From a virus: a DNA stretch of 39,360 bases. Under the pieces are notes generated by a model. That model worked only from the letters and a program-made list of their open reading frames with translations. It did no database searches and was not told the origin of the DNA. Location of the stretch: IMG/VR virus record IMGVR_UViG_3300045454_000121, positions 1 through 39,360 of that record; one strand, 5' to 3'. Both the position numbers and the translations under genes were made by a program. Below are positions 1-39,360 of the stretch, piece after piece (within the stretch, counting starts at the first letter, position 1; the number at the start of each line of letters is the position of its first letter).

Positions 1-1113
1 TCAAGCGGCGGTGCCGGACCTGCGCTTGTGTGCCCCTTTTTGTGCCACCCCCGACATTGCGGCGGATGCCTGTTCGGGTGTCAGGTAGGCGAGATAGATC
101 TCGGTTGTCTTGACGCTGGTGTGGCCCAGCTCGCGCTGAAGGTCGTAGATACCGCCGCGGCCAAGGCGGAGGTATTCGACCGCGAAGAGGTGGCGCAGAT
201 CGTGGAAGCGGAAGCGGCGATATTCGAGACCGGCCTTTTCTGCCCGGCGCTCGGCGCGCGTGGTGTAGTCGGCGAAGTTCGATGCGACGTTGCGGTAGCG
301 CTGCGCGATCGGCTTGCCGGCGGCGTCCTCGTCCAAGTGCCAGAATACATAGGGGCATTTGAGGAAGCGGGGCTGGCGCTTGAGGATCTCGATCGCTTTG
401 CGGTTGAGCGACACGGTGCGGAGGCGGTTTCGCTTACCGATGATCGTCGCGTGGCGGCCGACCAGGTCGATCTGGCTGTGCTCCAGACCGGCGATCTCCT
501 CCTCACGCATGCCGGTTTCCCGGGCTAGCAGCATCATGTCACCGAACCGCGTCTGCTTGGGGCCGACTGTCAGGCGGATCGATTCGTCGGTTGGAAGCAC
601 GATCGGGTCGCGCCGCTCCTGAAGTCGCTTGCGCGGGAAGGCGCGGGCGGCGTTTACATCGCCCTCGATCCATCCTTCATCGATCGCGTGATCGAGCACG
701 CTGGCAACCGCCGTCAGGTCGCGCCGAATCGTCGCGTTGGTGAGATGCTGAGCTTTGCGCCCCTTAACCAGCTCCCGGATACATTCCCCATCGATCTGAT
801 GCACCTCGCGCCCGTCGAGCCACTGCCGAAGCTGGGCGAGGCTGTCGGTGTAGCGGTCGACTGTCTTGGCGCTTTTGGTCTTGGCCCTGACTTCGTGCTC
901 CATCGCCGCTGCCCAGGAGACGACGGCAGCTTCCCAACTCATCGGGCCGGCCATGCCATAGTGCGCCTGGTTCTCGATCGCCTCGCGGCGCGCGATCAGC
1001 CGTTTCTCCGCGACCTTGAGAGAACGTGTTCGTAGGCTTTCGCGGTACTCGATGCCGGCGACCTTGAAACGCGCCCAATAGATGCCGTTCCGCTCGTAGA
1101 TGTTCTTGGCCAT
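1..1113 (-). CDS. int: Tyrosine recombinase, phage integrase
   Basis: A 370-residue site-specific recombinase that would integrate and excise the prophage. The N-terminal part (about 1-60) carries an Arm-type DNA-binding segment, a core-binding domain follows (about 60-160), and the catalytic domain fills the rest. The catalytic set is visible: R203 (in TGMREEE), the basic beta-hairpin near K227, H304 and R307 in the HDLRH box, H331 in LGHTS, and nucleophile Y340. The start is the ATG with the usual integrase opening MAKNIYERNG. It is the last gene of the leftward early run, and its 5' end overlaps the excisionase-like gene by 118 bases. Its stop codon is the first base triplet of the window, so any attachment site beyond it lies outside and cannot be judged. 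Length and residues are normal for the family; function is secure, target site unknown. Confidence 0.96.
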   Translation of the reverse strand: MAKNIYERNGIYWARFKVAGIEYRESLRTRSLKVAEKRLIARREAIENQAHYGMAGPMSWEAAVVSWAAAMEHEVRAKTKSAKTVDRYTDSLAQLRQWLDGREVHQIDGECIRELVKGRKAQHLTNATIRRDLTAVASVLDHAIDEGWIEGDVNAARAFPRKRLQERRDPIVLPTDESIRLTVGPKQTRFGDMMLLARETGMREEEIAGLEHSQIDLVGRHATIIGKRNRLRTVSLNRKAIEILKRQPRFLKCPYVFWHLDEDAAGKPIAQRYRNVASNFADYTTRAERRAEKAGLEYRRFRFHDLRHLFAVEYLRLGRGGIYDLQRELGHTSVKTTEIYLAYLTPEQASAAMSGVAQKGAHKRRSGTAA

Positions 1114-1304
1114 TTTGCCTTTGCCGCTCGATTCACCCGCGCAGACCAGCGCTTCAGGTCAGCCACCACGAAGAGCCATCGTCCCGCCGGCTTCGATGCG
1201 CCGGGAATCGCTCCACGCGACGCTAGATCTTGAAGCGTCCTGTTGGAAAGCCCCGTGATTGCGCGCGCCTCCGCGATGCCGCAGCGGATCTGCTCGAACT
1301 TCAT
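996..1304 (-). CDS. Excisionase/AlpA-like helix-turn-helix protein
   Basis: A 102-residue small DNA-binding protein. The N-terminal part (about 8-52) reads as a winged-helix/MerR-like fold: an ITGLSNRTLQDLASRG recognition segment followed by PGASKPAGRWLFVVADLKRW, the wing and closing helix typical of AlpA/excisionase proteins. The remainder is basic and low in complexity. The start chosen is the ATG of MKFEQIR, which begins the recognisable domain; a longer frame upstream overlaps the methyltransferase and looks spurious. Its 3' third overlaps the integrase start in another frame, an arrangement common for xis-int pairs. By position it is likely the recombination directionality factor. It could equally be a transcription regulator of int; the sequence does not decide this. 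Confidence 0.72.
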   Translation of the reverse strand: MKFEQIRCGIAEARAITGLSNRTLQDLASRGAIPGASKPAGRWLFVVADLKRWSARVNRAAKAKWPRTSTSGTASIGRVSRSPASSTAKAYEHVLSRSRRNG

Positions 1305-1353
1305 AGCCCGAGTACCGTGGCGACAGCGGCCAATTCTAGGCGCGCAGAGGAGG

Positions 1354-2049
1354 TCATGCGGCGTCGGCGCGCTCGAGCTCGGCCACTGCAGCGGTGATGC
1401 GGGCGACGGCGGTTTCGAAATGGGCGGGGTTGTGCTCGATCCCGGTGAAGCGCTTGCCTGCGCGGATCGCGGCGACGCCGGTGCTGCCGGTGCCCATGAA
1501 CGGATCGCAAACGGTTTCCCCGCGCACATTGGCGAGGATCTTGGTCATCAGGGCATCGGGTTTTGTCGTCGGGTGGCCGAAGCGGGCGGGGCCGCGCGGC
1601 GAGGTGATGCGGCTGACCCGGAGCAGTTCGGCGAGGTCGCCCGCGGGGTGATAGCCGCGGTTCCAGGCGTGGACGTAGAATTCGACGTCGGGCCGGTAGT
1701 GTTTGTTCGCGACGGGTTGGGGGTTGGTCTTTTGCCAGACGCACAGGGCGTGGCGGTGGAACTGCCCCTGGGCGAGGGACAGCAGCTGGGCGAGTTGGTC
1801 GTTATGGGCGAAGACGATCGCCGCGCCGCACAGCAGCGGATTGACCACGGCCATGTCGAAGCCGGTGTGGAGTTGCTCAGCCACGATCTGATCGAAAATC
1901 GGGCGCCGTTTGCGATAGCGGCCGCCGCCGGTGGCGCGGATCAGATAGGGCGGGTCGAGCACGTCGGCGTCGTGGAAGCCGAGCGTGGGGCGCAGGGCGT
2001 AGGCGTCGCCGATGTGTAGGGTGGCGGGGCCGATGGTGATGCGGGTCAT
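1354..2049 (-). CDS. DNA methyltransferase (N6/N4, beta-type motif order)
   Basis: A 231-residue S-adenosylmethionine-dependent DNA methyltransferase. The catalytic motif DPPY is at residues 32-35 and the cofactor motif DPFMGTGSTG near 182-191, close to the C-terminus. This catalytic-then-cofactor order is that of the beta group of N6-adenine/N4-cytosine enzymes. No obvious restriction partner is adjacent, so it is probably an orphan enzyme that masks phage DNA from host restriction or affects regulation. The start is the ATG that overlaps the stop of the previous small gene by ATGA; the longer open frame upstream reads as shadow sequence. Target specificity cannot be read from the sequence. 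A second, unrelated methyltransferase lies at the other end of the prophage. Confidence 0.9.
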   Translation of the reverse strand: MTRITIGPATLHIGDAYALRPTLGFHDADVLDPPYLIRATGGGRYRKRRPIFDQIVAEQLHTGFDMAVVNPLLCGAAIVFAHNDQLAQLLSLAQGQFHRHALCVWQKTNPQPVANKHYRPDVEFYVHAWNRGYHPAGDLAELLRVSRITSPRGPARFGHPTTKPDALMTKILANVRGETVCDPFMGTGSTGVAAIRAGKRFTGIEHNPAHFETAVARITAAVAELERADAA

Positions 2050-2279
2050 CGCTTCCCCCGGCGGAACGTGATCGCCATCAAGCCGCTTTCGTCGCGGGTG
2101 AGGGCGACGGTCACCCCGTGCTTCGGATCGAAGTCGGCGAGGTTGATCGGGCCGGTGTTGCCGGCGTCGCGGGCGGTACGCAGCAGATCCTCGATCGCCA
2201 TTTGCAGCGAGGGGAGGGTCGCGACCTGGTGGGAACGCAGGACCTGTGGCGGAACCTCGAGGAGAAGGGTGTCGGTCAT
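2046..2279 (-). CDS. Small hypothetical early protein (77 aa)
   Basis: A 77-residue protein beginning MTDTLLLEVPPQ. It has an amphipathic helical middle (QMAIEDLLRTARDAG) and a short beta-rich end (VTVALTRDESGLMAITF). I do not recognise a family. It is coupled on both sides by four-base ATGA overlaps, to the Cys-rich 68-aa gene upstream and the methyltransferase downstream. Together with codon use like its neighbours this makes it a real gene. An upstream ATG at about 2318 would add 13 residues but breaks the coupled arrangement. Function unknown; expression in the early operon is inferred. Confidence 0.7.
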   Translation of the reverse strand: MTDTLLLEVPPQVLRSHQVATLPSLQMAIEDLLRTARDAGNTGPINLADFDPKHGVTVALTRDESGLMAITFRRGKR

Positions 2280-2482
2280 GCGGCCCCGCGCCCCACCTGA
2301 CAAAATCGAGAGCGGCACCGCGCGGCCGCGCGATCATCCACCCGCGCGTCGCATTGCTCGCACCACAGGAAGGTGCGGCGTTCGGTGGGGGACGTTCCGT
2401 CGCGCCATTCGGCGACGGTGCGGTGATTGCGGTAGGGGAAGCGACCGAGAGCGACGGCGGGGGGCTTACCTTTCATGGTCAT
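2276..2482 (-). CDS. Small Cys-containing early protein (68 aa)
   Basis: A 68-residue basic protein with a CEQC pair near residue 41 and two further cysteines near its end (ARCRSRFC). This could form a single zinc-binding knuckle. It overlaps both neighbours by four bases (ATGA), so translational coupling is likely. A second ATG six bases in (MKGKP) is an alternative start. No family recognised. It is one of several consecutive small Cys-rich genes in this operon, which suggests nucleic-acid or protein binding during early growth, but that is inference. Confidence 0.6.
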   Translation of the reverse strand: MTMKGKPPAVALGRFPYRNHRTVAEWRDGTSPTERRTFLWCEQCDARVDDRAAARCRSRFCQVGRGAA

Positions 2483-2757
2483 GCATCGATCCTTTCGCCG
2501 AGCAGGCGCGCCTGAAGGTCGTAGGCGCGCTGGGGGGTGGTGCTGGGGTTGCGGGGCGGGCGCGGTGCGCGGCCGAGGTTGAGGAGCTCACCCGCGCGGC
2601 GGCAGGCGTCTCGCCAGTCGGGCCAGCGCCGCTGGCGGTGCGCTTCGGTGATCGCGACGCGCAGTTCGCCGCTGAGGCGACCATAGCAACGCCCGCACAG
2701 GCGCTGATTGCGGCGGCGGGTGTGGTCGCACCCGGGGACGTCACAGATGCTGGGCAT
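2479..2757 (-). CDS. Small zinc-ribbon-like protein (92 aa)
   Basis: A 92-residue protein that opens with MPSICDVPGCDHTRRRNQRLCGRCYGRL. The pattern C-x4-C, then C-x2-C, fits a zinc ribbon or HNH-like zinc knuckle near residues 5-24. The rest is basic and helical. No catalytic HNH histidines are seen. It ends with an ATGA overlap onto the next gene, and its start overlaps the end of the preceding gene by 17 bases. Proteins of this look are common in the early operons of alphaproteobacterial prophages, without a defined role. Confidence 0.68.
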   Translation of the reverse strand: MPSICDVPGCDHTRRRNQRLCGRCYGRLSGELRVAITEAHRQRRWPDWRDACRRAGELLNLGRAPRPPRNPSTTPQRAYDLQARLLGERIDA

Positions 2758-2941
2758 GGGTTGGTCTCCCGCGTCCGCCGGGTCGGCGCAGACCGAGTTC
2801 GGCGGCTTTGACGTAGATCGAGCGGATTGTGCGGTGTGGAAGCGCGCGCGCCGCCTGCTTGGCCCCGCCAGCGCGATATTCCTGATCGAGCAGGATCAGC
2901 TCGGAGCGCATCCAGGGCATTTTCGTCATGGTCGTTCGCAT
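2741..2941 (-). CDS. Small HTH-like protein (66 aa)
   Basis: A 66-residue protein with a helix-turn-helix look: LILLDQEYRAGGAKQAARALPHRTIRSIYVKAAELGL. This resembles the SANT/Myb-like or terminase-like HTH segments that phages use to bind DNA. The N-terminus has several candidate ATGs (residues 1, 5, 8, 11). I took the first because it abuts the upstream stop (TGATG). No family assigned with confidence. Its position between a small membrane protein and a zinc-ribbon protein in the early operon suggests a regulatory or host-takeover role, which is inference. Confidence 0.6.
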   Translation of the reverse strand: MRTTMTKMPWMRSELILLDQEYRAGGAKQAARALPHRTIRSIYVKAAELGLRRPGGRGRPTHAQHL

Positions 2942-3069
2942 CAGCGCCGCCCTCCCGCCGCGCCGAACAGCGCGACGATGATGAAGGGGACTGCGACGAT
3001 CGCGGCGAGGCCGACGAACGCGATCTGGGCTATCCGCTGCCAGCGGCGGGTAGTGACGGGCGCGGCCAT
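2941..3069 (-). CDS. Tiny single-span membrane protein (42 aa)
   Basis: A 42-codon gene: a basic N-terminus (MAAPVTTRRWQR) followed by one long hydrophobic stretch (about residues 13-36, IAQIAFVGLAAIVAVPFIIV) and a short GGRR tail. This is a classic small inner-membrane protein with a positive N-terminal flank. Its ATG abuts the stop codon of the GapR gene, and its stop is shared with the next start (TGATG), which supports it as real despite its size. No family recognised. Superinfection exclusion or membrane modulation are common jobs for such phage peptides, but nothing here proves that. Confidence 0.55.
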   Translation of the reverse strand: MAAPVTTRRWQRIAQIAFVGLAAIVAVPFIIVALFGAAGGRR

Positions 3070-3434
3070 CACAACATCCCCAACGCGACGCGATAGGTTT
3101 CGATGATCGCTTCCTCTTCGTCGAGGACGTGCTTTTCCTTCTGGCGCAGGGTCAGGATCGCGCGCAGGCCCTTGGCGTCGTAGCCGCGCGCCTTGGCCTC
3201 GCCGAAGACGTCGCGTTCATCCTCGGTAATCGCCCGCTTCTCTTCGCGGATTCGCTCGATCCGCTCGATCAGGAGCCGCAGCTCCTCGGCCGCGCTGTCG
3301 CCGTTGGTCTTGATCGGGTCCGGCACGACGGGCTTCTTGCGGCCCCGCTTGGGAGGCGCTGCCGTGATCGGGGCGGGGACGTGCCGCATGGTGCCGTCCG
3401 CGCCGCGTTGAATGCGCATCGTCATCGCGTTCAT
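3069..3434 (-). CDS. GapR-family (DUF2312) DNA-binding protein
   Basis: A 121-residue protein. Its first 45 residues are basic and Pro/Lys-rich. Residues about 48-121 match the GapR/DUF2312 domain: AAEELRLLIERIERIREEK, then the EDERDVFGEAKARGYDAKGLRAIL block and an acidic EEEAIIETYRVALGML end. In Caulobacter, GapR is a nucleoid-associated protein that binds overtwisted DNA ahead of forks and stimulates type II topoisomerases. A phage copy beside the primase-helicase gene suggests help in relieving supercoiling during phage replication, or competition with the host protein. The start ATG overlaps the previous stop (ATGA); two further in-frame ATGs lie at residues 4 and 6. Family assignment is firm, phage role is inference. 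Confidence 0.88.
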   Translation of the reverse strand: MNAMTMRIQRGADGTMRHVPAPITAAPPKRGRKKPVVPDPIKTNGDSAAEELRLLIERIERIREEKRAITEDERDVFGEAKARGYDAKGLRAILTLRQKEKHVLDEEEAIIETYRVALGML

Positions 3435-3565
3435 GGGATCATTGCTCCAGCGAGGTAAAAGGCCGCGACCAGCGCGACGGCGAGCCAGCGGCGGCCAGTG
3501 CGTGCCCGCGCCGTCCGCGCGGTGCAGTCGCCGCACGAGCAGCTCTGAAAGGTGGGGGCGATCAC
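3431..3565 (-). CDS. Tiny Cys-rich membrane peptide (44 aa, GTG start)
   Basis: A 44-residue reading frame beginning at a GTG that overlaps the stop of the preceding gene (GTGA) and ending in an ATGA overlap onto GapR. The N-terminal half has a CSCGDC cluster. The C-terminal half is a hydrophobic span (RRWLAVALVAAFYLAGAMIP). The perfect overlaps at both ends are the main argument that it is a gene; a longer frame upstream has unlikely composition. Function unknown. A metal-binding, membrane-tethered peptide is all that can be described. Confidence 0.5.
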   Translation of the reverse strand: MIAPTFQSCSCGDCTARTARARTGRRWLAVALVAAFYLAGAMIP

Positions 3566-4023
3566 AGGCGGTCTCCGCCGCTGCAGCGGGTGCAAAGGTC
3601 CGCGCTCGCCCAGGCACAGGCACCGTCGGCGCCACGGTCGCAGGCATCCCACTGGCTGCAGCCGCAGCCGCGGCAGACCGCGGGGTGGCGATCGGCGGGT
3701 TCGTGGGCGAGCTGGTAGTAGACGTTGGGGTCGAGCGGGAACGCGGCGGCGAGCACATCGATCGTTGTGACGTGGCGGGCGAGGATCCCGGGGGTTTCGA
3801 GCTGGCGGACGAGCGCGCGCGCCTCGGCAAGGCGCTCCGATCGCGGCATGAAGCGCGGCGGCGTCGTGTTCTCAACGATCAGCGCTGCCGCATCCTCGAC
3901 CGACAGCCGTGCCGCGCGGCGGCGCAGTGCGAGATATGCCTGAGGCGTAAGCGGCGGGAGGGCGGTCCTTGTCTGTGGGACAGGGCGCGGAACGGCGCGC
4001 CCGAAACTCGGGGTATGCAGCAT
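3562..4023 (-). CDS. Small protein with C-terminal zinc-binding cysteine cluster
   Basis: A 153-residue protein. The first 110 residues are helical (LRRRAARLSVEDAAALIVE, RSERLAEARALVRQLE). The C-terminal 40 residues hold a dense cysteine cluster, CRGCGCSQWDACDRG followed by CAWASADLCTRC, likely two zinc sites. This Cys module is common in phage and prophage proteins, where CxxCGC-x(n)-C-W-x-x-x-x-x-C marks a small unnamed zinc domain. It sits directly downstream of the primase gene (TGATG junction) and is coupled to the next gene by GTGA. It may assist replication, but no enzymatic motif is visible. Confidence 0.75.
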   Translation of the reverse strand: MLHTPSFGRAVPRPVPQTRTALPPLTPQAYLALRRRAARLSVEDAAALIVENTTPPRFMPRSERLAEARALVRQLETPGILARHVTTIDVLAAAFPLDPNVYYQLAHEPADRHPAVCRGCGCSQWDACDRGADGACAWASADLCTRCSGGDRL

Positions 4024-6743
4024 CAGCTGGTTCCTTTCTTCACGGTGTCAGGGTCGGGGTTGCGAAACACCCAGCAGTCGACGGTCTTGCCGACGCGGGA
4101 ATTGACGGCCTTCACTTCGACGAAGCGGCGGGCCTTCGAGGTCTTGAGCAGGCGGCGCAGCTCCTGGTTGGTGCAGGGCATGCGCAGGCCATTGGCGGAA
4201 CAGCGGCTCTCGAACTGGACCAGGCTGATCGCGAAGACGTCCGACGTTCGGGCATGGTTGATCGGGTTCTCGGGCGCGAGATGCATCGCGTCCTGCGCGT
4301 TGAAATGGTCGAAGCGCTCCCAGAACAGCGTGACGTGCGGGTGATCCTGCTCGGTCACGCGGTGCCGCTCGACCAGCATGTCGAGGATCAGATTGTGCGC
4401 GTCGGCGACGTCGTGGTCGGCGAGGTTGGTGACGACGAGCCGCATCGCGTCGAGCATCGCCGCCAGCTGCGCGTGGTTCTTGGCGAAGCGGTAGTCGCCG
4501 CAGCCGGGATGCTTGAGCATCCGGGCCTCGTGGTGGGCGAAGGCCTCGGCATAGCGGGCAAGGATTGCCTCTTCCCGGCGCGCGACGTGGATCGGGAAGC
4601 CTGACAGATCCTTGATGTCGGCGGTCTTGAGTGCCTCGCCAGCGGCCTTGCCCTGCGGCGAAAAGCGGCCCTTGTCGAAGTGCAGGCCCATGATGCGCTC
4701 GGTCACCGCCGGCGAGCCTTCGACTGTCGCGTTCTGGGCGATGACGATCGCGCCACGAAAGGGCGGCTCGAATGTTTCCATGCCGCCATTGGCGATGGCG
4801 CGGGTGCGCACGGCGCGACCGTTATAGGCGGTCTTCAGCTCGTCCCATTCGAAGCGCTTCGCGTGCGGAGTATCCTGACCACGGTCGCCCTCGATCAGCA
4901 CGACGGGGAGGTTGCCGACCTGCCCCAGCGTGCGCGAGATGCCCGCATTCGTGCCCTTGGTCGGATCGAACCCTTCGTAGGATGCGCGGCCCAGCAGCTT
5001 CCACAGGAATTCCAGCAGCGTGGTTTTGCCGCTGCCCGGCGGGCCGGTCATTTCGAGGAAGCCGAGGCTTTCCTGTTTCGCGCGGATCTGTTCGGCGAAG
5101 AGTGCCAGCACCCAGAAGGACAGCACCACTAGCCCCTTGGGGCCGTAGGCGGTGATCAGCGGGCGGGTCCAATCGAGGTTGAGCTTCTCGGGATCATAGG
5201 CGAGGCGCAGCATCCGCTCCGACGTGCGCAGCTTCACCGATCGCTTGCCGAGGACGAAATAATCCTCGTCATTGGCCTCGTAGACGCGGCCCTTGTGAAC
5301 CGCGACGTCGCCGAAGATCCAGGCCTCGTGTTCCTTCGAATAGCCGGTGAACTGGATCGCCTCGACCACCTGAATATTCGCCCATTGGCGCTGCATCAGG
5401 CGGACGATCTGAAACTGATTGCCGGTCCATAGTGCGCCGGGAGCGACCGATGCGAGCCGCTTCATGAAGTCGCCGGATCCCGCGCATGCTGCGCCGGAGA
5501 AGGTCGCCTTCACGCTGGCCCGATCGGACGGGAAATCGACGCGGAGGAAGTACGCGCCCTCCTCAAGGTTCGGGTCGCGCTGGTAGTAGAGGGTGCGGAA
5601 GGTGCAGTTTGCGACCTCCTCGATCTCGACCGCGCGCTCGGCCGCGCGCTGCCATTGCTGGGTGAACGGGAGCGCCTTGAAATCCTCGAACTCGGGCTCG
5701 TCGCTTTCCAGCATCGCGGTCAGCTCGGCCTGGATGCGGTCGATCGAGAAGTTCGCCCAGAGCTGACGGCCGCCGAAGGTGATCGGGAAGTTCGCGAATT
5801 TCTCGCGCTCGTAGATCAGCAGCGCCTTGGCCGTGGCAGTCGGCGCGATCGTCACCTCGCCATTCCAGCGATAGGTGGCCAGATCGTCGGGCTTCAGCTT
5901 GTCGCGCTGGCCGAGGTCGTTCCAGTCGAGCTTTTCGCCCTCACCATCGGGGCGCACCTGGGCAGCACCCGAGCGCCAGCCTTCTGCCGTGGCGCGCTCG
6001 TGAAATTTGCGGGTGAAGTGGACGCCGGCGCGTCCGACGTCGAACGCCCAGATCAGGCGCGGCCCGGCGAGGTTGAGCTCGCCACAGACCCGGCGCAGAT
6101 CCGCAAGGAAGTGTTCGGGATAGACGTTGCAGGTCAGGGTCGAGACGGCGCGGACCTTGCCCTTCTGGACCAGGTCGATCGTGTCGAAGATGCCCTCGGC
6201 CAACCAGAGTTCATCTGCCCTGGCGATGTCCTCAAGCGTGACGCCGGGGTACATCCAGCAATGGCCGCGATAGCTGGAGCCGTAGGAGAAGGTCGCCTTC
6301 TTCTTCCCGAACCGGCCCGGCTGATCGATCAGGCGCTGCCAATGCCCGCCGCCGGGGATGGGGAAGCGCACCGCCGCCGAGACGATTCCCAGCTCGGGGT
6401 CACGATACCATTCCTGCGAATAGCAGCCGCGCAGGTCCATGAGGTTGAAGCCGCGCGCGGCCGAGAGATAGGCGTCTGCGGCGGCATGGGGATCCTGCGC
6501 CGTCTGCTTGTGGCGCTTTGACCAGTTGTCGAAGATGTCGGGGTAGAGTTCCTTGACGTGCTTCTCGACGCCGCAGCGGTTCACGCGGCCGCATTTTACG
6601 ACCCAGGGCGCATCGGCGCGGGCATAGGCTTCGCGCTTGCCGCAGGCGTCGCACTTGCCCTCCTGCAGCCAAGCGCCGTTGGCCTTGAACTTGTAATCGT
6701 TCTGCAGGCGCTTCAGCACTTCTGTGAGGAGATCGTCGCGCAT
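4023..6743 (-). CDS. Phage primase-helicase (zinc finger, Toprim-like, DUF927-type ATPase)
   Basis: A 906-residue replication protein. Residues 31-57 form a C-x2-C-x16-C-x5-C zinc finger like those of primases. A Toprim-like segment follows (about 170-270; LAEGIFDTID, then LIWAFDVG). The C-terminal half is an ATPase: Walker A GPPGSGKTTLLEF at about 566-578 and a Walker B-like VVLIEGD near 613, in the DUF927/superfamily III-like helicase style. It would unwind phage DNA and lay primers. It replaces the rolling-circle initiator gpA of classical P2; no HUH relaxase motif was found in the window. The last 35 residues (RRFVEVKAVNS...DCWVF) are echoed by a 57-aa frame at 9544-9717. It opens after a 95-base gap downstream of Ogr and leads the chain of small genes. 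Confidence 0.9.
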   Translation of the reverse strand: MRDDLLTEVLKRLQNDYKFKANGAWLQEGKCDACGKREAYARADAPWVVKCGRVNRCGVEKHVKELYPDIFDNWSKRHKQTAQDPHAAADAYLSAARGFNLMDLRGCYSQEWYRDPELGIVSAAVRFPIPGGGHWQRLIDQPGRFGKKKATFSYGSSYRGHCWMYPGVTLEDIARADELWLAEGIFDTIDLVQKGKVRAVSTLTCNVYPEHFLADLRRVCGELNLAGPRLIWAFDVGRAGVHFTRKFHERATAEGWRSGAAQVRPDGEGEKLDWNDLGQRDKLKPDDLATYRWNGEVTIAPTATAKALLIYEREKFANFPITFGGRQLWANFSIDRIQAELTAMLESDEPEFEDFKALPFTQQWQRAAERAVEIEEVANCTFRTLYYQRDPNLEEGAYFLRVDFPSDRASVKATFSGAACAGSGDFMKRLASVAPGALWTGNQFQIVRLMQRQWANIQVVEAIQFTGYSKEHEAWIFGDVAVHKGRVYEANDEDYFVLGKRSVKLRTSERMLRLAYDPEKLNLDWTRPLITAYGPKGLVVLSFWVLALFAEQIRAKQESLGFLEMTGPPGSGKTTLLEFLWKLLGRASYEGFDPTKGTNAGISRTLGQVGNLPVVLIEGDRGQDTPHAKRFEWDELKTAYNGRAVRTRAIANGGMETFEPPFRGAIVIAQNATVEGSPAVTERIMGLHFDKGRFSPQGKAAGEALKTADIKDLSGFPIHVARREEAILARYAEAFAHHEARMLKHPGCGDYRFAKNHAQLAAMLDAMRLVVTNLADHDVADAHNLILDMLVERHRVTEQDHPHVTLFWERFDHFNAQDAMHLAPENPINHARTSDVFAISLVQFESRCSANGLRMPCTNQELRRLLKTSKARRFVEVKAVNSRVGKTVDCWVFRNPDPDTVKKGTS

Positions 6744-6838
6744 CGGTTCTTTCGGGCAAGGGGAGGGCGTTCCCGGAAGCGCATCGCGACCGGGTCGTTG
6801 GTCAGGTGAGGAGCGCCGTCACCGGCGCGGGGTTGGGA

Positions 6839-7153
6839 TCAGCCGCTCATGGGAGCGACCTCGGTCGCCGCTGGCGGGTGCTCATCATTGGCAGGAGGGG
6901 GCGTGTCGTCATTGGCCGGCACTGAGGCCCACTTGCCCATTGGCAAGTGGATGTCGGGGTTCGGGCATGCGCTGGGCCGCACGGTGCGGATCACGCTGAG
7001 CTGGGCGACGAAGTAATGCCCGCACTCGATGTTGTCGCAGACGAGGCGCAGTTCGCGCACGATCGGCGTCACCTGGACGCTGTCGCGCACAATCGATCGA
7101 TCGCCGCAATGGGGGCAGTGGATCCCCGGAAGACGTGGTTTCTTGGCAGTCAT
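6839..7153 (-). CDS. ogr: Ogr/Delta-type zinc-finger activator of late transcription
   Basis: A 104-residue protein of the Ogr/Delta family. The zinc-finger core has CPHCG near residues 13-17, then SVQVTPIVRELRLVC, CDNIECGHYFVAQLSVIRTV, and a trailing S-A-C-P. In P2, Ogr binds dyads near -55 of late promoters and recruits RNA polymerase through its alpha subunit. The family fold fills residues 1-70; the tail is Pro/Asn-rich and low in complexity. The gene lies in the early operon, coupled by ATGA to the 164-aa gene upstream. In P2 it sits after gene D in the late region. A conserved dyad found upstream of all four late operons here (17416, 25000, 31734, 34843) is its likely target. The family is secure; its binding to those sites is inference. 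Confidence 0.9.
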   Translation of the reverse strand: MTAKKPRLPGIHCPHCGDRSIVRDSVQVTPIVRELRLVCDNIECGHYFVAQLSVIRTVRPSACPNPDIHLPMGKWASVPANDDTPPPANDEHPPAATEVAPMSG

Positions 7154-7644
7154 TGGGTTCCCCCCACAGTTTCCCCGCTCGACCCTGTGCCGAAGGGATG
7201 GAAAGACGAGAGACGCCGACCAACGACCGCCATCGCAGATTGGGCTTCTTCGAGTTCATGTTCGGCGCGGTGGACCTCGCGAGGCCCGGCACCGGGATGG
7301 GTGACGGCGAGGACAGCCGCTAGGGCTTCGCCGTTTTCCTTGGCCGCGTTGGCGACGGCGGCGGTGAGGGCAAGCCGGTTGGCCATGCGCTCACCGATGC
7401 CGCGATCGAGCAGCTGGAGATAGGTTTCGGAGATCGGCGCGGTGTCGCCGCCCGCCTCGATATAGGCGAGGTCGAGGGCGACGCCCTGGGCGACCGTCGG
7501 ATGCGCGTTCGACTGCGGGTGCGACCATTTGCGCACGAGCCGCTCGCTGCGGTCGACGATCTGCGCCATGCGCGGGTAATCGATCTTGCCCGCGATCGTG
7601 CTGATCGCCTTCGAAAAGGTGAGAGGTTCGCGGGCGAGGGTCAC
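7150..7644 (-). CDS. Phage regulatory protein in the CII position
   Basis: A 164-residue protein beginning at a GTG that overlaps the stop of the Cro-like gene (GTGA) and ending in an ATGA overlap onto ogr. The N-terminal part (FSKAISTIAGKIDYPRMAQIVDRSERLVRKWSHPQSN) reads as a helix-turn-helix. Helical, Ala-rich sequence follows. By position it matches CII/Cox-like regulators of P2- and 186-type phages, in which the second early gene controls establishment or replication. A longer frame starting at 7683 would overlap the upstream gene by 40 bases; the GTG is preferred because of the coupling. No firm family call. Confidence 0.75.
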   Translation of the reverse strand: MTLAREPLTFSKAISTIAGKIDYPRMAQIVDRSERLVRKWSHPQSNAHPTVAQGVALDLAYIEAGGDTAPISETYLQLLDRGIGERMANRLALTAAVANAAKENGEALAAVLAVTHPGAGPREVHRAEHELEEAQSAMAVVGRRLSSFHPFGTGSSGETVGGTQ

Positions 7645-7985
7645 TGCGCTCGCTCCGGGTGCAAAACGGCGCTCCGATCGCACGCGACGATCGGAGCGCC
7701 GGAAGTTACGACGCCCTTATGCGAGAGGCAGGGGGCCGAGGCGTCGTGGGAGAACAGGTCGGGTTGCTCTTCGAAGTCGGCGGGTACGCCGTTCGGAAAG
7801 ATGATGAGCATGGCGGTGACCGGAAGCCGCAGACGGCGCGCAACACGCAAGACGTGCGGCTGCTTGGTCGCGGGAACTCGGCCGTGGTTCTTCCAGTCCT
7901 GGACCGTGGAAGCGCGCTCGCCCAGCTCGCGGGCCATTGGCCGGATGCCATCGAACACATCGAACAAGGTTGTTCCGCTGCTCAT
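7641..7985 (-). CDS. Cro/Cox-like helix-turn-helix repressor, first early gene
   Basis: A 114-residue DNA-binding protein. Residues about 5-58 form a Cro-like HTH: DVFDGIRPMARELGERASTVQDWKNHGRVPATKQPHVLRVARRL. The GRVPATKQPHVL segment is the hallmark of the YdaS/Cro-like regulators that face a CI gene. It is the first gene of the leftward early operon and is divergent from the CI-like gene, with 85 bases between the two start codons. It likely represses the lysogeny promoter and may act in excision. The C-terminal 45 residues are of unknown function. The start ATG is the only one before the domain. Confidence 0.85.
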   Translation of the reverse strand: MSSGTTLFDVFDGIRPMARELGERASTVQDWKNHGRVPATKQPHVLRVARRLRLPVTAMLIIFPNGVPADFEEQPDLFSHDASAPCLSHKGVVTSGAPIVACDRSAVLHPERAQ

Positions 7986-7990
7986 GAATC

Positions 7991-8050
7991 AGCGTGTACG
8001 GATTATCAGAACGCTTTGCAACATCAAAATCCGTACAGACGCTGTACGCC
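7991..8050. promoter_or_regulatory. Lysis/lysogeny switch region with TGTACG inverted repeats
   Basis: The spacer between the divergent Cro-like and CI-like genes. A 10-bp perfect inverted repeat is present: tgtacggatt at 7995-8004 and its complement at 8028-8037. A second, tighter palindrome, cgtacag-acg-ctgtacg, spans 8032-8048. So TGTACG half-sites occur three times, the middle one shared by both palindromes. These are likely the operators of the two repressors. On the minus strand TGATAAT (8008-8002) is a candidate -10 for the early promoter and lies between the arms; no convincing -35 was found. Confidence 0.7.
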
Positions 8051-8070
8051 TTTTCCGCAAGTGTAATCGT

Positions 8071-8610
8071 ATGGAAAGTGCGGCACTGAGCCTAAAGGCA
8101 TTGCGCGAGCGCGCGCGCCCGAAACTGTCGGTTCGCGGCATGGCGGCGGCGCTGGGAATGTCGCCATCGAAATACACGCACTACGAAAACCCTAAGACGT
8201 TCAAGAAGTCGTACCTGCCAATGGACATGGTGCGCGAACTCGTGCCGATCCTCGGCGCGCACAACATCGCTGAGGCGGACGTACTTGCGCTCGGGGGCGT
8301 CGAGGCTGGTGCCGGGGAAGTGGTGCCGATCCCGCCGCTTCCGCCCATCCAGTTCGTGACGATGCAGGTGGCGCTGCCTAGTGAAGCTGCGCTCGCGCGG
8401 ATGTTTGAGGGGCTGTTGCGACCCGTCGATCATCAAAAGCAGAGCGCGGCCGAACTCGCTCAAATTCTCGCTCGGCGGCTGCCAACCGGTCTTGCGCAGC
8501 TTCGAGATCTGCTGCCCGCACCTTTGACGGGCGCAGCGCCCGAACGCGATGCAGATCCTCAAGCTCCCGCCACAGATCATCCCGAGTCGCGGCGAGCACC
8601 GAACACATGA
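8071..8610 (+). CDS. CI-like prophage repressor (HTH, no peptidase domain)
   Basis: A 179-residue protein whose N-terminal domain (about 5-70) is an HTH of the XRE kind: LKALRERARPKLSVRGMAAALGMSPSKYTHYENPKTFKKSYLPMDMVRELVPIL. A linker with PIPPLPP and a helical C-terminal region follow, which may dimerise the protein. No S24/LexA serine-lysine peptidase motif is visible, so RecA-driven self-cleavage is not expected. That resembles P2 C more than lambda CI. The start is the ATG at 8071, just before the domain. The frame stays open upstream, but that part crosses the switch region. It probably maintains lysogeny by binding the TGTACG palindromes next to its start. A minus-strand frame (8378-8671) overlaps its 3' half. 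Confidence 0.82.
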   Translation: MESAALSLKALRERARPKLSVRGMAAALGMSPSKYTHYENPKTFKKSYLPMDMVRELVPILGAHNIAEADVLALGGVEAGAGEVVPIPPLPPIQFVTMQVALPSEAALARMFEGLLRPVDHQKQSAAELAQILARRLPTGLAQLRDLLPAPLTGAAPERDADPQAPATDHPESRRAPNT

Positions 8611-8671
8611 CGTCGCACCGCGCACATGCCTGTTCGCAGCCCGGGGTCAGGCGGAAAATGGGTCTGCTCAT
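8378..8671 (-). CDS. Possible small protein antisense to the repressor 3' end
   Basis: A 97-residue frame with a Cys cluster near its start (GCEQACARCDVMC) followed by a charged helical, coiled-coil-like stretch (RDDLWRELEDLHR, DLEAAQDRLAAAEREFERVR). Its composition looks more like a protein than a shadow. It is antisense to the last 233 bases of the repressor gene, which makes one of the two 3' ends doubtful. Alternative start at 8716 adds 15 residues. No family recognised. Kept as a low-confidence call. Confidence 0.3.
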   Translation of the reverse strand: MSRPIFRLTPGCEQACARCDVMCSVLAATRDDLWRELEDLHRVRALRPSKVRAADLEAAQDRLAAAEREFERVRPRSAFDDRRVATAPQTSARAQLH

Positions 8672-8743
8672 CGGGTCGCCGCTCGATTCGTTGTTCTCTT
8701 TGTGTTCTCGTTGCACGGCGATCGGCTTGTAGGAAATCGCAAA

Positions 8744-8759
8744 AATCGCCTCGGCGATT
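8744..8759. promoter_or_regulatory. Perfect 7-bp palindrome upstream of the WYL/TerB-like gene
   Basis: aatcgcc-tc-ggcgatt forms a perfect inverted repeat 20 bases before the start of the 253-aa gene. A further direct copy of aaatcgc lies at 8734-8740. It sits in the leader between a TTGCAC hexamer (8711-8716) and the strong Shine-Dalgarno run (ggggga, around 8768-8773). It may be an operator for the downstream gene. A short hairpin in the mRNA is the alternative. Confidence 0.4.
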
Positions 8760-8778
8760 GTGAATAAGGGGGAGAGGC

Positions 8779-9540
8779 ATGGAATCGGCGCACAGTGTAA
8801 ATCAGGCGGATCGGCTCCGCGCCGTGCTGCAAGGGCGGCGCGTCACTCCTGCGATGCCGCCGCGCCGGCGCGCCCGTGTTGTGAATTGCGATGCCGAAGC
8901 CGGAGCGCGCAATGGCCGCGATCACAGCGCGTCGTGGGCTGGGTTTTTCAAATATACAAATGGCAAAGGTGAGGTCAGCGAGCGCCGAATCATCTGCATC
9001 GCGCTGGAGGGCGTGGGAGAGGTCGAGCGTTTCCGTGGGCGATGCGTCGAAACCGATGCCTTCAAATGCTTCCGGGTGGATCGGGTGTCCGAGATGATGG
9101 ATTTGAGCACCGGCGAGTTTCTCGATCCAGCGTCACATTTCGAGGAACTACGGCGTACCGGGGCGCTCGCCATGCGAGATAAGGCGCTCGAGGACATTGC
9201 CCGCGTTCTCGTGTTTCTCGCGCGATGCGACGGAGAGCACCATCCCCTTGAAGCGGCCGCCTTGGAGGATGCCTTCGGTCGCTACGCGTTTCGGTTCGGG
9301 GGCTACGACCATGAAATTGAACAGGCGCTGCGACGCTGCCAAGGCCTCGCTCCTGATGATGAAGACGTCATTGGCGCCGTCGATCGGTTCGGCCAGCTCG
9401 GTAATGGCGCGGCGATTGCTCGGTTCGTGCTTGATCAAGCCGGAAAAGTCATCGACGCGGATGGGCGGCACGCCGAAGAGGAAATTCGCTGGGCAATCGA
9501 GATCGGAGATGCGCTTAAAGCTGTCGCGACGATACGCTAG
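8779..9540 (+). CDS. WYL-like/TerB-like accessory protein (253 aa)
   Basis: A 253-residue protein of two parts. Residues about 60-115 resemble a WYL-type beta domain (ERRIICIALEGVGEVERFRGRCVETDAFKCFRVDRVSEMMDLSTGE). Residues about 135-250 are helical, with two TerB-like acidic signatures, RCDGEHHPLEAAALEDAF and DADGRHAEEEIRWAIEI. TerB-like domains bind metal and occur in stress and conflict systems; WYL domains sense ligands, often in defence regulators. The start ATG follows a strong Shine-Dalgarno sequence, with a palindrome 20 bases upstream. It lies outside the early and late operons, between the repressor and gene D, so it is probably lysogenic-conversion cargo. Domain calls come from reading motifs only and are moderate. 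Confidence 0.75.
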   Translation: MESAHSVNQADRLRAVLQGRRVTPAMPPRRRARVVNCDAEAGARNGRDHSASWAGFFKYTNGKGEVSERRIICIALEGVGEVERFRGRCVETDAFKCFRVDRVSEMMDLSTGEFLDPASHFEELRRTGALAMRDKALEDIARVLVFLARCDGEHHPLEAAALEDAFGRYAFRFGGYDHEIEQALRRCQGLAPDDEDVIGAVDRFGQLGNGAAIARFVLDQAGKVIDADGRHAEEEIRWAIEIGDALKAVATIR

Positions 9541-9543
9541 GCG

Positions 9544-9717
9544 TCAGTTCATCAGCTCAAAAACCCAGCAATTCATCGTCTTGCCTTTGATCGAGTTGAG
9601 CGGATTGTTCGCGACGTAGCGCGGGCTTTGCGCCAGGCGCAGCGCCACCATCATCTCGCGATCGATGCGCAGGTCGACCTTGCCGCTGATGTGCTGCGAC
9701 CCTGTCGGCACGCTCAT
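9544..9717 (-). CDS. 57-aa protein resembling the primase C-terminus (possible remnant)
   Basis: A small frame beginning MSVPTGSQHISGKVDLRIDR. Residues 32-53 align without gaps to residues 872-893 of the prophage's own primase-helicase: 11 of 22 are identical, including the NS, GKT and CWVF blocks. No clear Shine-Dalgarno sequence precedes the ATG. It ends three bases from the stop of the convergent 253-aa gene. It is either a short stand-alone protein sharing that C-terminal domain or a remnant of another phage's primase gene. The alignment is read directly from the two translations. Confidence 0.5.
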   Translation of the reverse strand: MSVPTGSQHISGKVDLRIDREMMVALRLAQSPRYVANNPLNSIKGKTMNCWVFELMN

Positions 9718-9746
9718 TTGCGAACGGGTCGCGAAAGCAGTATAAT
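9718..9746 (+). promoter_or_regulatory. Strong sigma70-type promoter
   Basis: TTGCGA at 9718-9723 and a perfect TATAAT at 9741-9746, separated by 17 bases. It is the best match to a housekeeping promoter that I saw in the window. It would start transcription near 9753, about 26 bases before the ATG of the 56-aa microprotein. It carries no obvious operator, so constitutive expression in the lysogen is likely. Confidence 0.75.
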
Positions 9747-9778
9747 CTGAGCGGGCGGGGAATCGACGGAGATCGACA

Positions 9779-9949
9779 ATGCCACAGCAAGATCCGGAAT
9801 ATTACCAGGTGCGCGCGCAGACCGAACGTGAGATGGCTGAGCGCGCAACGTGTGACACGGCGCGGGCTGCGCATATCGCGCTCGCCGAAAAATATGAGCG
9901 CGCAGCGCAGGGTAAACGGATCGAACTGAGTATTGTCGAGCGCGGGTGA
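9779..9949 (+). CDS. Microprotein A (56 aa), paralogue of the next gene
   Basis: A 56-residue helical, charged protein beginning MPQQDPEYYQVRAQ. It has a GGAG ribosome-binding site at 9768-9771 and lies behind a near-consensus promoter. Its central 43 residues match the 60-aa protein at 10100-10282 at 24 positions, including EREMAE, AR..H, YE.AA and IE. Soluble, likely one helical hairpin. No known function. Small proteins of this look occur widely in sphingomonad genomes outside phages, which I recall only in general terms. The promoter and the position outside the lytic operons mark it as cargo. Confidence 0.7.
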   Translation: MPQQDPEYYQVRAQTEREMAERATCDTARAAHIALAEKYERAAQGKRIELSIVERG

Positions 9950-10099
9950 GTTCGATGAGCGTACCGGGGGGCGCTCGCGAATTCACCCACTGCATGCCAA
10001 TTGATGATTGAAATATGGCCTCGCGGCATACAGCGATAAGCGACCGTTGCACTGTTCGTTTCGAATTCACAACCGCGCCGCCTGCCGGGGGGAAGTCGG

Positions 10100-10282
10100 A
10101 TGATCATCGGGGCCGAATATTTTCAGAGGCGCGCGCTCCAGGAGCGAGAGATGGCTGAAAAGGCATCTAGTCCAAAGGCGCGCGATCTTCACCTTGAACT
10201 GGCAGCGCGGTATGAGATTGCTGCAGCAGGCAGGCCAATTGAGATAGGCGCAGCCACGTCCGTTCGATCGGGTCTGCGTTAA
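10100..10282 (+). CDS. Microprotein B (60 aa), paralogue of the previous gene
   Basis: A 60-residue protein beginning MIIGAEYFQRRALQEREMAEKA, with a strong GGGGGGAA ribosome-binding site at 10087-10094. It is homologous to microprotein A over 43 residues (24 identical), so the pair arose by duplication or by acquisition from related sources. The 150-base spacer between them has no gene that I can support; a TTGCAC hexamer at 10047-10052 is a weak promoter hint. Its stop TAA overlaps the stop of the convergent gene D in a shared TTAA (10279-10282). Function unknown. Confidence 0.7.
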   Translation: MIIGAEYFQRRALQEREMAEKASSPKARDLHLELAARYEIAAAGRPIEIGAATSVRSGLR

Positions 10283-11316
10283 GCCGTCCGCTCCAGTTTC
10301 AACGACGTCGAGAATCCTCGATCGCCTAGGCTGTGTGCGACCTCACTGGTCAGCCACCCCGTGCCGTCGATCTCGGCCTTGAAGCCCTGGACGGTGACCT
10401 TTTGCTCCGGGGCCAGATCCGCGCGGCCGAGCGCAAGTGTGTAGTCGAAGGTCGCCGGCGCGCGCCTGGCGCGCTTTTGCGAGGCCTCTGCGGCGGCGCG
10501 GGCGTCGGCTTCGCTGGCATAGGTGCGGGACAGCTTGCGCGCGCCCTTCTCTTCGCCGACCGTCACGTCCTGTTTCTTCCCCGCCTTGCGATCGTGCCAG
10601 GACGCGGTGACGCCAGTTGCGTCCTCGCGCTTGGCGATACGGTAGCTGTGCCGGTCACCGTCGCGGCGGCGCAAGGTTGCCTCTGGCAGTGCTTTGCCGG
10701 TCGGGGTTTCGCCCGAGCCGACCGGCGCGAAAATCAGCGACCCCGCTTTGATCGTCGCGACCGCATCATGTTCGCGCCCCAGACGGCGCAGGAATGCCAT
10801 ATCGCTTTCGCGGCTCTGTACCACGGTCTTGAGCTGGATCGACGCCAGAGCGGGCGCGCAGCGCGTCTGCAGGGCATTGCGGGCCGCGATTTCGGCCACG
10901 ATCGCACCGAGCGTGGTGTCGTGCCAGCTCTGCTCGCGGCGCTTCTTGAGGTCGCTGGTGAAGTCGGCCGAGCGGGCGGTGATGCGCACCTGATCGGGCG
11001 GGCCGCGATGCTCGACCTCATCGACCTTGAAGCTGCCCTTGTCGATCAGGCCGGGCACGACGTCGCGGCCGCGCAGCCAACCGAGCTGCAGGCGCAGCAC
11101 CGCGCCGGGTTTGGGCAGTTCGAGCAAGCCGTCGCTGTCGTCGAGAGTCAGTTCGAGCTGGTCTGCCTCATCCCCGCGTTTCTCGGTGAGGGTGAGCGCG
11201 ATCAGGCGTGGGCGGACCTTGGCGGTGATGTCGAGCAGCTCGGCCGCCGGGTCGAAAATCGCGACGCGCAGATCCTGCCCGGCCATGGTGAGGCGGAAGT
11301 CGGGAACGTTGCTCAC
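10279..11316 (-). CDS. D: Late control/tail protein gpD
   Basis: A 345-residue homologue of P2 gpD, the tail-hub protein next to the spike (the gp27-like part of the baseplate). Visible hallmarks are the opening PDFRLTMAGQDLR, the DSDGLLELPKPGAVLRLQLGW block near residues 60-80, RESDMAFLRRLGREHDA near 170, and a late VTVQGFKAEIDGTGWLTSEVAHSLGDRGFSTSL block. It begins at a GTG three bases after the gpU stop and is the last gene of the V-D operon. Length fits the family. In P2, D is followed by ogr; here microprotein B converges on it. Confidence 0.93.
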   Translation of the reverse strand: MSNVPDFRLTMAGQDLRVAIFDPAAELLDITAKVRPRLIALTLTEKRGDEADQLELTLDDSDGLLELPKPGAVLRLQLGWLRGRDVVPGLIDKGSFKVDEVEHRGPPDQVRITARSADFTSDLKKRREQSWHDTTLGAIVAEIAARNALQTRCAPALASIQLKTVVQSRESDMAFLRRLGREHDAVATIKAGSLIFAPVGSGETPTGKALPEATLRRRDGDRHSYRIAKREDATGVTASWHDRKAGKKQDVTVGEEKGARKLSRTYASEADARAAAEASQKRARRAPATFDYTLALGRADLAPEQKVTVQGFKAEIDGTGWLTSEVAHSLGDRGFSTSLKLERTA

Positions 11317-11319
11317 CGA

Positions 11320-11703
11320 TCAGCCCTCATCGACGCGGAGCAGGTCGATCGCGAAGTCGATCCGGCGCGGCGTGCCGTCGTCGAGCAGGTATTTCTGGCG
11401 CTCATCAATCGCGGTGATGACGAATTCGCCGAACACGCGCCCCGCGCCATCGACCAGCGGCCATGCATCGCCCGTGCTGGCCATGCCGCGCAGATCGTCG
11501 AGTGACAGCGCGCCCTGCGACAATTCGGAAAAGGCGGCCCCGGATACCGAGATTGAGTCCTCGCCGGGGCCGACGAACTGAAGCGCGTCGCGGGTGCCGA
11601 TGCGGGCCGAACGCGCGTGCCGCCAGTCGCAGCGGCGCTGAAGCTCATCATGGGCGAGGGTTGGGACGTGAAAGGCAAACATGCCGAGCGACATCAGGAT
11701 CAC
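11320..11703 (-). CDS. U: Tail terminator-type protein gpU
   Basis: A 127-residue gpU homologue, which caps or completes the phage tail tube. The typical start, (V)ILMSLGMFAFHVPTLAHDELQRRCDWRH, and the GQ-rich middle fit the family. I chose the GTG at 11703 because a GGGAGG Shine-Dalgarno sequence lies seven bases before it and the gpT stop is just upstream. An ATG at 11718 would overlap gpT by 13 bases and remove that spacing. Next gene downstream is D. Confidence 0.9.
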   Translation of the reverse strand: MILMSLGMFAFHVPTLAHDELQRRCDWRHARSARIGTRDALQFVGPGEDSISVSGAAFSELSQGALSLDDLRGMASTGDAWPLVDGAGRVFGEFVITAIDERQKYLLDDGTPRRIDFAIDLLRVDEG

Positions 11704-11705
11704 GA

Positions 11706-14231
11706 TCAATCCTCCCAATCAGGCGCGTCGGCGAACGACCCGCCGCCGCCGGGCTTGCGGCGATGATCTTCGAGCTGGCGGCGGACTTCCTCGGCGATCT
11801 CTTTCGCGGACTGGCCCGGCGCGGGATAAATGTTGATCGTGACGGGCGCGGCAGTGGCGCGCGCGCCCGCACCGCCGGCGCCCGCCGCTCCTGAGGTGGA
11901 AGACGCAGCCCGCGCGCCGGATCCCACCGGGTCGCCGGGGGCCGGGGTGGCGGCGATGGCGGGCGCGGCGATGCCGACCGCCATTGCCGCGCCGATATCT
12001 TTCGACAGGCGATCGAGGCGGCGGATTGGCAGCTGCGATTCGGAGGCGATGCCGCGATCGAGCCCCTCCATCATGTAGCCGCCGAACCCCATGAAGACGC
12101 GGGACGGGGACTGGATGCCGAGTTTATGCTTGAACCATTTTGCGGCGGACGATGCCGCGTTGACGATCGTCGATTTGAGCGCGCCGAGCATGTTCGTGAC
12201 GCCGCGGATCAACCCTTGGATAAGGTTGCGGCCCGCCTCCATCATCTGCCCTGGCAAAGGGCCGCGCAGGAACGCCAGCACGGCGGAGAAGGCGCGGATG
12301 AACATACCGACCGGCGTGAAGTTCATGATGAAGCGGCCGATCGCGGTGAGGCCGGTGCTCACCGTGGTCTTGATGCCTGCCCACAGGTCAGAGAAGAAAC
12401 CGGTGATCGCTCCCCATTTCGAATAGATCAGATACGCGCCGCCCGCGATCAGCGCGATGGCCGCGACCACCGCCAGCACCACCCCGATCAGGGGCAGCAT
12501 GCCGATATTCAGGAACGCGGCGGCGGCACCCAGCGCGTAGAATGGCGCGACCAGGCCAGCGACAATGATGGCGCCGCCGCCCAGGACGATGAACAGCCCG
12601 GCGAGGATGGCGGCAGTGAGCGCCAGCCCCTTGGCAAATCCCGGGTTGGCGCGCGCCCAGCTGGCAAAGGCCTTGGCATAGCCGCCGACCTTTTTCGCCA
12701 GCTGGGTCGCGGCGGGGAGCAGCAGGCCGCCCATCGTGATCGACAGGTTCTGCATCTCGACATTGAACTGCCGCGATTCCTCGGCTGCGTCTTTCATGCG
12801 CTCGGCGAAGTCAGCGTCGGTGGTACCGCCGGCAGCGCCAGCCTCGGCGCGGATGCGGCGATATTGCTCAAGGTTCTCGATCAGGGGGCGGAGTGCGCCC
12901 TGGACCTGGGCATCCTCGAAGAGATAGCCGAGCTTCGACATGTCGCCGCCCAGGGTCTTACGGGTCAGCTCGGCAATCGCCTCGAGCGGTGTCTTCCCCT
13001 CAGCATAAGCCTTCTGGAGCGCAGCGGGGAGGTCGACGCCGAAGTTCTTCTTGAACGCGCGCACGGTGGCGGGCGAGTTAATCTTCTGGAGCAGGTTGGC
13101 GACGTTGGTCGCCGCGGCGTCCGACGATCCTGCGCCCTTACGCGCGATCTGCAGCGCTGCGGACAGATCCGCGACGGCGGCGGTGCCGTGCTGGCCCAGC
13201 GCCTGGCTGGCGGCGGTGAGCGCAGGGAAATGGCTCGCCATGTCCTTGATCTCGAACGCGCCGCGCTTTCCTGCGGCCGCCATGATGTCGATCACCTTGC
13301 TCGTCTGGGCAACCGGCACCTTGAGATTATCGTTGGCGGCGAAGGCGGCGGCGGACAGGTCGCCGATTTCCGCTTTGTACGCGGTGGCCGCGCGGCCGAT
13401 CGGCTGCATCATCGCCAGCGCCTGTCGCGGATCGAGGCCGAAGCCCGACAGGGTGTCGATGCCGGCGCGGATCGCCTCGGGCAGCTGGTTCGCCTTCGAT
13501 GCGATATCGAGCACCGTGTCGCCCATCTGGCGCGCGGCCTCGCGCGACAGGTCCGCTTTCTGAGCGATGTCGGTCATCGCCGATTCGTGTTCCATCGCGT
13601 TGCCGGTCGCGCCGGTGATCGGCTGCAGCATGGTCTGCCCGGTCTGCATCGCGGAGAAGCCGCCGGCGGCAAGGCCGGTGGCCATGTTCATGCCCTTGCC
13701 GAACTTCTCCTGCGCTGCGCCAAGCCGCTGCGCGCGATCGGCGGTAGCGCGCAGGCGGCGTTCCTGCTCGGCCAGTTCCTCGTTGGTGCGGGCGATGTCG
13801 CCGCGCAGGCGGCGTTCATGGCTGGAAAGGTTGCCCGTCGCGACGCCCGCGGCGCCGAGCCGATCGCGCAGCTGCTGCAGCCGGGCGGATTGCTGCGTGT
13901 GTTCGTTCTTGAGCGCGGCCGCGTCCCGCTTCGCGCGGGCGAATTCGGCGGCGAGCTTCTTGGTCGGCGCGTCGGCGGCTGACATCTGGCGCGCCAGCGC
14001 CGCGACCCGCGCCTGCGCCTCGCCCATCTGTGCCTCGGTCGAGCGCAGCCCGGCCTTCAGCTCGCGAAAGCCATTGATGTCGGCCTGCGCGCGATCGAGA
14101 TCCCGGAGGCGGTCGCGGGTCACCTTCAGCTCGCGCGCGGCCTTGGCCGAACCGCCGGCGATATCGCGCAAGGGGCGGATGACGCGGTCACCGGCCTCAA
14201 GCAACATGCGGATGCGTAGATTGCGGTCCAT
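11706..14231 (-). CDS. T: Tail tape measure protein gpT
   Basis: An 841-residue tape measure protein that sets tail length and probably helps DNA pass the membrane. Residues 1-190 are coiled-coil (long Ala/Arg/Glu heptads, for example RDRLRDLDRAQADINGF). Residues about 200-480 hold the TP901-type conserved core (MEHESAMTDIAQKADLSREAARQMGDTV, GFGLDPRQALAMMQPIGRAATAYK). Residues about 540-630 are strongly hydrophobic with several possible membrane spans. The tail is Ala/Pro/Gly-rich. The start ATG (MDRNLRIRM) follows gpE' by nine bases. Length is in the usual range for P2-like phages. Confidence 0.93.
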   Translation of the reverse strand: MDRNLRIRMLLEAGDRVIRPLRDIAGGSAKAARELKVTRDRLRDLDRAQADINGFRELKAGLRSTEAQMGEAQARVAALARQMSAADAPTKKLAAEFARAKRDAAALKNEHTQQSARLQQLRDRLGAAGVATGNLSSHERRLRGDIARTNEELAEQERRLRATADRAQRLGAAQEKFGKGMNMATGLAAGGFSAMQTGQTMLQPITGATGNAMEHESAMTDIAQKADLSREAARQMGDTVLDIASKANQLPEAIRAGIDTLSGFGLDPRQALAMMQPIGRAATAYKAEIGDLSAAAFAANDNLKVPVAQTSKVIDIMAAAGKRGAFEIKDMASHFPALTAASQALGQHGTAAVADLSAALQIARKGAGSSDAAATNVANLLQKINSPATVRAFKKNFGVDLPAALQKAYAEGKTPLEAIAELTRKTLGGDMSKLGYLFEDAQVQGALRPLIENLEQYRRIRAEAGAAGGTTDADFAERMKDAAEESRQFNVEMQNLSITMGGLLLPAATQLAKKVGGYAKAFASWARANPGFAKGLALTAAILAGLFIVLGGGAIIVAGLVAPFYALGAAAAFLNIGMLPLIGVVLAVVAAIALIAGGAYLIYSKWGAITGFFSDLWAGIKTTVSTGLTAIGRFIMNFTPVGMFIRAFSAVLAFLRGPLPGQMMEAGRNLIQGLIRGVTNMLGALKSTIVNAASSAAKWFKHKLGIQSPSRVFMGFGGYMMEGLDRGIASESQLPIRRLDRLSKDIGAAMAVGIAAPAIAATPAPGDPVGSGARAASSTSGAAGAGGAGARATAAPVTINIYPAPGQSAKEIAEEVRRQLEDHRRKPGGGGSFADAPDWED

Positions 14232-14240
14232 CGGGCGGCT

Positions 14241-14360
14241 TCAGCTCTTGTCGGTGCGGGTGCGGCGCTCGGCCTGGGCGCGCCAGGCCATGAGTTCGAC
14301 GAGGTCCATCCCCTCCATCGCGGATGGCGGCCAGTGAAACACCACCGCCAGATCCGCCAT
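14241..14360 (-). CDS. gpE' tail chaperone extension (39-aa GpE-type segment)
   Basis: A 39-residue segment MADLAVVFHWPPSAMEGMDLVELMAW ending in TDKS, matching the GpE'/tail chaperone C-terminal family (FHWPP...M....L..WR). In P2 this part is made only as a -1 frameshift extension of gpE. Here the frame remains open upstream of its ATG up to the slippery site at 14411-14417, so a fusion of about 154 residues is possible. It could also be started at its own ATG, but no good Shine-Dalgarno sequence is evident. It ends nine bases before the tape measure start. Confidence 0.85.
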   Translation of the reverse strand: MADLAVVFHWPPSAMEGMDLVELMAWRAQAERRTRTDKS

Positions 14361-14368
14361 GACGTCCT

Positions 14369-14704
14369 CTACGCGGTTGGGGAGGCTGCCTGCTTTGCGG
14401 CCGTCGGCAGCAAAAAATCCATCACCTCGCCGCCGAATTGCATCAGGTCCGCAGGTTCCCAGATCGCGTTCTTGTGGATGACCGGCGTGGTGATGCGCGG
14501 TGCCAGCTCGTGCAGCGCGTTCACGTCGAGCTGCGACAGCGCCATGAGGGTGAGGCCGCGCATTTCCGGCGAGCCGGGCTTGCGCACGGTGATCTCGGTA
14601 CCGGCGGGGACCAGCACCTGGTCTACCACCTTGATATCGCCATCGAGGGTGAAGCGGCGGAAGTGCGGCGCGTTGTCCGCAACGGGCGGGGTCTGTTCGT
14701 TCAT
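14369..14704 (-). CDS. E: Tail assembly chaperone gpE
   Basis: A 111-residue tail assembly chaperone. It has the family's pattern of an acidic N-terminus (MNEQTPPVADNAPHFRRFTL), the LDGDIKVVDQVLVPAGTEITVRKP beta segment and MRGLTLMALSQLDVNALHELAPRITTP. In the P2 family it escorts the tape measure protein during tail building. Codons 96-98 (GAT TTT TTG) contain the -1 slippery heptamer, after which the ribosome could enter the E' frame. Without slippage the protein stops at 14369. It lies between FII and E', in the conserved order. Confidence 0.9.
   Translation of the reverse strand: MNEQTPPVADNAPHFRRFTLDGDIKVVDQVLVPAGTEITVRKPGSPEMRGLTLMALSQLDVNALHELAPRITTPVIHKNAIWEPADLMQFGGEVMDFLLPTAAKQAASPTA
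14411..14417 (-). promoter_or_regulatory. -1 ribosomal frameshift site TTTTTTG in gene E
   Basis: Read on the minus strand, the codons GAT TTT TTG give the canonical heptamer T TTT TTG. After a one-base backward slip the frame runs from 14411 without a stop into the E' reading frame (17 codons before its ATG). P2 uses the same TTTTTTG heptamer to make gpE+E'. I did not find an obvious downstream pseudoknot by eye. Confidence 0.85.
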
Positions 14705-14719
14705 GCTGGTCGACTCCGA

Positions 14720-15235
14720 TTAGAACTGGCCGATGGCGGCGCGATGCTCCGCCATGCGATCGACACCGCCGACGATCTCGACGCCCGCGAGGATGTCGAT
14801 TTCGACCTCGGTGCGGCCGTTCCAGATTTCCTTGTAATAGGCGCAGGCCGTCTTGACCTTGAACTCGCCCATCTCGCCGATCTGCTGGTCGCCGCGATCG
14901 ATTTCCTCGTGACGGCCGCGCACCACCACCTCGACCGCGGTAATCTCGCCGGTGTCGTCATTCTGGTACGAGCCGACCCAGCGGATCTGCGCGCCGGTGA
15001 GCGAGGGCAGGCCATACTGGCGGATGACTTCCCGGATCGGACCGCCATAGCTGTGCTCGATATCGAGATCGTCGCCACCGCCCAGGTCGATCTTGACGGA
15101 GCGGTTCATGCCGCCGCCGCGCCAGCCCTCGAACTTGCGGTCGAGGTTGGGCAGCTTCATGGTCTTGGTTTCGCCGACGTAGCCAATGCCGTCGATGATG
15201 GTGGTCATGGTCTTGAGGACGCGGGGCAGGCCCAT
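14720..15235 (-). CDS. FII: Major tail tube protein gpFII
   Basis: A 171-residue tail tube subunit, the inner tube polymerised under the sheath. Family features are MGLPRVLKTMTTIIDGIGYVGETKTMKLPNLDRKFEGWRGGGM at the start and later GGPIREVIRQYGLPSL, NDDTGEITAVEVVVRGR and YYKEIWNGRTEVEIDILAGVEIVGGVDR. The ATG at 15235 is chosen because it begins the conserved N-terminus; the frame extends upstream only as shadow of FI. It follows the sheath gene by 26 bases and precedes E, as in P2. Confidence 0.94.
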   Translation of the reverse strand: MGLPRVLKTMTTIIDGIGYVGETKTMKLPNLDRKFEGWRGGGMNRSVKIDLGGGDDLDIEHSYGGPIREVIRQYGLPSLTGAQIRWVGSYQNDDTGEITAVEVVVRGRHEEIDRGDQQIGEMGEFKVKTACAYYKEIWNGRTEVEIDILAGVEIVGGVDRMAEHRAAIGQF

Positions 15236-15261
15236 GGCGGTTCTCCGGTAGGTGTCGGGGT

Positions 15262-16431
15262 TCAGGCGGCGAGAGCGACCAGCTCGGCGAAGTCGGCGAG
15301 ATATTCGTCGGTAATCTCCTGGCGGAGCAGGAGGTTCTCGAGCGGCGGGACCGGCGTATATTTGTACCGGATCAGCAGCTTGCCGGCCTTGAGGTTCTCG
15401 ATCGGGTTGGCGTCCGCGTCGAACCACGCCTCAGCGCCCAGGATGCGCTGTGCTGCCCCGGGGCGCGAAAGGCGCCGGAACGTCTCGTTGATCTGTTCGA
15501 CGATGTCGCTGGCGAGACCGGGAGTCAGCGGCTTGTCGATTGCCCAGATCATGCCGAGCGCGATCGTGTCCGCGAGAACCTGTGCGGTGCGGGTCGCGCT
15601 TTCGAACACGAAGCCCTTGCCGGCGTCGCTCGCCGGATCCGCGCAGGTGCGGTTGCCCCAGAAGCGGAGCGATCCGTTGATGGCGACGATGGTGGTGATC
15701 CCCGCCTCGTTGAGCTGGTTCGCCTCGGTATCGACCGACTGAAAGTCGAAGCCGACATCCTCGGTCATTCCGACGACGCCTTCGACCGGGACGTTGGACA
15801 GGGTCTTGTTCCAGCCCTGCTCCTGATCGATGCGGGCGCGCATGCCCATCGCGTGCGCGGGCGAGGGGCTGGCGACGATGTCGGTGCCCGACTCAACGAG
15901 GAAGTCCGGGTAGAGGAGCATCAGCTCGCGCTGGGCGAAGCTGTTGCGATAGGCGATGCGTTCGGCGGTGTCTGCGCCGTGGCAGCGGGCATAGGCGAAG
16001 GCGCGCAGATCCTTGGCCACCGCCGCCAGTTCATCGGCCACATCCTTGGTATCGAGGCCCGGTGCGCCGAGGATGCGGGGCTTGAGCCCGAGCTGGGCCT
16101 CGGCGCCGCGCAGCATCTGGATCCCGGCGATGACATTGGCATCGGTTGCGGCCTCATCAACGCCGGGCGCGACGCGGATCACGACGATCGGCGTGCGGAC
16201 ATGGGTGGCAATGGCCTGCAGCGCGGCCTTGAGCGTGCCGGTCGCGCCGGCTTTGCCGATCGCATCGATGATGCCGGCGGGGGCGATCTTCACGCGAGTG
16301 TCGAGCGGGAAGGCAGCGGCGTCGGCTGCCGGGCCAGTAGCGACCAGGCCGATGACGCCAGTGGCGACGATCGCCAGCGAGCGCGCGGCGCTGGCGACCT
16401 CGGTGACGCTGATTCCGTGCTTAAACGTCAT
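15262..16431 (-). CDS. FI: Major tail sheath protein gpFI
   Basis: A 389-residue contractile tail sheath subunit. It opens with MTFKHGISVTEVASAARSLAIVATGVIGLVATGP, the hallmark P2-type sheath start, and carries the domain around residues 110-200 (RILGAPGLDTKDVADELAAVAKDLRAFAYARCHG) and the C-terminal RFWGNRTCADP...IWAIDKPLTPGLASDIVEQINETFR block that forms the conserved core. The gene starts nine bases after gpW ends. In classical P2 the F operon has its own late promoter. I see no Ogr-type dyad here, so FI probably reads through from the V promoter. Confidence 0.95.
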   Translation of the reverse strand: MTFKHGISVTEVASAARSLAIVATGVIGLVATGPAADAAAFPLDTRVKIAPAGIIDAIGKAGATGTLKAALQAIATHVRTPIVVIRVAPGVDEAATDANVIAGIQMLRGAEAQLGLKPRILGAPGLDTKDVADELAAVAKDLRAFAYARCHGADTAERIAYRNSFAQRELMLLYPDFLVESGTDIVASPSPAHAMGMRARIDQEQGWNKTLSNVPVEGVVGMTEDVGFDFQSVDTEANQLNEAGITTIVAINGSLRFWGNRTCADPASDAGKGFVFESATRTAQVLADTIALGMIWAIDKPLTPGLASDIVEQINETFRRLSRPGAAQRILGAEAWFDADANPIENLKAGKLLIRYKYTPVPPLENLLLRQEITDEYLADFAELVALAA

Positions 16432-16440
16432 GGGTACCTC

Positions 16441-16809
16441 TCAGTTGGCAAGGGCGCTCTGGGCGCGGACGGGAAGGGTGAAGGTGACGGGGCCGCGGCG
16501 GCCGCTCGCATCGGCGGCGATTCCAGCGATATCGAGGACGAATGCCCCTGGCTGATCGCCCGCAGACAGGCCGACCCGGGTCAGTCGAAGGCGACGCTCC
16601 CAACGCGACAGGGCGAGCGCGGTCGCGGCATAGATCCGGGTGCGGGTGAGCTGGTTCATCGGTTGATCCAGCAACTCGACAACGGTGGAGCCGTAGTCAC
16701 GCAGACAGATGCGTGAACCGAGCGGCGTGCCGATGATGTCGGCGCAGGACTGGCGCAGGTGATCGAGGCCGGTGAGGGCTTTGCCGGTATGGCGATTCAT
16801 GCCGGTCAT
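16441..16809 (-). CDS. W: Baseplate protein gpW (GPW/gp25 family)
   Basis: A 122-residue baseplate wedge protein of the gp25-like family. The motif SCADIIGTPLGSRICLRDYGSTVVELLDQPMN, with the R-x-x-x-P-x-Y-G-like RDYGS core, is diagnostic. The C-terminal half (WERRLRLTRVGLSAGDQPGAFVLDIAGIAAD) forms the conserved beta region. It nucleates the sheath together with J. Start ATG overlaps the V stop by four bases (ATGA). In P2, W is followed by J; here it is followed by FI. Confidence 0.93.
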   Translation of the reverse strand: MTGMNRHTGKALTGLDHLRQSCADIIGTPLGSRICLRDYGSTVVELLDQPMNQLTRTRIYAATALALSRWERRLRLTRVGLSAGDQPGAFVLDIAGIAADASGRRGPVTFTLPVRAQSALAN

Positions 16810-17369
16810 ACAGCCGCTCCGGTCTGCGCTGCGCCTGACTGGACGCCCGGGTGCTTGTGCGTCTTGAGGCTGATCGACCCAGCCTTGACGTCGGCATCGC
16901 TCGCGATCTCGCCATCGGCGTGGATCTTCGCGTCGAACTGGGCGTCGCCGGTGACCTTCAGCTTTCCGTCGATTTCGACGTCGCAGATCAGCTTGGCGGT
17001 GCCGCCATCGGGGAGCATCGCTTCCAGATGCTGAGCTTCGGGATCGTAGGAAATGCGCGCGCCATCGGCGAAGACCATGACGACGGTACGACTGCTCCCC
17101 GGGGTCGGATTGGCATCGCTGGGCAGGCCGCGCATCACCAGACCCGCGCGGGTGTCACCCTCAGGCGAAAGCACGAGAACCTGTTCGCCTTCGCTGGGTG
17201 GCATCCAGATATGCGTTTCCCCCGCCGATCCTGCGAGCCAAGGCAAATCCCCGGTCTCGATGTCGCCGATCTGCACGCGACAGGTCGCCGCGCCGAGATC
17301 GACCGACTTCACGGTGCCGAGACGGAGCAGGTCGCCGATCAGGCGTTGAGGGTCGGCGGGGTCGCTCAT
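16806..17369 (-). CDS. V: Baseplate spike protein gpV
   Basis: A 187-residue central spike that pierces the outer membrane. The N-terminal OB-fold part has RLIGDLLRLGTVKSVDLGAATCRVQIGDIETGDLPWL; the middle is GEQVLVLSPEGDTRAGLVMRGLPS. The C-terminal part is the beta-helix ending in SLKTHKHPGV (H171, H173), an HxH arrangement like the iron-binding tip of P2 gpV. First gene of the V-W-FI-FII-E-T-U-D operon. Its ATG lies exactly 56 bases from the centre of an Ogr-type dyad, and a CATAAC hexamer occupies -12 to -7 relative to it. No clear Shine-Dalgarno sequence precedes the ATG, so a leaderless message is possible. Confidence 0.93.
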   Translation of the reverse strand: MSDPADPQRLIGDLLRLGTVKSVDLGAATCRVQIGDIETGDLPWLAGSAGETHIWMPPSEGEQVLVLSPEGDTRAGLVMRGLPSDANPTPGSSRTVVMVFADGARISYDPEAQHLEAMLPDGGTAKLICDVEIDGKLKVTGDAQFDAKIHADGEIASDADVKAGSISLKTHKHPGVQSGAAQTGAAV

Positions 17370-17415
17370 GCCGCCGTTATGGCCACACCCCCCTGACCAC
17401 GCGCGGGCGGGCTCT

Positions 17416-17434
17416 TGTTGAAAGACTTACTACA
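17416..17434 (-). promoter_or_regulatory. Ogr-type late promoter dyad for V
   Basis: On the minus strand it reads TGTAG, nine bases, CAACA; the outer arms are CTTGT/ACAAG. Centre at 17425, 56 bases from the A of the gpV ATG. Within 23 bases it differs from the J box by only two bases. P2 late promoters bound by Ogr carry a TGT-N12-ACA dyad near -55; the same halves are spaced by 13 here. Confidence 0.75.
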
Positions 17435-17588
17435 AGGGGAGGAGGTGGCAATGATCGGCGAAATCTAGCGGCGCTCTCGGCCGCCATATAATGCCGAAAA
17501 GCTGTCTGCTCTCGGGATCGTGGACTCTGAGCCGAATATCGGGAACAAGATCAGCCGGGGGTAAATTTACAGCGGTGGTCTTGATCCA

Positions 17589-18473
17589 ATGCCTAGAGGC
17601 TATCGGTGCATCGTGATTGCGGCTCTCGGATGCCTAGTCCTAGCTTCCGCCCCCGCCCCAAATCACAGCGCTCAAGCCAATCAATCCAACGCCACCGAGG
17701 ACGTAAATCGCTCCCTCGCGACGATTGCGGATGCGCAAACCAAGCAAGCCGAAACTGGCGAATATCAGACCCCATGCCCCGACGGTGAGTACAACAACAA
17801 GTCCGATCTTTGCGCCCAGTGGTATGCCGCACGCGCCGCTAGAGACGCGGCAGATTGGGCGTACTGGGCCGTGTTCTGGACGGCGATATCCCTTGCCGTC
17901 AGTGCTGTCGGATTGCTCGCTTTGATCATCACGATCCGGCAAGGTAGGGAGGCTAACGAGATCGCCCGACAAACTGCTAGACTTCAACTTAGAGCGTATG
18001 TCGGAATTAAGATCAGCCTTGTGGATGTAGAAACCGAGAAGCGGTCTCGCGCCGTCGTTTCTCATGACATCGAATTTCAGATTGAGAATTTCGGCTCGAC
18101 CCCAGCGACGATCCACAGAATCGATTTTAATATGAGCAAAACGGCCAGAAAGCCCAGAGAACTTGACGTTTCTGCGCCGCAATTCGCGCCGCGTGAGATA
18201 GTCATTCGCCCCCGGGTGCTGGCTCCAGGAGACCACTTCGTTCATCGGATGCGCGTCGGTTTGCTCCGAGCCGATCTGACAGAAATCAGCGCACTCACGC
18301 GCGAGATATCGGTCGGCATGCGCCTTTGTTACGTCGATATTTACGGCGAGGCCCACGAAATCGTCATTCGCTACGCTAGCAGCGGCCGGTCTTACGATAG
18401 ACGCGAGTTCACGAGATGCTACGAGGAGGCATATTCCTACCCCGAAATGCCGGCAGAGTGGCTTGAGCCGTGA
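17589..18473 (+). CDS. Membrane-anchored cargo protein of unknown function (294 aa)
   Basis: A 294-residue protein on the strand opposite to the late genes. Residues 1-30 are a signal-peptide-like segment (CIVIAALGCLVLASAPAPNHSAQA). A DGEYNNKSDLCAQWYAARAARDAADWAYW region leads into one transmembrane span (about 94-115, AVFWTAISLAVSAVGLLALIITI). Residues 117-294 form a beta-rich domain beginning REANEIARQTARLQLRAYVGI. This layout (TM, then IRQGREANEIARQTARLQLRAYV) is widespread among unnamed proteobacterial proteins; exact function is unknown. It sits between the V promoter and the end of the fibre genes, so it is a moron-type insertion. The 220 bases before it carry the V dyad and no other gene that I can see. 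Confidence 0.8.
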   Translation: MPRGYRCIVIAALGCLVLASAPAPNHSAQANQSNATEDVNRSLATIADAQTKQAETGEYQTPCPDGEYNNKSDLCAQWYAARAARDAADWAYWAVFWTAISLAVSAVGLLALIITIRQGREANEIARQTARLQLRAYVGIKISLVDVETEKRSRAVVSHDIEFQIENFGSTPATIHRIDFNMSKTARKPRELDVSAPQFAPREIVIRPRVLAPGDHFVHRMRVGLLRADLTEISALTREISVGMRLCYVDIYGEAHEIVIRYASSGRSYDRREFTRCYEEAYSYPEMPAEWLEP

Positions 18474-18494
18474 ACTAAACATGACGGCGAACGC

Positions 18495-18508
18495 CATCAC
18501 GGGTGATG
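18495..18508. terminator. Short hairpin between convergent genes
   Basis: catcac-gg-gtgatg is a perfect inverted repeat, 22 bases after the stop of the 294-aa membrane protein and before the 3' end of the convergent 314-aa gene. No T-tract follows, so intrinsic termination is uncertain. The remainder of the 122-base gap shows no gene. Confidence 0.35.
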
Positions 18509-18595
18509 ACACTCGTAATCGCCTTGGTGCATTTGCTACATAATCCCGCTCATTTGAATGCGACGCGTGCTGGGACGTACGGGTCGCCGGGTAGG

Positions 18596-19540
18596 TCAGG
18601 GCATCCCGGCGACATCGTACGCGCCAGGATCGTTGAAATAGCGCCCCCCAGCGGCATGCGCCTTGGTCCACTCCGCCAGCTCGCGCTCGAGCATCTGCTG
18701 AGGTGACAGCGCCTTTGCCGGGTCGGCGTTGGTCAGCAGCGTCCCGAAGTGAAGCCGTTCGAACACGAAGCTCTGCGACTTGTTGTCGTGGATCGCATTG
18801 CCCGAGACGTTGCCGGCCGACACGAACAGCTGTCCCACCGCCTGCAGGGCCTGGGCGACGAAGCGGGCGGTGACGAAGTGCAGCGCCGGCTCGCCGACCG
18901 GCTGCACTCCCGGGGTGTCATAGCGGAACAGCCCCTCATCATTGCCGGTGTTGTTGTAGCCGGTGCTGCCTGCGGGCGACATGCCCATGATCTTGCGATA
19001 GGTCGACCCGGCAACGTTTAGGCCGCGATACATGAAGGGCTGGGCGGCATCGTCGCTGCCGGTGTCGACGCCGGCGCGCAGGGTGCGCGTCCAGAGCGCG
19101 GCAAAGAAGATGTCCTTTGTCGGGACCGCCGCATAGGTTTCGACCCGGCTGTTGGCATAGGCGACGATGTTGGCGGGCGCATTGATCTTGGCCCAGACGT
19201 TGGTGTTGGCGTTCACCCGGCTGACCGTGAACTGAAGGGCGCCGGCGGCGGTGCGATCGGTGCGCGATCGCGTAGCCTGCCCCCAGGCGGTGCCCTGGGT
19301 CAGCGTGGCGCGCAGCGCCGCCGCGTCATTCGCGGTCAGGCCGAGCAGGCGCGCCGCCGGGCGGAAGGCGTGATTGCGGAAGGCGTAGCCCGCGGTGGGG
19401 ACTGCGCCGGGGGCAAGATCGGACAGGCTGTGTCCGGGTTCGATCAGCAGCAGCGACCCGTCATGAATCGCGGGATCGTCATGGTAAGCGGGAAAGCTGG
19501 TGCCGAGCGGCGCGCCGCCGATGTCGATGCCAAGGGTCAC
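18596..19540 (-). CDS. Uncharacterised fibre-associated protein (314 aa)
   Basis: A 314-residue protein beginning MTLGIDIGGAPLGTSFPAYHDDPAIHDGSLLLIEPGHSL. It is rich in Ala, Thr and Asn, with segments such as NTNVWAKINAPANIVAYANSRVETYAAVP and a C-terminal LERELAEWTKAHAAGGRYFNDPGAYDVAGMP. I do not recognise a domain. It is coupled by a four-base overlap to the SGNH-type fibre protein and is the last gene of the J-H block. Location at the end of the fibre genes suggests a receptor-binding, tip or surface-modifying protein. There is no signal peptide or membrane segment. Confidence 0.8.
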   Translation of the reverse strand: MTLGIDIGGAPLGTSFPAYHDDPAIHDGSLLLIEPGHSLSDLAPGAVPTAGYAFRNHAFRPAARLLGLTANDAAALRATLTQGTAWGQATRSRTDRTAAGALQFTVSRVNANTNVWAKINAPANIVAYANSRVETYAAVPTKDIFFAALWTRTLRAGVDTGSDDAAQPFMYRGLNVAGSTYRKIMGMSPAGSTGYNNTGNDEGLFRYDTPGVQPVGEPALHFVTARFVAQALQAVGQLFVSAGNVSGNAIHDNKSQSFVFERLHFGTLLTNADPAKALSPQQMLERELAEWTKAHAAGGRYFNDPGAYDVAGMP

Positions 19541-21435
19541 AGGAGCATTCCTTTCGGGATCATCTGGGTGTCGCGCAGGCGCAGGGCCAGCGCGCGGTTG
19601 GTGGGCGCGTTGAAGTGGATTTCACCGTCATAGGTGAGGGAAGGCGGGGTCACCTGGTCCGCAATCGCCGCATCGTCCGCGGCGGTGCGAACGATGCCCG
19701 TCATCGCGAAGGCGCCGGTCGGACCGAGATCCCACAGCCAGGCATTCAGGTCGAAGGTGCTGTCGGGATGATTGGCCAGTTTCCAGTCATTGTGCGCTTT
19801 CATCGCATTGCGCGCGGTTTGGTCCGGTGCGCTCAGCCCCTCATAGGAAGCGCCGGCGGTGGGCCAGTAGGGATCGGTGATCAGGATGAACTGGCGACTG
19901 CGCGTCTTGATCGAGCCGATCAGCGCGGTTTCGAACACGCCGACCGCCGCGCCCAAAGGGCGATTGCGCAGGTTCCAGATGACGAAGATGCGATCGTCGA
20001 GGTCGCCCATATCGACGATGAAGGGCGTGTCGTTCGGCACCGCCAGCGGCACCGTTCCGCCGACCTGGGCGATCGAATAGACGTTCGCCGCAAAGGTCAG
20101 GACGCAGGGTTGCCCCAGCACCGTGCCGCGCAGGGGCATCAGATAGGGATTGAGGCCCGGCGCCAGCGGCCCGGCGAGGTTGGCGGGCAGCGGGCTGGCG
20201 AGATCCGCGTCGGGCGTGATCCGGGTCAGGGTGACGGGCGCGGCCGCAGGGATCGACCCGCCGGTGACGCGGATCAGCACCGGCTCCGCGCCGTTGAGCG
20301 CCGCGATCCCGACGGCGGTCGCGCCGAAATTGCCGCGATTGACGATGTCCCACCCGGTGCCGAGCAGGGCCTGCATTTCGGCGGGCAAGCTGCCGATCAC
20401 GCCGGCGCGCGGATTGACCGGGTTCGGCTGAATTCCGATCGGCCCCTGGTTGAGGCTGTGCCCAATGAAGACCATGCGCTTGCCTGGCGTCGCCGCCTTG
20501 GGCGTTCCGCCATCTGCGACCCACATGCGTCCGCTGTGCGGCGCGCGCTTCGTCGTATCGACGAAGAACACGTCATCCCCCGCCATGCGGGGCGACGCGG
20601 CATTGCCGACCGTGGCGGGGCTGGTGATCATCGTCGCGACGCCGGTGGCGCGATCGATGCGCTTCAGCTGCTGCGATCCGTTCGACGCGATCACCACCTC
20701 GACATCGACCGTCGCGCCGACCGCGAGCGGATCGACGGCGAGTGCGCGGGCGGTGTCGCCCTTGAACGGGCCGTGCCAGTGATGGCCGTCAAAGTGCAGC
20801 GCGAGCCGGCTCCCCAGGCCGTCGGCATCCGGCACGGTCAGGCCGAAGCGGTATCCGCTTTCGCGCGTGAACAGGTCGGAAAAGACGCGCCGGCGCAGGT
20901 CGGCATTGAGGTCGGTAAGGCGCACCGATCCGGCGGGCAGCTCGACCCCGCCATAGAAGCGATGGATCCCGTCAAGGCCAAGCCCATAGACGATCCGGCG
21001 GCCCAGATTGTCGGGATCGGCGACCGTGAAGACGAAGCGGTAACCGCTCTCGGGGGCGATCCGGTAGGAGAAGGTGACCGACGCGGCGGCCATTTCCGCC
21101 CGATCGGCCTGCTCCGCCGCGGCCGCAGGCGCTCCCAGAATTTCGGGCAGGTCACCCGCGATCGCCGCGATCGCCGGGGACTGAGCGGCGAGCGTGGTGA
21201 TGTCGTCGATCGCGCCGGCGACCGCGACCACATTCTCATCCTGTGCCCAGCCCTTTGCCGAGCGGGTTCCGGCCCCGCCGGGCTCGACACCCTCGGCCCA
21301 TTTCTGGGCGGTGAGGGCGGACGCGTTGCCCAGGTCATCGATGCGCGCGCGCTTGGCGACGCCGTCCTTCAGGATGACGACGGTTTCATCGCCCGCGGGC
21401 GCGGCGACAAACGGGAGGGTCGAAATCTTTGACAT
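19537..21435 (-). CDS. Tail fibre protein with SGNH-hydrolase-like domain
   Basis: A 632-residue fibre protein. Residues 1-60 are a phage-attachment stretch (VVILKDGVAKRARIDDLGNASALTAQKWAEG). Residues about 115-300 hold two similar beta repeats (ESGYRFVFTVADPDNLGRRIVYGLGLDGIHRF; ESGYRFGLTVPDADGLGSRLALHFDGHHWHG). Residues about 318-632 read as an SGNH/GDSL hydrolase: block I is MVFIGHSLNQG with nucleophile S327, a VIWNLRN segment resembles the Asn block, and YDGEIHFN near D603-H607 is the Asp/His block. Such fibre esterases remove acetyl groups from surface polysaccharides during adsorption. Oddities: GHS replaces GDS, and the Asp-His spacing is one residue longer than the usual DxxH. Activity is inferred only. 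Confidence 0.78.
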   Translation of the reverse strand: MSKISTLPFVAAPAGDETVVILKDGVAKRARIDDLGNASALTAQKWAEGVEPGGAGTRSAKGWAQDENVVAVAGAIDDITTLAAQSPAIAAIAGDLPEILGAPAAAAEQADRAEMAAASVTFSYRIAPESGYRFVFTVADPDNLGRRIVYGLGLDGIHRFYGGVELPAGSVRLTDLNADLRRRVFSDLFTRESGYRFGLTVPDADGLGSRLALHFDGHHWHGPFKGDTARALAVDPLAVGATVDVEVVIASNGSQQLKRIDRATGVATMITSPATVGNAASPRMAGDDVFFVDTTKRAPHSGRMWVADGGTPKAATPGKRMVFIGHSLNQGPIGIQPNPVNPRAGVIGSLPAEMQALLGTGWDIVNRGNFGATAVGIAALNGAEPVLIRVTGGSIPAAAPVTLTRITPDADLASPLPANLAGPLAPGLNPYLMPLRGTVLGQPCVLTFAANVYSIAQVGGTVPLAVPNDTPFIVDMGDLDDRIFVIWNLRNRPLGAAVGVFETALIGSIKTRSRQFILITDPYWPTAGASYEGLSAPDQTARNAMKAHNDWKLANHPDSTFDLNAWLWDLGPTGAFAMTGIVRTAADDAAIADQVTPPSLTYDGEIHFNAPTNRALALRLRDTQMIPKGMLL

Positions 21436-21902
21436 CAGCGGGGGTCCGGCCAGTTGGGGTGCGTCGAGGGATCGAAGTCGGTCAGATTGGCTGCCGGCAT
21501 GCGGGCGATCTGGGCCTCGATCGCGTTGGAGGCGGCGCGGATCGCATCGATGCGGATGCGGCGGTCGAGTGCGCCTTCGAGGTCGGTCCCGGCCCCGGCG
21601 AATGCCTCGATCGCGATTGAGGCGGCGTCGTTCGCCTGTCGCTCAAGGCTGGCGACCGCCAGAATGCGGCGGCGCGCCTCGGCCTTTACTGCGGCGATTG
21701 CGCGCAGGCGCAGTTCATCGACGGTGAAGCGGCGCGCCTTGACGATCGGCCGCCCTGTGCGATCGCTGGCGATCAGCTTGCCGGCGGAGCGCGCGGCGAG
21801 CAGCTCGCCATAGCGCTCACGCGAGATCGCGACGGCGTCGGTCGGTACGTCGCGGTGAATGGCGGGGTCGTAGAAGCCGCCGGTCGAAGGGCTGTAGAAC
21901 AT
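21435..21902 (-). CDS. Tail fibre assembly-like protein
   Basis: A 155-residue protein with the typical start of tail fibre assembly (gpG/TfaE-like) proteins: FYSPSTGGFYDPAIH, then ISRERYGELLAARSAGKLIASDRTGRPI, matching the Y-x-x-L-x-x-x-x-x-G-K-x-I-x-x-x-x-x-G-x-P pattern. The C-terminal 90 residues are helical and charged. It would help fold or attach the fibre made by the neighbouring genes. Its start shortly follows gpH (12 bases) and its stop is shared with the next start (TGATG). Confidence 0.82.
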   Translation of the reverse strand: MFYSPSTGGFYDPAIHRDVPTDAVAISRERYGELLAARSAGKLIASDRTGRPIVKARRFTVDELRLRAIAAVKAEARRRILAVASLERQANDAASIAIEAFAGAGTDLEGALDRRIRIDAIRAASNAIEAQIARMPAANLTDFDPSTHPNWPDPR

Positions 21903-21914
21903 CGTGCCTTCCCC

Positions 21915-23423
21915 TCAATAGCCGAGCATGAAGACGTCGAAGCCATCGACGCGCGAGTTGTTGCCGTCCTCGCGCTGCAGCTGGACATAGGTGCCGAGGT
22001 TGTTGGGTGCGGTCAGCTGGGTCCACAGGTCGCGGAAGATGTTCGGGGACGCGAGCCAGCCGGTCACCCCGCCGAACAGCAGGCCGTTGGGAAAGACGAT
22101 CGGCCAGTTGATCCAGAGGGCGCCTTCAACCGTGATCACGCCGCGATAGGCGACCCATTGCAGGATCGGCATCCGCCCCTCCTCATCCGGAAAGGGCAGG
22201 GTCAGGTAGCCGTTCGGGGTCAGGCTCTTGGGCAGGTTGGCGAGCGTCGATGGCGCGATCGCGCGATTGCCAGCGCGGGCGGCCAGCTCCGCGACGGTGG
22301 CCGCGATCACGGACAGGACCGGGTTGGCCGAAAGCGCGCCGCCGCCGGTGACCAGGCCGCCGCCGGTGACGGTCGCGCCTCCGGACGCCTTGCCAGCGAT
22401 CGCCGCGAGCACGGCTTCAAGGCTGGCGGGGGTGAGCGCCTTGGTGTTGAGCGCGGCGGCCAGCGCTTCCGCCGGGCTGGCGATGGGCAGGTTGAACGCG
22501 CGATCGGCGGCCAGCGACCCGCCCTGGCCAGCGAGCAGGCCAGCCCCGGTGATCGCGCGCGCAGCCGGAGCCGCGCCGACGTCCGCGGCGGTGAGCACCA
22601 CGGTTCCCACCTTTCCGTTGACGCTCGACACCGGTGCGGGGGTCGAAATCTCGAGCCAGTTGGCGAGGACCGTGGCCGGTGCCGCCTGAAGGACGTAGAC
22701 AAGCCCGCTGTCCGCGCGAACCGCGAAGTCACCGACGGTCGCGGCGAGCGCCAGCATCGCCGCCTCATTGGCGGCGGGGAACACGTCGATCAGGTCGATC
22801 GGCGGACGCTGAGACAGGAGCAGCTTGCCATCCGGGCCGAGCGTGGCAACGCCGCCCGCGACGCCCAGCTGATCCGCCGCGACATAGTTTGCCAGGACGG
22901 CCGCCATCGTCGCCGGGGTGATGATCTTGTCGGCCACGGCGCCAGCCAGCGCCTCGGCGATCGTCGCGAGATAGGCGACGCCCTTTTCCGCCTCGGTCGC
23001 CGGCGGGTTGAGGAAATTGGTGTCGCCGAACGCGATCAGGTCCGCTTCGCCCGACAGGAATTTCAGGTCGATCGCGGTGAGGAAGTGCGAGGCCGCGAAT
23101 TTGCCCAGGAACGGTGTGGCCTGACCGTAGACAGCGAACAGCGTCCCGTCGGCGAGATAGAGGCCCAGCCCGCGCGCTTCATAGGCGTCGTCGCTCGAAT
23201 CGCGGATGACCAGGTGCAGCGTATCGGGATCCGCAGCCGTGCCGGAGATCGCGGCGACCCGCTTGAACTCACCGGGCAGGGCTGTGAGCGTCGGCGCGGC
23301 GACGAAGGTCGCATCGGTCAGCCCGGCTTCAGCGATCACCACCGCCGCAGTGCCGCCGCCCTCGGCATCGACCAGGGCAGCGCGGCCCGCGTCGGTGATC
23401 ACGATTTCAAGCGGTGTCGTCAT
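21915..23423 (-). CDS. H: Tail fibre/collar protein gpH-like
   Basis: A 502-residue tail fibre protein. The first 150 residues are the P2-family fibre N-terminus (MTTPLEIVITDAGRAALVDAEGGGTAAVVIAEAGLTDATFVAAP, KRVAAISGTAADPDTLHLVIRDSSDDAYEARGLGLYLADGTLFAVYGQ), which docks to the baseplate. The middle has Ala-rich shaft repeats (ATMAAVLANYV, GALSANPVLSV, and so on). The C-terminus (about 400-502) has the aromatic, Gly-rich look of a receptor-binding tip. It follows gpI with a four-base overlap. Host range probably depends on this gene and the SGNH-type fibre. Confidence 0.88.
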   Translation of the reverse strand: MTTPLEIVITDAGRAALVDAEGGGTAAVVIAEAGLTDATFVAAPTLTALPGEFKRVAAISGTAADPDTLHLVIRDSSDDAYEARGLGLYLADGTLFAVYGQATPFLGKFAASHFLTAIDLKFLSGEADLIAFGDTNFLNPPATEAEKGVAYLATIAEALAGAVADKIITPATMAAVLANYVAADQLGVAGGVATLGPDGKLLLSQRPPIDLIDVFPAANEAAMLALAATVGDFAVRADSGLVYVLQAAPATVLANWLEISTPAPVSSVNGKVGTVVLTAADVGAAPAARAITGAGLLAGQGGSLAADRAFNLPIASPAEALAAALNTKALTPASLEAVLAAIAGKASGGATVTGGGLVTGGGALSANPVLSVIAATVAELAARAGNRAIAPSTLANLPKSLTPNGYLTLPFPDEEGRMPILQWVAYRGVITVEGALWINWPIVFPNGLLFGGVTGWLASPNIFRDLWTQLTAPNNLGTYVQLQREDGNNSRVDGFDVFMLGY

Positions 23424-24070
23424 GCGGCGCTCCCGTCGATGAATTGGCCGTTGTCATCCTCAAGCGGCTCGCCATTTTCGTCCTGGATCAGGTCGGCCCA
23501 GGGGATGCCGGCCGCGTCCGTCGCGGCGAGATCGAGCCGGCGGTAACCGACGGGAACAGCCCCGGCGATCGGCGCCGGAAGGCCGAGAAGTTCGAGCCGT
23601 TGAACCAGCGCGAAATGGGAGCGGACCGGTTTGGCCCGGGTGACATCGGTGATGATCTGGCGCGCAAAATCCGCCGACACCCGATCGCCGCCGGCGACGC
23701 CTTCGGCATCGATCAGCGGCAGATGCACCTCGAAGGTATGGGGGGCGAGGCGCGGCGTTGCCTCAAACCATTCGACCAGGCGCAGGAGATCGTCGAGCGA
23801 CTGCATCGCCTGCTCGACGGCAAGCCGGGTGCCCTTGATCCGTTGCGCGGCGATGGCCCCGGCGACGGTCGCGCGCTTTTCATCGTCGCTCCAATCCGCG
23901 TCCCAGCGATCGACGGACAGCGTCCAGGCCAGCCACGGCAGGATCTCGATCGGACAGGCGGCGGGATCCCAGAGCGTCGAGACATCGACCGGAACATTAT
24001 CGATGCGGCTGCCGGCTTCCGACAGCGCGCGCTCGAGCTCCGAACTGGCGGGTGGGAGGAGATCAGCCAT
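23420..24070 (-). CDS. I: Baseplate protein gpI
   Basis: A 216-residue tail protein of the gpI family, which links the baseplate to the fibre. Motifs: LLPPASSELERALSEAGSRIDNVPVDVSTLWDPAACPIEILPWLAWTLSVDRWDADWSDDEKRATV, diagnostic for the family. The ATG at 24070 overlaps the gpJ stop by eight bases; a TTG six bases upstream is an alternative start. It follows J and precedes H, as in P2. The C-terminal half carries a DENGEPLEDDNGQFI end typical of the family's variable tail. Confidence 0.92.
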   Translation of the reverse strand: MADLLPPASSELERALSEAGSRIDNVPVDVSTLWDPAACPIEILPWLAWTLSVDRWDADWSDDEKRATVAGAIAAQRIKGTRLAVEQAMQSLDDLLRLVEWFEATPRLAPHTFEVHLPLIDAEGVAGGDRVSADFARQIITDVTRAKPVRSHFALVQRLELLGLPAPIAGAVPVGYRRLDLAATDAAGIPWADLIQDENGEPLEDDNGQFIDGSAA

Positions 24071-24953
24071 CGGCAAGCGTCACGTCGGTCCCGGTGCAAT
24101 GGGCGATCTGCGTCCCATCGGGGATGATGTCGGTGGCGGGTTCGGCGAGGGCGACGTTGAGGACGCCCTCGACATGAAGCGCGGCGATGATTCCGGAACG
24201 GGTGACCGGGCGACCAATCTTGCGCGCGTCGGCGATGAAGCTGGCGAGGCGAGCTTCAGCGGCGGCGAGGACGACGATCGCATCAGGCCCCTGGAACAGC
24301 GTGAGTTCCGCGAACACCGTGAAGGGGATCAGCTCGACGGATGCGACCGTGACCAGGTCGGTCAGCGGGCGGACCTCCCGCGCGTTGACCACCGCCTCGA
24401 CCGCCGCGATCTGGCTGGGTGAAGCCGTGCCGTCACCGAGCCGCGACAGGATCGTTACCAGCACCTCCCCGGGTTCCGGGCTGGTCGCTTGCGCATCGGC
24501 GATCGTCGCGTCGGCCGACAAGGCATGAAAGCGATAGGCAGTGGCGGGGCCGGCGACGCTGAAGCTCTCCGGAGCGAGCTGGATCCGGCGGCGCAGGTCC
24601 GCGTCGCTCTCGTAGGTGGCTGGCGTGGCGCCATCTGCCTCCGCGAGGAGCAGGCGCCCGACGTTTACAAGCGCGCCCAGATTGTCGAGATCCGCGCCGG
24701 TCGCGTAAGCGAGCATCGTCTGCAGGGCGCGTTCATTGAAGGCCTGACGAAGCAACAGCTCTCGATAGGCGAACACCTCGAGCAGCTTGACCGCGGGATC
24801 CGAGGCGACCGTCGCGTCGAACTCCGGGAGACGCGCCTGAAGGTCCGCGACCAGCTCTGCGCGAATTCCGGCGAAGGAAAGGGGCGCGAGGAAGCTGGGC
24901 GGCGGGAGGCGCGAGAGATCGATCGCGGTCGAGGATGAGATGAGATCGAACAC
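24063..24953 (-). CDS. J: Baseplate protein gpJ
   Basis: A 296-residue baseplate wedge protein. The family signature is clear: DLSRLPPPSFLAPLSFAGIRAELVADLQARLPEFDATVASDPAVKLLEVFAYRELLLRQAFNERALQTMLAYATGADLDNLGAL, then DADLRRRIQLAPESFSVAGPATAYRFHALSAD. It is the first gene of the J-I-H-fibre operon. The GTG at 24953 is taken because the conserved N-terminus begins there; an ATG at 24961 lies in another frame. The GTG lies exactly 56 bases from the centre of the J dyad, and no Shine-Dalgarno sequence precedes it, so leaderless translation is possible. Confidence 0.92.
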   Translation of the reverse strand: MFDLISSSTAIDLSRLPPPSFLAPLSFAGIRAELVADLQARLPEFDATVASDPAVKLLEVFAYRELLLRQAFNERALQTMLAYATGADLDNLGALVNVGRLLLAEADGATPATYESDADLRRRIQLAPESFSVAGPATAYRFHALSADATIADAQATSPEPGEVLVTILSRLGDGTASPSQIAAVEAVVNAREVRPLTDLVTVASVELIPFTVFAELTLFQGPDAIVVLAAAEARLASFIADARKIGRPVTRSGIIAALHVEGVLNVALAEPATDIIPDGTQIAHCTGTDVTLADG

Positions 24954-24999
24954 GGCGCCATGTCGGCGGGATAAGCGGCGTCGCGCGACCCCGCGCTCT

Positions 25000-25018
25000 T
25001 GTTGAAAGCGTTACTACA
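25000..25018 (-). promoter_or_regulatory. Ogr-type late promoter dyad for J
   Basis: On the minus strand TGTAG, nine bases, CAACA; outer arms CTTGT/ACAAG. Centre 25009, 56 bases from the first base of the gpJ GTG. It lies in the 77-base gap between the S stop and J start and shares 21 of 23 bases with the V box. Confidence 0.75.
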
Positions 25019-25030
25019 AGAGGGAGCGGG

Positions 25031-25693
25031 TCAGTCGGGTGCGAGGTGCGTGAGCACCATATCTACCATCGTTGCGCGCTCGGGCGGGGTCAGACCGAGC
25101 AATTCTCGACGGGGGTAGCGTACTGACCGAGCCTTTGGCGAGGGGCGGTCCTGACGGCCCTCCTGATGAATCCATGCGATCTCCGCCACATGGCCGCTGA
25201 AACCGATCCACGCTTCGCTGTCGGTCGCACCGGCGCGCAGGAACTTCCCGCTCTTGAGCTTGCGGAACATCGCCCGCTGGCGGATCGCGCCGCGACGGCG
25301 GTAGCGGCCCTTGCCACCGGCGACGTCGGTGGTCGGCAGCCATTTGGCGACCTTGTCCCAGAAGAAGCTGCGGATCCCGCCCGCCTCTTGGTCGAAGCCG
25401 GTCAGCAATGGTCCCTGTCGCGTCCAGCTCGCCATGGTTACGAGGCGGGGCTCCGCCGCCCCCTTGGGGTAGAGGAACCGAAGGGGATAGGAACCCGGCT
25501 CAGCCGCTTCGCGCGGTTTGCGCGGGGCATAGGCCGAACCATCCGGCCCGCGCTGGCGCGCGATGCGTGCGCGTTGCGAGGCGGCGACCTGCCGGGCGAC
25601 GGTGCCGAGGATCCGGCGGCGCTCCCCGGCGGACAGGTTGCGCAGCATGGCGCCGCACAAGTCCTCGATCCGTTCGAGGCCTTGGTCACTCAT
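25031..25693 (-). CDS. S: Tail completion protein gpS
   Basis: A 220-residue gpS (phage virion morphogenesis) protein that finishes the tail-to-head joint. Family features: MSDQGLERIEDLCGAMLRNLSAGERRRILGTVARQVAASQRARIARQRGPDGSAYAPRK and later MFRKLKSGKFLRAGATDSEAWIGFSGHVAEIAWIHQEG. The ATG is at 25693, overlapping the R stop by four bases (ATGA), the start used in the family. It is the last gene of the O-S operon; the J promoter dyad follows. Confidence 0.92.
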   Translation of the reverse strand: MSDQGLERIEDLCGAMLRNLSAGERRRILGTVARQVAASQRARIARQRGPDGSAYAPRKPREAAEPGSYPLRFLYPKGAAEPRLVTMASWTRQGPLLTGFDQEAGGIRSFFWDKVAKWLPTTDVAGGKGRYRRRGAIRQRAMFRKLKSGKFLRAGATDSEAWIGFSGHVAEIAWIHQEGRQDRPSPKARSVRYPRRELLGLTPPERATMVDMVLTHLAPD

Positions 25694-26160
25694 GGGCAGA
25701 TCGTCGCCTCGCTGGCGGGATGCTGCAGCGTCCCGCCCTCGGCATTCCATGCCGGCGGCGCGTAGCGATCGTCGAGATGGGAGGTGGTATAGGTGCCGCT
25801 GGCAGCGTCGCGCGCCACGAGAACGCGTTCCGACAGTTCGATGTAGATCGAGACGTCGGCCGCGCTGGCGTCGAGAATTTCGGATTCGTAGCGGATCGGT
25901 TCATGCGGCGCGCGCTCGAGCAGCTCGGGTTCCTCCTGTCCGACCCAGATCAGTATGGGCAGGATCAGCGCGTCGATGTCGCCAGCGTAATCCTGAACGA
26001 CGATGTTGAGGGTATAGCGGTACTGGAAGGCGAGGTTGCCGGTCGCGCGCGAGATCACCTTGCCCTTGTCGATGAACATCGACAGCAACGCCGGGTCCGC
26101 CTTGAGCGCCGGCACCTTGTCGAGCAACAGTTCGCGCAGCGATTTGGGCTTGTGGAGCAT
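25690..26160 (-). CDS. R: Tail completion protein gpR
   Basis: A 156-residue tail completion protein. Opening MLHKPKSLRELLLDKVPALKADPALLSMFIDKGKV, then ATGNLAFQYRYTLNIVVQDYAGDIDALILPILIWVGQEEPELL, is the gpR pattern; it ends with a variable tail. It sits between the lysis genes and S, as in P2. The start ATG follows the Rz1 stop by a few bases. Confidence 0.9.
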   Translation of the reverse strand: MLHKPKSLRELLLDKVPALKADPALLSMFIDKGKVISRATGNLAFQYRYTLNIVVQDYAGDIDALILPILIWVGQEEPELLERAPHEPIRYESEILDASAADVSIYIELSERVLVARDAASGTYTTSHLDDRYAPPAWNAEGGTLQHPASEATICP

Positions 26161-26164
26161 CGGT

Positions 26165-26488
26165 TTACTTCGCCGCTTCCGGCGCCGGGCAGCTGCCCGG
26201 TGCGATCCAGTTGATCAATCGTCGAGTGCGATCGAACAGGTCGCGATAGCCGAGCGCCAGCGCCTTAAGCGGTTCGCGTACGGTTTCCGGGATCGTGGCC
26301 GTCGCATCGGTCGGGAAGGGCCTGGCCGGTTCGGGGCAAACGAGCAGGTCCGCAGGCGGCGTGTCTTTCACCGGCACCGCTGCGACATGCGCTTGGGGGC
26401 GGATGCCGGGCTTAGCGCAGCCCGCCAAGGTCGTTGATGCCAGCAAACCAGTTGCCGTCCACGCGATCATCATCGCCAATTTGCGCAT
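26165..26488 (-). CDS. Outer-membrane spanin lipoprotein (Rz1/LysC-like)
   Basis: A 107-residue lipoprotein: signal segment MRKLAMMIAWTATGLLASTTLAGC with a lipobox ending at LAGC (lipidated Cys near residue 24), then a Pro-rich stretch (PGIRPQAHVAAVPVKDTPPADLLVCPEPARPFP). It would be anchored in the outer membrane and bind the i-spanin to fuse the membranes at lysis. The gene begins 77 bases before the Rz stop, in another frame, and runs well past it. That is a partly overlapping spanin pair, not a fully nested one. The C-terminal half is longer than in lambda Rz1. Confidence 0.85.
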   Translation of the reverse strand: MRKLAMMIAWTATGLLASTTLAGCAKPGIRPQAHVAAVPVKDTPPADLLVCPEPARPFPTDATATIPETVREPLKALALGYRDLFDRTRRLINWIAPGSCPAPEAAK

Positions 26489-26918
26489 CGGCTTTCTCCA
26501 TGTTCGTGATGGCTTCGCGCCGCGCGCCCGCGTCGCGCGAGGCGGTCGCGATGTCCGTTTTCGCTTTGGCTTCCCGTTCGATCTGGGCGGCGGCGAGGGT
26601 TTCGGCGGTCTTGCCGATCGTCTGAGCCTTGAAAGACGCCAGATCCTGCACCGCCTCGCTGCACAGCTGGCCGCGCGTCTTCTTGATCCGGCGCTTGCCC
26701 TTGTCGGTCGCGACCTCGATCGTCGTGGCGTCGGGCGTGGTGCCGGTGAAGGCGCAGACTTGCTTGCCCCATCCGGTCCAGGCATCGCGGTCGGCGCGGA
26801 CGCGTTGACCATCGACGTAGAACCAGGCGGCGGCGCTGGCGAGGGCGAGCAGCACCCACCAGCTCGACCCCAGAAAGCCGCTGGCGACCTTGGCCGCACC
26901 GGTGAGCGCTTTGATCAC
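26412..26918 (-). CDS. Inner-membrane spanin (Rz/LysB-like)
   Basis: A 168-residue protein starting at a GTG that overlaps the amidase stop (GTGA). An N-terminal hydrophobic span (about 14-33, GFLGSSWWVLLALASAAAWFYV) is followed by a long helical, coiled-coil periplasmic domain (SFKAQTIGKTAETLAAAQIEREAKAKTDIATASRDAGARREAITNMEKADAQIGD). This is the topology of a type II i-spanin. It partners the overlapping lipoprotein. An ATG about 57 bases upstream would extend it by 19 residues but overlap the amidase, so the coupled GTG is preferred. Confidence 0.85.
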   Translation of the reverse strand: MIKALTGAAKVASGFLGSSWWVLLALASAAAWFYVDGQRVRADRDAWTGWGKQVCAFTGTTPDATTIEVATDKGKRRIKKTRGQLCSEAVQDLASFKAQTIGKTAETLAAAQIEREAKAKTDIATASRDAGARREAITNMEKADAQIGDDDRVDGNWFAGINDLGGLR

Positions 26919-27373
26919 AGCCCTTCCTCCTGCAGCCATGCGGCCACGTCGAACGATGGGCATTGCTTGAGCCATTCATGCGGCTCGATCTTGCCGTCGC
27001 CGTCGCGGTCGGGCGACAGATCGCGATGGCCGCAGATGCGGGCGCGGGGGAAGCGTTCCTTGAGCTCAACGATCAGTTCGCGCAGCGCGGCGCGCTGCTT
27101 GGGGCTGCGGGTGTCCTTCGCCTTGCCCTGTGCGTCGACTCCGCCAGCGTAGCAGATGCCAATCGACTTGGCGTTGTGCCCGGCGACGTGCGACCCGATC
27201 TGCTCAAGCGGTCGGCCGACCTCACGCGTGCCGTCGATCTGGATGAAATAGTGGTAGCCGATCGCGTGGAAGCCGCGCGCGCGGTGCATCCGGTCGATAT
27301 CGGCGGCGGTCACCTTCTGCCCCTCGCGCGTCGCGGCGCAGTGAATGACGATGGTGTTGATGGCGCGCATCAT
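26915..27373 (-). CDS. Endolysin: N-acetylmuramoyl-L-alanine amidase with EF-hand-like loop
   Basis: A 152-residue amidase of the T7 lysozyme (Amidase_2/PGRP) family, cutting the bond between muramic acid and the stem peptide. Likely zinc ligands are H11 (IVIHCAA), H116 (GHRDL) and C138 (KQCPS), with Y40 and K136 in the positions of T7 lysozyme's catalytic Tyr and Lys. The loop between H116 and K136 is longer than in T7 lysozyme and contains DRDGDGKIEPHE (residues 122-133), a textbook 12-residue EF-hand loop. Start ATG overlaps the holin stop (ATGA). There is no signal peptide, so export depends on the holin. Confidence 0.93.
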   Translation of the reverse strand: MMRAINTIVIHCAATREGQKVTAADIDRMHRARGFHAIGYHYFIQIDGTREVGRPLEQIGSHVAGHNAKSIGICYAGGVDAQGKAKDTRSPKQRAALRELIVELKERFPRARICGHRDLSPDRDGDGKIEPHEWLKQCPSFDVAAWLQEEGL

Positions 27374-27726
27374 TTTCCCTTTCCGATAAGGCGGTCGCGG
27401 ATGAGGGCGGGCAGTCCGCCGATCACGTCGGACGCGCCGGCAATGAAACGGGGGGTGGCTTCGAAGGCGATCATGCCGATGGTGAAGGCGATGGCCTGCA
27501 TGACGAACGGGTCGGGTTCATGCCGGAACCAGAGCGGCCATAGCGCGCCGATCGCGCGGGTCACGAACCAGCTGACCACGATTCCAACGGCGAGCTGCAC
27601 AAAGCGCTCCCGCCATGTCAGCCCTTTGCGCCATGCCATGCCGACCGCAGCGCCAATCGCGCCGGGGAACAGGCCCGACAGGAGGGTCAGGAAGGCGTCG
27701 GCCAGCGCGAGCAATTTGTTTTCCAT
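27370..27726 (-). CDS. Holin-type membrane protein
   Basis: A 118-residue protein starting MENKLLALADAFLTLLSGLFPGAIGAAVGMAW. It has three hydrophobic spans (about 8-30, 45-65, 75-95; FVQLAVGIVVSWFVTRAIGALW, FVMQAIAFTIGMIAFEA) and a basic tail (RDRLIGKGK). It sits directly before the endolysin, which makes it the holin. The ATG at 27726 is just after the X stop. The frame is open further upstream, but that part overlaps X. Confidence 0.82.
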   Translation of the reverse strand: MENKLLALADAFLTLLSGLFPGAIGAAVGMAWRKGLTWRERFVQLAVGIVVSWFVTRAIGALWPLWFRHEPDPFVMQAIAFTIGMIAFEATPRFIAGASDVIGGLPALIRDRLIGKGK

Positions 27727-27727
27727 G

Positions 27728-27943
27728 TCAGCTCCAGAGTTGGACGAGATCGCGGGTCGCGGGGGCCGTCGAGGCGATGGGGGGGATGGTGACGGGCGTT
27801 CCGATCGGGAGTTCGGCACCAAGGCCGGCGATTCCCCGGTTTGCAGCCAGGACCGCAGGCAGTGCGGAAGGGCCGAGGCGGCGTTCACGCCAGAGGAGGC
27901 CGTCGAGCGTGTCGCCCGCGCGGGCGCGGATCGTGTCGGCCAT
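27728..27943 (-). CDS. X: Tail protein gpX (LysM-like)
   Basis: A 71-residue tail protein of the gpX family with a LysM-like fold: MADTIRARAGDTLDGLLWRERRLGPSALPAVLAANRGIAGLGAELPIGTPVTIPP. In P2, X is a tail component encoded between L and the lysis genes. Its ATG abuts the L stop, and the next gene (holin) begins one base after its stop. Short, but the family match is good. Confidence 0.92.
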   Translation of the reverse strand: MADTIRARAGDTLDGLLWRERRLGPSALPAVLAANRGIAGLGAELPIGTPVTIPPIASTAPATRDLVQLWS

Positions 27944-28425
27944 CAGATCAGCTCCACCACGGTTCGCCCTTCGCCGCGGATGTCGCGGACGGCGTGGATC
28001 ATGTCGCGGCGTAGCTCGCCCAGCGCTGGGTCCAGTTCATCGACCTGTCGCTGCCCGGCGCCGGTCAGGTCCGTGTCGCGGTAGCGTTCGACCAGCTCGA
28101 CCTTTGCAGCCGCGCCGATCGCGCCCGAATAGAGCTGAAGCAGCTGGCTTTTGCCGTCGATCTGATCCGCCGGGACCGCCGCCAGATTGGCATGACCGGC
28201 GGCGATCTGGGCGGCCTTCCACCCCGCGAGCTGGCGGTTGACCGTGATGATTCCGTCGATGATCGCGCGGCGCAGGCGCGCAGGGGTGACATTTTCCCGC
28301 ACGCGGCTGTCGGCGCGCACATCTGCAGGGTCGATGTCGGGAAACCACCCATCGTTGGTGACCACGGTCTCCGTCGGGGACGGCGAGGGCGCAACCGGGG
28401 TGGCGTCGAAGACGAAATCGCTCAT
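27943..28425 (-). CDS. L: Head completion protein gpL
   Basis: A 160-residue head completion protein joining the portal to the tail. It has NDGWFPDIDPADVRADSRVRENVTPARLRRAIIDGIITVNRQLAGWKAAQIAAGH and LQLYSGAIGAAAKVELVERYRDTDLTGAGQRQVDELDPALGELRRDMIHAVRDIRG, the family core. The ATG at 28425 overlaps the stop of the membrane protein upstream (ATGA). X follows. In P2, L directly follows M; here an 85-aa membrane protein is inserted. Confidence 0.92.
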   Translation of the reverse strand: MSDFVFDATPVAPSPSPTETVVTNDGWFPDIDPADVRADSRVRENVTPARLRRAIIDGIITVNRQLAGWKAAQIAAGHANLAAVPADQIDGKSQLLQLYSGAIGAAAKVELVERYRDTDLTGAGQRQVDELDPALGELRRDMIHAVRDIRGEGRTVVELI

Positions 28426-28679
28426 GGCGCCAGCGCCAAGGCGAGGACGCATGCGGTTCCGAAATAGAGGGCGAGGCCGAGCAGAGCGAGCGCGATCGAG
28501 GCTGCCCGCTGGCGCCAGGTGAAGGCAAGCAGGGTGAAGACGAGGCCGGCCGCGACCGCCCACATGCTGGCAAGCAGCACGAGCGACGAAACGAGCACGA
28601 CGAAGGCGAACGGAAAGAAGTGACCGACCAGAATGATCGCGGTCGGCGCGGCGAGGATGAGTGCGCGAGCGATAGTCAT
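28422..28679 (-). CDS. Small multi-span membrane protein between M and L
   Basis: An 85-residue hydrophobic protein with about three membrane spans (ALILAAPTAIILVGHFFPFAFVVLVSSLVLLASMWAVAAGLVFTLLAF; ASIALALLGLALYFGTACVLALAL). It is coupled by ATGA to gpL and preceded by a 109-base gap after gene M in which I see no gene. P2 has no gene in this place. It might modulate lysis (antiholin) or exclude other phages; no motif decides between these. Its small size and high hydrophobicity fit a membrane peptide. Confidence 0.65.
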   Translation of the reverse strand: MTIARALILAAPTAIILVGHFFPFAFVVLVSSLVLLASMWAVAAGLVFTLLAFTWRQRAASIALALLGLALYFGTACVLALALAP

Positions 28680-28788
28680 GGTCGGTCCTTCGAATGTTTC
28701 GGGGGTGGGGATCGGGTCACTGGCGGCCCTCAGGACGAAGCCCCTCCCGCCATGCGCGATCCGCCCCCGACGCCGGGGGGCGAGCCTG

Positions 28789-29643
28789 TCAGCCGGTCGA
28801 TGCCGGCGGTTCGATTGCGGTAAGCAGCTTGGTCAGTTTCTTGATCCGGTCGGTGACCCCGACGCGCTGATCGAGGTTGCGGGCGCGACCGAGCGTTTCG
28901 AGCGCAAGCTTGGCCAGCGGCTTATTGGTGATCGCGTCACCTGCGTCGCTGAGCGCGCTTCGCATCTGCTCGATGCCGATCGCCTTTTTGAGCTTGGCGC
29001 GGATCTGATCGTGCATGTCCGCGTCGGCGGTGAGCATGTCGATGCGCGCGAGGATCTCGAACGGGAAGGATTCACCGGCCTGCTGAACCTTCCACGCTGC
29101 GGTCGCGATCTCTTCGACGATCAGCGCCGGGGCGGAGCGTTCATAACGGGCGGGCAGGGGCAGGTTGTGCGCGAGCACATGCTCGACCAGGGCGAGCGCC
29201 CCGTCGAAGTCGCCGGTATCGATCCGCCAGATCATGACGGTGGGCAGGACGTCCTCCTCAAGCCCGGCATCGGCGTCGAGCAGCCCCTGCACCCATGCCG
29301 CATAGTGCGGGAGCATTTCGCGTTTCGCCTCGATCTTCTTCTCGATCGAGGCGATGTCGCGCAGGCGGCGCAGATCGTGTTGCAGGCGCAGATTGACCTG
29401 GGCGGTGGCGCGTTCCTGTGGCGTGCCCGATTCCGCGGCCGCGACCGGCTGCTCGGCCTGTGCCGTGGCGGCGGTGCGCGCGAGGGTGCGATCTTGCGCG
29501 GCGCGCGCGGGCGTCATGGTGAACGGCTTCGCGAGCGGCGCGACGGCGGATTGCCCGCCCTCGCTCGTGGATGCGACGCGCTTGGGGTCGGCGGACGTCG
29601 CAGTGGCGGCGTGACGTTCCCGATGGAGGCGAGCTGGGCTCAT
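28789..29643 (-). CDS. M: Terminase small subunit/endonuclease gpM
   Basis: A 284-residue small terminase subunit (phage terminase endonuclease M family). It starts at the ATG of MSPARLHRERHAATATS. The conserved core is EKKIEAKREMLPHYAAWVQGLLDADAGLEEDVLPTVMIWRIDTGDFDGALALVEHVLAHNLPLPARYERSAPALIVEEIATAAWKVQQAGESFPFEIL. The first 70 residues are low-complexity. It works with the large subunit gpP (encoded divergently at 34909) to cut cos and load DNA. It follows N with 47 bases between, in the P2 order. Confidence 0.92.
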   Translation of the reverse strand: MSPARLHRERHAATATSADPKRVASTSEGGQSAVAPLAKPFTMTPARAAQDRTLARTAATAQAEQPVAAAESGTPQERATAQVNLRLQHDLRRLRDIASIEKKIEAKREMLPHYAAWVQGLLDADAGLEEDVLPTVMIWRIDTGDFDGALALVEHVLAHNLPLPARYERSAPALIVEEIATAAWKVQQAGESFPFEILARIDMLTADADMHDQIRAKLKKAIGIEQMRSALSDAGDAITNKPLAKLALETLGRARNLDQRVGVTDRIKKLTKLLTAIEPPASTG

Positions 29644-29690
29644 GGTCGATCCTGTTCGAGTGAGGGCGGACGGAGGAAGGGGCCGGGCCG

Positions 29691-30746
29691 TTACGGCGCG
29701 TATGCCCCGAGCTGGATGTTCTCGATCAGGCAGGCCTTGCCGTATTCCTCGACCATGAAAGCGTCGTTGATGCTCTCGTAGTTCTCGATCTGGTCGAGGG
29801 CCGGTTCGTCGCGGATCGCGCGGCGGGCGGTGCCGACCTGCCAATAGTAGGACAGGTTCTTGAGGCTGGTGATCAGGATCGCGTTGGGCGGGAAGAACGG
29901 CACCTGCATCGTCGGCTTACCGCCAAGCTGGCGGCTCGACAGGATGACGTCGCGCGCGACCTGTTCGGTCGCCTTGTCGCCTGCCTCCGAGACGATCTTG
30001 AAATATTTCTCGTGGACCAGGTCCGAGCCGACGATCACCACCAGGTCGGTGGCGGTGCGGAAACGCTCGTGCAGCAGGTTGTGGATCGCGTCGAAGACCA
30101 GCGCGTCGAGATTGACATAGTCCGCCTGGCCTTCGTCGGAGACATAGACCTTGAGGGTGTCCTGGCCGCCATGGCTCATCACGCGGGCCGGTGCGTGGGT
30201 CCGCATCTTGTAGAGCCAGCCATAGTTGACGTCCTGAAGCAGCGGATAGGTGTCGCGATCGGTCTGGGCCGCGGCATCGACGCCATTGAAGCCAATTGTG
30301 ATGATGTCGGCCGCTTTCTGGGTGATCACCGCGTCACGGCACAGCTGCTGAAACTCCGGGCGGTGCGCCCAAGCGTCGAGCAGGGCATAGCCCCAGGCAT
30401 AGTCGTAATCCGTCTTGCGGCAGTGATACTGATCGATCGCATCGCTGCCGGTCGGATCGGTGGGGGTGCGGCGGTTGCCCGCGGCGCGGTTGGTGCGGCT
30501 TGCCAGCGAGCGGGCGATGCCGACCCCGACGCGCGCGCCCTGCTGCTCGACAACGGGGACGACATTGATCCGGCTCATGAAGTCGGAGGTGAGGGCAAGC
30601 TTTGCCTGCAGCTTCTGTTCGATCACCGGGACGACGGCGAACTGCTTCAGCTCGCCGGGAATGGCAGTGAAGTCATCGGGCAGCTGGTTGAGCTGCGCGA
30701 GCTGGCCGACGTAGCGGTTGAAAAGGACTCGGGTGTTCGGCTGCAT
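29691..30746 (-). CDS. N: Major capsid protein gpN
   Basis: A 351-residue P2-family capsid subunit with the HK97 fold. Family sequences seen are MQPNTRVLFNRYVGQLAQLNQ, FTAIPGELKQFAVVPVIEQKLQAKL and RKTDYDYAWGYALLDAWAHRPEFQQLCRDAVITQKAADIITIGFNGVDAA, with a C-terminal YESINDAFMVEEYGKACLIENIQLG. As in P2, the gpO scaffold gene lies immediately upstream and M downstream. No sign of truncation. Confidence 0.95.
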   Translation of the reverse strand: MQPNTRVLFNRYVGQLAQLNQLPDDFTAIPGELKQFAVVPVIEQKLQAKLALTSDFMSRINVVPVVEQQGARVGVGIARSLASRTNRAAGNRRTPTDPTGSDAIDQYHCRKTDYDYAWGYALLDAWAHRPEFQQLCRDAVITQKAADIITIGFNGVDAAAQTDRDTYPLLQDVNYGWLYKMRTHAPARVMSHGGQDTLKVYVSDEGQADYVNLDALVFDAIHNLLHERFRTATDLVVIVGSDLVHEKYFKIVSEAGDKATEQVARDVILSSRQLGGKPTMQVPFFPPNAILITSLKNLSYYWQVGTARRAIRDEPALDQIENYESINDAFMVEEYGKACLIENIQLGAYAP

Positions 30747-30797
30747 GGGGGCGACTCCGGGGGGCGAGGGGCGTTCTGGGGTGGCGTGGGGGCTGGA

Positions 30798-31634
30798 TCA
30801 GCAGTCGGTGACGAACTGTGCGTTCGGGCTAGCGCCGGTGGCAGGCGCGCGGCTGAAGCGGGTATCGGGGCTCTGTTCGAGCCGCGCCTTGATGTCCGCG
30901 AACTCGCTCTCGATCGCGGCGACAGCATCGGACACCGGCTTCACTGCGGCGCTGATCTGCTCACCGACGGCTGCGCCCATTGCCGCGCTGAATGCCTGGG
31001 CGTCGAAATTGTCGTTGGCGGGGGGCTTGCGCTCTTGCTGCTTGGCCGGCTCCGGCTCGTTGCGGAACTTGGCGAAAAAGGCGGTGAGGCCGCCGGTGAT
31101 CGCGTCGGCAATACTGGTCGCGTCGGGGGGCTTGGCGTCGAACTCGATCGCGACGCCCTCGGTCCCGGTCGAGTAGATGGTGCGATGGACGGCGGCCGAG
31201 CGCGAGAAGGTCAGCTTCTCGGTCGCGATGCTGGCGGGGTTGTCGGTGAAGGCGAGGCCGACCAGGCCAACCTTGCCGGTGCCGGCATAGTCGGCGGTCA
31301 GCTCGACCGAGGGGAAAGGCTTCTGACCGCTCCTGGCCAGATCGACCAGCTGGTCGAGGGCGTCGACCTGGGCATAGAGCGCGCGGCGCTTTTCGCTTTT
31401 GCCGGCGATGACGATGTCATCGGTCTGCGCCTTCACCGCGCAGATGTCGCCGTAGCGGTTGAAGGGCGGGTTCGGGCTGAAGCCCGAAAGGTGCTCGATG
31501 TTGATGCCGGGAGTGTAGGTCGCGGCGTTGAAGGTCTCGACGGCCTGGTCGATCATCTCCGCCGTAACAGTGCGGCCGTCGCTGATCGTCTGACCCTCGA
31601 CGAACGCGCGGAAGAACTTGCTCTTGGTGCCCAT
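30798..31634 (-). CDS. O: Capsid scaffold and protease gpO
   Basis: A 278-residue scaffold with an N-terminal serine protease domain (MGTKSKFFRAFVEGQTISDGRTVTAEMIDQAVETFNAATYTPGINIEHLSGFSPNPPFNRYGDI; the H in IEHL and the S in VELTADYAGTG's region fit the family's protease part) and a C-terminal coiled-coil scaffold (AAVKPVSDAVAAIESEFADIKARLEQ). The ATG at 31634 matches the family's usual start and has an AGGGGA Shine-Dalgarno sequence. An in-frame ATG at 31688 would add 18 residues; it lies 55 bases from the centre of the O dyad. Which start is used is open. First gene of the O-N-M-L-X-lysis-R-S operon. Confidence 0.92.
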   Translation of the reverse strand: MGTKSKFFRAFVEGQTISDGRTVTAEMIDQAVETFNAATYTPGINIEHLSGFSPNPPFNRYGDICAVKAQTDDIVIAGKSEKRRALYAQVDALDQLVDLARSGQKPFPSVELTADYAGTGKVGLVGLAFTDNPASIATEKLTFSRSAAVHRTIYSTGTEGVAIEFDAKPPDATSIADAITGGLTAFFAKFRNEPEPAKQQERKPPANDNFDAQAFSAAMGAAVGEQISAAVKPVSDAVAAIESEFADIKARLEQSPDTRFSRAPATGASPNAQFVTDC

Positions 31635-31733
31635 GGCGGTGCGGTCCCCTGGTCGATGCGATGCTGGCGGCGATGGCCGCAGTGACATCGGCGAAAGGGG
31701 ACGAAGGGGCGGCGGTTCTCAAGACTGTCTCGC

Positions 31734-31752
31734 TGTAGACTAGGACTCTACA
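31734..31752 (-). promoter_or_regulatory. Ogr-type late promoter dyad for O
   Basis: On the minus strand TGTAG, nine bases, CTACA, a perfect 6-bp dyad tgtaga/tctaca. Centre 31743, 109 bases from the usual gpO start but 55 from an in-frame upstream ATG at 31688. It lies in the 153-base gap between the DUF6481 gene end and gpO. Confidence 0.72.
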
Positions 31753-31787
31753 AACGAGACCGCGCGCTGCAGTCGACCTACCGGCGC

Positions 31788-32114
31788 TTACCGCGAGCGC
31801 CTTTTTCGCGGAGAATAGCGCACAGTACGCGCGAGCCTTTGGTCTTCCTCTGTCAACTCTGGAATTATTGCTTCGAGCTCTCGCCTCTCAATTGAGCGCG
31901 CCAGCCTATCCGCCTTCTCGCGCTCTCGCGCGTCGCGAACAGCCCGCCTTTTTTCAGACTCGGCAGCAGCACGCGCCTCGCGGGCGGCTTGACGGGCTGA
32001 GATCTCAGCTTCGCCCTTTGGAGCCTTCTCTCGGAGCAAGTTAAGAGCCGCTTGCTTTGCCTTGGCAGCTAGAGCTACGCGCTCTTGGAATGTTGGGGGC
32101 TTGAAAGCAGGCAT
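31788..32114 (-). CDS. DUF6481-like small charged protein (108 aa)
   Basis: A 108-residue, highly charged helical protein: MPAFKPPTFQERVALAAKAKQAALNLLREKAPKGEAEISARQAAREARAAAESEKRRAVRDAREREKADR. The start pattern F-K-P-P-T-F-Q-E-R-V-A-x-A-x-x-A-K and the Glu/Arg/Ala coiled-coil tail match the DUF6481 family, common in Alphaproteobacteria, with no known function. It is not part of the P2 core set and lies between O and P with the ATPase gene, under its own likely promoter (32145-32173). Cargo gene of the lysogen. Confidence 0.8.
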   Translation of the reverse strand: MPAFKPPTFQERVALAAKAKQAALNLLREKAPKGEAEISARQAAREARAAAESEKRRAVRDAREREKADRLARSIERRELEAIIPELTEEDQRLARTVRYSPRKRRSR

Positions 32115-32144
32115 GGATTGGTCCGCTCGAGTAAATCAGTTTGT

Positions 32145-32173
32145 AACGTAATAAGCCGCGCACTCTATGGCAA
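32145..32173 (-). promoter_or_regulatory. Possible promoter of the DUF6481-like gene
   Basis: On the minus strand TTGCCA (32173-32168), 17 bases, TACGTT (32150-32145). The -35 is good, the -10 weak. It would start about 24 bases before the ATG at 32114. Confidence 0.4.
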
Positions 32174-32229
32174 CTGCCGGCGAGAGGCTTCGCAATGTGA
32201 GGGGCGTTAATCGATTTGAACGATCAAAG

Positions 32230-34680
32230 CTAAGCCCCCGAACCCTCCACAACGCGTCTTACTGAATCAAACGACTTTGACTGATCGTTGACTGCAGACT
32301 GAAAATCAAAATAGTTTACATCGAAATTTGACTCGTACCAGATGGCCAGAAGGTAATTCAAGAAAGCTAATGATTTCTTGTACCGGTCCCATATCTCGAA
32401 GCTGGATGCGTACTTGAAAATGGTATCTCTTGCTTCCTTGTCGAACACAGGTGTGTCTATGGACATGGCATCCATGAACGAGAATGACCCAATCCAGTGA
32501 CGAATATGGTAAATTCCGACCGAGGTTGCGCGATAATTGAATGTCTCATTAAATTCATCATCTGACACCGCGAGCTCTCTAAAATGTGCGTGTGGCGTTT
32601 CGATGAGTCGATGTTCTGCGAGTCTTCTCAGTGAGGCCCGAATTTGTGTCTCAGCGAACCCTAGTCGGATCATTTCGGCTAGAACGACCGCTCCTGGAGC
32701 AAAGCCGTCACTATTCTGCAGTCCAGCTGGCGAATTTAGATATCCCACAATCAATGAGCCTAAAAAGTGCTCACGCTGGTCCGCGAGTTTCACGTCAAAA
32801 ATGTTACAGGCCACCAACGAAGACGTAGCATTGTAATACGCATACTCTCCGAGCAGGGCGTGCTTAGTGAACTCGTGGAATGGAACAACGTATTGTTTTT
32901 TCTCTTCCTCAATTCTTACAATTCGTTCAGATTCTACATTCGGCGATCCGCAGAAACTTGTAATAAGTTCTAGTATCAGGCGGGTGTTTCCGCCGGTAAT
33001 GTTGGCAAGAAAAGTTCTAATATCGGCGTTGCGCCGAATAGAGCGCAGCATTGCGCGTAGGAATAGCTCGATATTTCCTAAATTTAGGCTGACGCCTTCC
33101 AGAGCTGCGGGGGCAACCCTTCCCGACGCGACGCGAAGTGCAAATACAATGCGCTTTCGGATCACCTCGTGCGCTGGCGGAGGTGATATGCTCAGAACCT
33201 CGTTTTTGTAACCGGACAATGCCCCGCTAAGCTTGGATGCGTAAAAAGTGGAAGGTCGAAGCGCGACAAATATTAGCATAGCTCGACCAGAAGCAAGTTC
33301 CTGCGCTACGAGAAATGCCTCTTGTTGTGTCTCAAATGTTCGTTGATCTGCATTGTCTAGAACAATCATTACTTGGCGACTCATCGCCTTCACGATATAA
33401 TTTAGAGAGCGATGTACATGTGTCGGTCTATCATTTACCATCGAAGCCAAAAACGAAATTCGTGCTTTTAGGTACGCGGTTCGATCAATATTTTTTAGCT
33501 GTCCTTCAACGCTGTCATCAAACTCAGCGATCTCCGCAGCGTACAGCTTTGATGCAAACTCATTGCTATCAATGTTGATGTCGTACTCTTCTCTTAATAC
33601 AAGTGGCACACGACGGATAAAATAAGATTTTACGTCGATCGATAGTGCTGCCTCTTCTCCGAGATTTACGTGAATATAGCAGGTGCTCAGTTTTTCACTG
33701 TCGTCGAGTTTTTCGAATAAGTTCTCGAAAAAAGATGTTTTTCCGACGCCGACGTCACCGATTACGACGATTGGTCTTCCAGTCGTTGAGAGACTGTCTT
33801 TTGTCGTAAGTTTAACTACGCCATCTTCAACTTTTGTCGTCAAGTTGGCAGGGGCGATTCCGTTATCAGATACACGGCGATACCGCGAGGCAACAACGTC
33901 GCTCCCGAGCAGTGAGTTGTTATTATCTCCATAAACGGAAACGTAACACTCACGATAGAAGTCACTTTTCACATCTGGATTGTACTCCACATCCTCGAGA
34001 AGGACAGTTGCGAGGGTACGGAGGTTCTCTTGAAATGGAGTTCTGTATCGATACGCTTTGGCATCGCTTAGGGTGGTCGAAGCTTTAACTGGAATACGTG
34101 GGTTCTGCAGGTCAGCGAGAGCACGCACGGCGATGTTTTCGTAAACCCCTTCGGGAGACAGGAAGCGCCAGAGCGAGGGAAAGTCGGACAAATACGCATT
34201 GAAGCCATCGAAGACAAAGCATTCACCATCAAGCGGTGAGCCACTGTGCCCTACGCTCTGAAATATGACCATTTGCGGCCCGTTACAAACGACCGCGAGG
34301 CGCGCGCCGTGGAGAGCGCAATATCCAATCACTTGCGTGCATGCAGCTTTCAAATTTGGGCAGGAGTCGACCAAAGACCGAAGTTTGCGGGCAGATCGCG
34401 GTCTCGCTGATGGGAGAAAGTTAAACTTTTTCGCTTCCTTCTTGGCCTCAACCGCTGCGCGAATAGGGTTGCCGAGGAGATAATCCGCGCGCCCCCCTCC
34501 CTCGTCAAATATCTCCACGGCGATCAGAGGCTTTTCCCAGCCCAGGCACTCGCTCAGAAGTCGGTCTATAAATTGAAAGCGATTCTGGGCTTCGCTCCAG
34601 TGCGCACTGTCAGGGGGGAAGGTCTCAATGATCCCCTTAAGCGCAGCGCGACCCTGATGCATTTCGATGGAAGCCTGCAT
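32230..34680 (-). CDS. Nuclease-ATPase fusion (HsdR-like PD-(D/E)XK plus P-loop NTPase), candidate defence gene
   Basis: An 816-residue protein. Residues about 30-140 resemble the HsdR_N nuclease domain: NRFQFIDRLL, then RADYLLG with D66, VEAKK with E78 and K80, and QVIGYCALHGARLAVVCNGPQMVIF with Q117. Residues about 300-490 are a P-loop ATPase: Walker A GDVGVGKT (308-315, K314) and Walker B VMIVLDNAD (D442), followed by LIFVALRPS. Residues 500-816 are helical, without a recognised domain. It is visibly richer in A+T than the flanking structural genes and differs in codon use, so it came from elsewhere. It sits alone between O and P. A nuclease plus STAND/AAA-type switch is the layout of abortive-infection defence (Avs-like), but no TPR sensor repeat is obvious. 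Function is inference. Confidence 0.8.
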   Translation of the reverse strand: MQASIEMHQGRAALKGIIETFPPDSAHWSEAQNRFQFIDRLLSECLGWEKPLIAVEIFDEGGGRADYLLGNPIRAAVEAKKEAKKFNFLPSARPRSARKLRSLVDSCPNLKAACTQVIGYCALHGARLAVVCNGPQMVIFQSVGHSGSPLDGECFVFDGFNAYLSDFPSLWRFLSPEGVYENIAVRALADLQNPRIPVKASTTLSDAKAYRYRTPFQENLRTLATVLLEDVEYNPDVKSDFYRECYVSVYGDNNNSLLGSDVVASRYRRVSDNGIAPANLTTKVEDGVVKLTTKDSLSTTGRPIVVIGDVGVGKTSFFENLFEKLDDSEKLSTCYIHVNLGEEAALSIDVKSYFIRRVPLVLREEYDINIDSNEFASKLYAAEIAEFDDSVEGQLKNIDRTAYLKARISFLASMVNDRPTHVHRSLNYIVKAMSRQVMIVLDNADQRTFETQQEAFLVAQELASGRAMLIFVALRPSTFYASKLSGALSGYKNEVLSISPPPAHEVIRKRIVFALRVASGRVAPAALEGVSLNLGNIELFLRAMLRSIRRNADIRTFLANITGGNTRLILELITSFCGSPNVESERIVRIEEEKKQYVVPFHEFTKHALLGEYAYYNATSSLVACNIFDVKLADQREHFLGSLIVGYLNSPAGLQNSDGFAPGAVVLAEMIRLGFAETQIRASLRRLAEHRLIETPHAHFRELAVSDDEFNETFNYRATSVGIYHIRHWIGSFSFMDAMSIDTPVFDKEARDTIFKYASSFEIWDRYKKSLAFLNYLLAIWYESNFDVNYFDFQSAVNDQSKSFDSVRRVVEGSGA

Positions 34681-34842
34681 TCATGTAATCCCGGTTTGCC
34701 CTAGTGCCACGATCGCGATTGAGCATTCGGCGCCTACGTTAAGGCAGGCGCGGTGCTGATCAAGTACGTTTGCCGCTAGATCGGCGGTTATCGGTCGGGT
34801 TCGCTCGAGGCACCCGGTGTCGCCCCATTTCGCGCTGAATCA

Positions 34843-34861
34843 GGTAGAATGGGCTACTACA
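34843..34861 (+). promoter_or_regulatory. Ogr-type late promoter dyad for P
   Basis: On the plus strand GGTAG, nine bases, CTACA. Centre 34852, 57 bases from the gpP ATG. The weakest of the four (the leading T is G), but the spacing and orientation agree. It lies in the 228-base gap between the ATPase start and P; I see no gene in that gap. Confidence 0.62.
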
Positions 34862-34908
34862 GGGCTTCAACCTTATCGTTCTTCTGAAGGTGCTCGAGGG
34901 CTGGCAGG

Positions 34909-37023
34909 ATGCCATCCTTCGATCATTCTCTTTCTGCCGCGACCCTGCCGATCCCGGTCGATGCGCGCCGCCAGGCGCGTAGCCTGTATTGGCGCGGGTG
35001 GGGCGTCACCCAGATCGCGGACGAGCTGGCGCTCAAGCGGCCGACAGTCCAGGCGTGGAAGGATCGCGAGAAGTGGGATGACGCGCCGTCGATCGCCAAG
35101 GTCGAGGACGCGCTGGAGTGCCGGCTCAACCTGCTGATCGCGAAAGAGAGCAAGACCGGGGCCGATTTCAAGGAGATCGATCTGCTGATGCGCGCGGTGG
35201 TTTCGGCCGCGCGGGTGCGCCGGTACGAAGCGCCGGGCGGGCACGAGGGCGACCTGAACGAGAAGGTCGCCAACCGCAACGCCGGCGAGCGGAAGAAGGT
35301 GGTGAGGAACCACTTCACCGCGGAGCAGGTCGAGCAGCTCGAGGCGATCTTCGAAGACGAGCTGTTCGGATATCAGGAGGATTGGTGGGCGGCGAAGGAT
35401 CAGCGCACGCGCATGATCCTGAAGTCGCGCCAGATCGGCGCGACTTGGTATTTCGCGCGCGAGGCGCTGCTCGACGCGCTGCGCGGGGGCGGTAACCAGA
35501 TCTTCCTTTCAGCGTCGAAGAACCAGGCACATATCTTCCGGGGCTACATCATCCAGTTCGCCGCGCGGGTCGGGGTGAAGCTGCAGGGCGATCCGATCGT
35601 CGTCACCGCCGACACGATGCCCGAGGGCGAGCCGGCGGCCGAGCTGATTTTCCTGGGCACCAATGCGCGCACTGCGCAGGGCTATCACGGCAATTTCTAC
35701 TTCGACGAGTTCTTCTGGACCTATGGTTTTGAGGAGCTGAACAAGGTCGCGAGCGCGATGGCGATGCACAAGCGTTGGCGTCGCACCTATTTCTCGACGC
35801 CCAGCTCGGTCGCGCATCAGGCGCACCCCTATTGGACCGGCGAGCGGCGCAATCGCCGAGTCAAGAAGGAGGATCGCGTCACGATCGACGTCAGCCATGC
35901 CCGGTTGAAGGCGGGCGTGCTGTGCGAGGACAAGATCTGGCGGCAGATCGTGACGATCGAGGACGCGGCAGCGCGCGGATGCGACCTGTTCGACATCGAC
36001 GAGCTGCGGGTTGAATATGCGCCCGACGAGTTCGCCAACCTGTTGCTGTGCCAGTTCGTCGATGACAGCCTGTCCGCGTTCAAGTTCAACGAGCTGCAGC
36101 GCGCGACCGTCGATGCGATGGTCGATTGGCGCGACGTCGATCTGCTCGCGCCGCGCCCTGTTGGCCAGCGTGCAGTCTGGGCCGGCTACGACCCGCAGGA
36201 GAGCGAGGACGGCGACAATGCAGCGCTCGTGATCGCGCTGCCCCCCGAGGGCCCGGGCGGCAAGTTCCGCCTGATCGAGCGGCATCAGCTGCGCGGGCTC
36301 GATTTCCAGGCGCAGGCGGAATTCATCATCGCGCGGCTCAAGCGCTACAACTGCACCTATCTCGGCATCGATGCCAATGGATGCGGGGTTGGCGTCTATC
36401 AGTGCCTGCAGCGCGAGGGCGTGCGCGGCCTGACCAAGATCGAATATTCGCTCGAGGCGAAGGCCACGATGGTCATGAAGGCGCAGCACAGCTTTGCCCG
36501 TGGCCGGATCGAGTTCGACGCCGGTTGGATCGACGTCCAGTCGAGCTTCCTGTCGATCAAGAAGGCGCTGACCCGTGGCGGCGCGGCGATCACGTTCAAG
36601 GCGAGCCGCAGCGAAGACGCGGGCCATGCCGATCTGGCGTGGGCCGTCATGCACATCCTGATCAACGAACCCCTGGACGGCAAGGCGCGGCCGAAGACGC
36701 GCATGGAGATTATCGATGGCGAAGAGGGATCGGGCGCGGCGGATGTCGACGAAGGAATCGGCGGCGGCTTCGCATGGAGCCATCGTGCAGGCGACGAATT
36801 CGGGCGAGATGACCGCCTTCAGCTTTGGCGACCCGGAGCCGGTGTTGAACCGGCGCGAGCTGATCGACATGCTGGAATGCCCGCACAATGGCCGATGGTT
36901 CGAGCCGCCCATTCCCGTCGATGGGCTGGCCCGCGCGTTCCGCGTGTCGCCGCACCACAGCTCGGCCATCTACCTCAAGCGCAACCTGCTCGCCGCGTCG
37001 TTCGTCCCGTCGCCGCAGCTTAG
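34909..37023 (+). CDS. P: Terminase large subunit gpP (ATPase), with C-terminal overlap into Q
   Basis: A 704-residue packaging ATPase. The N-terminal HTH (VDARRQARSLYWRGWGVTQIADELALKRPTVQAWKDREKW) is typical. The ATPase core has LKSRQIGATWYFAREAL (Walker A-like, about 165-180) and FYFDEFFWTYGF (Walker B region, about 263-275). The nuclease part includes WAGYDPQESEDGDNAALVIALP and YLGIDANGCGVGVYQCL. Homology seems to end near residue 603 (KTRMEIIDG). The frame then runs another 100 residues over gene Q, with Arg/Ala/Pro-rich, shadow-like sequence and a stop at 37021. P2 gpP is about 590 residues. The extension may be real translation or a lost stop. A GAGG motif precedes the ATG. Confidence 0.92.
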   Translation: MPSFDHSLSAATLPIPVDARRQARSLYWRGWGVTQIADELALKRPTVQAWKDREKWDDAPSIAKVEDALECRLNLLIAKESKTGADFKEIDLLMRAVVSAARVRRYEAPGGHEGDLNEKVANRNAGERKKVVRNHFTAEQVEQLEAIFEDELFGYQEDWWAAKDQRTRMILKSRQIGATWYFAREALLDALRGGGNQIFLSASKNQAHIFRGYIIQFAARVGVKLQGDPIVVTADTMPEGEPAAELIFLGTNARTAQGYHGNFYFDEFFWTYGFEELNKVASAMAMHKRWRRTYFSTPSSVAHQAHPYWTGERRNRRVKKEDRVTIDVSHARLKAGVLCEDKIWRQIVTIEDAAARGCDLFDIDELRVEYAPDEFANLLLCQFVDDSLSAFKFNELQRATVDAMVDWRDVDLLAPRPVGQRAVWAGYDPQESEDGDNAALVIALPPEGPGGKFRLIERHQLRGLDFQAQAEFIIARLKRYNCTYLGIDANGCGVGVYQCLQREGVRGLTKIEYSLEAKATMVMKAQHSFARGRIEFDAGWIDVQSSFLSIKKALTRGGAAITFKASRSEDAGHADLAWAVMHILINEPLDGKARPKTRMEIIDGEEGSGAADVDEGIGGGFAWSHRAGDEFGRDDRLQLWRPGAGVEPARADRHAGMPAQWPMVRAAHSRRWAGPRVPRVAAPQLGHLPQAQPARRVVRPVAAA

Positions 37024-37777
37024 CCGCGCGGCGTTCGAGGCGCTTGCCCAGGATTATCTGGTGTTCGGCTATGGCTATCTGGAGGAGCGGCGCAACGTGC
37101 TGGGCGGGGTGCTGCGCTATGAACATGCGCTCGCCAAGTTCACGCGGCGCGGGGTTGAGCCGGGCCGCTTCTTCTTCGTGCCGGGTCACCAGCAGGAGAC
37201 CGAATTCCGACCGGGCAGCGTCGTCATGCTGCGCCAGCCCGACGTGAACCAGGAGATTTATGGCGTGCCGGAATATCTGAGCGCGCTGCAGTCCGCTCTG
37301 CTTAACGAGGCGGCGACGTTGTTCCGCCGCCGATACTACCTCAATGGCAGCCATGCCGGGTACATTCTCTATGCCACCGGCGACATCGATGCCGATGACA
37401 CCGACAAGCTGCGCGCCGCGCTGAAGCAATCGAAGGGTCCGGGCAATTTCAAGAACCTGTTCGTGCATGCCCCGAACGGGAAGGAAGGCAGCCTGAAGAT
37501 CCTGCCGATCGCCGAGGTGGCGGCGAAGGACGAGTTTCTGGGCATCAAGACCGCGACGCGCGACGACGTGCTCGCGGCGCACCGGGTGCCGCCCGCGCTG
37601 CTTGGCATCGTGCCGGCGCAGGGCACGACGCCGGGCAACCCGCTGCAGTCGATGATGATGTTCGTGGTGCTTGAAATTCAGGCGCTGCAGGCGCGGTTCC
37701 TGCAGATCAACGAGGATCTGGGGCGCGAGCTGATCGCGTTTGACAACAGCAAGATCACGGTCGCCGAGGCGGCCTGA
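36716..37777 (+). CDS. Q: Portal protein gpQ
   Basis: A 353-residue portal protein, the dodecameric gate for DNA. The family start is seen: MTAFSFGDPEPVLNRRELIDMLECPHNGRWFEPPIPVDGLARAFRVSPHHSSAIYLKRN. Later motifs are FGYGYLEERRNVLGG, REVIMLRQPDVNQEIYGVPEYLSAL-like (VVMLRQPDVNQEIYGVPEYLSAL) and APNGKEGSLKILPIAEVAAKDEFLGIKTATRDDVLAAHRVPPALLGI. The ATG at 36716 lies within the last 308 bases of the P frame, in another frame. A strong hairpin follows its stop by four bases. Confidence 0.95.
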   Translation: MAKRDRARRMSTKESAAASHGAIVQATNSGEMTAFSFGDPEPVLNRRELIDMLECPHNGRWFEPPIPVDGLARAFRVSPHHSSAIYLKRNLLAASFVPSPQLSRAAFEALAQDYLVFGYGYLEERRNVLGGVLRYEHALAKFTRRGVEPGRFFFVPGHQQETEFRPGSVVMLRQPDVNQEIYGVPEYLSALQSALLNEAATLFRRRYYLNGSHAGYILYATGDIDADDTDKLRAALKQSKGPGNFKNLFVHAPNGKEGSLKILPIAEVAAKDEFLGIKTATRDDVLAAHRVPPALLGIVPAQGTTPGNPLQSMMMFVVLEIQALQARFLQINEDLGRELIAFDNSKITVAEAA

Positions 37778-37781
37778 TATT

Positions 37782-37811
37782 GCCCCCGCTTGGCATCGGC
37801 CAGGCGGGGGC
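37782..37811. terminator. 13-bp hairpin after Q: terminator or candidate cos
   Basis: A perfect stem of 13 pairs (one G-T) with an ATCG loop: gcccccgc-ttggc, atcg, gccag-gcgggggc. No T-tract follows. The stretch ggccaggcgggg (from 37798) matches the first 12 bases of the P2 cohesive end (ggcgaggcgggg) at 11 positions, and the P2 cos lies just beyond gene Q. So this is either a terminator or part of cos. Confidence 0.4.
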
Positions 37812-37929
37812 GAGCCGGGTGGCGGCCCGGTTCACCGACGAGGTTACGCTCGCCACGACAGATTGGCCAGTCGGCCGTCCCGCACCCGGCATTGCCGGGC
37901 GGGAGTCCTAAAAGAGCGAGATTTCCAAC
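37812..37929 (+). other. Structured GC-rich leader before the Dam-type gene
   Basis: The spacer between the Q hairpin and the methyltransferase. It contains further inverted repeats, such as cccggc-att-gccggg (37885-37899) and ggcc-agtc-ggcc (37866-37877), ending in an A-rich stretch before the ATG. No open frame of note. It may form a structured 5' leader or belong to the cos region; I could not match it to a known RNA family. Confidence 0.35.
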
Positions 37930-38724
37930 ATGTCTAGTACCAGCGTTCGACCCGTGGCACCCGCTGCGGGCTATATCGGCGGCAAGCGCAATCTGTCCGC
38001 CCGGATCGTGCGGATCATCGATGCGATCGACCATGACGCCTATGCCGAGCCGTTCGTCGGGATGGGCGGCATTTTCCTGCGCCGCCGGCGGCGCGCGCGG
38101 GCCGAGATCATCAACGATGTGTCGGGCGACGTCGCGACCTTCTTTCGCGTGCTGCAGGAGCATTTCCCCTATTTCATCGACATGCTGCGGTTCCGCGTGG
38201 CGAGCCGGGCCGAGTTCGAGCGGCTGCGCGCATTGCCGGGGGAGCGGTTGACCGATCTGCAGCGGGCGGCCCGGTTCCTGTACCTCCAGCGGCTCGCGTT
38301 CGGCGGGCGGGTCAATGGGCGTACCTTTGGCGTCGATGTCACTCAGGGCGCGCGGTTCAACATCGCCAAGCTGGAGCCGATGCTGGCCGACATCCATGAG
38401 CGGTTGGCGGGCGTGGTGATCGAGCAGCTGGCGTACGGGGAGTTCATCCGCCGCTATGATCGCCCAGGCACGCTGTTCTACCTCGATCCGCCCTATTGGG
38501 GGTGCGAGACCGATTATGGCCCCGACGTGTTTGCCCGGGCCGACTTTGAGGCGCTGGCGGCGCAGCTCGCGGGAGTCCGGGGGCGGTTCCTGATGTCGCT
38601 CAACGATACGACGGGGGTGCGCGAGGTGTTCGGCGCGTTCAAGATGGAGGAGGTCGAGACGACCTATACCGTCGGGGTTAAGGGCGCGAACAAGGCGGCG
38701 GAGCTGCTGATCAGCAACTTCTAA
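37930..38724 (+). CDS. Dam-type (D12) DNA adenine methyltransferase
   Basis: A 264-residue N6-adenine methyltransferase of the D12 (alpha) class. Cofactor segments GYIGGKRNL (14-22) and EPFVGMGGIFL (40-50) come first, then IINDVSGDVATFF (60-72), and the catalytic DPPYWG at 186-191. Cofactor motif before catalytic motif distinguishes it from the beta-class enzyme at 1354-2049. Usual targets are GATC-like; the specificity here is unknown. It lies after Q, likely late or cargo-expressed, and may protect packaged DNA from host restriction. No restriction partner seen. Confidence 0.93.
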   Translation: MSSTSVRPVAPAAGYIGGKRNLSARIVRIIDAIDHDAYAEPFVGMGGIFLRRRRRARAEIINDVSGDVATFFRVLQEHFPYFIDMLRFRVASRAEFERLRALPGERLTDLQRAARFLYLQRLAFGGRVNGRTFGVDVTQGARFNIAKLEPMLADIHERLAGVVIEQLAYGEFIRRYDRPGTLFYLDPPYWGCETDYGPDVFARADFEALAAQLAGVRGRFLMSLNDTTGVREVFGAFKMEEVETTYTVGVKGANKAAELLISNF

Positions 38725-38800
38725 GCGGAGGGCGGCTCGCCGGGGGGCGAGTACCGCCAACCTCTTGCGCACATATAGAACATAATGCGAACATCAACGC

Positions 38801-39271
38801 ATGATGATTCGCGAGGGCTTCATCCGCCAGGTCGATCTGGATGAGCTGACCTATCAGGTGTTTGCCGGGCTTCGATCGTGGACGCCATCGGTGCGGAAAC
38901 GGGTATTCGCCCCGGTCGCCAAGCGCCGAGATGTCGACATCGAGATCGCGCTGGACGGCGTGCGTCGATCGCTCAAGACCTGGTTGTTCATCGATTCGGC
39001 TCGACCCAGCGCGGCGGTGCCAATTGCCGAGATCGCGACGCGTTTGGTCCCGGTGATCCAGCGCTTCCCCGGTGCCATCCCTTCGCTCTGGATGAGTGGG
39101 CAGCAAACCCGCGAGCGGGAAGCGCAGGCAGCAGCGGCGATCCTGTTGTCACAGGCACTTGACCCTTTCGAGATCCTGTCGACCGTGCCGCTCATCCACT
39201 TCGGCGCGCGCGTCGTGTTTTTCACGCTCCCGGAGGCACCGCCCTACGCCTTCGCTCCGAGCTGGCCCTGA
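38801..39271 (+). CDS. Uncharacterised protein (156 aa)
   Basis: A 156-residue protein beginning MMIREGFIRQVDLDELTYQVFAGLRSW, with a second ATG at the next codon. It has a basic segment (SVRKRVFAPVAKRRDVDIEIALDGVRRSLKTWLFID), helical middle and a hydrophobic end (FGARVVFFTLPEAPPYAFAPSWP). No family recognised. It follows the methyltransferase by 76 bases; a CATAAT hexamer (38781-38786) is a possible -10. Whether it belongs to the phage or to the host flank is undecided, since the right attachment site is not identified. Two minus-strand frames over the same region look like shadows. The remaining 89 bases of the window show nothing I can support. Confidence 0.55.
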   Translation: MMIREGFIRQVDLDELTYQVFAGLRSWTPSVRKRVFAPVAKRRDVDIEIALDGVRRSLKTWLFIDSARPSAAVPIAEIATRLVPVIQRFPGAIPSLWMSGQQTREREAQAAAAILLSQALDPFEILSTVPLIHFGARVVFFTLPEAPPYAFAPSWP

Positions 39272-39360
39272 TCAGCGACCCAGCGCAGCCGGATGGGCCG
39301 GTATCGTCGGGCATTGCGCTTGGCCTGGATCGAGACTAGGGGGGGGGTGAGGTCGAGCAT

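Follow-up and report, generated by a model that had tools for sequence, protein, structure and literature searches.

In this phage, the interval that separates tail gene D from the immunity genes raises the question of what two small, related proteins could contribute to the virus that carries them. The window, i.e. the whole stretch of DNA that was analysed, is a P2-like phage record of 39,360 bases with a left-end integrase, tail gene D, sheath, baseplate, capsid and scaffold genes. The phage host is very probably a sphingomonad, because the nearest relatives of gene D come from viral contigs (90% identity), followed by genomes of Sphingomonas and other sphingomonads (64% and below). The explanation that we favour, with a probability of roughly 0.4, is that the two genes are a host-derived lysogenic-conversion cargo (moron) acting on host signalling.

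Both open reading frames, p56 (56 aa, pI 5.75; 9779-9949, + strand) and p60 (60 aa, pI 9.5; 10100-10282, + strand), begin with ATG and lie exactly where the initial annotation had placed them, and p60 shares its last 4 nt with the end of the convergent tail gene D. They are paralogues, with 24 of 45 aligned residues identical and 31 of 45 similar in BLASTP (E 6e-14), which upholds the relationship noted before and corrects its count of 24 in 43. Over 44 aligned codons, 32, 28 and 16 positions are identical at the first, second and third codon position, respectively, and 12 of the 24 shared residues are encoded by different codons. The two are real protein-coding genes, long diverged; the divergence must be old because the protein is constrained while the third codon positions are near-saturated. 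A recent tandem duplication was rejected, given the 16/44 identical third positions and a best host member that is nearly as close, the two proteins being each other's best match among those compared (24/44 residues, versus 21/36 for that host member). Pfam, PHROGs and NCBIfam returned nothing useful for either protein. The same was true of viral contigs searched with p60, p56 and the alignment of the pair, and of genome contigs searched with p60, while the phage records gave no match to p60 and a single one, at E 3, to p56.

In regard to its position, the pair occupies variable cargo between gene D (10279-11316, − strand; PF05954, E 8e-18; phrog_52, E 6e-132) and the immunity genes, where the other conserved edge is formed by a 112-aa gene (8378-8716, − strand) with 54-92% identity in the eight closest relatives having it (L004-L010, L080). 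Gene D is up to 90% identical in relatives, yet other genes fill their interval, and the gene content between D and the 112-aa gene differs in all six close relatives examined (L004-L009). With tblastn, p56 and p60 had no match in 149 D-bearing loci (80 viral, the best 80 of 440, and 69 from genomes), many of them fragmentary and perhaps not reaching across the site. The GC3 of the pair is 0.62 and 0.53, compared with 0.75-0.87 in eight late-operon ORFs outside the low-GC islands, and low values also occur in some other non-structural genes (0.61 in the 112-aa gene, 0.49 in an 816-aa gene). The same interval holds, at 8779-9540 (+ strand), a protein with weak matches to WYL and TerB domains, whose relatives (37% identity) are located between D and the immunity genes in two other phages, L066 and L125.

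A small turnover locus between conserved genes, with lower GC and a promoter-like site, resembles the moron cargo of P2-like phages (PMC9122126). In P2-like phages, anti-phage genes abound in small turnover loci (PMC9122126), which would speak for superinfection exclusion or anti-phage defence by the small-protein pair. The documented hotspot of E. coli P2, rich in such genes, sits elsewhere, between gpA and gpQ beside cos (PMC9122126), while p56 and p60 lie between D and immunity and match no defence model (no PADLOC family for either at E ≤ 0.01). Furthermore, the protein family to which they belong occurs widely and in many copies on host chromosomes, where the neighbours found are signalling genes. 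We consider defence improbable, and the earlier suggestion of an action on other phages gained no support.

The pair is preceded by a sigma-70-type promoter-like site, TTGCGA-N17-TATAAT (9718-9746, + strand), a match to the consensus at 10 of 12 positions and nothing beyond that. It had been described as near-perfect, which is apt for the −10 element alone (a perfect TATAAT), because the −35 element matches at 4 of 6 positions. Three sites of at least 10/12 are present in the window (9718 +, 33373 + and 31891 −; shuffle mean 0.63), the last two in or beside an AT-rich island at 32-34 kb. The supposed rarity holds locally, where such a site is unlikely by chance: positions 7001-14000 contain one against a mean of 0.03 in 60 shuffles, and shuffling the 238 nt before p56 3000 times produced one in 0.3% of cases. 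Across the whole window it is unremarkable, because 47% of 60 whole-window shuffles contain at least one. Directly before this site lies a 57-aa ORF (9544-9717, − strand), the start codon of which abuts the −35 element and which matches only the C-terminal end of phrog_20645 (residues 111-153 of 156); it may be a recombination remnant, because similar sequence occurs in relatives at a distance of kilobases from D.

Both genes have ribosome-binding sites, GGAG for p56 (9768-9771, + strand, 7 nt before the ATG; duplex energy −6.6 kcal/mol) and GGGGGGAAG for p60 (10087-10095, + strand; −9.4 kcal/mol). The epithet "strong" given to them earlier suits the second better, as 3% of random 20-mers from the window are as strong, while the corresponding 12% makes a weaker case for p56. 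A scan of positions 7000-14000 listed no + strand terminator between the two genes or just after them, so a single p56-p60 transcript is possible. Expression in the lysogen is plausible, and a paralogous pair with a promoter-like site and low GC3, in variable cargo by the immunity region, is typical of lysogen-expressed accessory genes. Control of the pair through an FNR box was rejected, since the 19 loose boxes in the window include none between 2822 and 10828. The promoter recognised by EcfG is GGAAC-N16-18-CGTT, and no such promoter was seen upstream of p56 and p60 on reading the sequence. EcfG promoter sites for comparison are tabulated in PMC6599016.

The origin of the pair became apparent from sphingomonad genomes. 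Weak tblastn matches (E 0.02-0.1) were found on four sphingomonad plasmids, two of them adjoining Crp/Fnr genes; the other two fell in a single response-regulator protein, at its N-terminus. A five-row alignment found matches in 15 of 27 named genomes picked because they carry related phages (E ≤ 0.01), and a 28-row profile, A4, in at least 104 of 298 Sphingomonadaceae genomes (E ≤ 1e-3), with at least 16 copies in one of them. The profile matches p56 at E 3.7e-19, p56 itself being one of its rows. A profile search across the class found members in at least 4 of 385 genomes, two of which are known sphingomonads. The link to host proteins is independent of iterated searching, because a two-row profile built from p56 and p60 alone already finds members in at least 53 of 397 Sphingomonadaceae genomes at E ≤ 1e-5. 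This family link is well supported, and it is highly probable that the phage pair belongs to the family and came from a host. The family appears to consist of hairpins of about 45 residues, multi-copy and largely restricted to sphingomonads, on plasmids as well as on chromosomes. One plasmid-borne member, the hypothetical protein WP_163956595 of Sphingomonas insulae (NZ_CP048421), has the same signature and core length as the phage pair, to which the Sphingomonadaceae members, sometimes paired themselves, are related by profile search.

A literature search found no published description of this hairpin family, and Pfam, NCBIfam and PHROGs hold no model of it. Compared with these three libraries, the 28 trimmed A4 members gave family matches for single members only (best E 0.008 and 0.03) or none, and the best match of the A4 profile among PDB sequences had E 0.1. 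We therefore see the phage pair as a minimal handle on a family that is unmodelled in the libraries searched, carries a sharp signature and is present in about a third of the sampled Sphingomonadaceae genomes.

That signature reads Y7-x3-R11-x3-E15-x3-A19...H31-x3-A35-x2-Y38 in p60 numbering, and all seven residues are kept in both p56 and p60. Among 104 distinct cores, which were chosen with a profile and therefore favour residues conserved in it, R is present in 103, H in 103, the two A in 98 and 97, the two Y in 95 and 93, and E in 83. The AlphaFold2 model of p60, built from an input alignment of two sequences, is a two-helix hairpin (helices 5-21 and 25-42) with a mean pLDDT of 93-95 over residues 11-40, as a prediction for p60 alone. 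Judging by the spacing, the signature residues of each helix would share one face. With the predicted hairpin, every Foldseek match had E > 1, and a fold assignment was rejected on that ground. Among these non-significant matches was the two-helix hairpin of EncB, an encapsulated ferritin-like protein (PDB 7s5c, 7s5k; TM-score by query 0.65, E ≥ 1.7). The metal motif of EncB is ExxH, whereas RxxH stands here, 58 of the 104 cores having R at this position.

A predicted hairpin with signature residues at i/i+4 spacings, as might be expected of a packing face, in a family whose host members are frequently paired, could also indicate a purely structural role, in which the hairpins form four-helix bundles among themselves or together with host paralogues and take no part in signalling. 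Near-invariant R, H and E would seem to exceed what a packing core needs, and the association with Crp/Fnr genes and the fusion to a receiver domain, both described below, also argue against such a role, which we regard as about as improbable as defence.

The genomic company of the host members points to signalling. A Crp/Fnr gene lies within 1.5 kb of 8 of 129 members, versus 0.55 expected (P 1e-7), in a test that covered 16 genomes picked for many members, with 129 family places and 96 Crp rows, 13 weaker listed rows above the cut-off being omitted together with every row that was below it or unlisted; seven distinct Crp genes are involved, and 4 of the 8 are divergent. An HWE histidine kinase lies within 1.5 kb of 3 of 129 members, versus 0.37 expected (P 0.006). 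Receiver genes, counted in four genomes, are weakly associated, with 3 of 39 members within 1 kb versus 0.96 expected (P 0.07) and 6 versus 2.39 expected within 2.5 kb (P 0.035, a fusion included). All these context figures come from many-copy genomes and were set against a uniform null with rounded genome sizes. Crp/Fnr genes also adjoin the two plasmid members mentioned above, and in WP_017980829, from plasmids of Sphingomonas sp. NIC1 and S. naphthae, the first ~44 residues are this hairpin, fused to a receiver domain, while the phage proteins are free-standing. Pfam families could be assigned to 135 of 176 ORFs around 54 loci (79 families, the 25 commonest listed). The family is thus associated with signalling genes, Crp/Fnr above all, though most members lie apart, with no Crp/Fnr gene within 1.5 kb of 121 of the 129 and no HWE kinase within that distance of 126.

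Two other candidates from the host loci were rejected. The EcfG promoter motif is not clearly enriched at host members, in its strict form (1 of 56 members, taken from 56 loci, versus 6 of 1334 background tiles) or its loose form (2/56 versus 15/1334), and membership in the EcfG regulon was dismissed. Likewise, no further domain fusions were accepted from 21 matches in 20 long-frame regions, where the C-terminal tails measure 1-63 residues and what precedes the hairpin was taken, on visual inspection alone, for frame extensions. On a Polymorphobacter plasmid (L002:2995-4113, + strand), an unannotated member has a divergent Crp/Fnr gene on one side and, on the other, a gene for a sigma-70 family sigma factor that points the same way.

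Host members also keep company with each other. Pairs within 2 kb number 11 versus 0.54 expected, 8 of them on the same strand, a count that includes three pairs from one three-gene cluster (G258) and takes an apparently duplicated contig stretch (G273) as is. The paired arrangement of p56 and p60 is itself a trait seen in part of the host family, most members of which stand singly. This bears on a toxin-antitoxin pair, which two small adjacent genes with products of opposite charge (pI 5.75 and 9.5) could bring to mind; p56 and p60, however, share one family and probably one fold, host members mostly occur without a partner, and no toxin or antitoxin family was matched in Pfam, PHROGs, NCBIfam or PADLOC, so that we give this explanation very little credence.

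It is also conceivable that the pair are passengers that arrived with host or plasmid DNA and have no selected role in the phage, since family members also travel on plasmids and the pair is absent from every closely related phage found. Near-saturated synonymous sites in genes whose protein is conserved, with the full signature in both, run counter to this, although some of the divergence may be older than the phage. A second P2-like contig, L055 (IMGVR_UViG_3300046520_000141), holds a lone 58-aa member (1585-1761, + strand; E 7.5e-9) just upstream of the baseplate-spike gene, a cargo place that differs from the p56/p60 interval and likewise argues against mere passengers. A scan of the viral collection with this member returned only the L055 contig again. 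Counting the window, 150 D-bearing phage sequences were examined, and 2 of them have a family member. On balance, passenger genes seem unlikely, if less so than defence or a structural role.

The preferred explanation, host-derived cargo acting on host signalling, combines these observations. Since p56 and p60 belong to a large host family, their likeliest targets are the host pathways in which that family acts, and this membership suggests that the virus borrowed a regulatory part from its host. The prophage would express p56 and p60 in the lysogen, where they could serve as small helical adaptors docking on Crp/Fnr-type regulators, and perhaps on HWE-kinase/receiver systems. In doing so they could supplement the host's own small proteins or compete with them, which would retune the stress or redox response of the lysogen. 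An adaptor action on signal-transduction proteins is a tentative proposal, somewhat less probable than the explanation as a whole. The initial annotation had likewise suggested an accessory pair directed at host physiology, an idea that is partly borne out, and made more specific, by the cargo position, the membership in a host family and the retained signature; expression, partner and effect are what we infer from them. Host members occupy host loci, often beside regulators, whereas the phage pair is cargo between D and immunity genes, with no Crp/Fnr or kinase gene adjacent and no FNR-like box within it. A broader scheme, which we find rather doubtful, would have sphingomonads possess a lineage-specific network of tiny helical adaptors, paralogous and partly interchangeable, wired to Crp/Fnr regulators and HWE-kinase phosphorelays, from which temperate P2-like phages captured adaptors repeatedly, the divergent pair serving to rewire the lysogen by mimicking its signalling proteins. 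Provided that the association with Crp/Fnr and HWE-kinase signalling is true, phages tap the signalling network of these bacteria via proteins of 56-60 residues.

Several other features of the window were observed. The low-GC island at 32230-34680 (− strand; GC 0.46-0.48 at 32-34 kb) encodes the 816-aa protein mentioned above, with weak AAA matches, a match to phrog_14719 of unknown function (E 1e-73) and none in PADLOC. Near the baseplate-spike gene, a 343-aa ORF with a GC of 0.57 (17640-18671, − strand) has no PHROG or PADLOC match, and this region is probably a second cargo site. At 3069-3875 (− strand), a 268-aa protein carries a C-terminal GapR-like DNA-binding domain (PF10073, E 8e-25). 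Finally, ARAGORN called a tRNA-Asp (GTC) at 5868-5940 (+ strand), on the strand opposite to a 906-aa ORF with a Toprim match, and this call is possibly a false positive.

Follow-up and report, generated by a model that had tools for sequence, protein, structure and literature searches.

Palindromes ahead of late operons in a P2-like sphingomonad prophage are probable operators of its activator Ogr and vary between related phages

Four inverted repeats, one in front of each late operon of a P2-like prophage, are very likely operators for Ogr, the late activator that the phage itself encodes, as a first, sequence-only reading had proposed. We give this assignment a probability of about 0.9. It draws on positions that match those of P2, on a PF04606 protein encoded in the same prophage, and on a covariation between operators and Ogr that goes beyond that of the structural genes. 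From these data we infer binding and activation by Ogr, its dimeric state and the transcription start points.

The prophage and its four dyads

The window (the whole 39,360-base stretch analysed, viral-contig record IMGVR_UViG_3300045454_000121) carries a P2-like prophage whose P2-type capsid, terminase, sheath and baseplate genes lie in operons, which places it in the Peduoviridae (phrog_70, 73, 74, 3746, 23 and 43, among other genes of that type). Ogr used as a query against genome contigs gave no match, and gene O was used instead. Its 19 genome-contig relatives are labelled Sphingomonas in 18 cases and as an uncultured bin in one, so the earlier description of a sphingomonad prophage fits; a dyad precedes O at 17 of these loci (15 full, 2 partial). 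The main features of the window are the following.

1-1113, minus strand: integrase
4023-6743, minus strand: primase-like gene, adjoining ogr
6839..7153, minus strand: ogr, 104-residue zinc-binding late activator with a CX2CX22CX4C motif (PF04606, phrog_603)
17369 to 10279, minus strand: tail operon V-W-FI-FII-E-T-U-D
16806..17369, minus strand: gene V, baseplate assembly, first in its operon, without a Shine-Dalgarno sequence (phrog_9992)
17413..17437 (core 17416-17434, centre 17425), minus strand: predicted Ogr operator of V-W-FI-FII-E-T-U-D, 28.8 bits, rank 2
From 24953, minus strand: J-I-H-G operon
24063..24953, minus strand: gene J, baseplate wedge, first in its operon, without a Shine-Dalgarno sequence (phrog_4226, phrog_6)
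24997..25021 (core 25000-25018, centre 25009), minus strand: predicted Ogr operator of J-I-H-G, 34.0 bits, rank 1
From 31634, minus strand: head and lysis operon, O-N-M-L..., O first
30798..31634, minus strand: gene O, scaffold/protease (phrog_73)
31731..31755 (core 31734-31752, centre 31743), minus strand: predicted Ogr operator of O-N-M-L..., 10.7 bits, rank 4
32230..34680, minus strand: cargo gene between the O and P operators, 816-residue P-loop NTPase (phrog_14719, no function assigned)
34840..34864 (core 34843-34861, centre 34852), plus strand: predicted Ogr operator of P-Q, 15.5 bits, rank 3
From 34909, plus strand: P-Q operon, divergent from O
34909..37023, plus strand: gene P, large terminase (phrog_3746)

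The start of gene O was set at MGTKSKFF by comparison with relatives, and the reading frame of gene P probably runs beyond the usual gene end. The window also holds a D12-class adenine methyltransferase adjacent to the portal gene (37930-38724, plus strand), a second methyltransferase-like frame (1354-2337, minus strand) and, divergent from V, a 294-residue gene with no Pfam match (17589-18473, plus strand). The V operator lies between V and the latter gene and could drive both.

The boxes that had been reported upstream of V, J, O and P are present, and those of V and J are indeed identical at 21 of 23 bases. They form the cores of 25-bp palindromes with the consensus TCTTGTAGAAAG-N-CTTTCTACAAGA. 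The palindrome centre lies 56 bp ahead of the V start codon, 56 bp ahead of the GTG start of J and 57 bp ahead of the P start; the O dyad is 109 bp ahead of the O start, and the V and O distances are those found in relatives. We took the operators of 19 relatives, excluding the window, to build a weight matrix and scored all window positions with it. The J, V, P and O boxes are exactly the top four. The fifth-best position, inside the cargo gene, scores 0.1 bits, about 10 bits under the fourth, and no matrix site occurs at the early or switch region of the window. Across 200 dinucleotide shuffles of the window, the best score was 10.1 and the fourth-best was always -0.4 or less. The pattern first proposed is not enriched in the window when 2 mismatches are allowed (33 occurrences for 26.8 expected), which is why the matrix replaced it, while its zero-mismatch form is found at the four boxes only. 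The P box, with its GGTAG half, is the poorest fit to that pattern, and the O box has the lowest matrix score. The reported orientation of the boxes with transcription carries little meaning, because the site is palindromic and, in most relatives, one box serves the divergent O and P operons.

This sharing is clear in the relatives. In 34 phages without cargo, the O and P starts are 153-193 bp apart, and a single palindrome is common to both operons in 33 of these, G045 being left unassigned. In the five phages with cargo, including the window, the starts are 791-3275 bp apart (3275 in the window) and each of the five has separate O and P dyads. The two sites of the window are separate because cargo was inserted between them. 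The cargo gene had no PADLOC match, and its AAA matches were below the cut-off. Since it starts 172 bp to the left of the centre of the P operator, it too could be driven by a bidirectional site.

The Ogr of the window carries the Ogr_Delta domain (PF04606, 58.0 bits for a cut-off of 26.3), and the cysteines of its motif (C13, C16, C39 and C44) are invariant in 31 relatives. Its predicted structure is a three-stranded zinc ribbon (mean pLDDT of 80, and 95-97 in the zinc domain). The model weakly resembles the DNA-binding zinc ribbon of NrdR, its best Foldseek match (E 0.12, 1.3-1.4 A over 48 residues). A search for solved structures gave none of Ogr, the sole sequence match being RPB9 (E 0.015).

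Operator words of related phages and their covariation with Ogr

We searched 40 related records for palindromes at the expected distances, without imposing any motif. Nearly every phage has copies of one dyad word at V, J, O and P, and a single spacing type. Half-sites are much more identical within a phage (0.915) than between phages (0.614). Most of the related phages use the word TCTTGTAGAA. Others use TCTTGTGGAG (G026, G031 and G044), GGGTGTCGGG (G013), TCTTGTCGCG (G047), AATGGTAGAG (G022), AATCGTAGAG (G029 and G035) or TGCTGTAACC (G028). Words with N14 spacing are CCTGTGGAA in G046 and CCTTGTGAAA in G023, and CATTTGGACA occurs with even spacing in G027, G030, G036 and G038.

Six relatives, though not the window, carry a further operator-like site, lopsided in shape, which lies some 1.2-1.5 kb downstream of ogr: G014 (L141:5075), G015 (L145:1718), G034 (L201:1886), G019 (L150:17153), G048 (L200:6767) and G020 (L152:6811). 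After the site come a conserved CTGGCGC block and, roughly 60 bp from the site's centre, an ATG. It is a candidate for a fifth site of Ogr action, which would serve an early or accessory gene.

The divergence of the operator words tracks that of Ogr (Mantel rho 0.555, p 0.0005). This correlation persists after controlling for each of the 11 structural genes tested (0.42-0.56, p about 0.001), and the correlations of N, P, J and D with the operator are lost given Ogr. In a dereplicated set of 26 phages, from which near copies were removed, rho is 0.415 (p 0.003). When the primase gene that adjoins ogr serves as the control, the value is 0.207 (p 0.21), in a dereplicated set of 11 phages that is too small for a decision either way. 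The covariation is a correlation, and the tape measure gene T (11706-14231 in the window) correlates with the operator word as strongly as Ogr does (0.62, and 0.547 given Ogr), likely as a result of shared ancestry. A column-by-column comparison of Ogr residues and operator letters, in which the removal of near copies was the sole phylogenetic correction, gives leads at H15, S25, Y47 and A50-S53 (numbering of the window protein), and several of the associated residues fall in the last strand of the protein.

Promoter geometry and translation starts

Aligning the promoters of about 30 phages on the dyad centre revealed a second conserved block at +44..+49. In relatives it reads CATGGT at V, GACATGGC at J (conserved in about 80% of 29 phages), GGCTAGGT at P and CCCTGTT at O. 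Its position is where a -10 element would be expected for a transcription start near +55. The putative promoter elements of the window are listed below.

17376..17381, minus strand: -10-like CATAAC of the V promoter (+44..+49), predicted from the position of CATGGT in relatives
24957..24965, minus strand: putative -10 region CGACATGGC of the J promoter (+44..+52)
31694..31699, minus strand: putative -10 region CCCTTT of the O promoter (+44..+49), CCCTGTT or CCTTTT in relatives
31717..31722, minus strand: -35-like TTGAGA of the O promoter, at +21..+26 relative to the centre of the dyad

In the 29 O promoters aligned, TTG is invariant and TTGAG is present in nearly all; TTGAGA would be a -35 element with 17-bp spacing. 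The P promoter of the window lacks the CTAGGT -10 of its relatives, and its -10 block is unrecognisable. The GenBank record of P2 places activator sites at 3057-3087, 10239-10266 and 17555-17583, and start points at 3127, 3016, 10308 and 17626-17628, with site centres 55-59 bp away. In the window, the palindrome centres lie 55-57 bp ahead of the point where each late operon is predicted to start. Together with the block at +44..+49, these distances fit the geometry of P2.

The start codons of V, J and P lie at +55..+60 from the dyad centre in most phages, and Shine-Dalgarno-like words are rare ahead of them (0 of 41 for V, 1 of 39 for J and 2 of 39 for P). The control genes N (28/34), O (22/27) and Q (17/18) usually have such words, and W (8/39), FI (8/25) and T (3/17) are intermediate. 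The proximity of the start codons and the rarity of these words lead us to predict that the V, J and P mRNAs are leaderless or nearly so. In the window, V transcription is predicted to start at or beside the V start codon (17369); in the P2 record, the start point of V is the first base of V. Upstream of the conserved O start there is an in-frame ATG (31634-31688, minus strand), exactly at +55 relative to the O dyad centre. From a leaderless message, the window and its relative G001 could produce an O protein longer by 18 residues.

Alternative readings, known systems and significance

The dyads could be bound by some other phage or host regulator, such as a repressor or a late co-regulator, with Ogr covarying for no other reason than that it shares the genome. 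This is unlikely. The binding of Ogr to the dyad is something we infer, and the tape measure does covary with the operator as strongly as Ogr, but the dyads occupy the position of the annotated activator sites of P2, the early and switch region of the window has no matrix site, and the signal from N, P, J and D vanishes given Ogr. We consider it far less probable still that the repeats work at the RNA level, forming terminators or hairpins where operons end. Like such elements, they are intergenic and perfect or near-perfect, yet they are not followed by a run of T, they lie upstream of the predicted transcript start, and the O/P site sits between divergent operons, where no transcript end is needed. 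Their distance to the start codon is almost fixed across 40 phages, and the two half-site spacings and phage-specific letters fit binding by a protein.

With Ogr as the regulator, the late switch would work as follows. Ogr, a zinc-ribbon protein and probably a dimer, would bind a 25-bp palindrome whose centre lies about 55-57 bp before the transcription start. It would then bring the host RNA polymerase to promoters whose -35 is weak or missing and whose -10 departs from the consensus, so that V, J, O and P are switched on late in infection. The site between O and P would act in both directions; in the window, cargo would have split it, leaving each side its own copy. Transcripts of V, J and P would start at the start codon or within a few bases of it. 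Ogr and all four operators would have changed together in each phage lineage, so that each lineage would have its own word.

The system resembles that of P2 in its four late operons, its centres 55-59 bp from the starts (predicted here), the O/P site (single in the P2 record for pO and pP) and its CX2CX22CX4C zinc protein. It differs in the sites: those of P2 have the published consensus TGT-N12-ACA (PMC3931495), near -55, whereas the sites described here have N13 (N14 in some relatives) and a much longer, near-perfect palindrome with phage-specific letters. The matrix run on P2 did not place P2's own sites among its best matches. The two matches to TGT-N12-ACA in the window are at the level expected by chance and lie away from the late promoters; of 76 upstream regions of gene O in viral contigs, 60 contain TGT-N13-ACA and none contains TGT-N12-ACA. 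The absence of P2-type half-sites marks a subtype and not a different kind of system, because N13 was earlier proposed for members of the family: the Ogr motif of the Ralstonia phages phiRSA1 and phiRSY1 was predicted as TGTTGT-N13-ACAACA (PMC5694545), with a half-site TGTTGT where most of our phages have TCTTGTAGAA. Operons here are JIHG and VW-FI..D, and in P2 VWJIHG and FI..D. The arrangement of the window (PP', PO', PJ' and PV') is that of the Stenotrophomonas phage Smp131, whose late promoters are described as carrying TGT-N12-ACA, one of the four being given as a 19-bp site (PMC3931495). The Pseudomonas phage Dobby (Citexvirus, NC_048109) has TTGTAG N13 dyads ahead of its O/P, V and FI genes, less perfect than those of the window (3.6-10.1 bits by our matrix), in P2-like operons. 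Other N13 words precede O in the Aeromonas phage LPM4 and the Burkholderia phage AP3.

The initial claim of a new specificity is thus partly upheld. The N13 spacing had been predicted earlier (phiRSA1 and phiRSY1), and the TTGTAG..C-ACAA word also precedes late operons of Dobby. What appears to be new goes beyond the initial claim: the diversity of phage-specific words, the spacing change, the concerted change of the four sites and the covariation with Ogr. We found no description of such words and their covariation with Ogr in the literature searched, where nothing joined Peduoviridae, Sphingomonas and prophage.

A broader picture is tentative, and we rate it at slightly less than even odds: P2-like phages of Sphingomonas may have split into many distinct Ogr-operator pairs (with words such as TGTAG, TGTGG, TGTCG, GGTAG, CGTAG, TGTAAC and TTTGGA, at N13 or N14), their four operators rewritten in concert, their late switch orthogonal to those of prophages and satellites in the same host, and leaderless mRNAs serving three of the four late operons.

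The activators examined to date (P2 Ogr, P4 Delta, PSP3 and phiR73) can largely replace one another, and their sites are degenerate, which has made it hard to learn how the Ogr/Delta zinc proteins read DNA. Forty natural Ogr-operator pairs with clear letters and two spacings make such a recognition code directly testable. They would also help to predict which prophages and satellites activate each other's late genes, and the short, fixed distance between dyad and start codon allows a clear test of whether alphaproteobacteria translate late operons from leaderless messages.

Follow-up and report, generated by a model that had tools for sequence, protein, structure and literature searches.

The window analysed here comprises a complete virus record (39,360 bases), which is of the P2 type according to the genes N, O, P and Q recognized by Pfam, and which has a tyrosine integrase at its left end. 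The genes O and P start at 31688 (leftward) and 34909 (rightward), respectively, and the 3.2 kb between these starts hold two ORFs, namely a DUF6481 ORF and the 816-aa ORF that is the subject of this study (Table 1). The original prediction had placed this ORF between O and P, in the gap between two divergent late promoters, and had described it as richer in AT than its surroundings. All of this agrees with the present data, as Phage_GPO is found on the left and Terminase_6N/6C on the right, both flanks contain a late-promoter-type dyad, and the GC content is 47% for the ORF, with 46-50% along it, versus about 65-66% on both sides of it. The Ogr/Delta activator of the phage is presumed to be the ligand of these dyads. 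A sigma-70 promoter scan of the insert gave 7 matches versus 2.5 in shuffles, and no match was located just upstream of the cargo start.

Table 1. Features of the O-P region and of the late activator gene in the window
Feature	Position	Strand	Remarks
Ogr/Delta zinc-finger late activator	6839..7153	-	Pfam PF04606, 8.9e-16
Gene O, capsid scaffold/protease, left flank	30798..31688	-	Pfam PF05929 (Phage_GPO), 1.3e-51
Late-activator dyad TGTAGACTAGGACTCTACA, O edge of insert	31734..31752	.	perfect copy
DUF6481 ORF, second insert gene	31788..32114	-	Pfam 1.1e-5
Cargo gene, nuclease-ATPase fusion, PHROG 14719 family	32230..34680	-	816 aa, reading frame intact
Residues 521-816, predicted ATPase lid, winged helix and helical tail	32233..33120	-	AlphaFold2, Foldseek; boundaries approximate
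Residues 295-520, ORC/STAND-type P-loop ATPase core	33121..33798	-	Walker A 308-315, Walker B D442
Residues 1-200, HsdR/RecB-type PD-(D/E)XK nuclease domain (highly likely)	34081..34680	-	AlphaFold2 and Foldseek; Pfam in relatives
Putative catalytic codons D66 to E78-x-K80	34441..34485	-	invariant in 78 members
Late-activator dyad GGTAGAATGGGCTACTACA, P edge of insert	34843..34861	.	1 mismatch
Gene P, terminase large subunit, right flank	34909..37023	+	Pfam PF03237, PF17289, PF06056 (Terminase_6N/6C, gpP-like)

Elsewhere in the window, a second GC dip (about 56%) coincides with a 294-aa ORF without known family (17589-18473, + strand), which adjoins a late-promoter-type dyad at 17416-17434 and is possibly a second cargo gene; the overlapping ORF 17640-18671 on the - strand may be the real gene instead. 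Two further genes of the phage specify a D12-class adenine methyltransferase, directly after gene Q (37930-38724, +), and a DNA methylase of the N6/N4 type close to the integrase (1354-2337, -).

The proposed HsdR-like nuclease domain withstood structure prediction. The N-terminal 200 residues, folded alone with AlphaFold2, gave a model with a pLDDT of 91.5, whose best PDB matches in Foldseek were HsdR (3h1t), Cas4, the type IIG enzyme BpuSI and EcoR124I HsdR, with E-values of 0.013-0.4 that are weak even at best. By sequence profile, the PDB yielded P-loop matches of a generic kind and, apart from these, only HsdR 3h1t with a weak E-value of 0.031. Among the 78 members of the family alignment (full-length sequences with 19-79% identity to the 816-aa query), HSDR_N_2 was detected by Pfam in 14 and HSDR_N in 13, the window protein by itself being under the thresholds for these families. 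In the same alignment, E30, D66, Y67, E78, A79, K80, Q116, Y120 and N133 are invariant, and E, D, ExK and QxxxY constitute the motif set of HsdR/RecB nucleases. D66, E78 and K80 had thus been assigned correctly, whereas the nuclease glutamine is not Q117, as had been suggested, but Q116 (Q116-x3-Y120). As the fold and sequence matches are weak but concordant, and as the motifs are invariant, a PD-(D/E)XK fold of the N-domain is highly likely.

AlphaFold2, Foldseek and the 78-member alignment also agree with the predicted fusion of this domain to an ATPase in one chain. The Walker A motif at 308-315 (GDVGVGKT) and the Walker B residue D442 are present as described, with G308, G311, G313, K314, D442, N443, D445 and R510 invariant in the alignment, and such an invariance of nuclease and Walker residues over sequences of 19-79% identity shows that these are no chance matches. 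A single-sequence Pfam search gave weak P-loop matches to AAA_22 and AAA_16. Neither Pfam nor NCBIfam matched the protein to any metabolic family, and a metabolic enzyme was therefore rejected. The whole-chain AlphaFold2 model, computed from the family alignment, has a mean pLDDT of 88.3 and a pTM of 0.76, and its Foldseek matches in the PDB were ORC4/Cdc6-type AAA+ proteins (probability 1.00, best E 2e-6) and plant NRC3 NLRs. The probabilities of these matches range from 0.94 to 1.00, but their TM-scores are low (about 0.15-0.38), so that they indicate a likely topology and not close homology. The alignments span roughly 430-590 columns and thus reach past the ATPase core, which makes the C-terminal part compatible with a lid and a winged helix. 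The earlier description of this part as a 300-residue helical C-terminus of no known family is therefore only partly right, since the ORC/Cdc6 and NLR folds point to these two elements, and it is possible that residues 521-816 serve as a sensor. The Walker B motif is D-N and not D-E in all members, and hydrolysis is uncertain for this reason; judged from the sequence, this exchange suggests slow hydrolysis and a role as a switch.

Could the protein be an enzyme of a type IV-like restriction system, i.e. an ATP-dependent nuclease whose winged helix reads modified or foreign DNA directly and whose ATPase works as an ORC-like clamp or motor and not as a signal switch? The DNA-binding AAA+ proteins of the ORC/Cdc6 group are indeed the best fold matches, the nearest matches of the N-domain are restriction nucleases of types I and IIG, and a conserved methyltransferase partner is lacking, just as type IV enzymes would have it. 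We nevertheless consider this unlikely, as Pfam recognized no modified-base reader domain in the window protein, no helicase motor domain was found, and the similarity of the ATPase to switch-type proteins is no smaller than that to motors.

The window protein is a full-length member of PHROG 14719, which it matches over residues 26-779 (E 1.2e-73). PADLOC and NCBIfam searches with the 816-aa protein gave nothing convincing and thus no known system. The original statement that no named system has exactly this layout holds in this respect, but the protein is not a one-off, as it belongs to a widespread unnamed family. No close relatives were found in the phage collection, nor in IMG/VR with the single sequence as query, and an alignment-based scan then yielded 79 loci in genome contigs and 12 in viral contigs. 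The members come from about ten phyla and reside on plasmids, in prophages and mostly outside phages. In the tree, the ten phyla are mostly separate and alpha-, beta- and gammaproteobacteria are mixed, and we therefore claim mixing only among proteobacterial classes and no transfer between phyla. The presence is patchy, with a strong match in only 4 of 299 Sphingomonadaceae genomes. The nearest homolog (L089, 79% identity) is from Sphingomonas and shares the ORF with the window but not the flanks, and with a dN of 0.16 at saturated dS the purifying selection is strong, which indicates selection on the encoded protein and movement of the gene as one unit.

Some relatives pass Pfam cut-offs that the window protein does not reach, or carry additional domains. 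The plasmid relative L007 passes the cut-offs for HSDR_N_2 and for KAP_NTPase, the window protein lying below the latter, and L008 passes those for HSDR_N and S1. In the L008 relative (L008:4233-6917), the C-terminal S1 domain is an extra nucleic-acid-binding domain, and the plasmid matches H17 and H20 are annotated as cold shock domain-containing proteins; such additions hint at a sensing of nucleic acids. On a Vibrio casei plasmid (L004:7875-9551), the nuclease domain has been lost to an IS3 insertion, and the ATPase and C-terminus are still open over 559 codons. A relative of the Klebsiella plasmid member is present in 7 of 5,426 E. coli genomes; megablast against E. coli gave matches with L006 as query and nothing with the Klebsiella plasmid member L007. 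The two E. coli copies that were inspected are prophage-borne, and each stands alone, with replication genes and hokD as its neighbours on either side. At the DNA level, an E. coli prophage relative is 87.5% identical to the copy on the Klebsiella plasmid.

The genomic surroundings of the family are those of a mobile gene. Its AT content exceeds that of the flanks in 84 of 86 loci, the mean difference being 11.8 points, and the commonest neighbour families are recombinases or integrases (11, 9 and 5 loci; named from their sequences without a family search). There is no conserved partner gene across the loci, and a two-gene system with DUF6481 or another partner was therefore rejected. When the nearest ORFs of 150-1200 aa within 5 kb were collected, 120 neighbour proteins matched 110 PADLOC models (E up to 1e-15), among them Shedu SduA, Hachiman HamA, PARIS AriA and Argonaute-associated SIR2, as well as type IV restriction enzymes and type II methyltransferases, whereas a control of 120 proteins, taken from Sphingomonadaceae genomes at 20 arbitrary stretches of the chromosome, gave 9 models, GlgB and RtcR included. 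This contrast is a qualitative one, as models and not proteins were counted and the control stems from a single bacterial family. A Paracoccus homolog adjoins Tmn, and four distant relatives (L173, L175, L176, L179) are directly beside gene Q in P2-like phages. They are thus in the Q-A (cos-proximal) locus, a published P2 defence hotspot (PMC9122126). The occurrence on plasmids and beside integrases or transposases could also be that of a gene which chiefly serves element maintenance or exclusion, directed against plasmids or sister phages, and which is no general antiphage system. We regard this as quite improbable, because an antitoxin or other partner is not conserved and because the neighbours are rich in antiphage families.

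Among 146 distinct P2-like viral contigs, the O-P gap is small in 140 (median 103 bp) and holds 0.8-2.9 kb of cargo in 6, to which the window has to be added, and it is empty in all 22 measurable Sphingomonadaceae prophages. The gap is therefore an occasional cargo site, and the window insert is a variable cargo between conserved P2 genes that most relatives lack. Filled gaps are also present in the two phages closest by terminase (96% and 93%). It has to be considered that the gene might belong to the normal set of the phage and serve DNA replication, recombination or packaging, being sited beside the terminase for functional reasons, as it adjoins the terminase gene and encodes an ATPase of ORC/RFC-like fold. 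With its absence from 140 of the 146 related phages, its foreign base composition and a family that lives mostly outside phages, this is highly improbable; a structural or DNA-handling gene of the phage was rejected, given the absence from most relatives and the presence on plasmids.

The cargo differs in each of the six filled contigs. It is a protein kinase matching the mad6/PD-T4-6 models in L070 (7623-8702), a DUF6161/AbiZ-like protein in L071 (2047-3369), a Bro-N protein in L010 (7771-8469), and unknowns in L009, L043 and L064. With the kinase, the AbiZ-like and the Bro-N protein, the site seems to collect defence-like genes. The consulted passages of the publications on the Q-A hotspot and on the fun locus, another P2 defence hotspot (PMC9519451), contain no mention of the O-P gap that we could find, which does not by itself prove novelty.

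How can late transcription tolerate such an insertion? The promoters of P and O in Smp131, a P2-like phage, were assigned to one common TGT-N12-ACA site that is read on both strands (nt 4381-4398; PMC3931495). The dyad scored here, a 19-bp TGTAG-N9-CTACA or close variant, is comparable to that site. By the strict pattern it was found once in 41 of the 140 empty gaps and never twice, as compared to 0.014 per shuffled gap, and the remaining 99 have a diverged dyad or none. In contrast, all six filled relatives (L009, L010, L043, L064, L070, L071) have a copy at each cargo edge, so that each of the divergent late promoters appears to keep its own operator. Further copies at 17416 and 25000 of the window probably mark other late operons. 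As the paired dyads within one phage differ in their central 9 bases, an origin by recent target-site duplication is not supported; the pairs would be explained by a cassette that carries an operator along, or by operators recombining with each other.

Taken together, we propose, with a probability of roughly 60%, that the ORF is a mobile gene carried as cargo by a P2-like prophage, and that its product acts alone as an antiphage nuclease switched by a nucleotide. The domain make-up, the invariant catalytic and Walker residues, the purifying selection, the stand-alone organization, mobility and the cargo position are established, and the antiphage role is strongly suggested by the family-wide context: as the relatives travel between plasmids, prophages and defence islands in a wide range of bacteria, the gene is most likely directed against viruses. 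Nuclease and P-loop ATPase are common defence parts, and 13 of 31 further validated systems have PD-(D/E)XK and 7 have P-loop domains (PMC13092281), but according to the same study a mere resemblance to defence proteins is no guarantee, as many such nuclease proteins give no protection when tested (1 of 24). Mechanistically, the protein might rest in the lysogen with a nucleotide bound in the ORC/STAND-type ATPase, until the lid and winged-helix C-terminus senses an invader-derived signal, which could be a protein, a DNA end or a replication structure. Nucleotide exchange and a putative oligomerisation would then bring the N-terminal HsdR-like domains together, and the joined nuclease domains may cut DNA of the invader or, in the sense of an abortive infection, of the cell.

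In a wider perspective, the family may be an unnamed stand-alone antiphage family of about ten phyla, with an HsdR-type nuclease, an ORC/STAND-like switch and a winged-helix sensor, and the O-P gap may be a further defence-cargo site in some P2-like phages, where cassettes lie between duplicated late-activator operators and both late promoters still work; we see the chances of this broader view as evenly balanced. If true, a compact single-gene nuclease-switch system that the searched PADLOC and NCBIfam models missed would be added to the antiphage catalogue, and the E. coli prophage relatives would be ready-made for testing. The doubled activator site would let a phage host cargo in its most conserved late region with unbroken late transcription, and the O-P gap would be a simple place to seek further defence genes.

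How does the protein compare with known systems? The combination of a nuclease with a STAND-like ATPase in a single chain is known as a general design, and Avs/AVAST proteins likewise combine effector nuclease, STAND-like ATPase and a C-terminal part and presumably share the trigger-and-cut principle. The window protein is only half their size (816 aa), has a nuclease of HsdR type, and continues after the ATPase with about 300 residues including a predicted winged helix, whereas Avs proteins have a long repeat sensor. No Avs model was among the PADLOC matches at E up to 10, and membership was rejected, as there is neither an Avs profile match nor a long repeat region at the C-terminus that would sense terminase or portal. 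With type I HsdR, the protein shares the N-terminal nuclease with E, D, ExK and QxxxY and the best fold match 3h1t, but it has an ATPase of ORC/STAND type, no helicase motor and no HsdM/HsdS; type I restriction was dismissed, since Pfam found no helicase family and partners are not conserved. RADAR RdrA and the ORC/Cdc6 AAA+ proteins resemble it in the AAA+ core with lid and winged helix, but neither has an N-terminal nuclease, and RADAR was discarded because the family lacks a conserved partner like the RdrB deaminase and RdrA ranked only 49th in the whole-chain Foldseek list. PHROG 14719, which matches nearly the whole length, is itself unnamed and of unknown function. The insertion, finally, resembles the P2 hotspots (Q-A and fun), which hold small, fast-changing cargo between conserved P2 genes (PMC9122126, PMC9519451); the copy in the window differs from these in that it occupies the O-P gap and is flanked by duplicated late-promoter operators.
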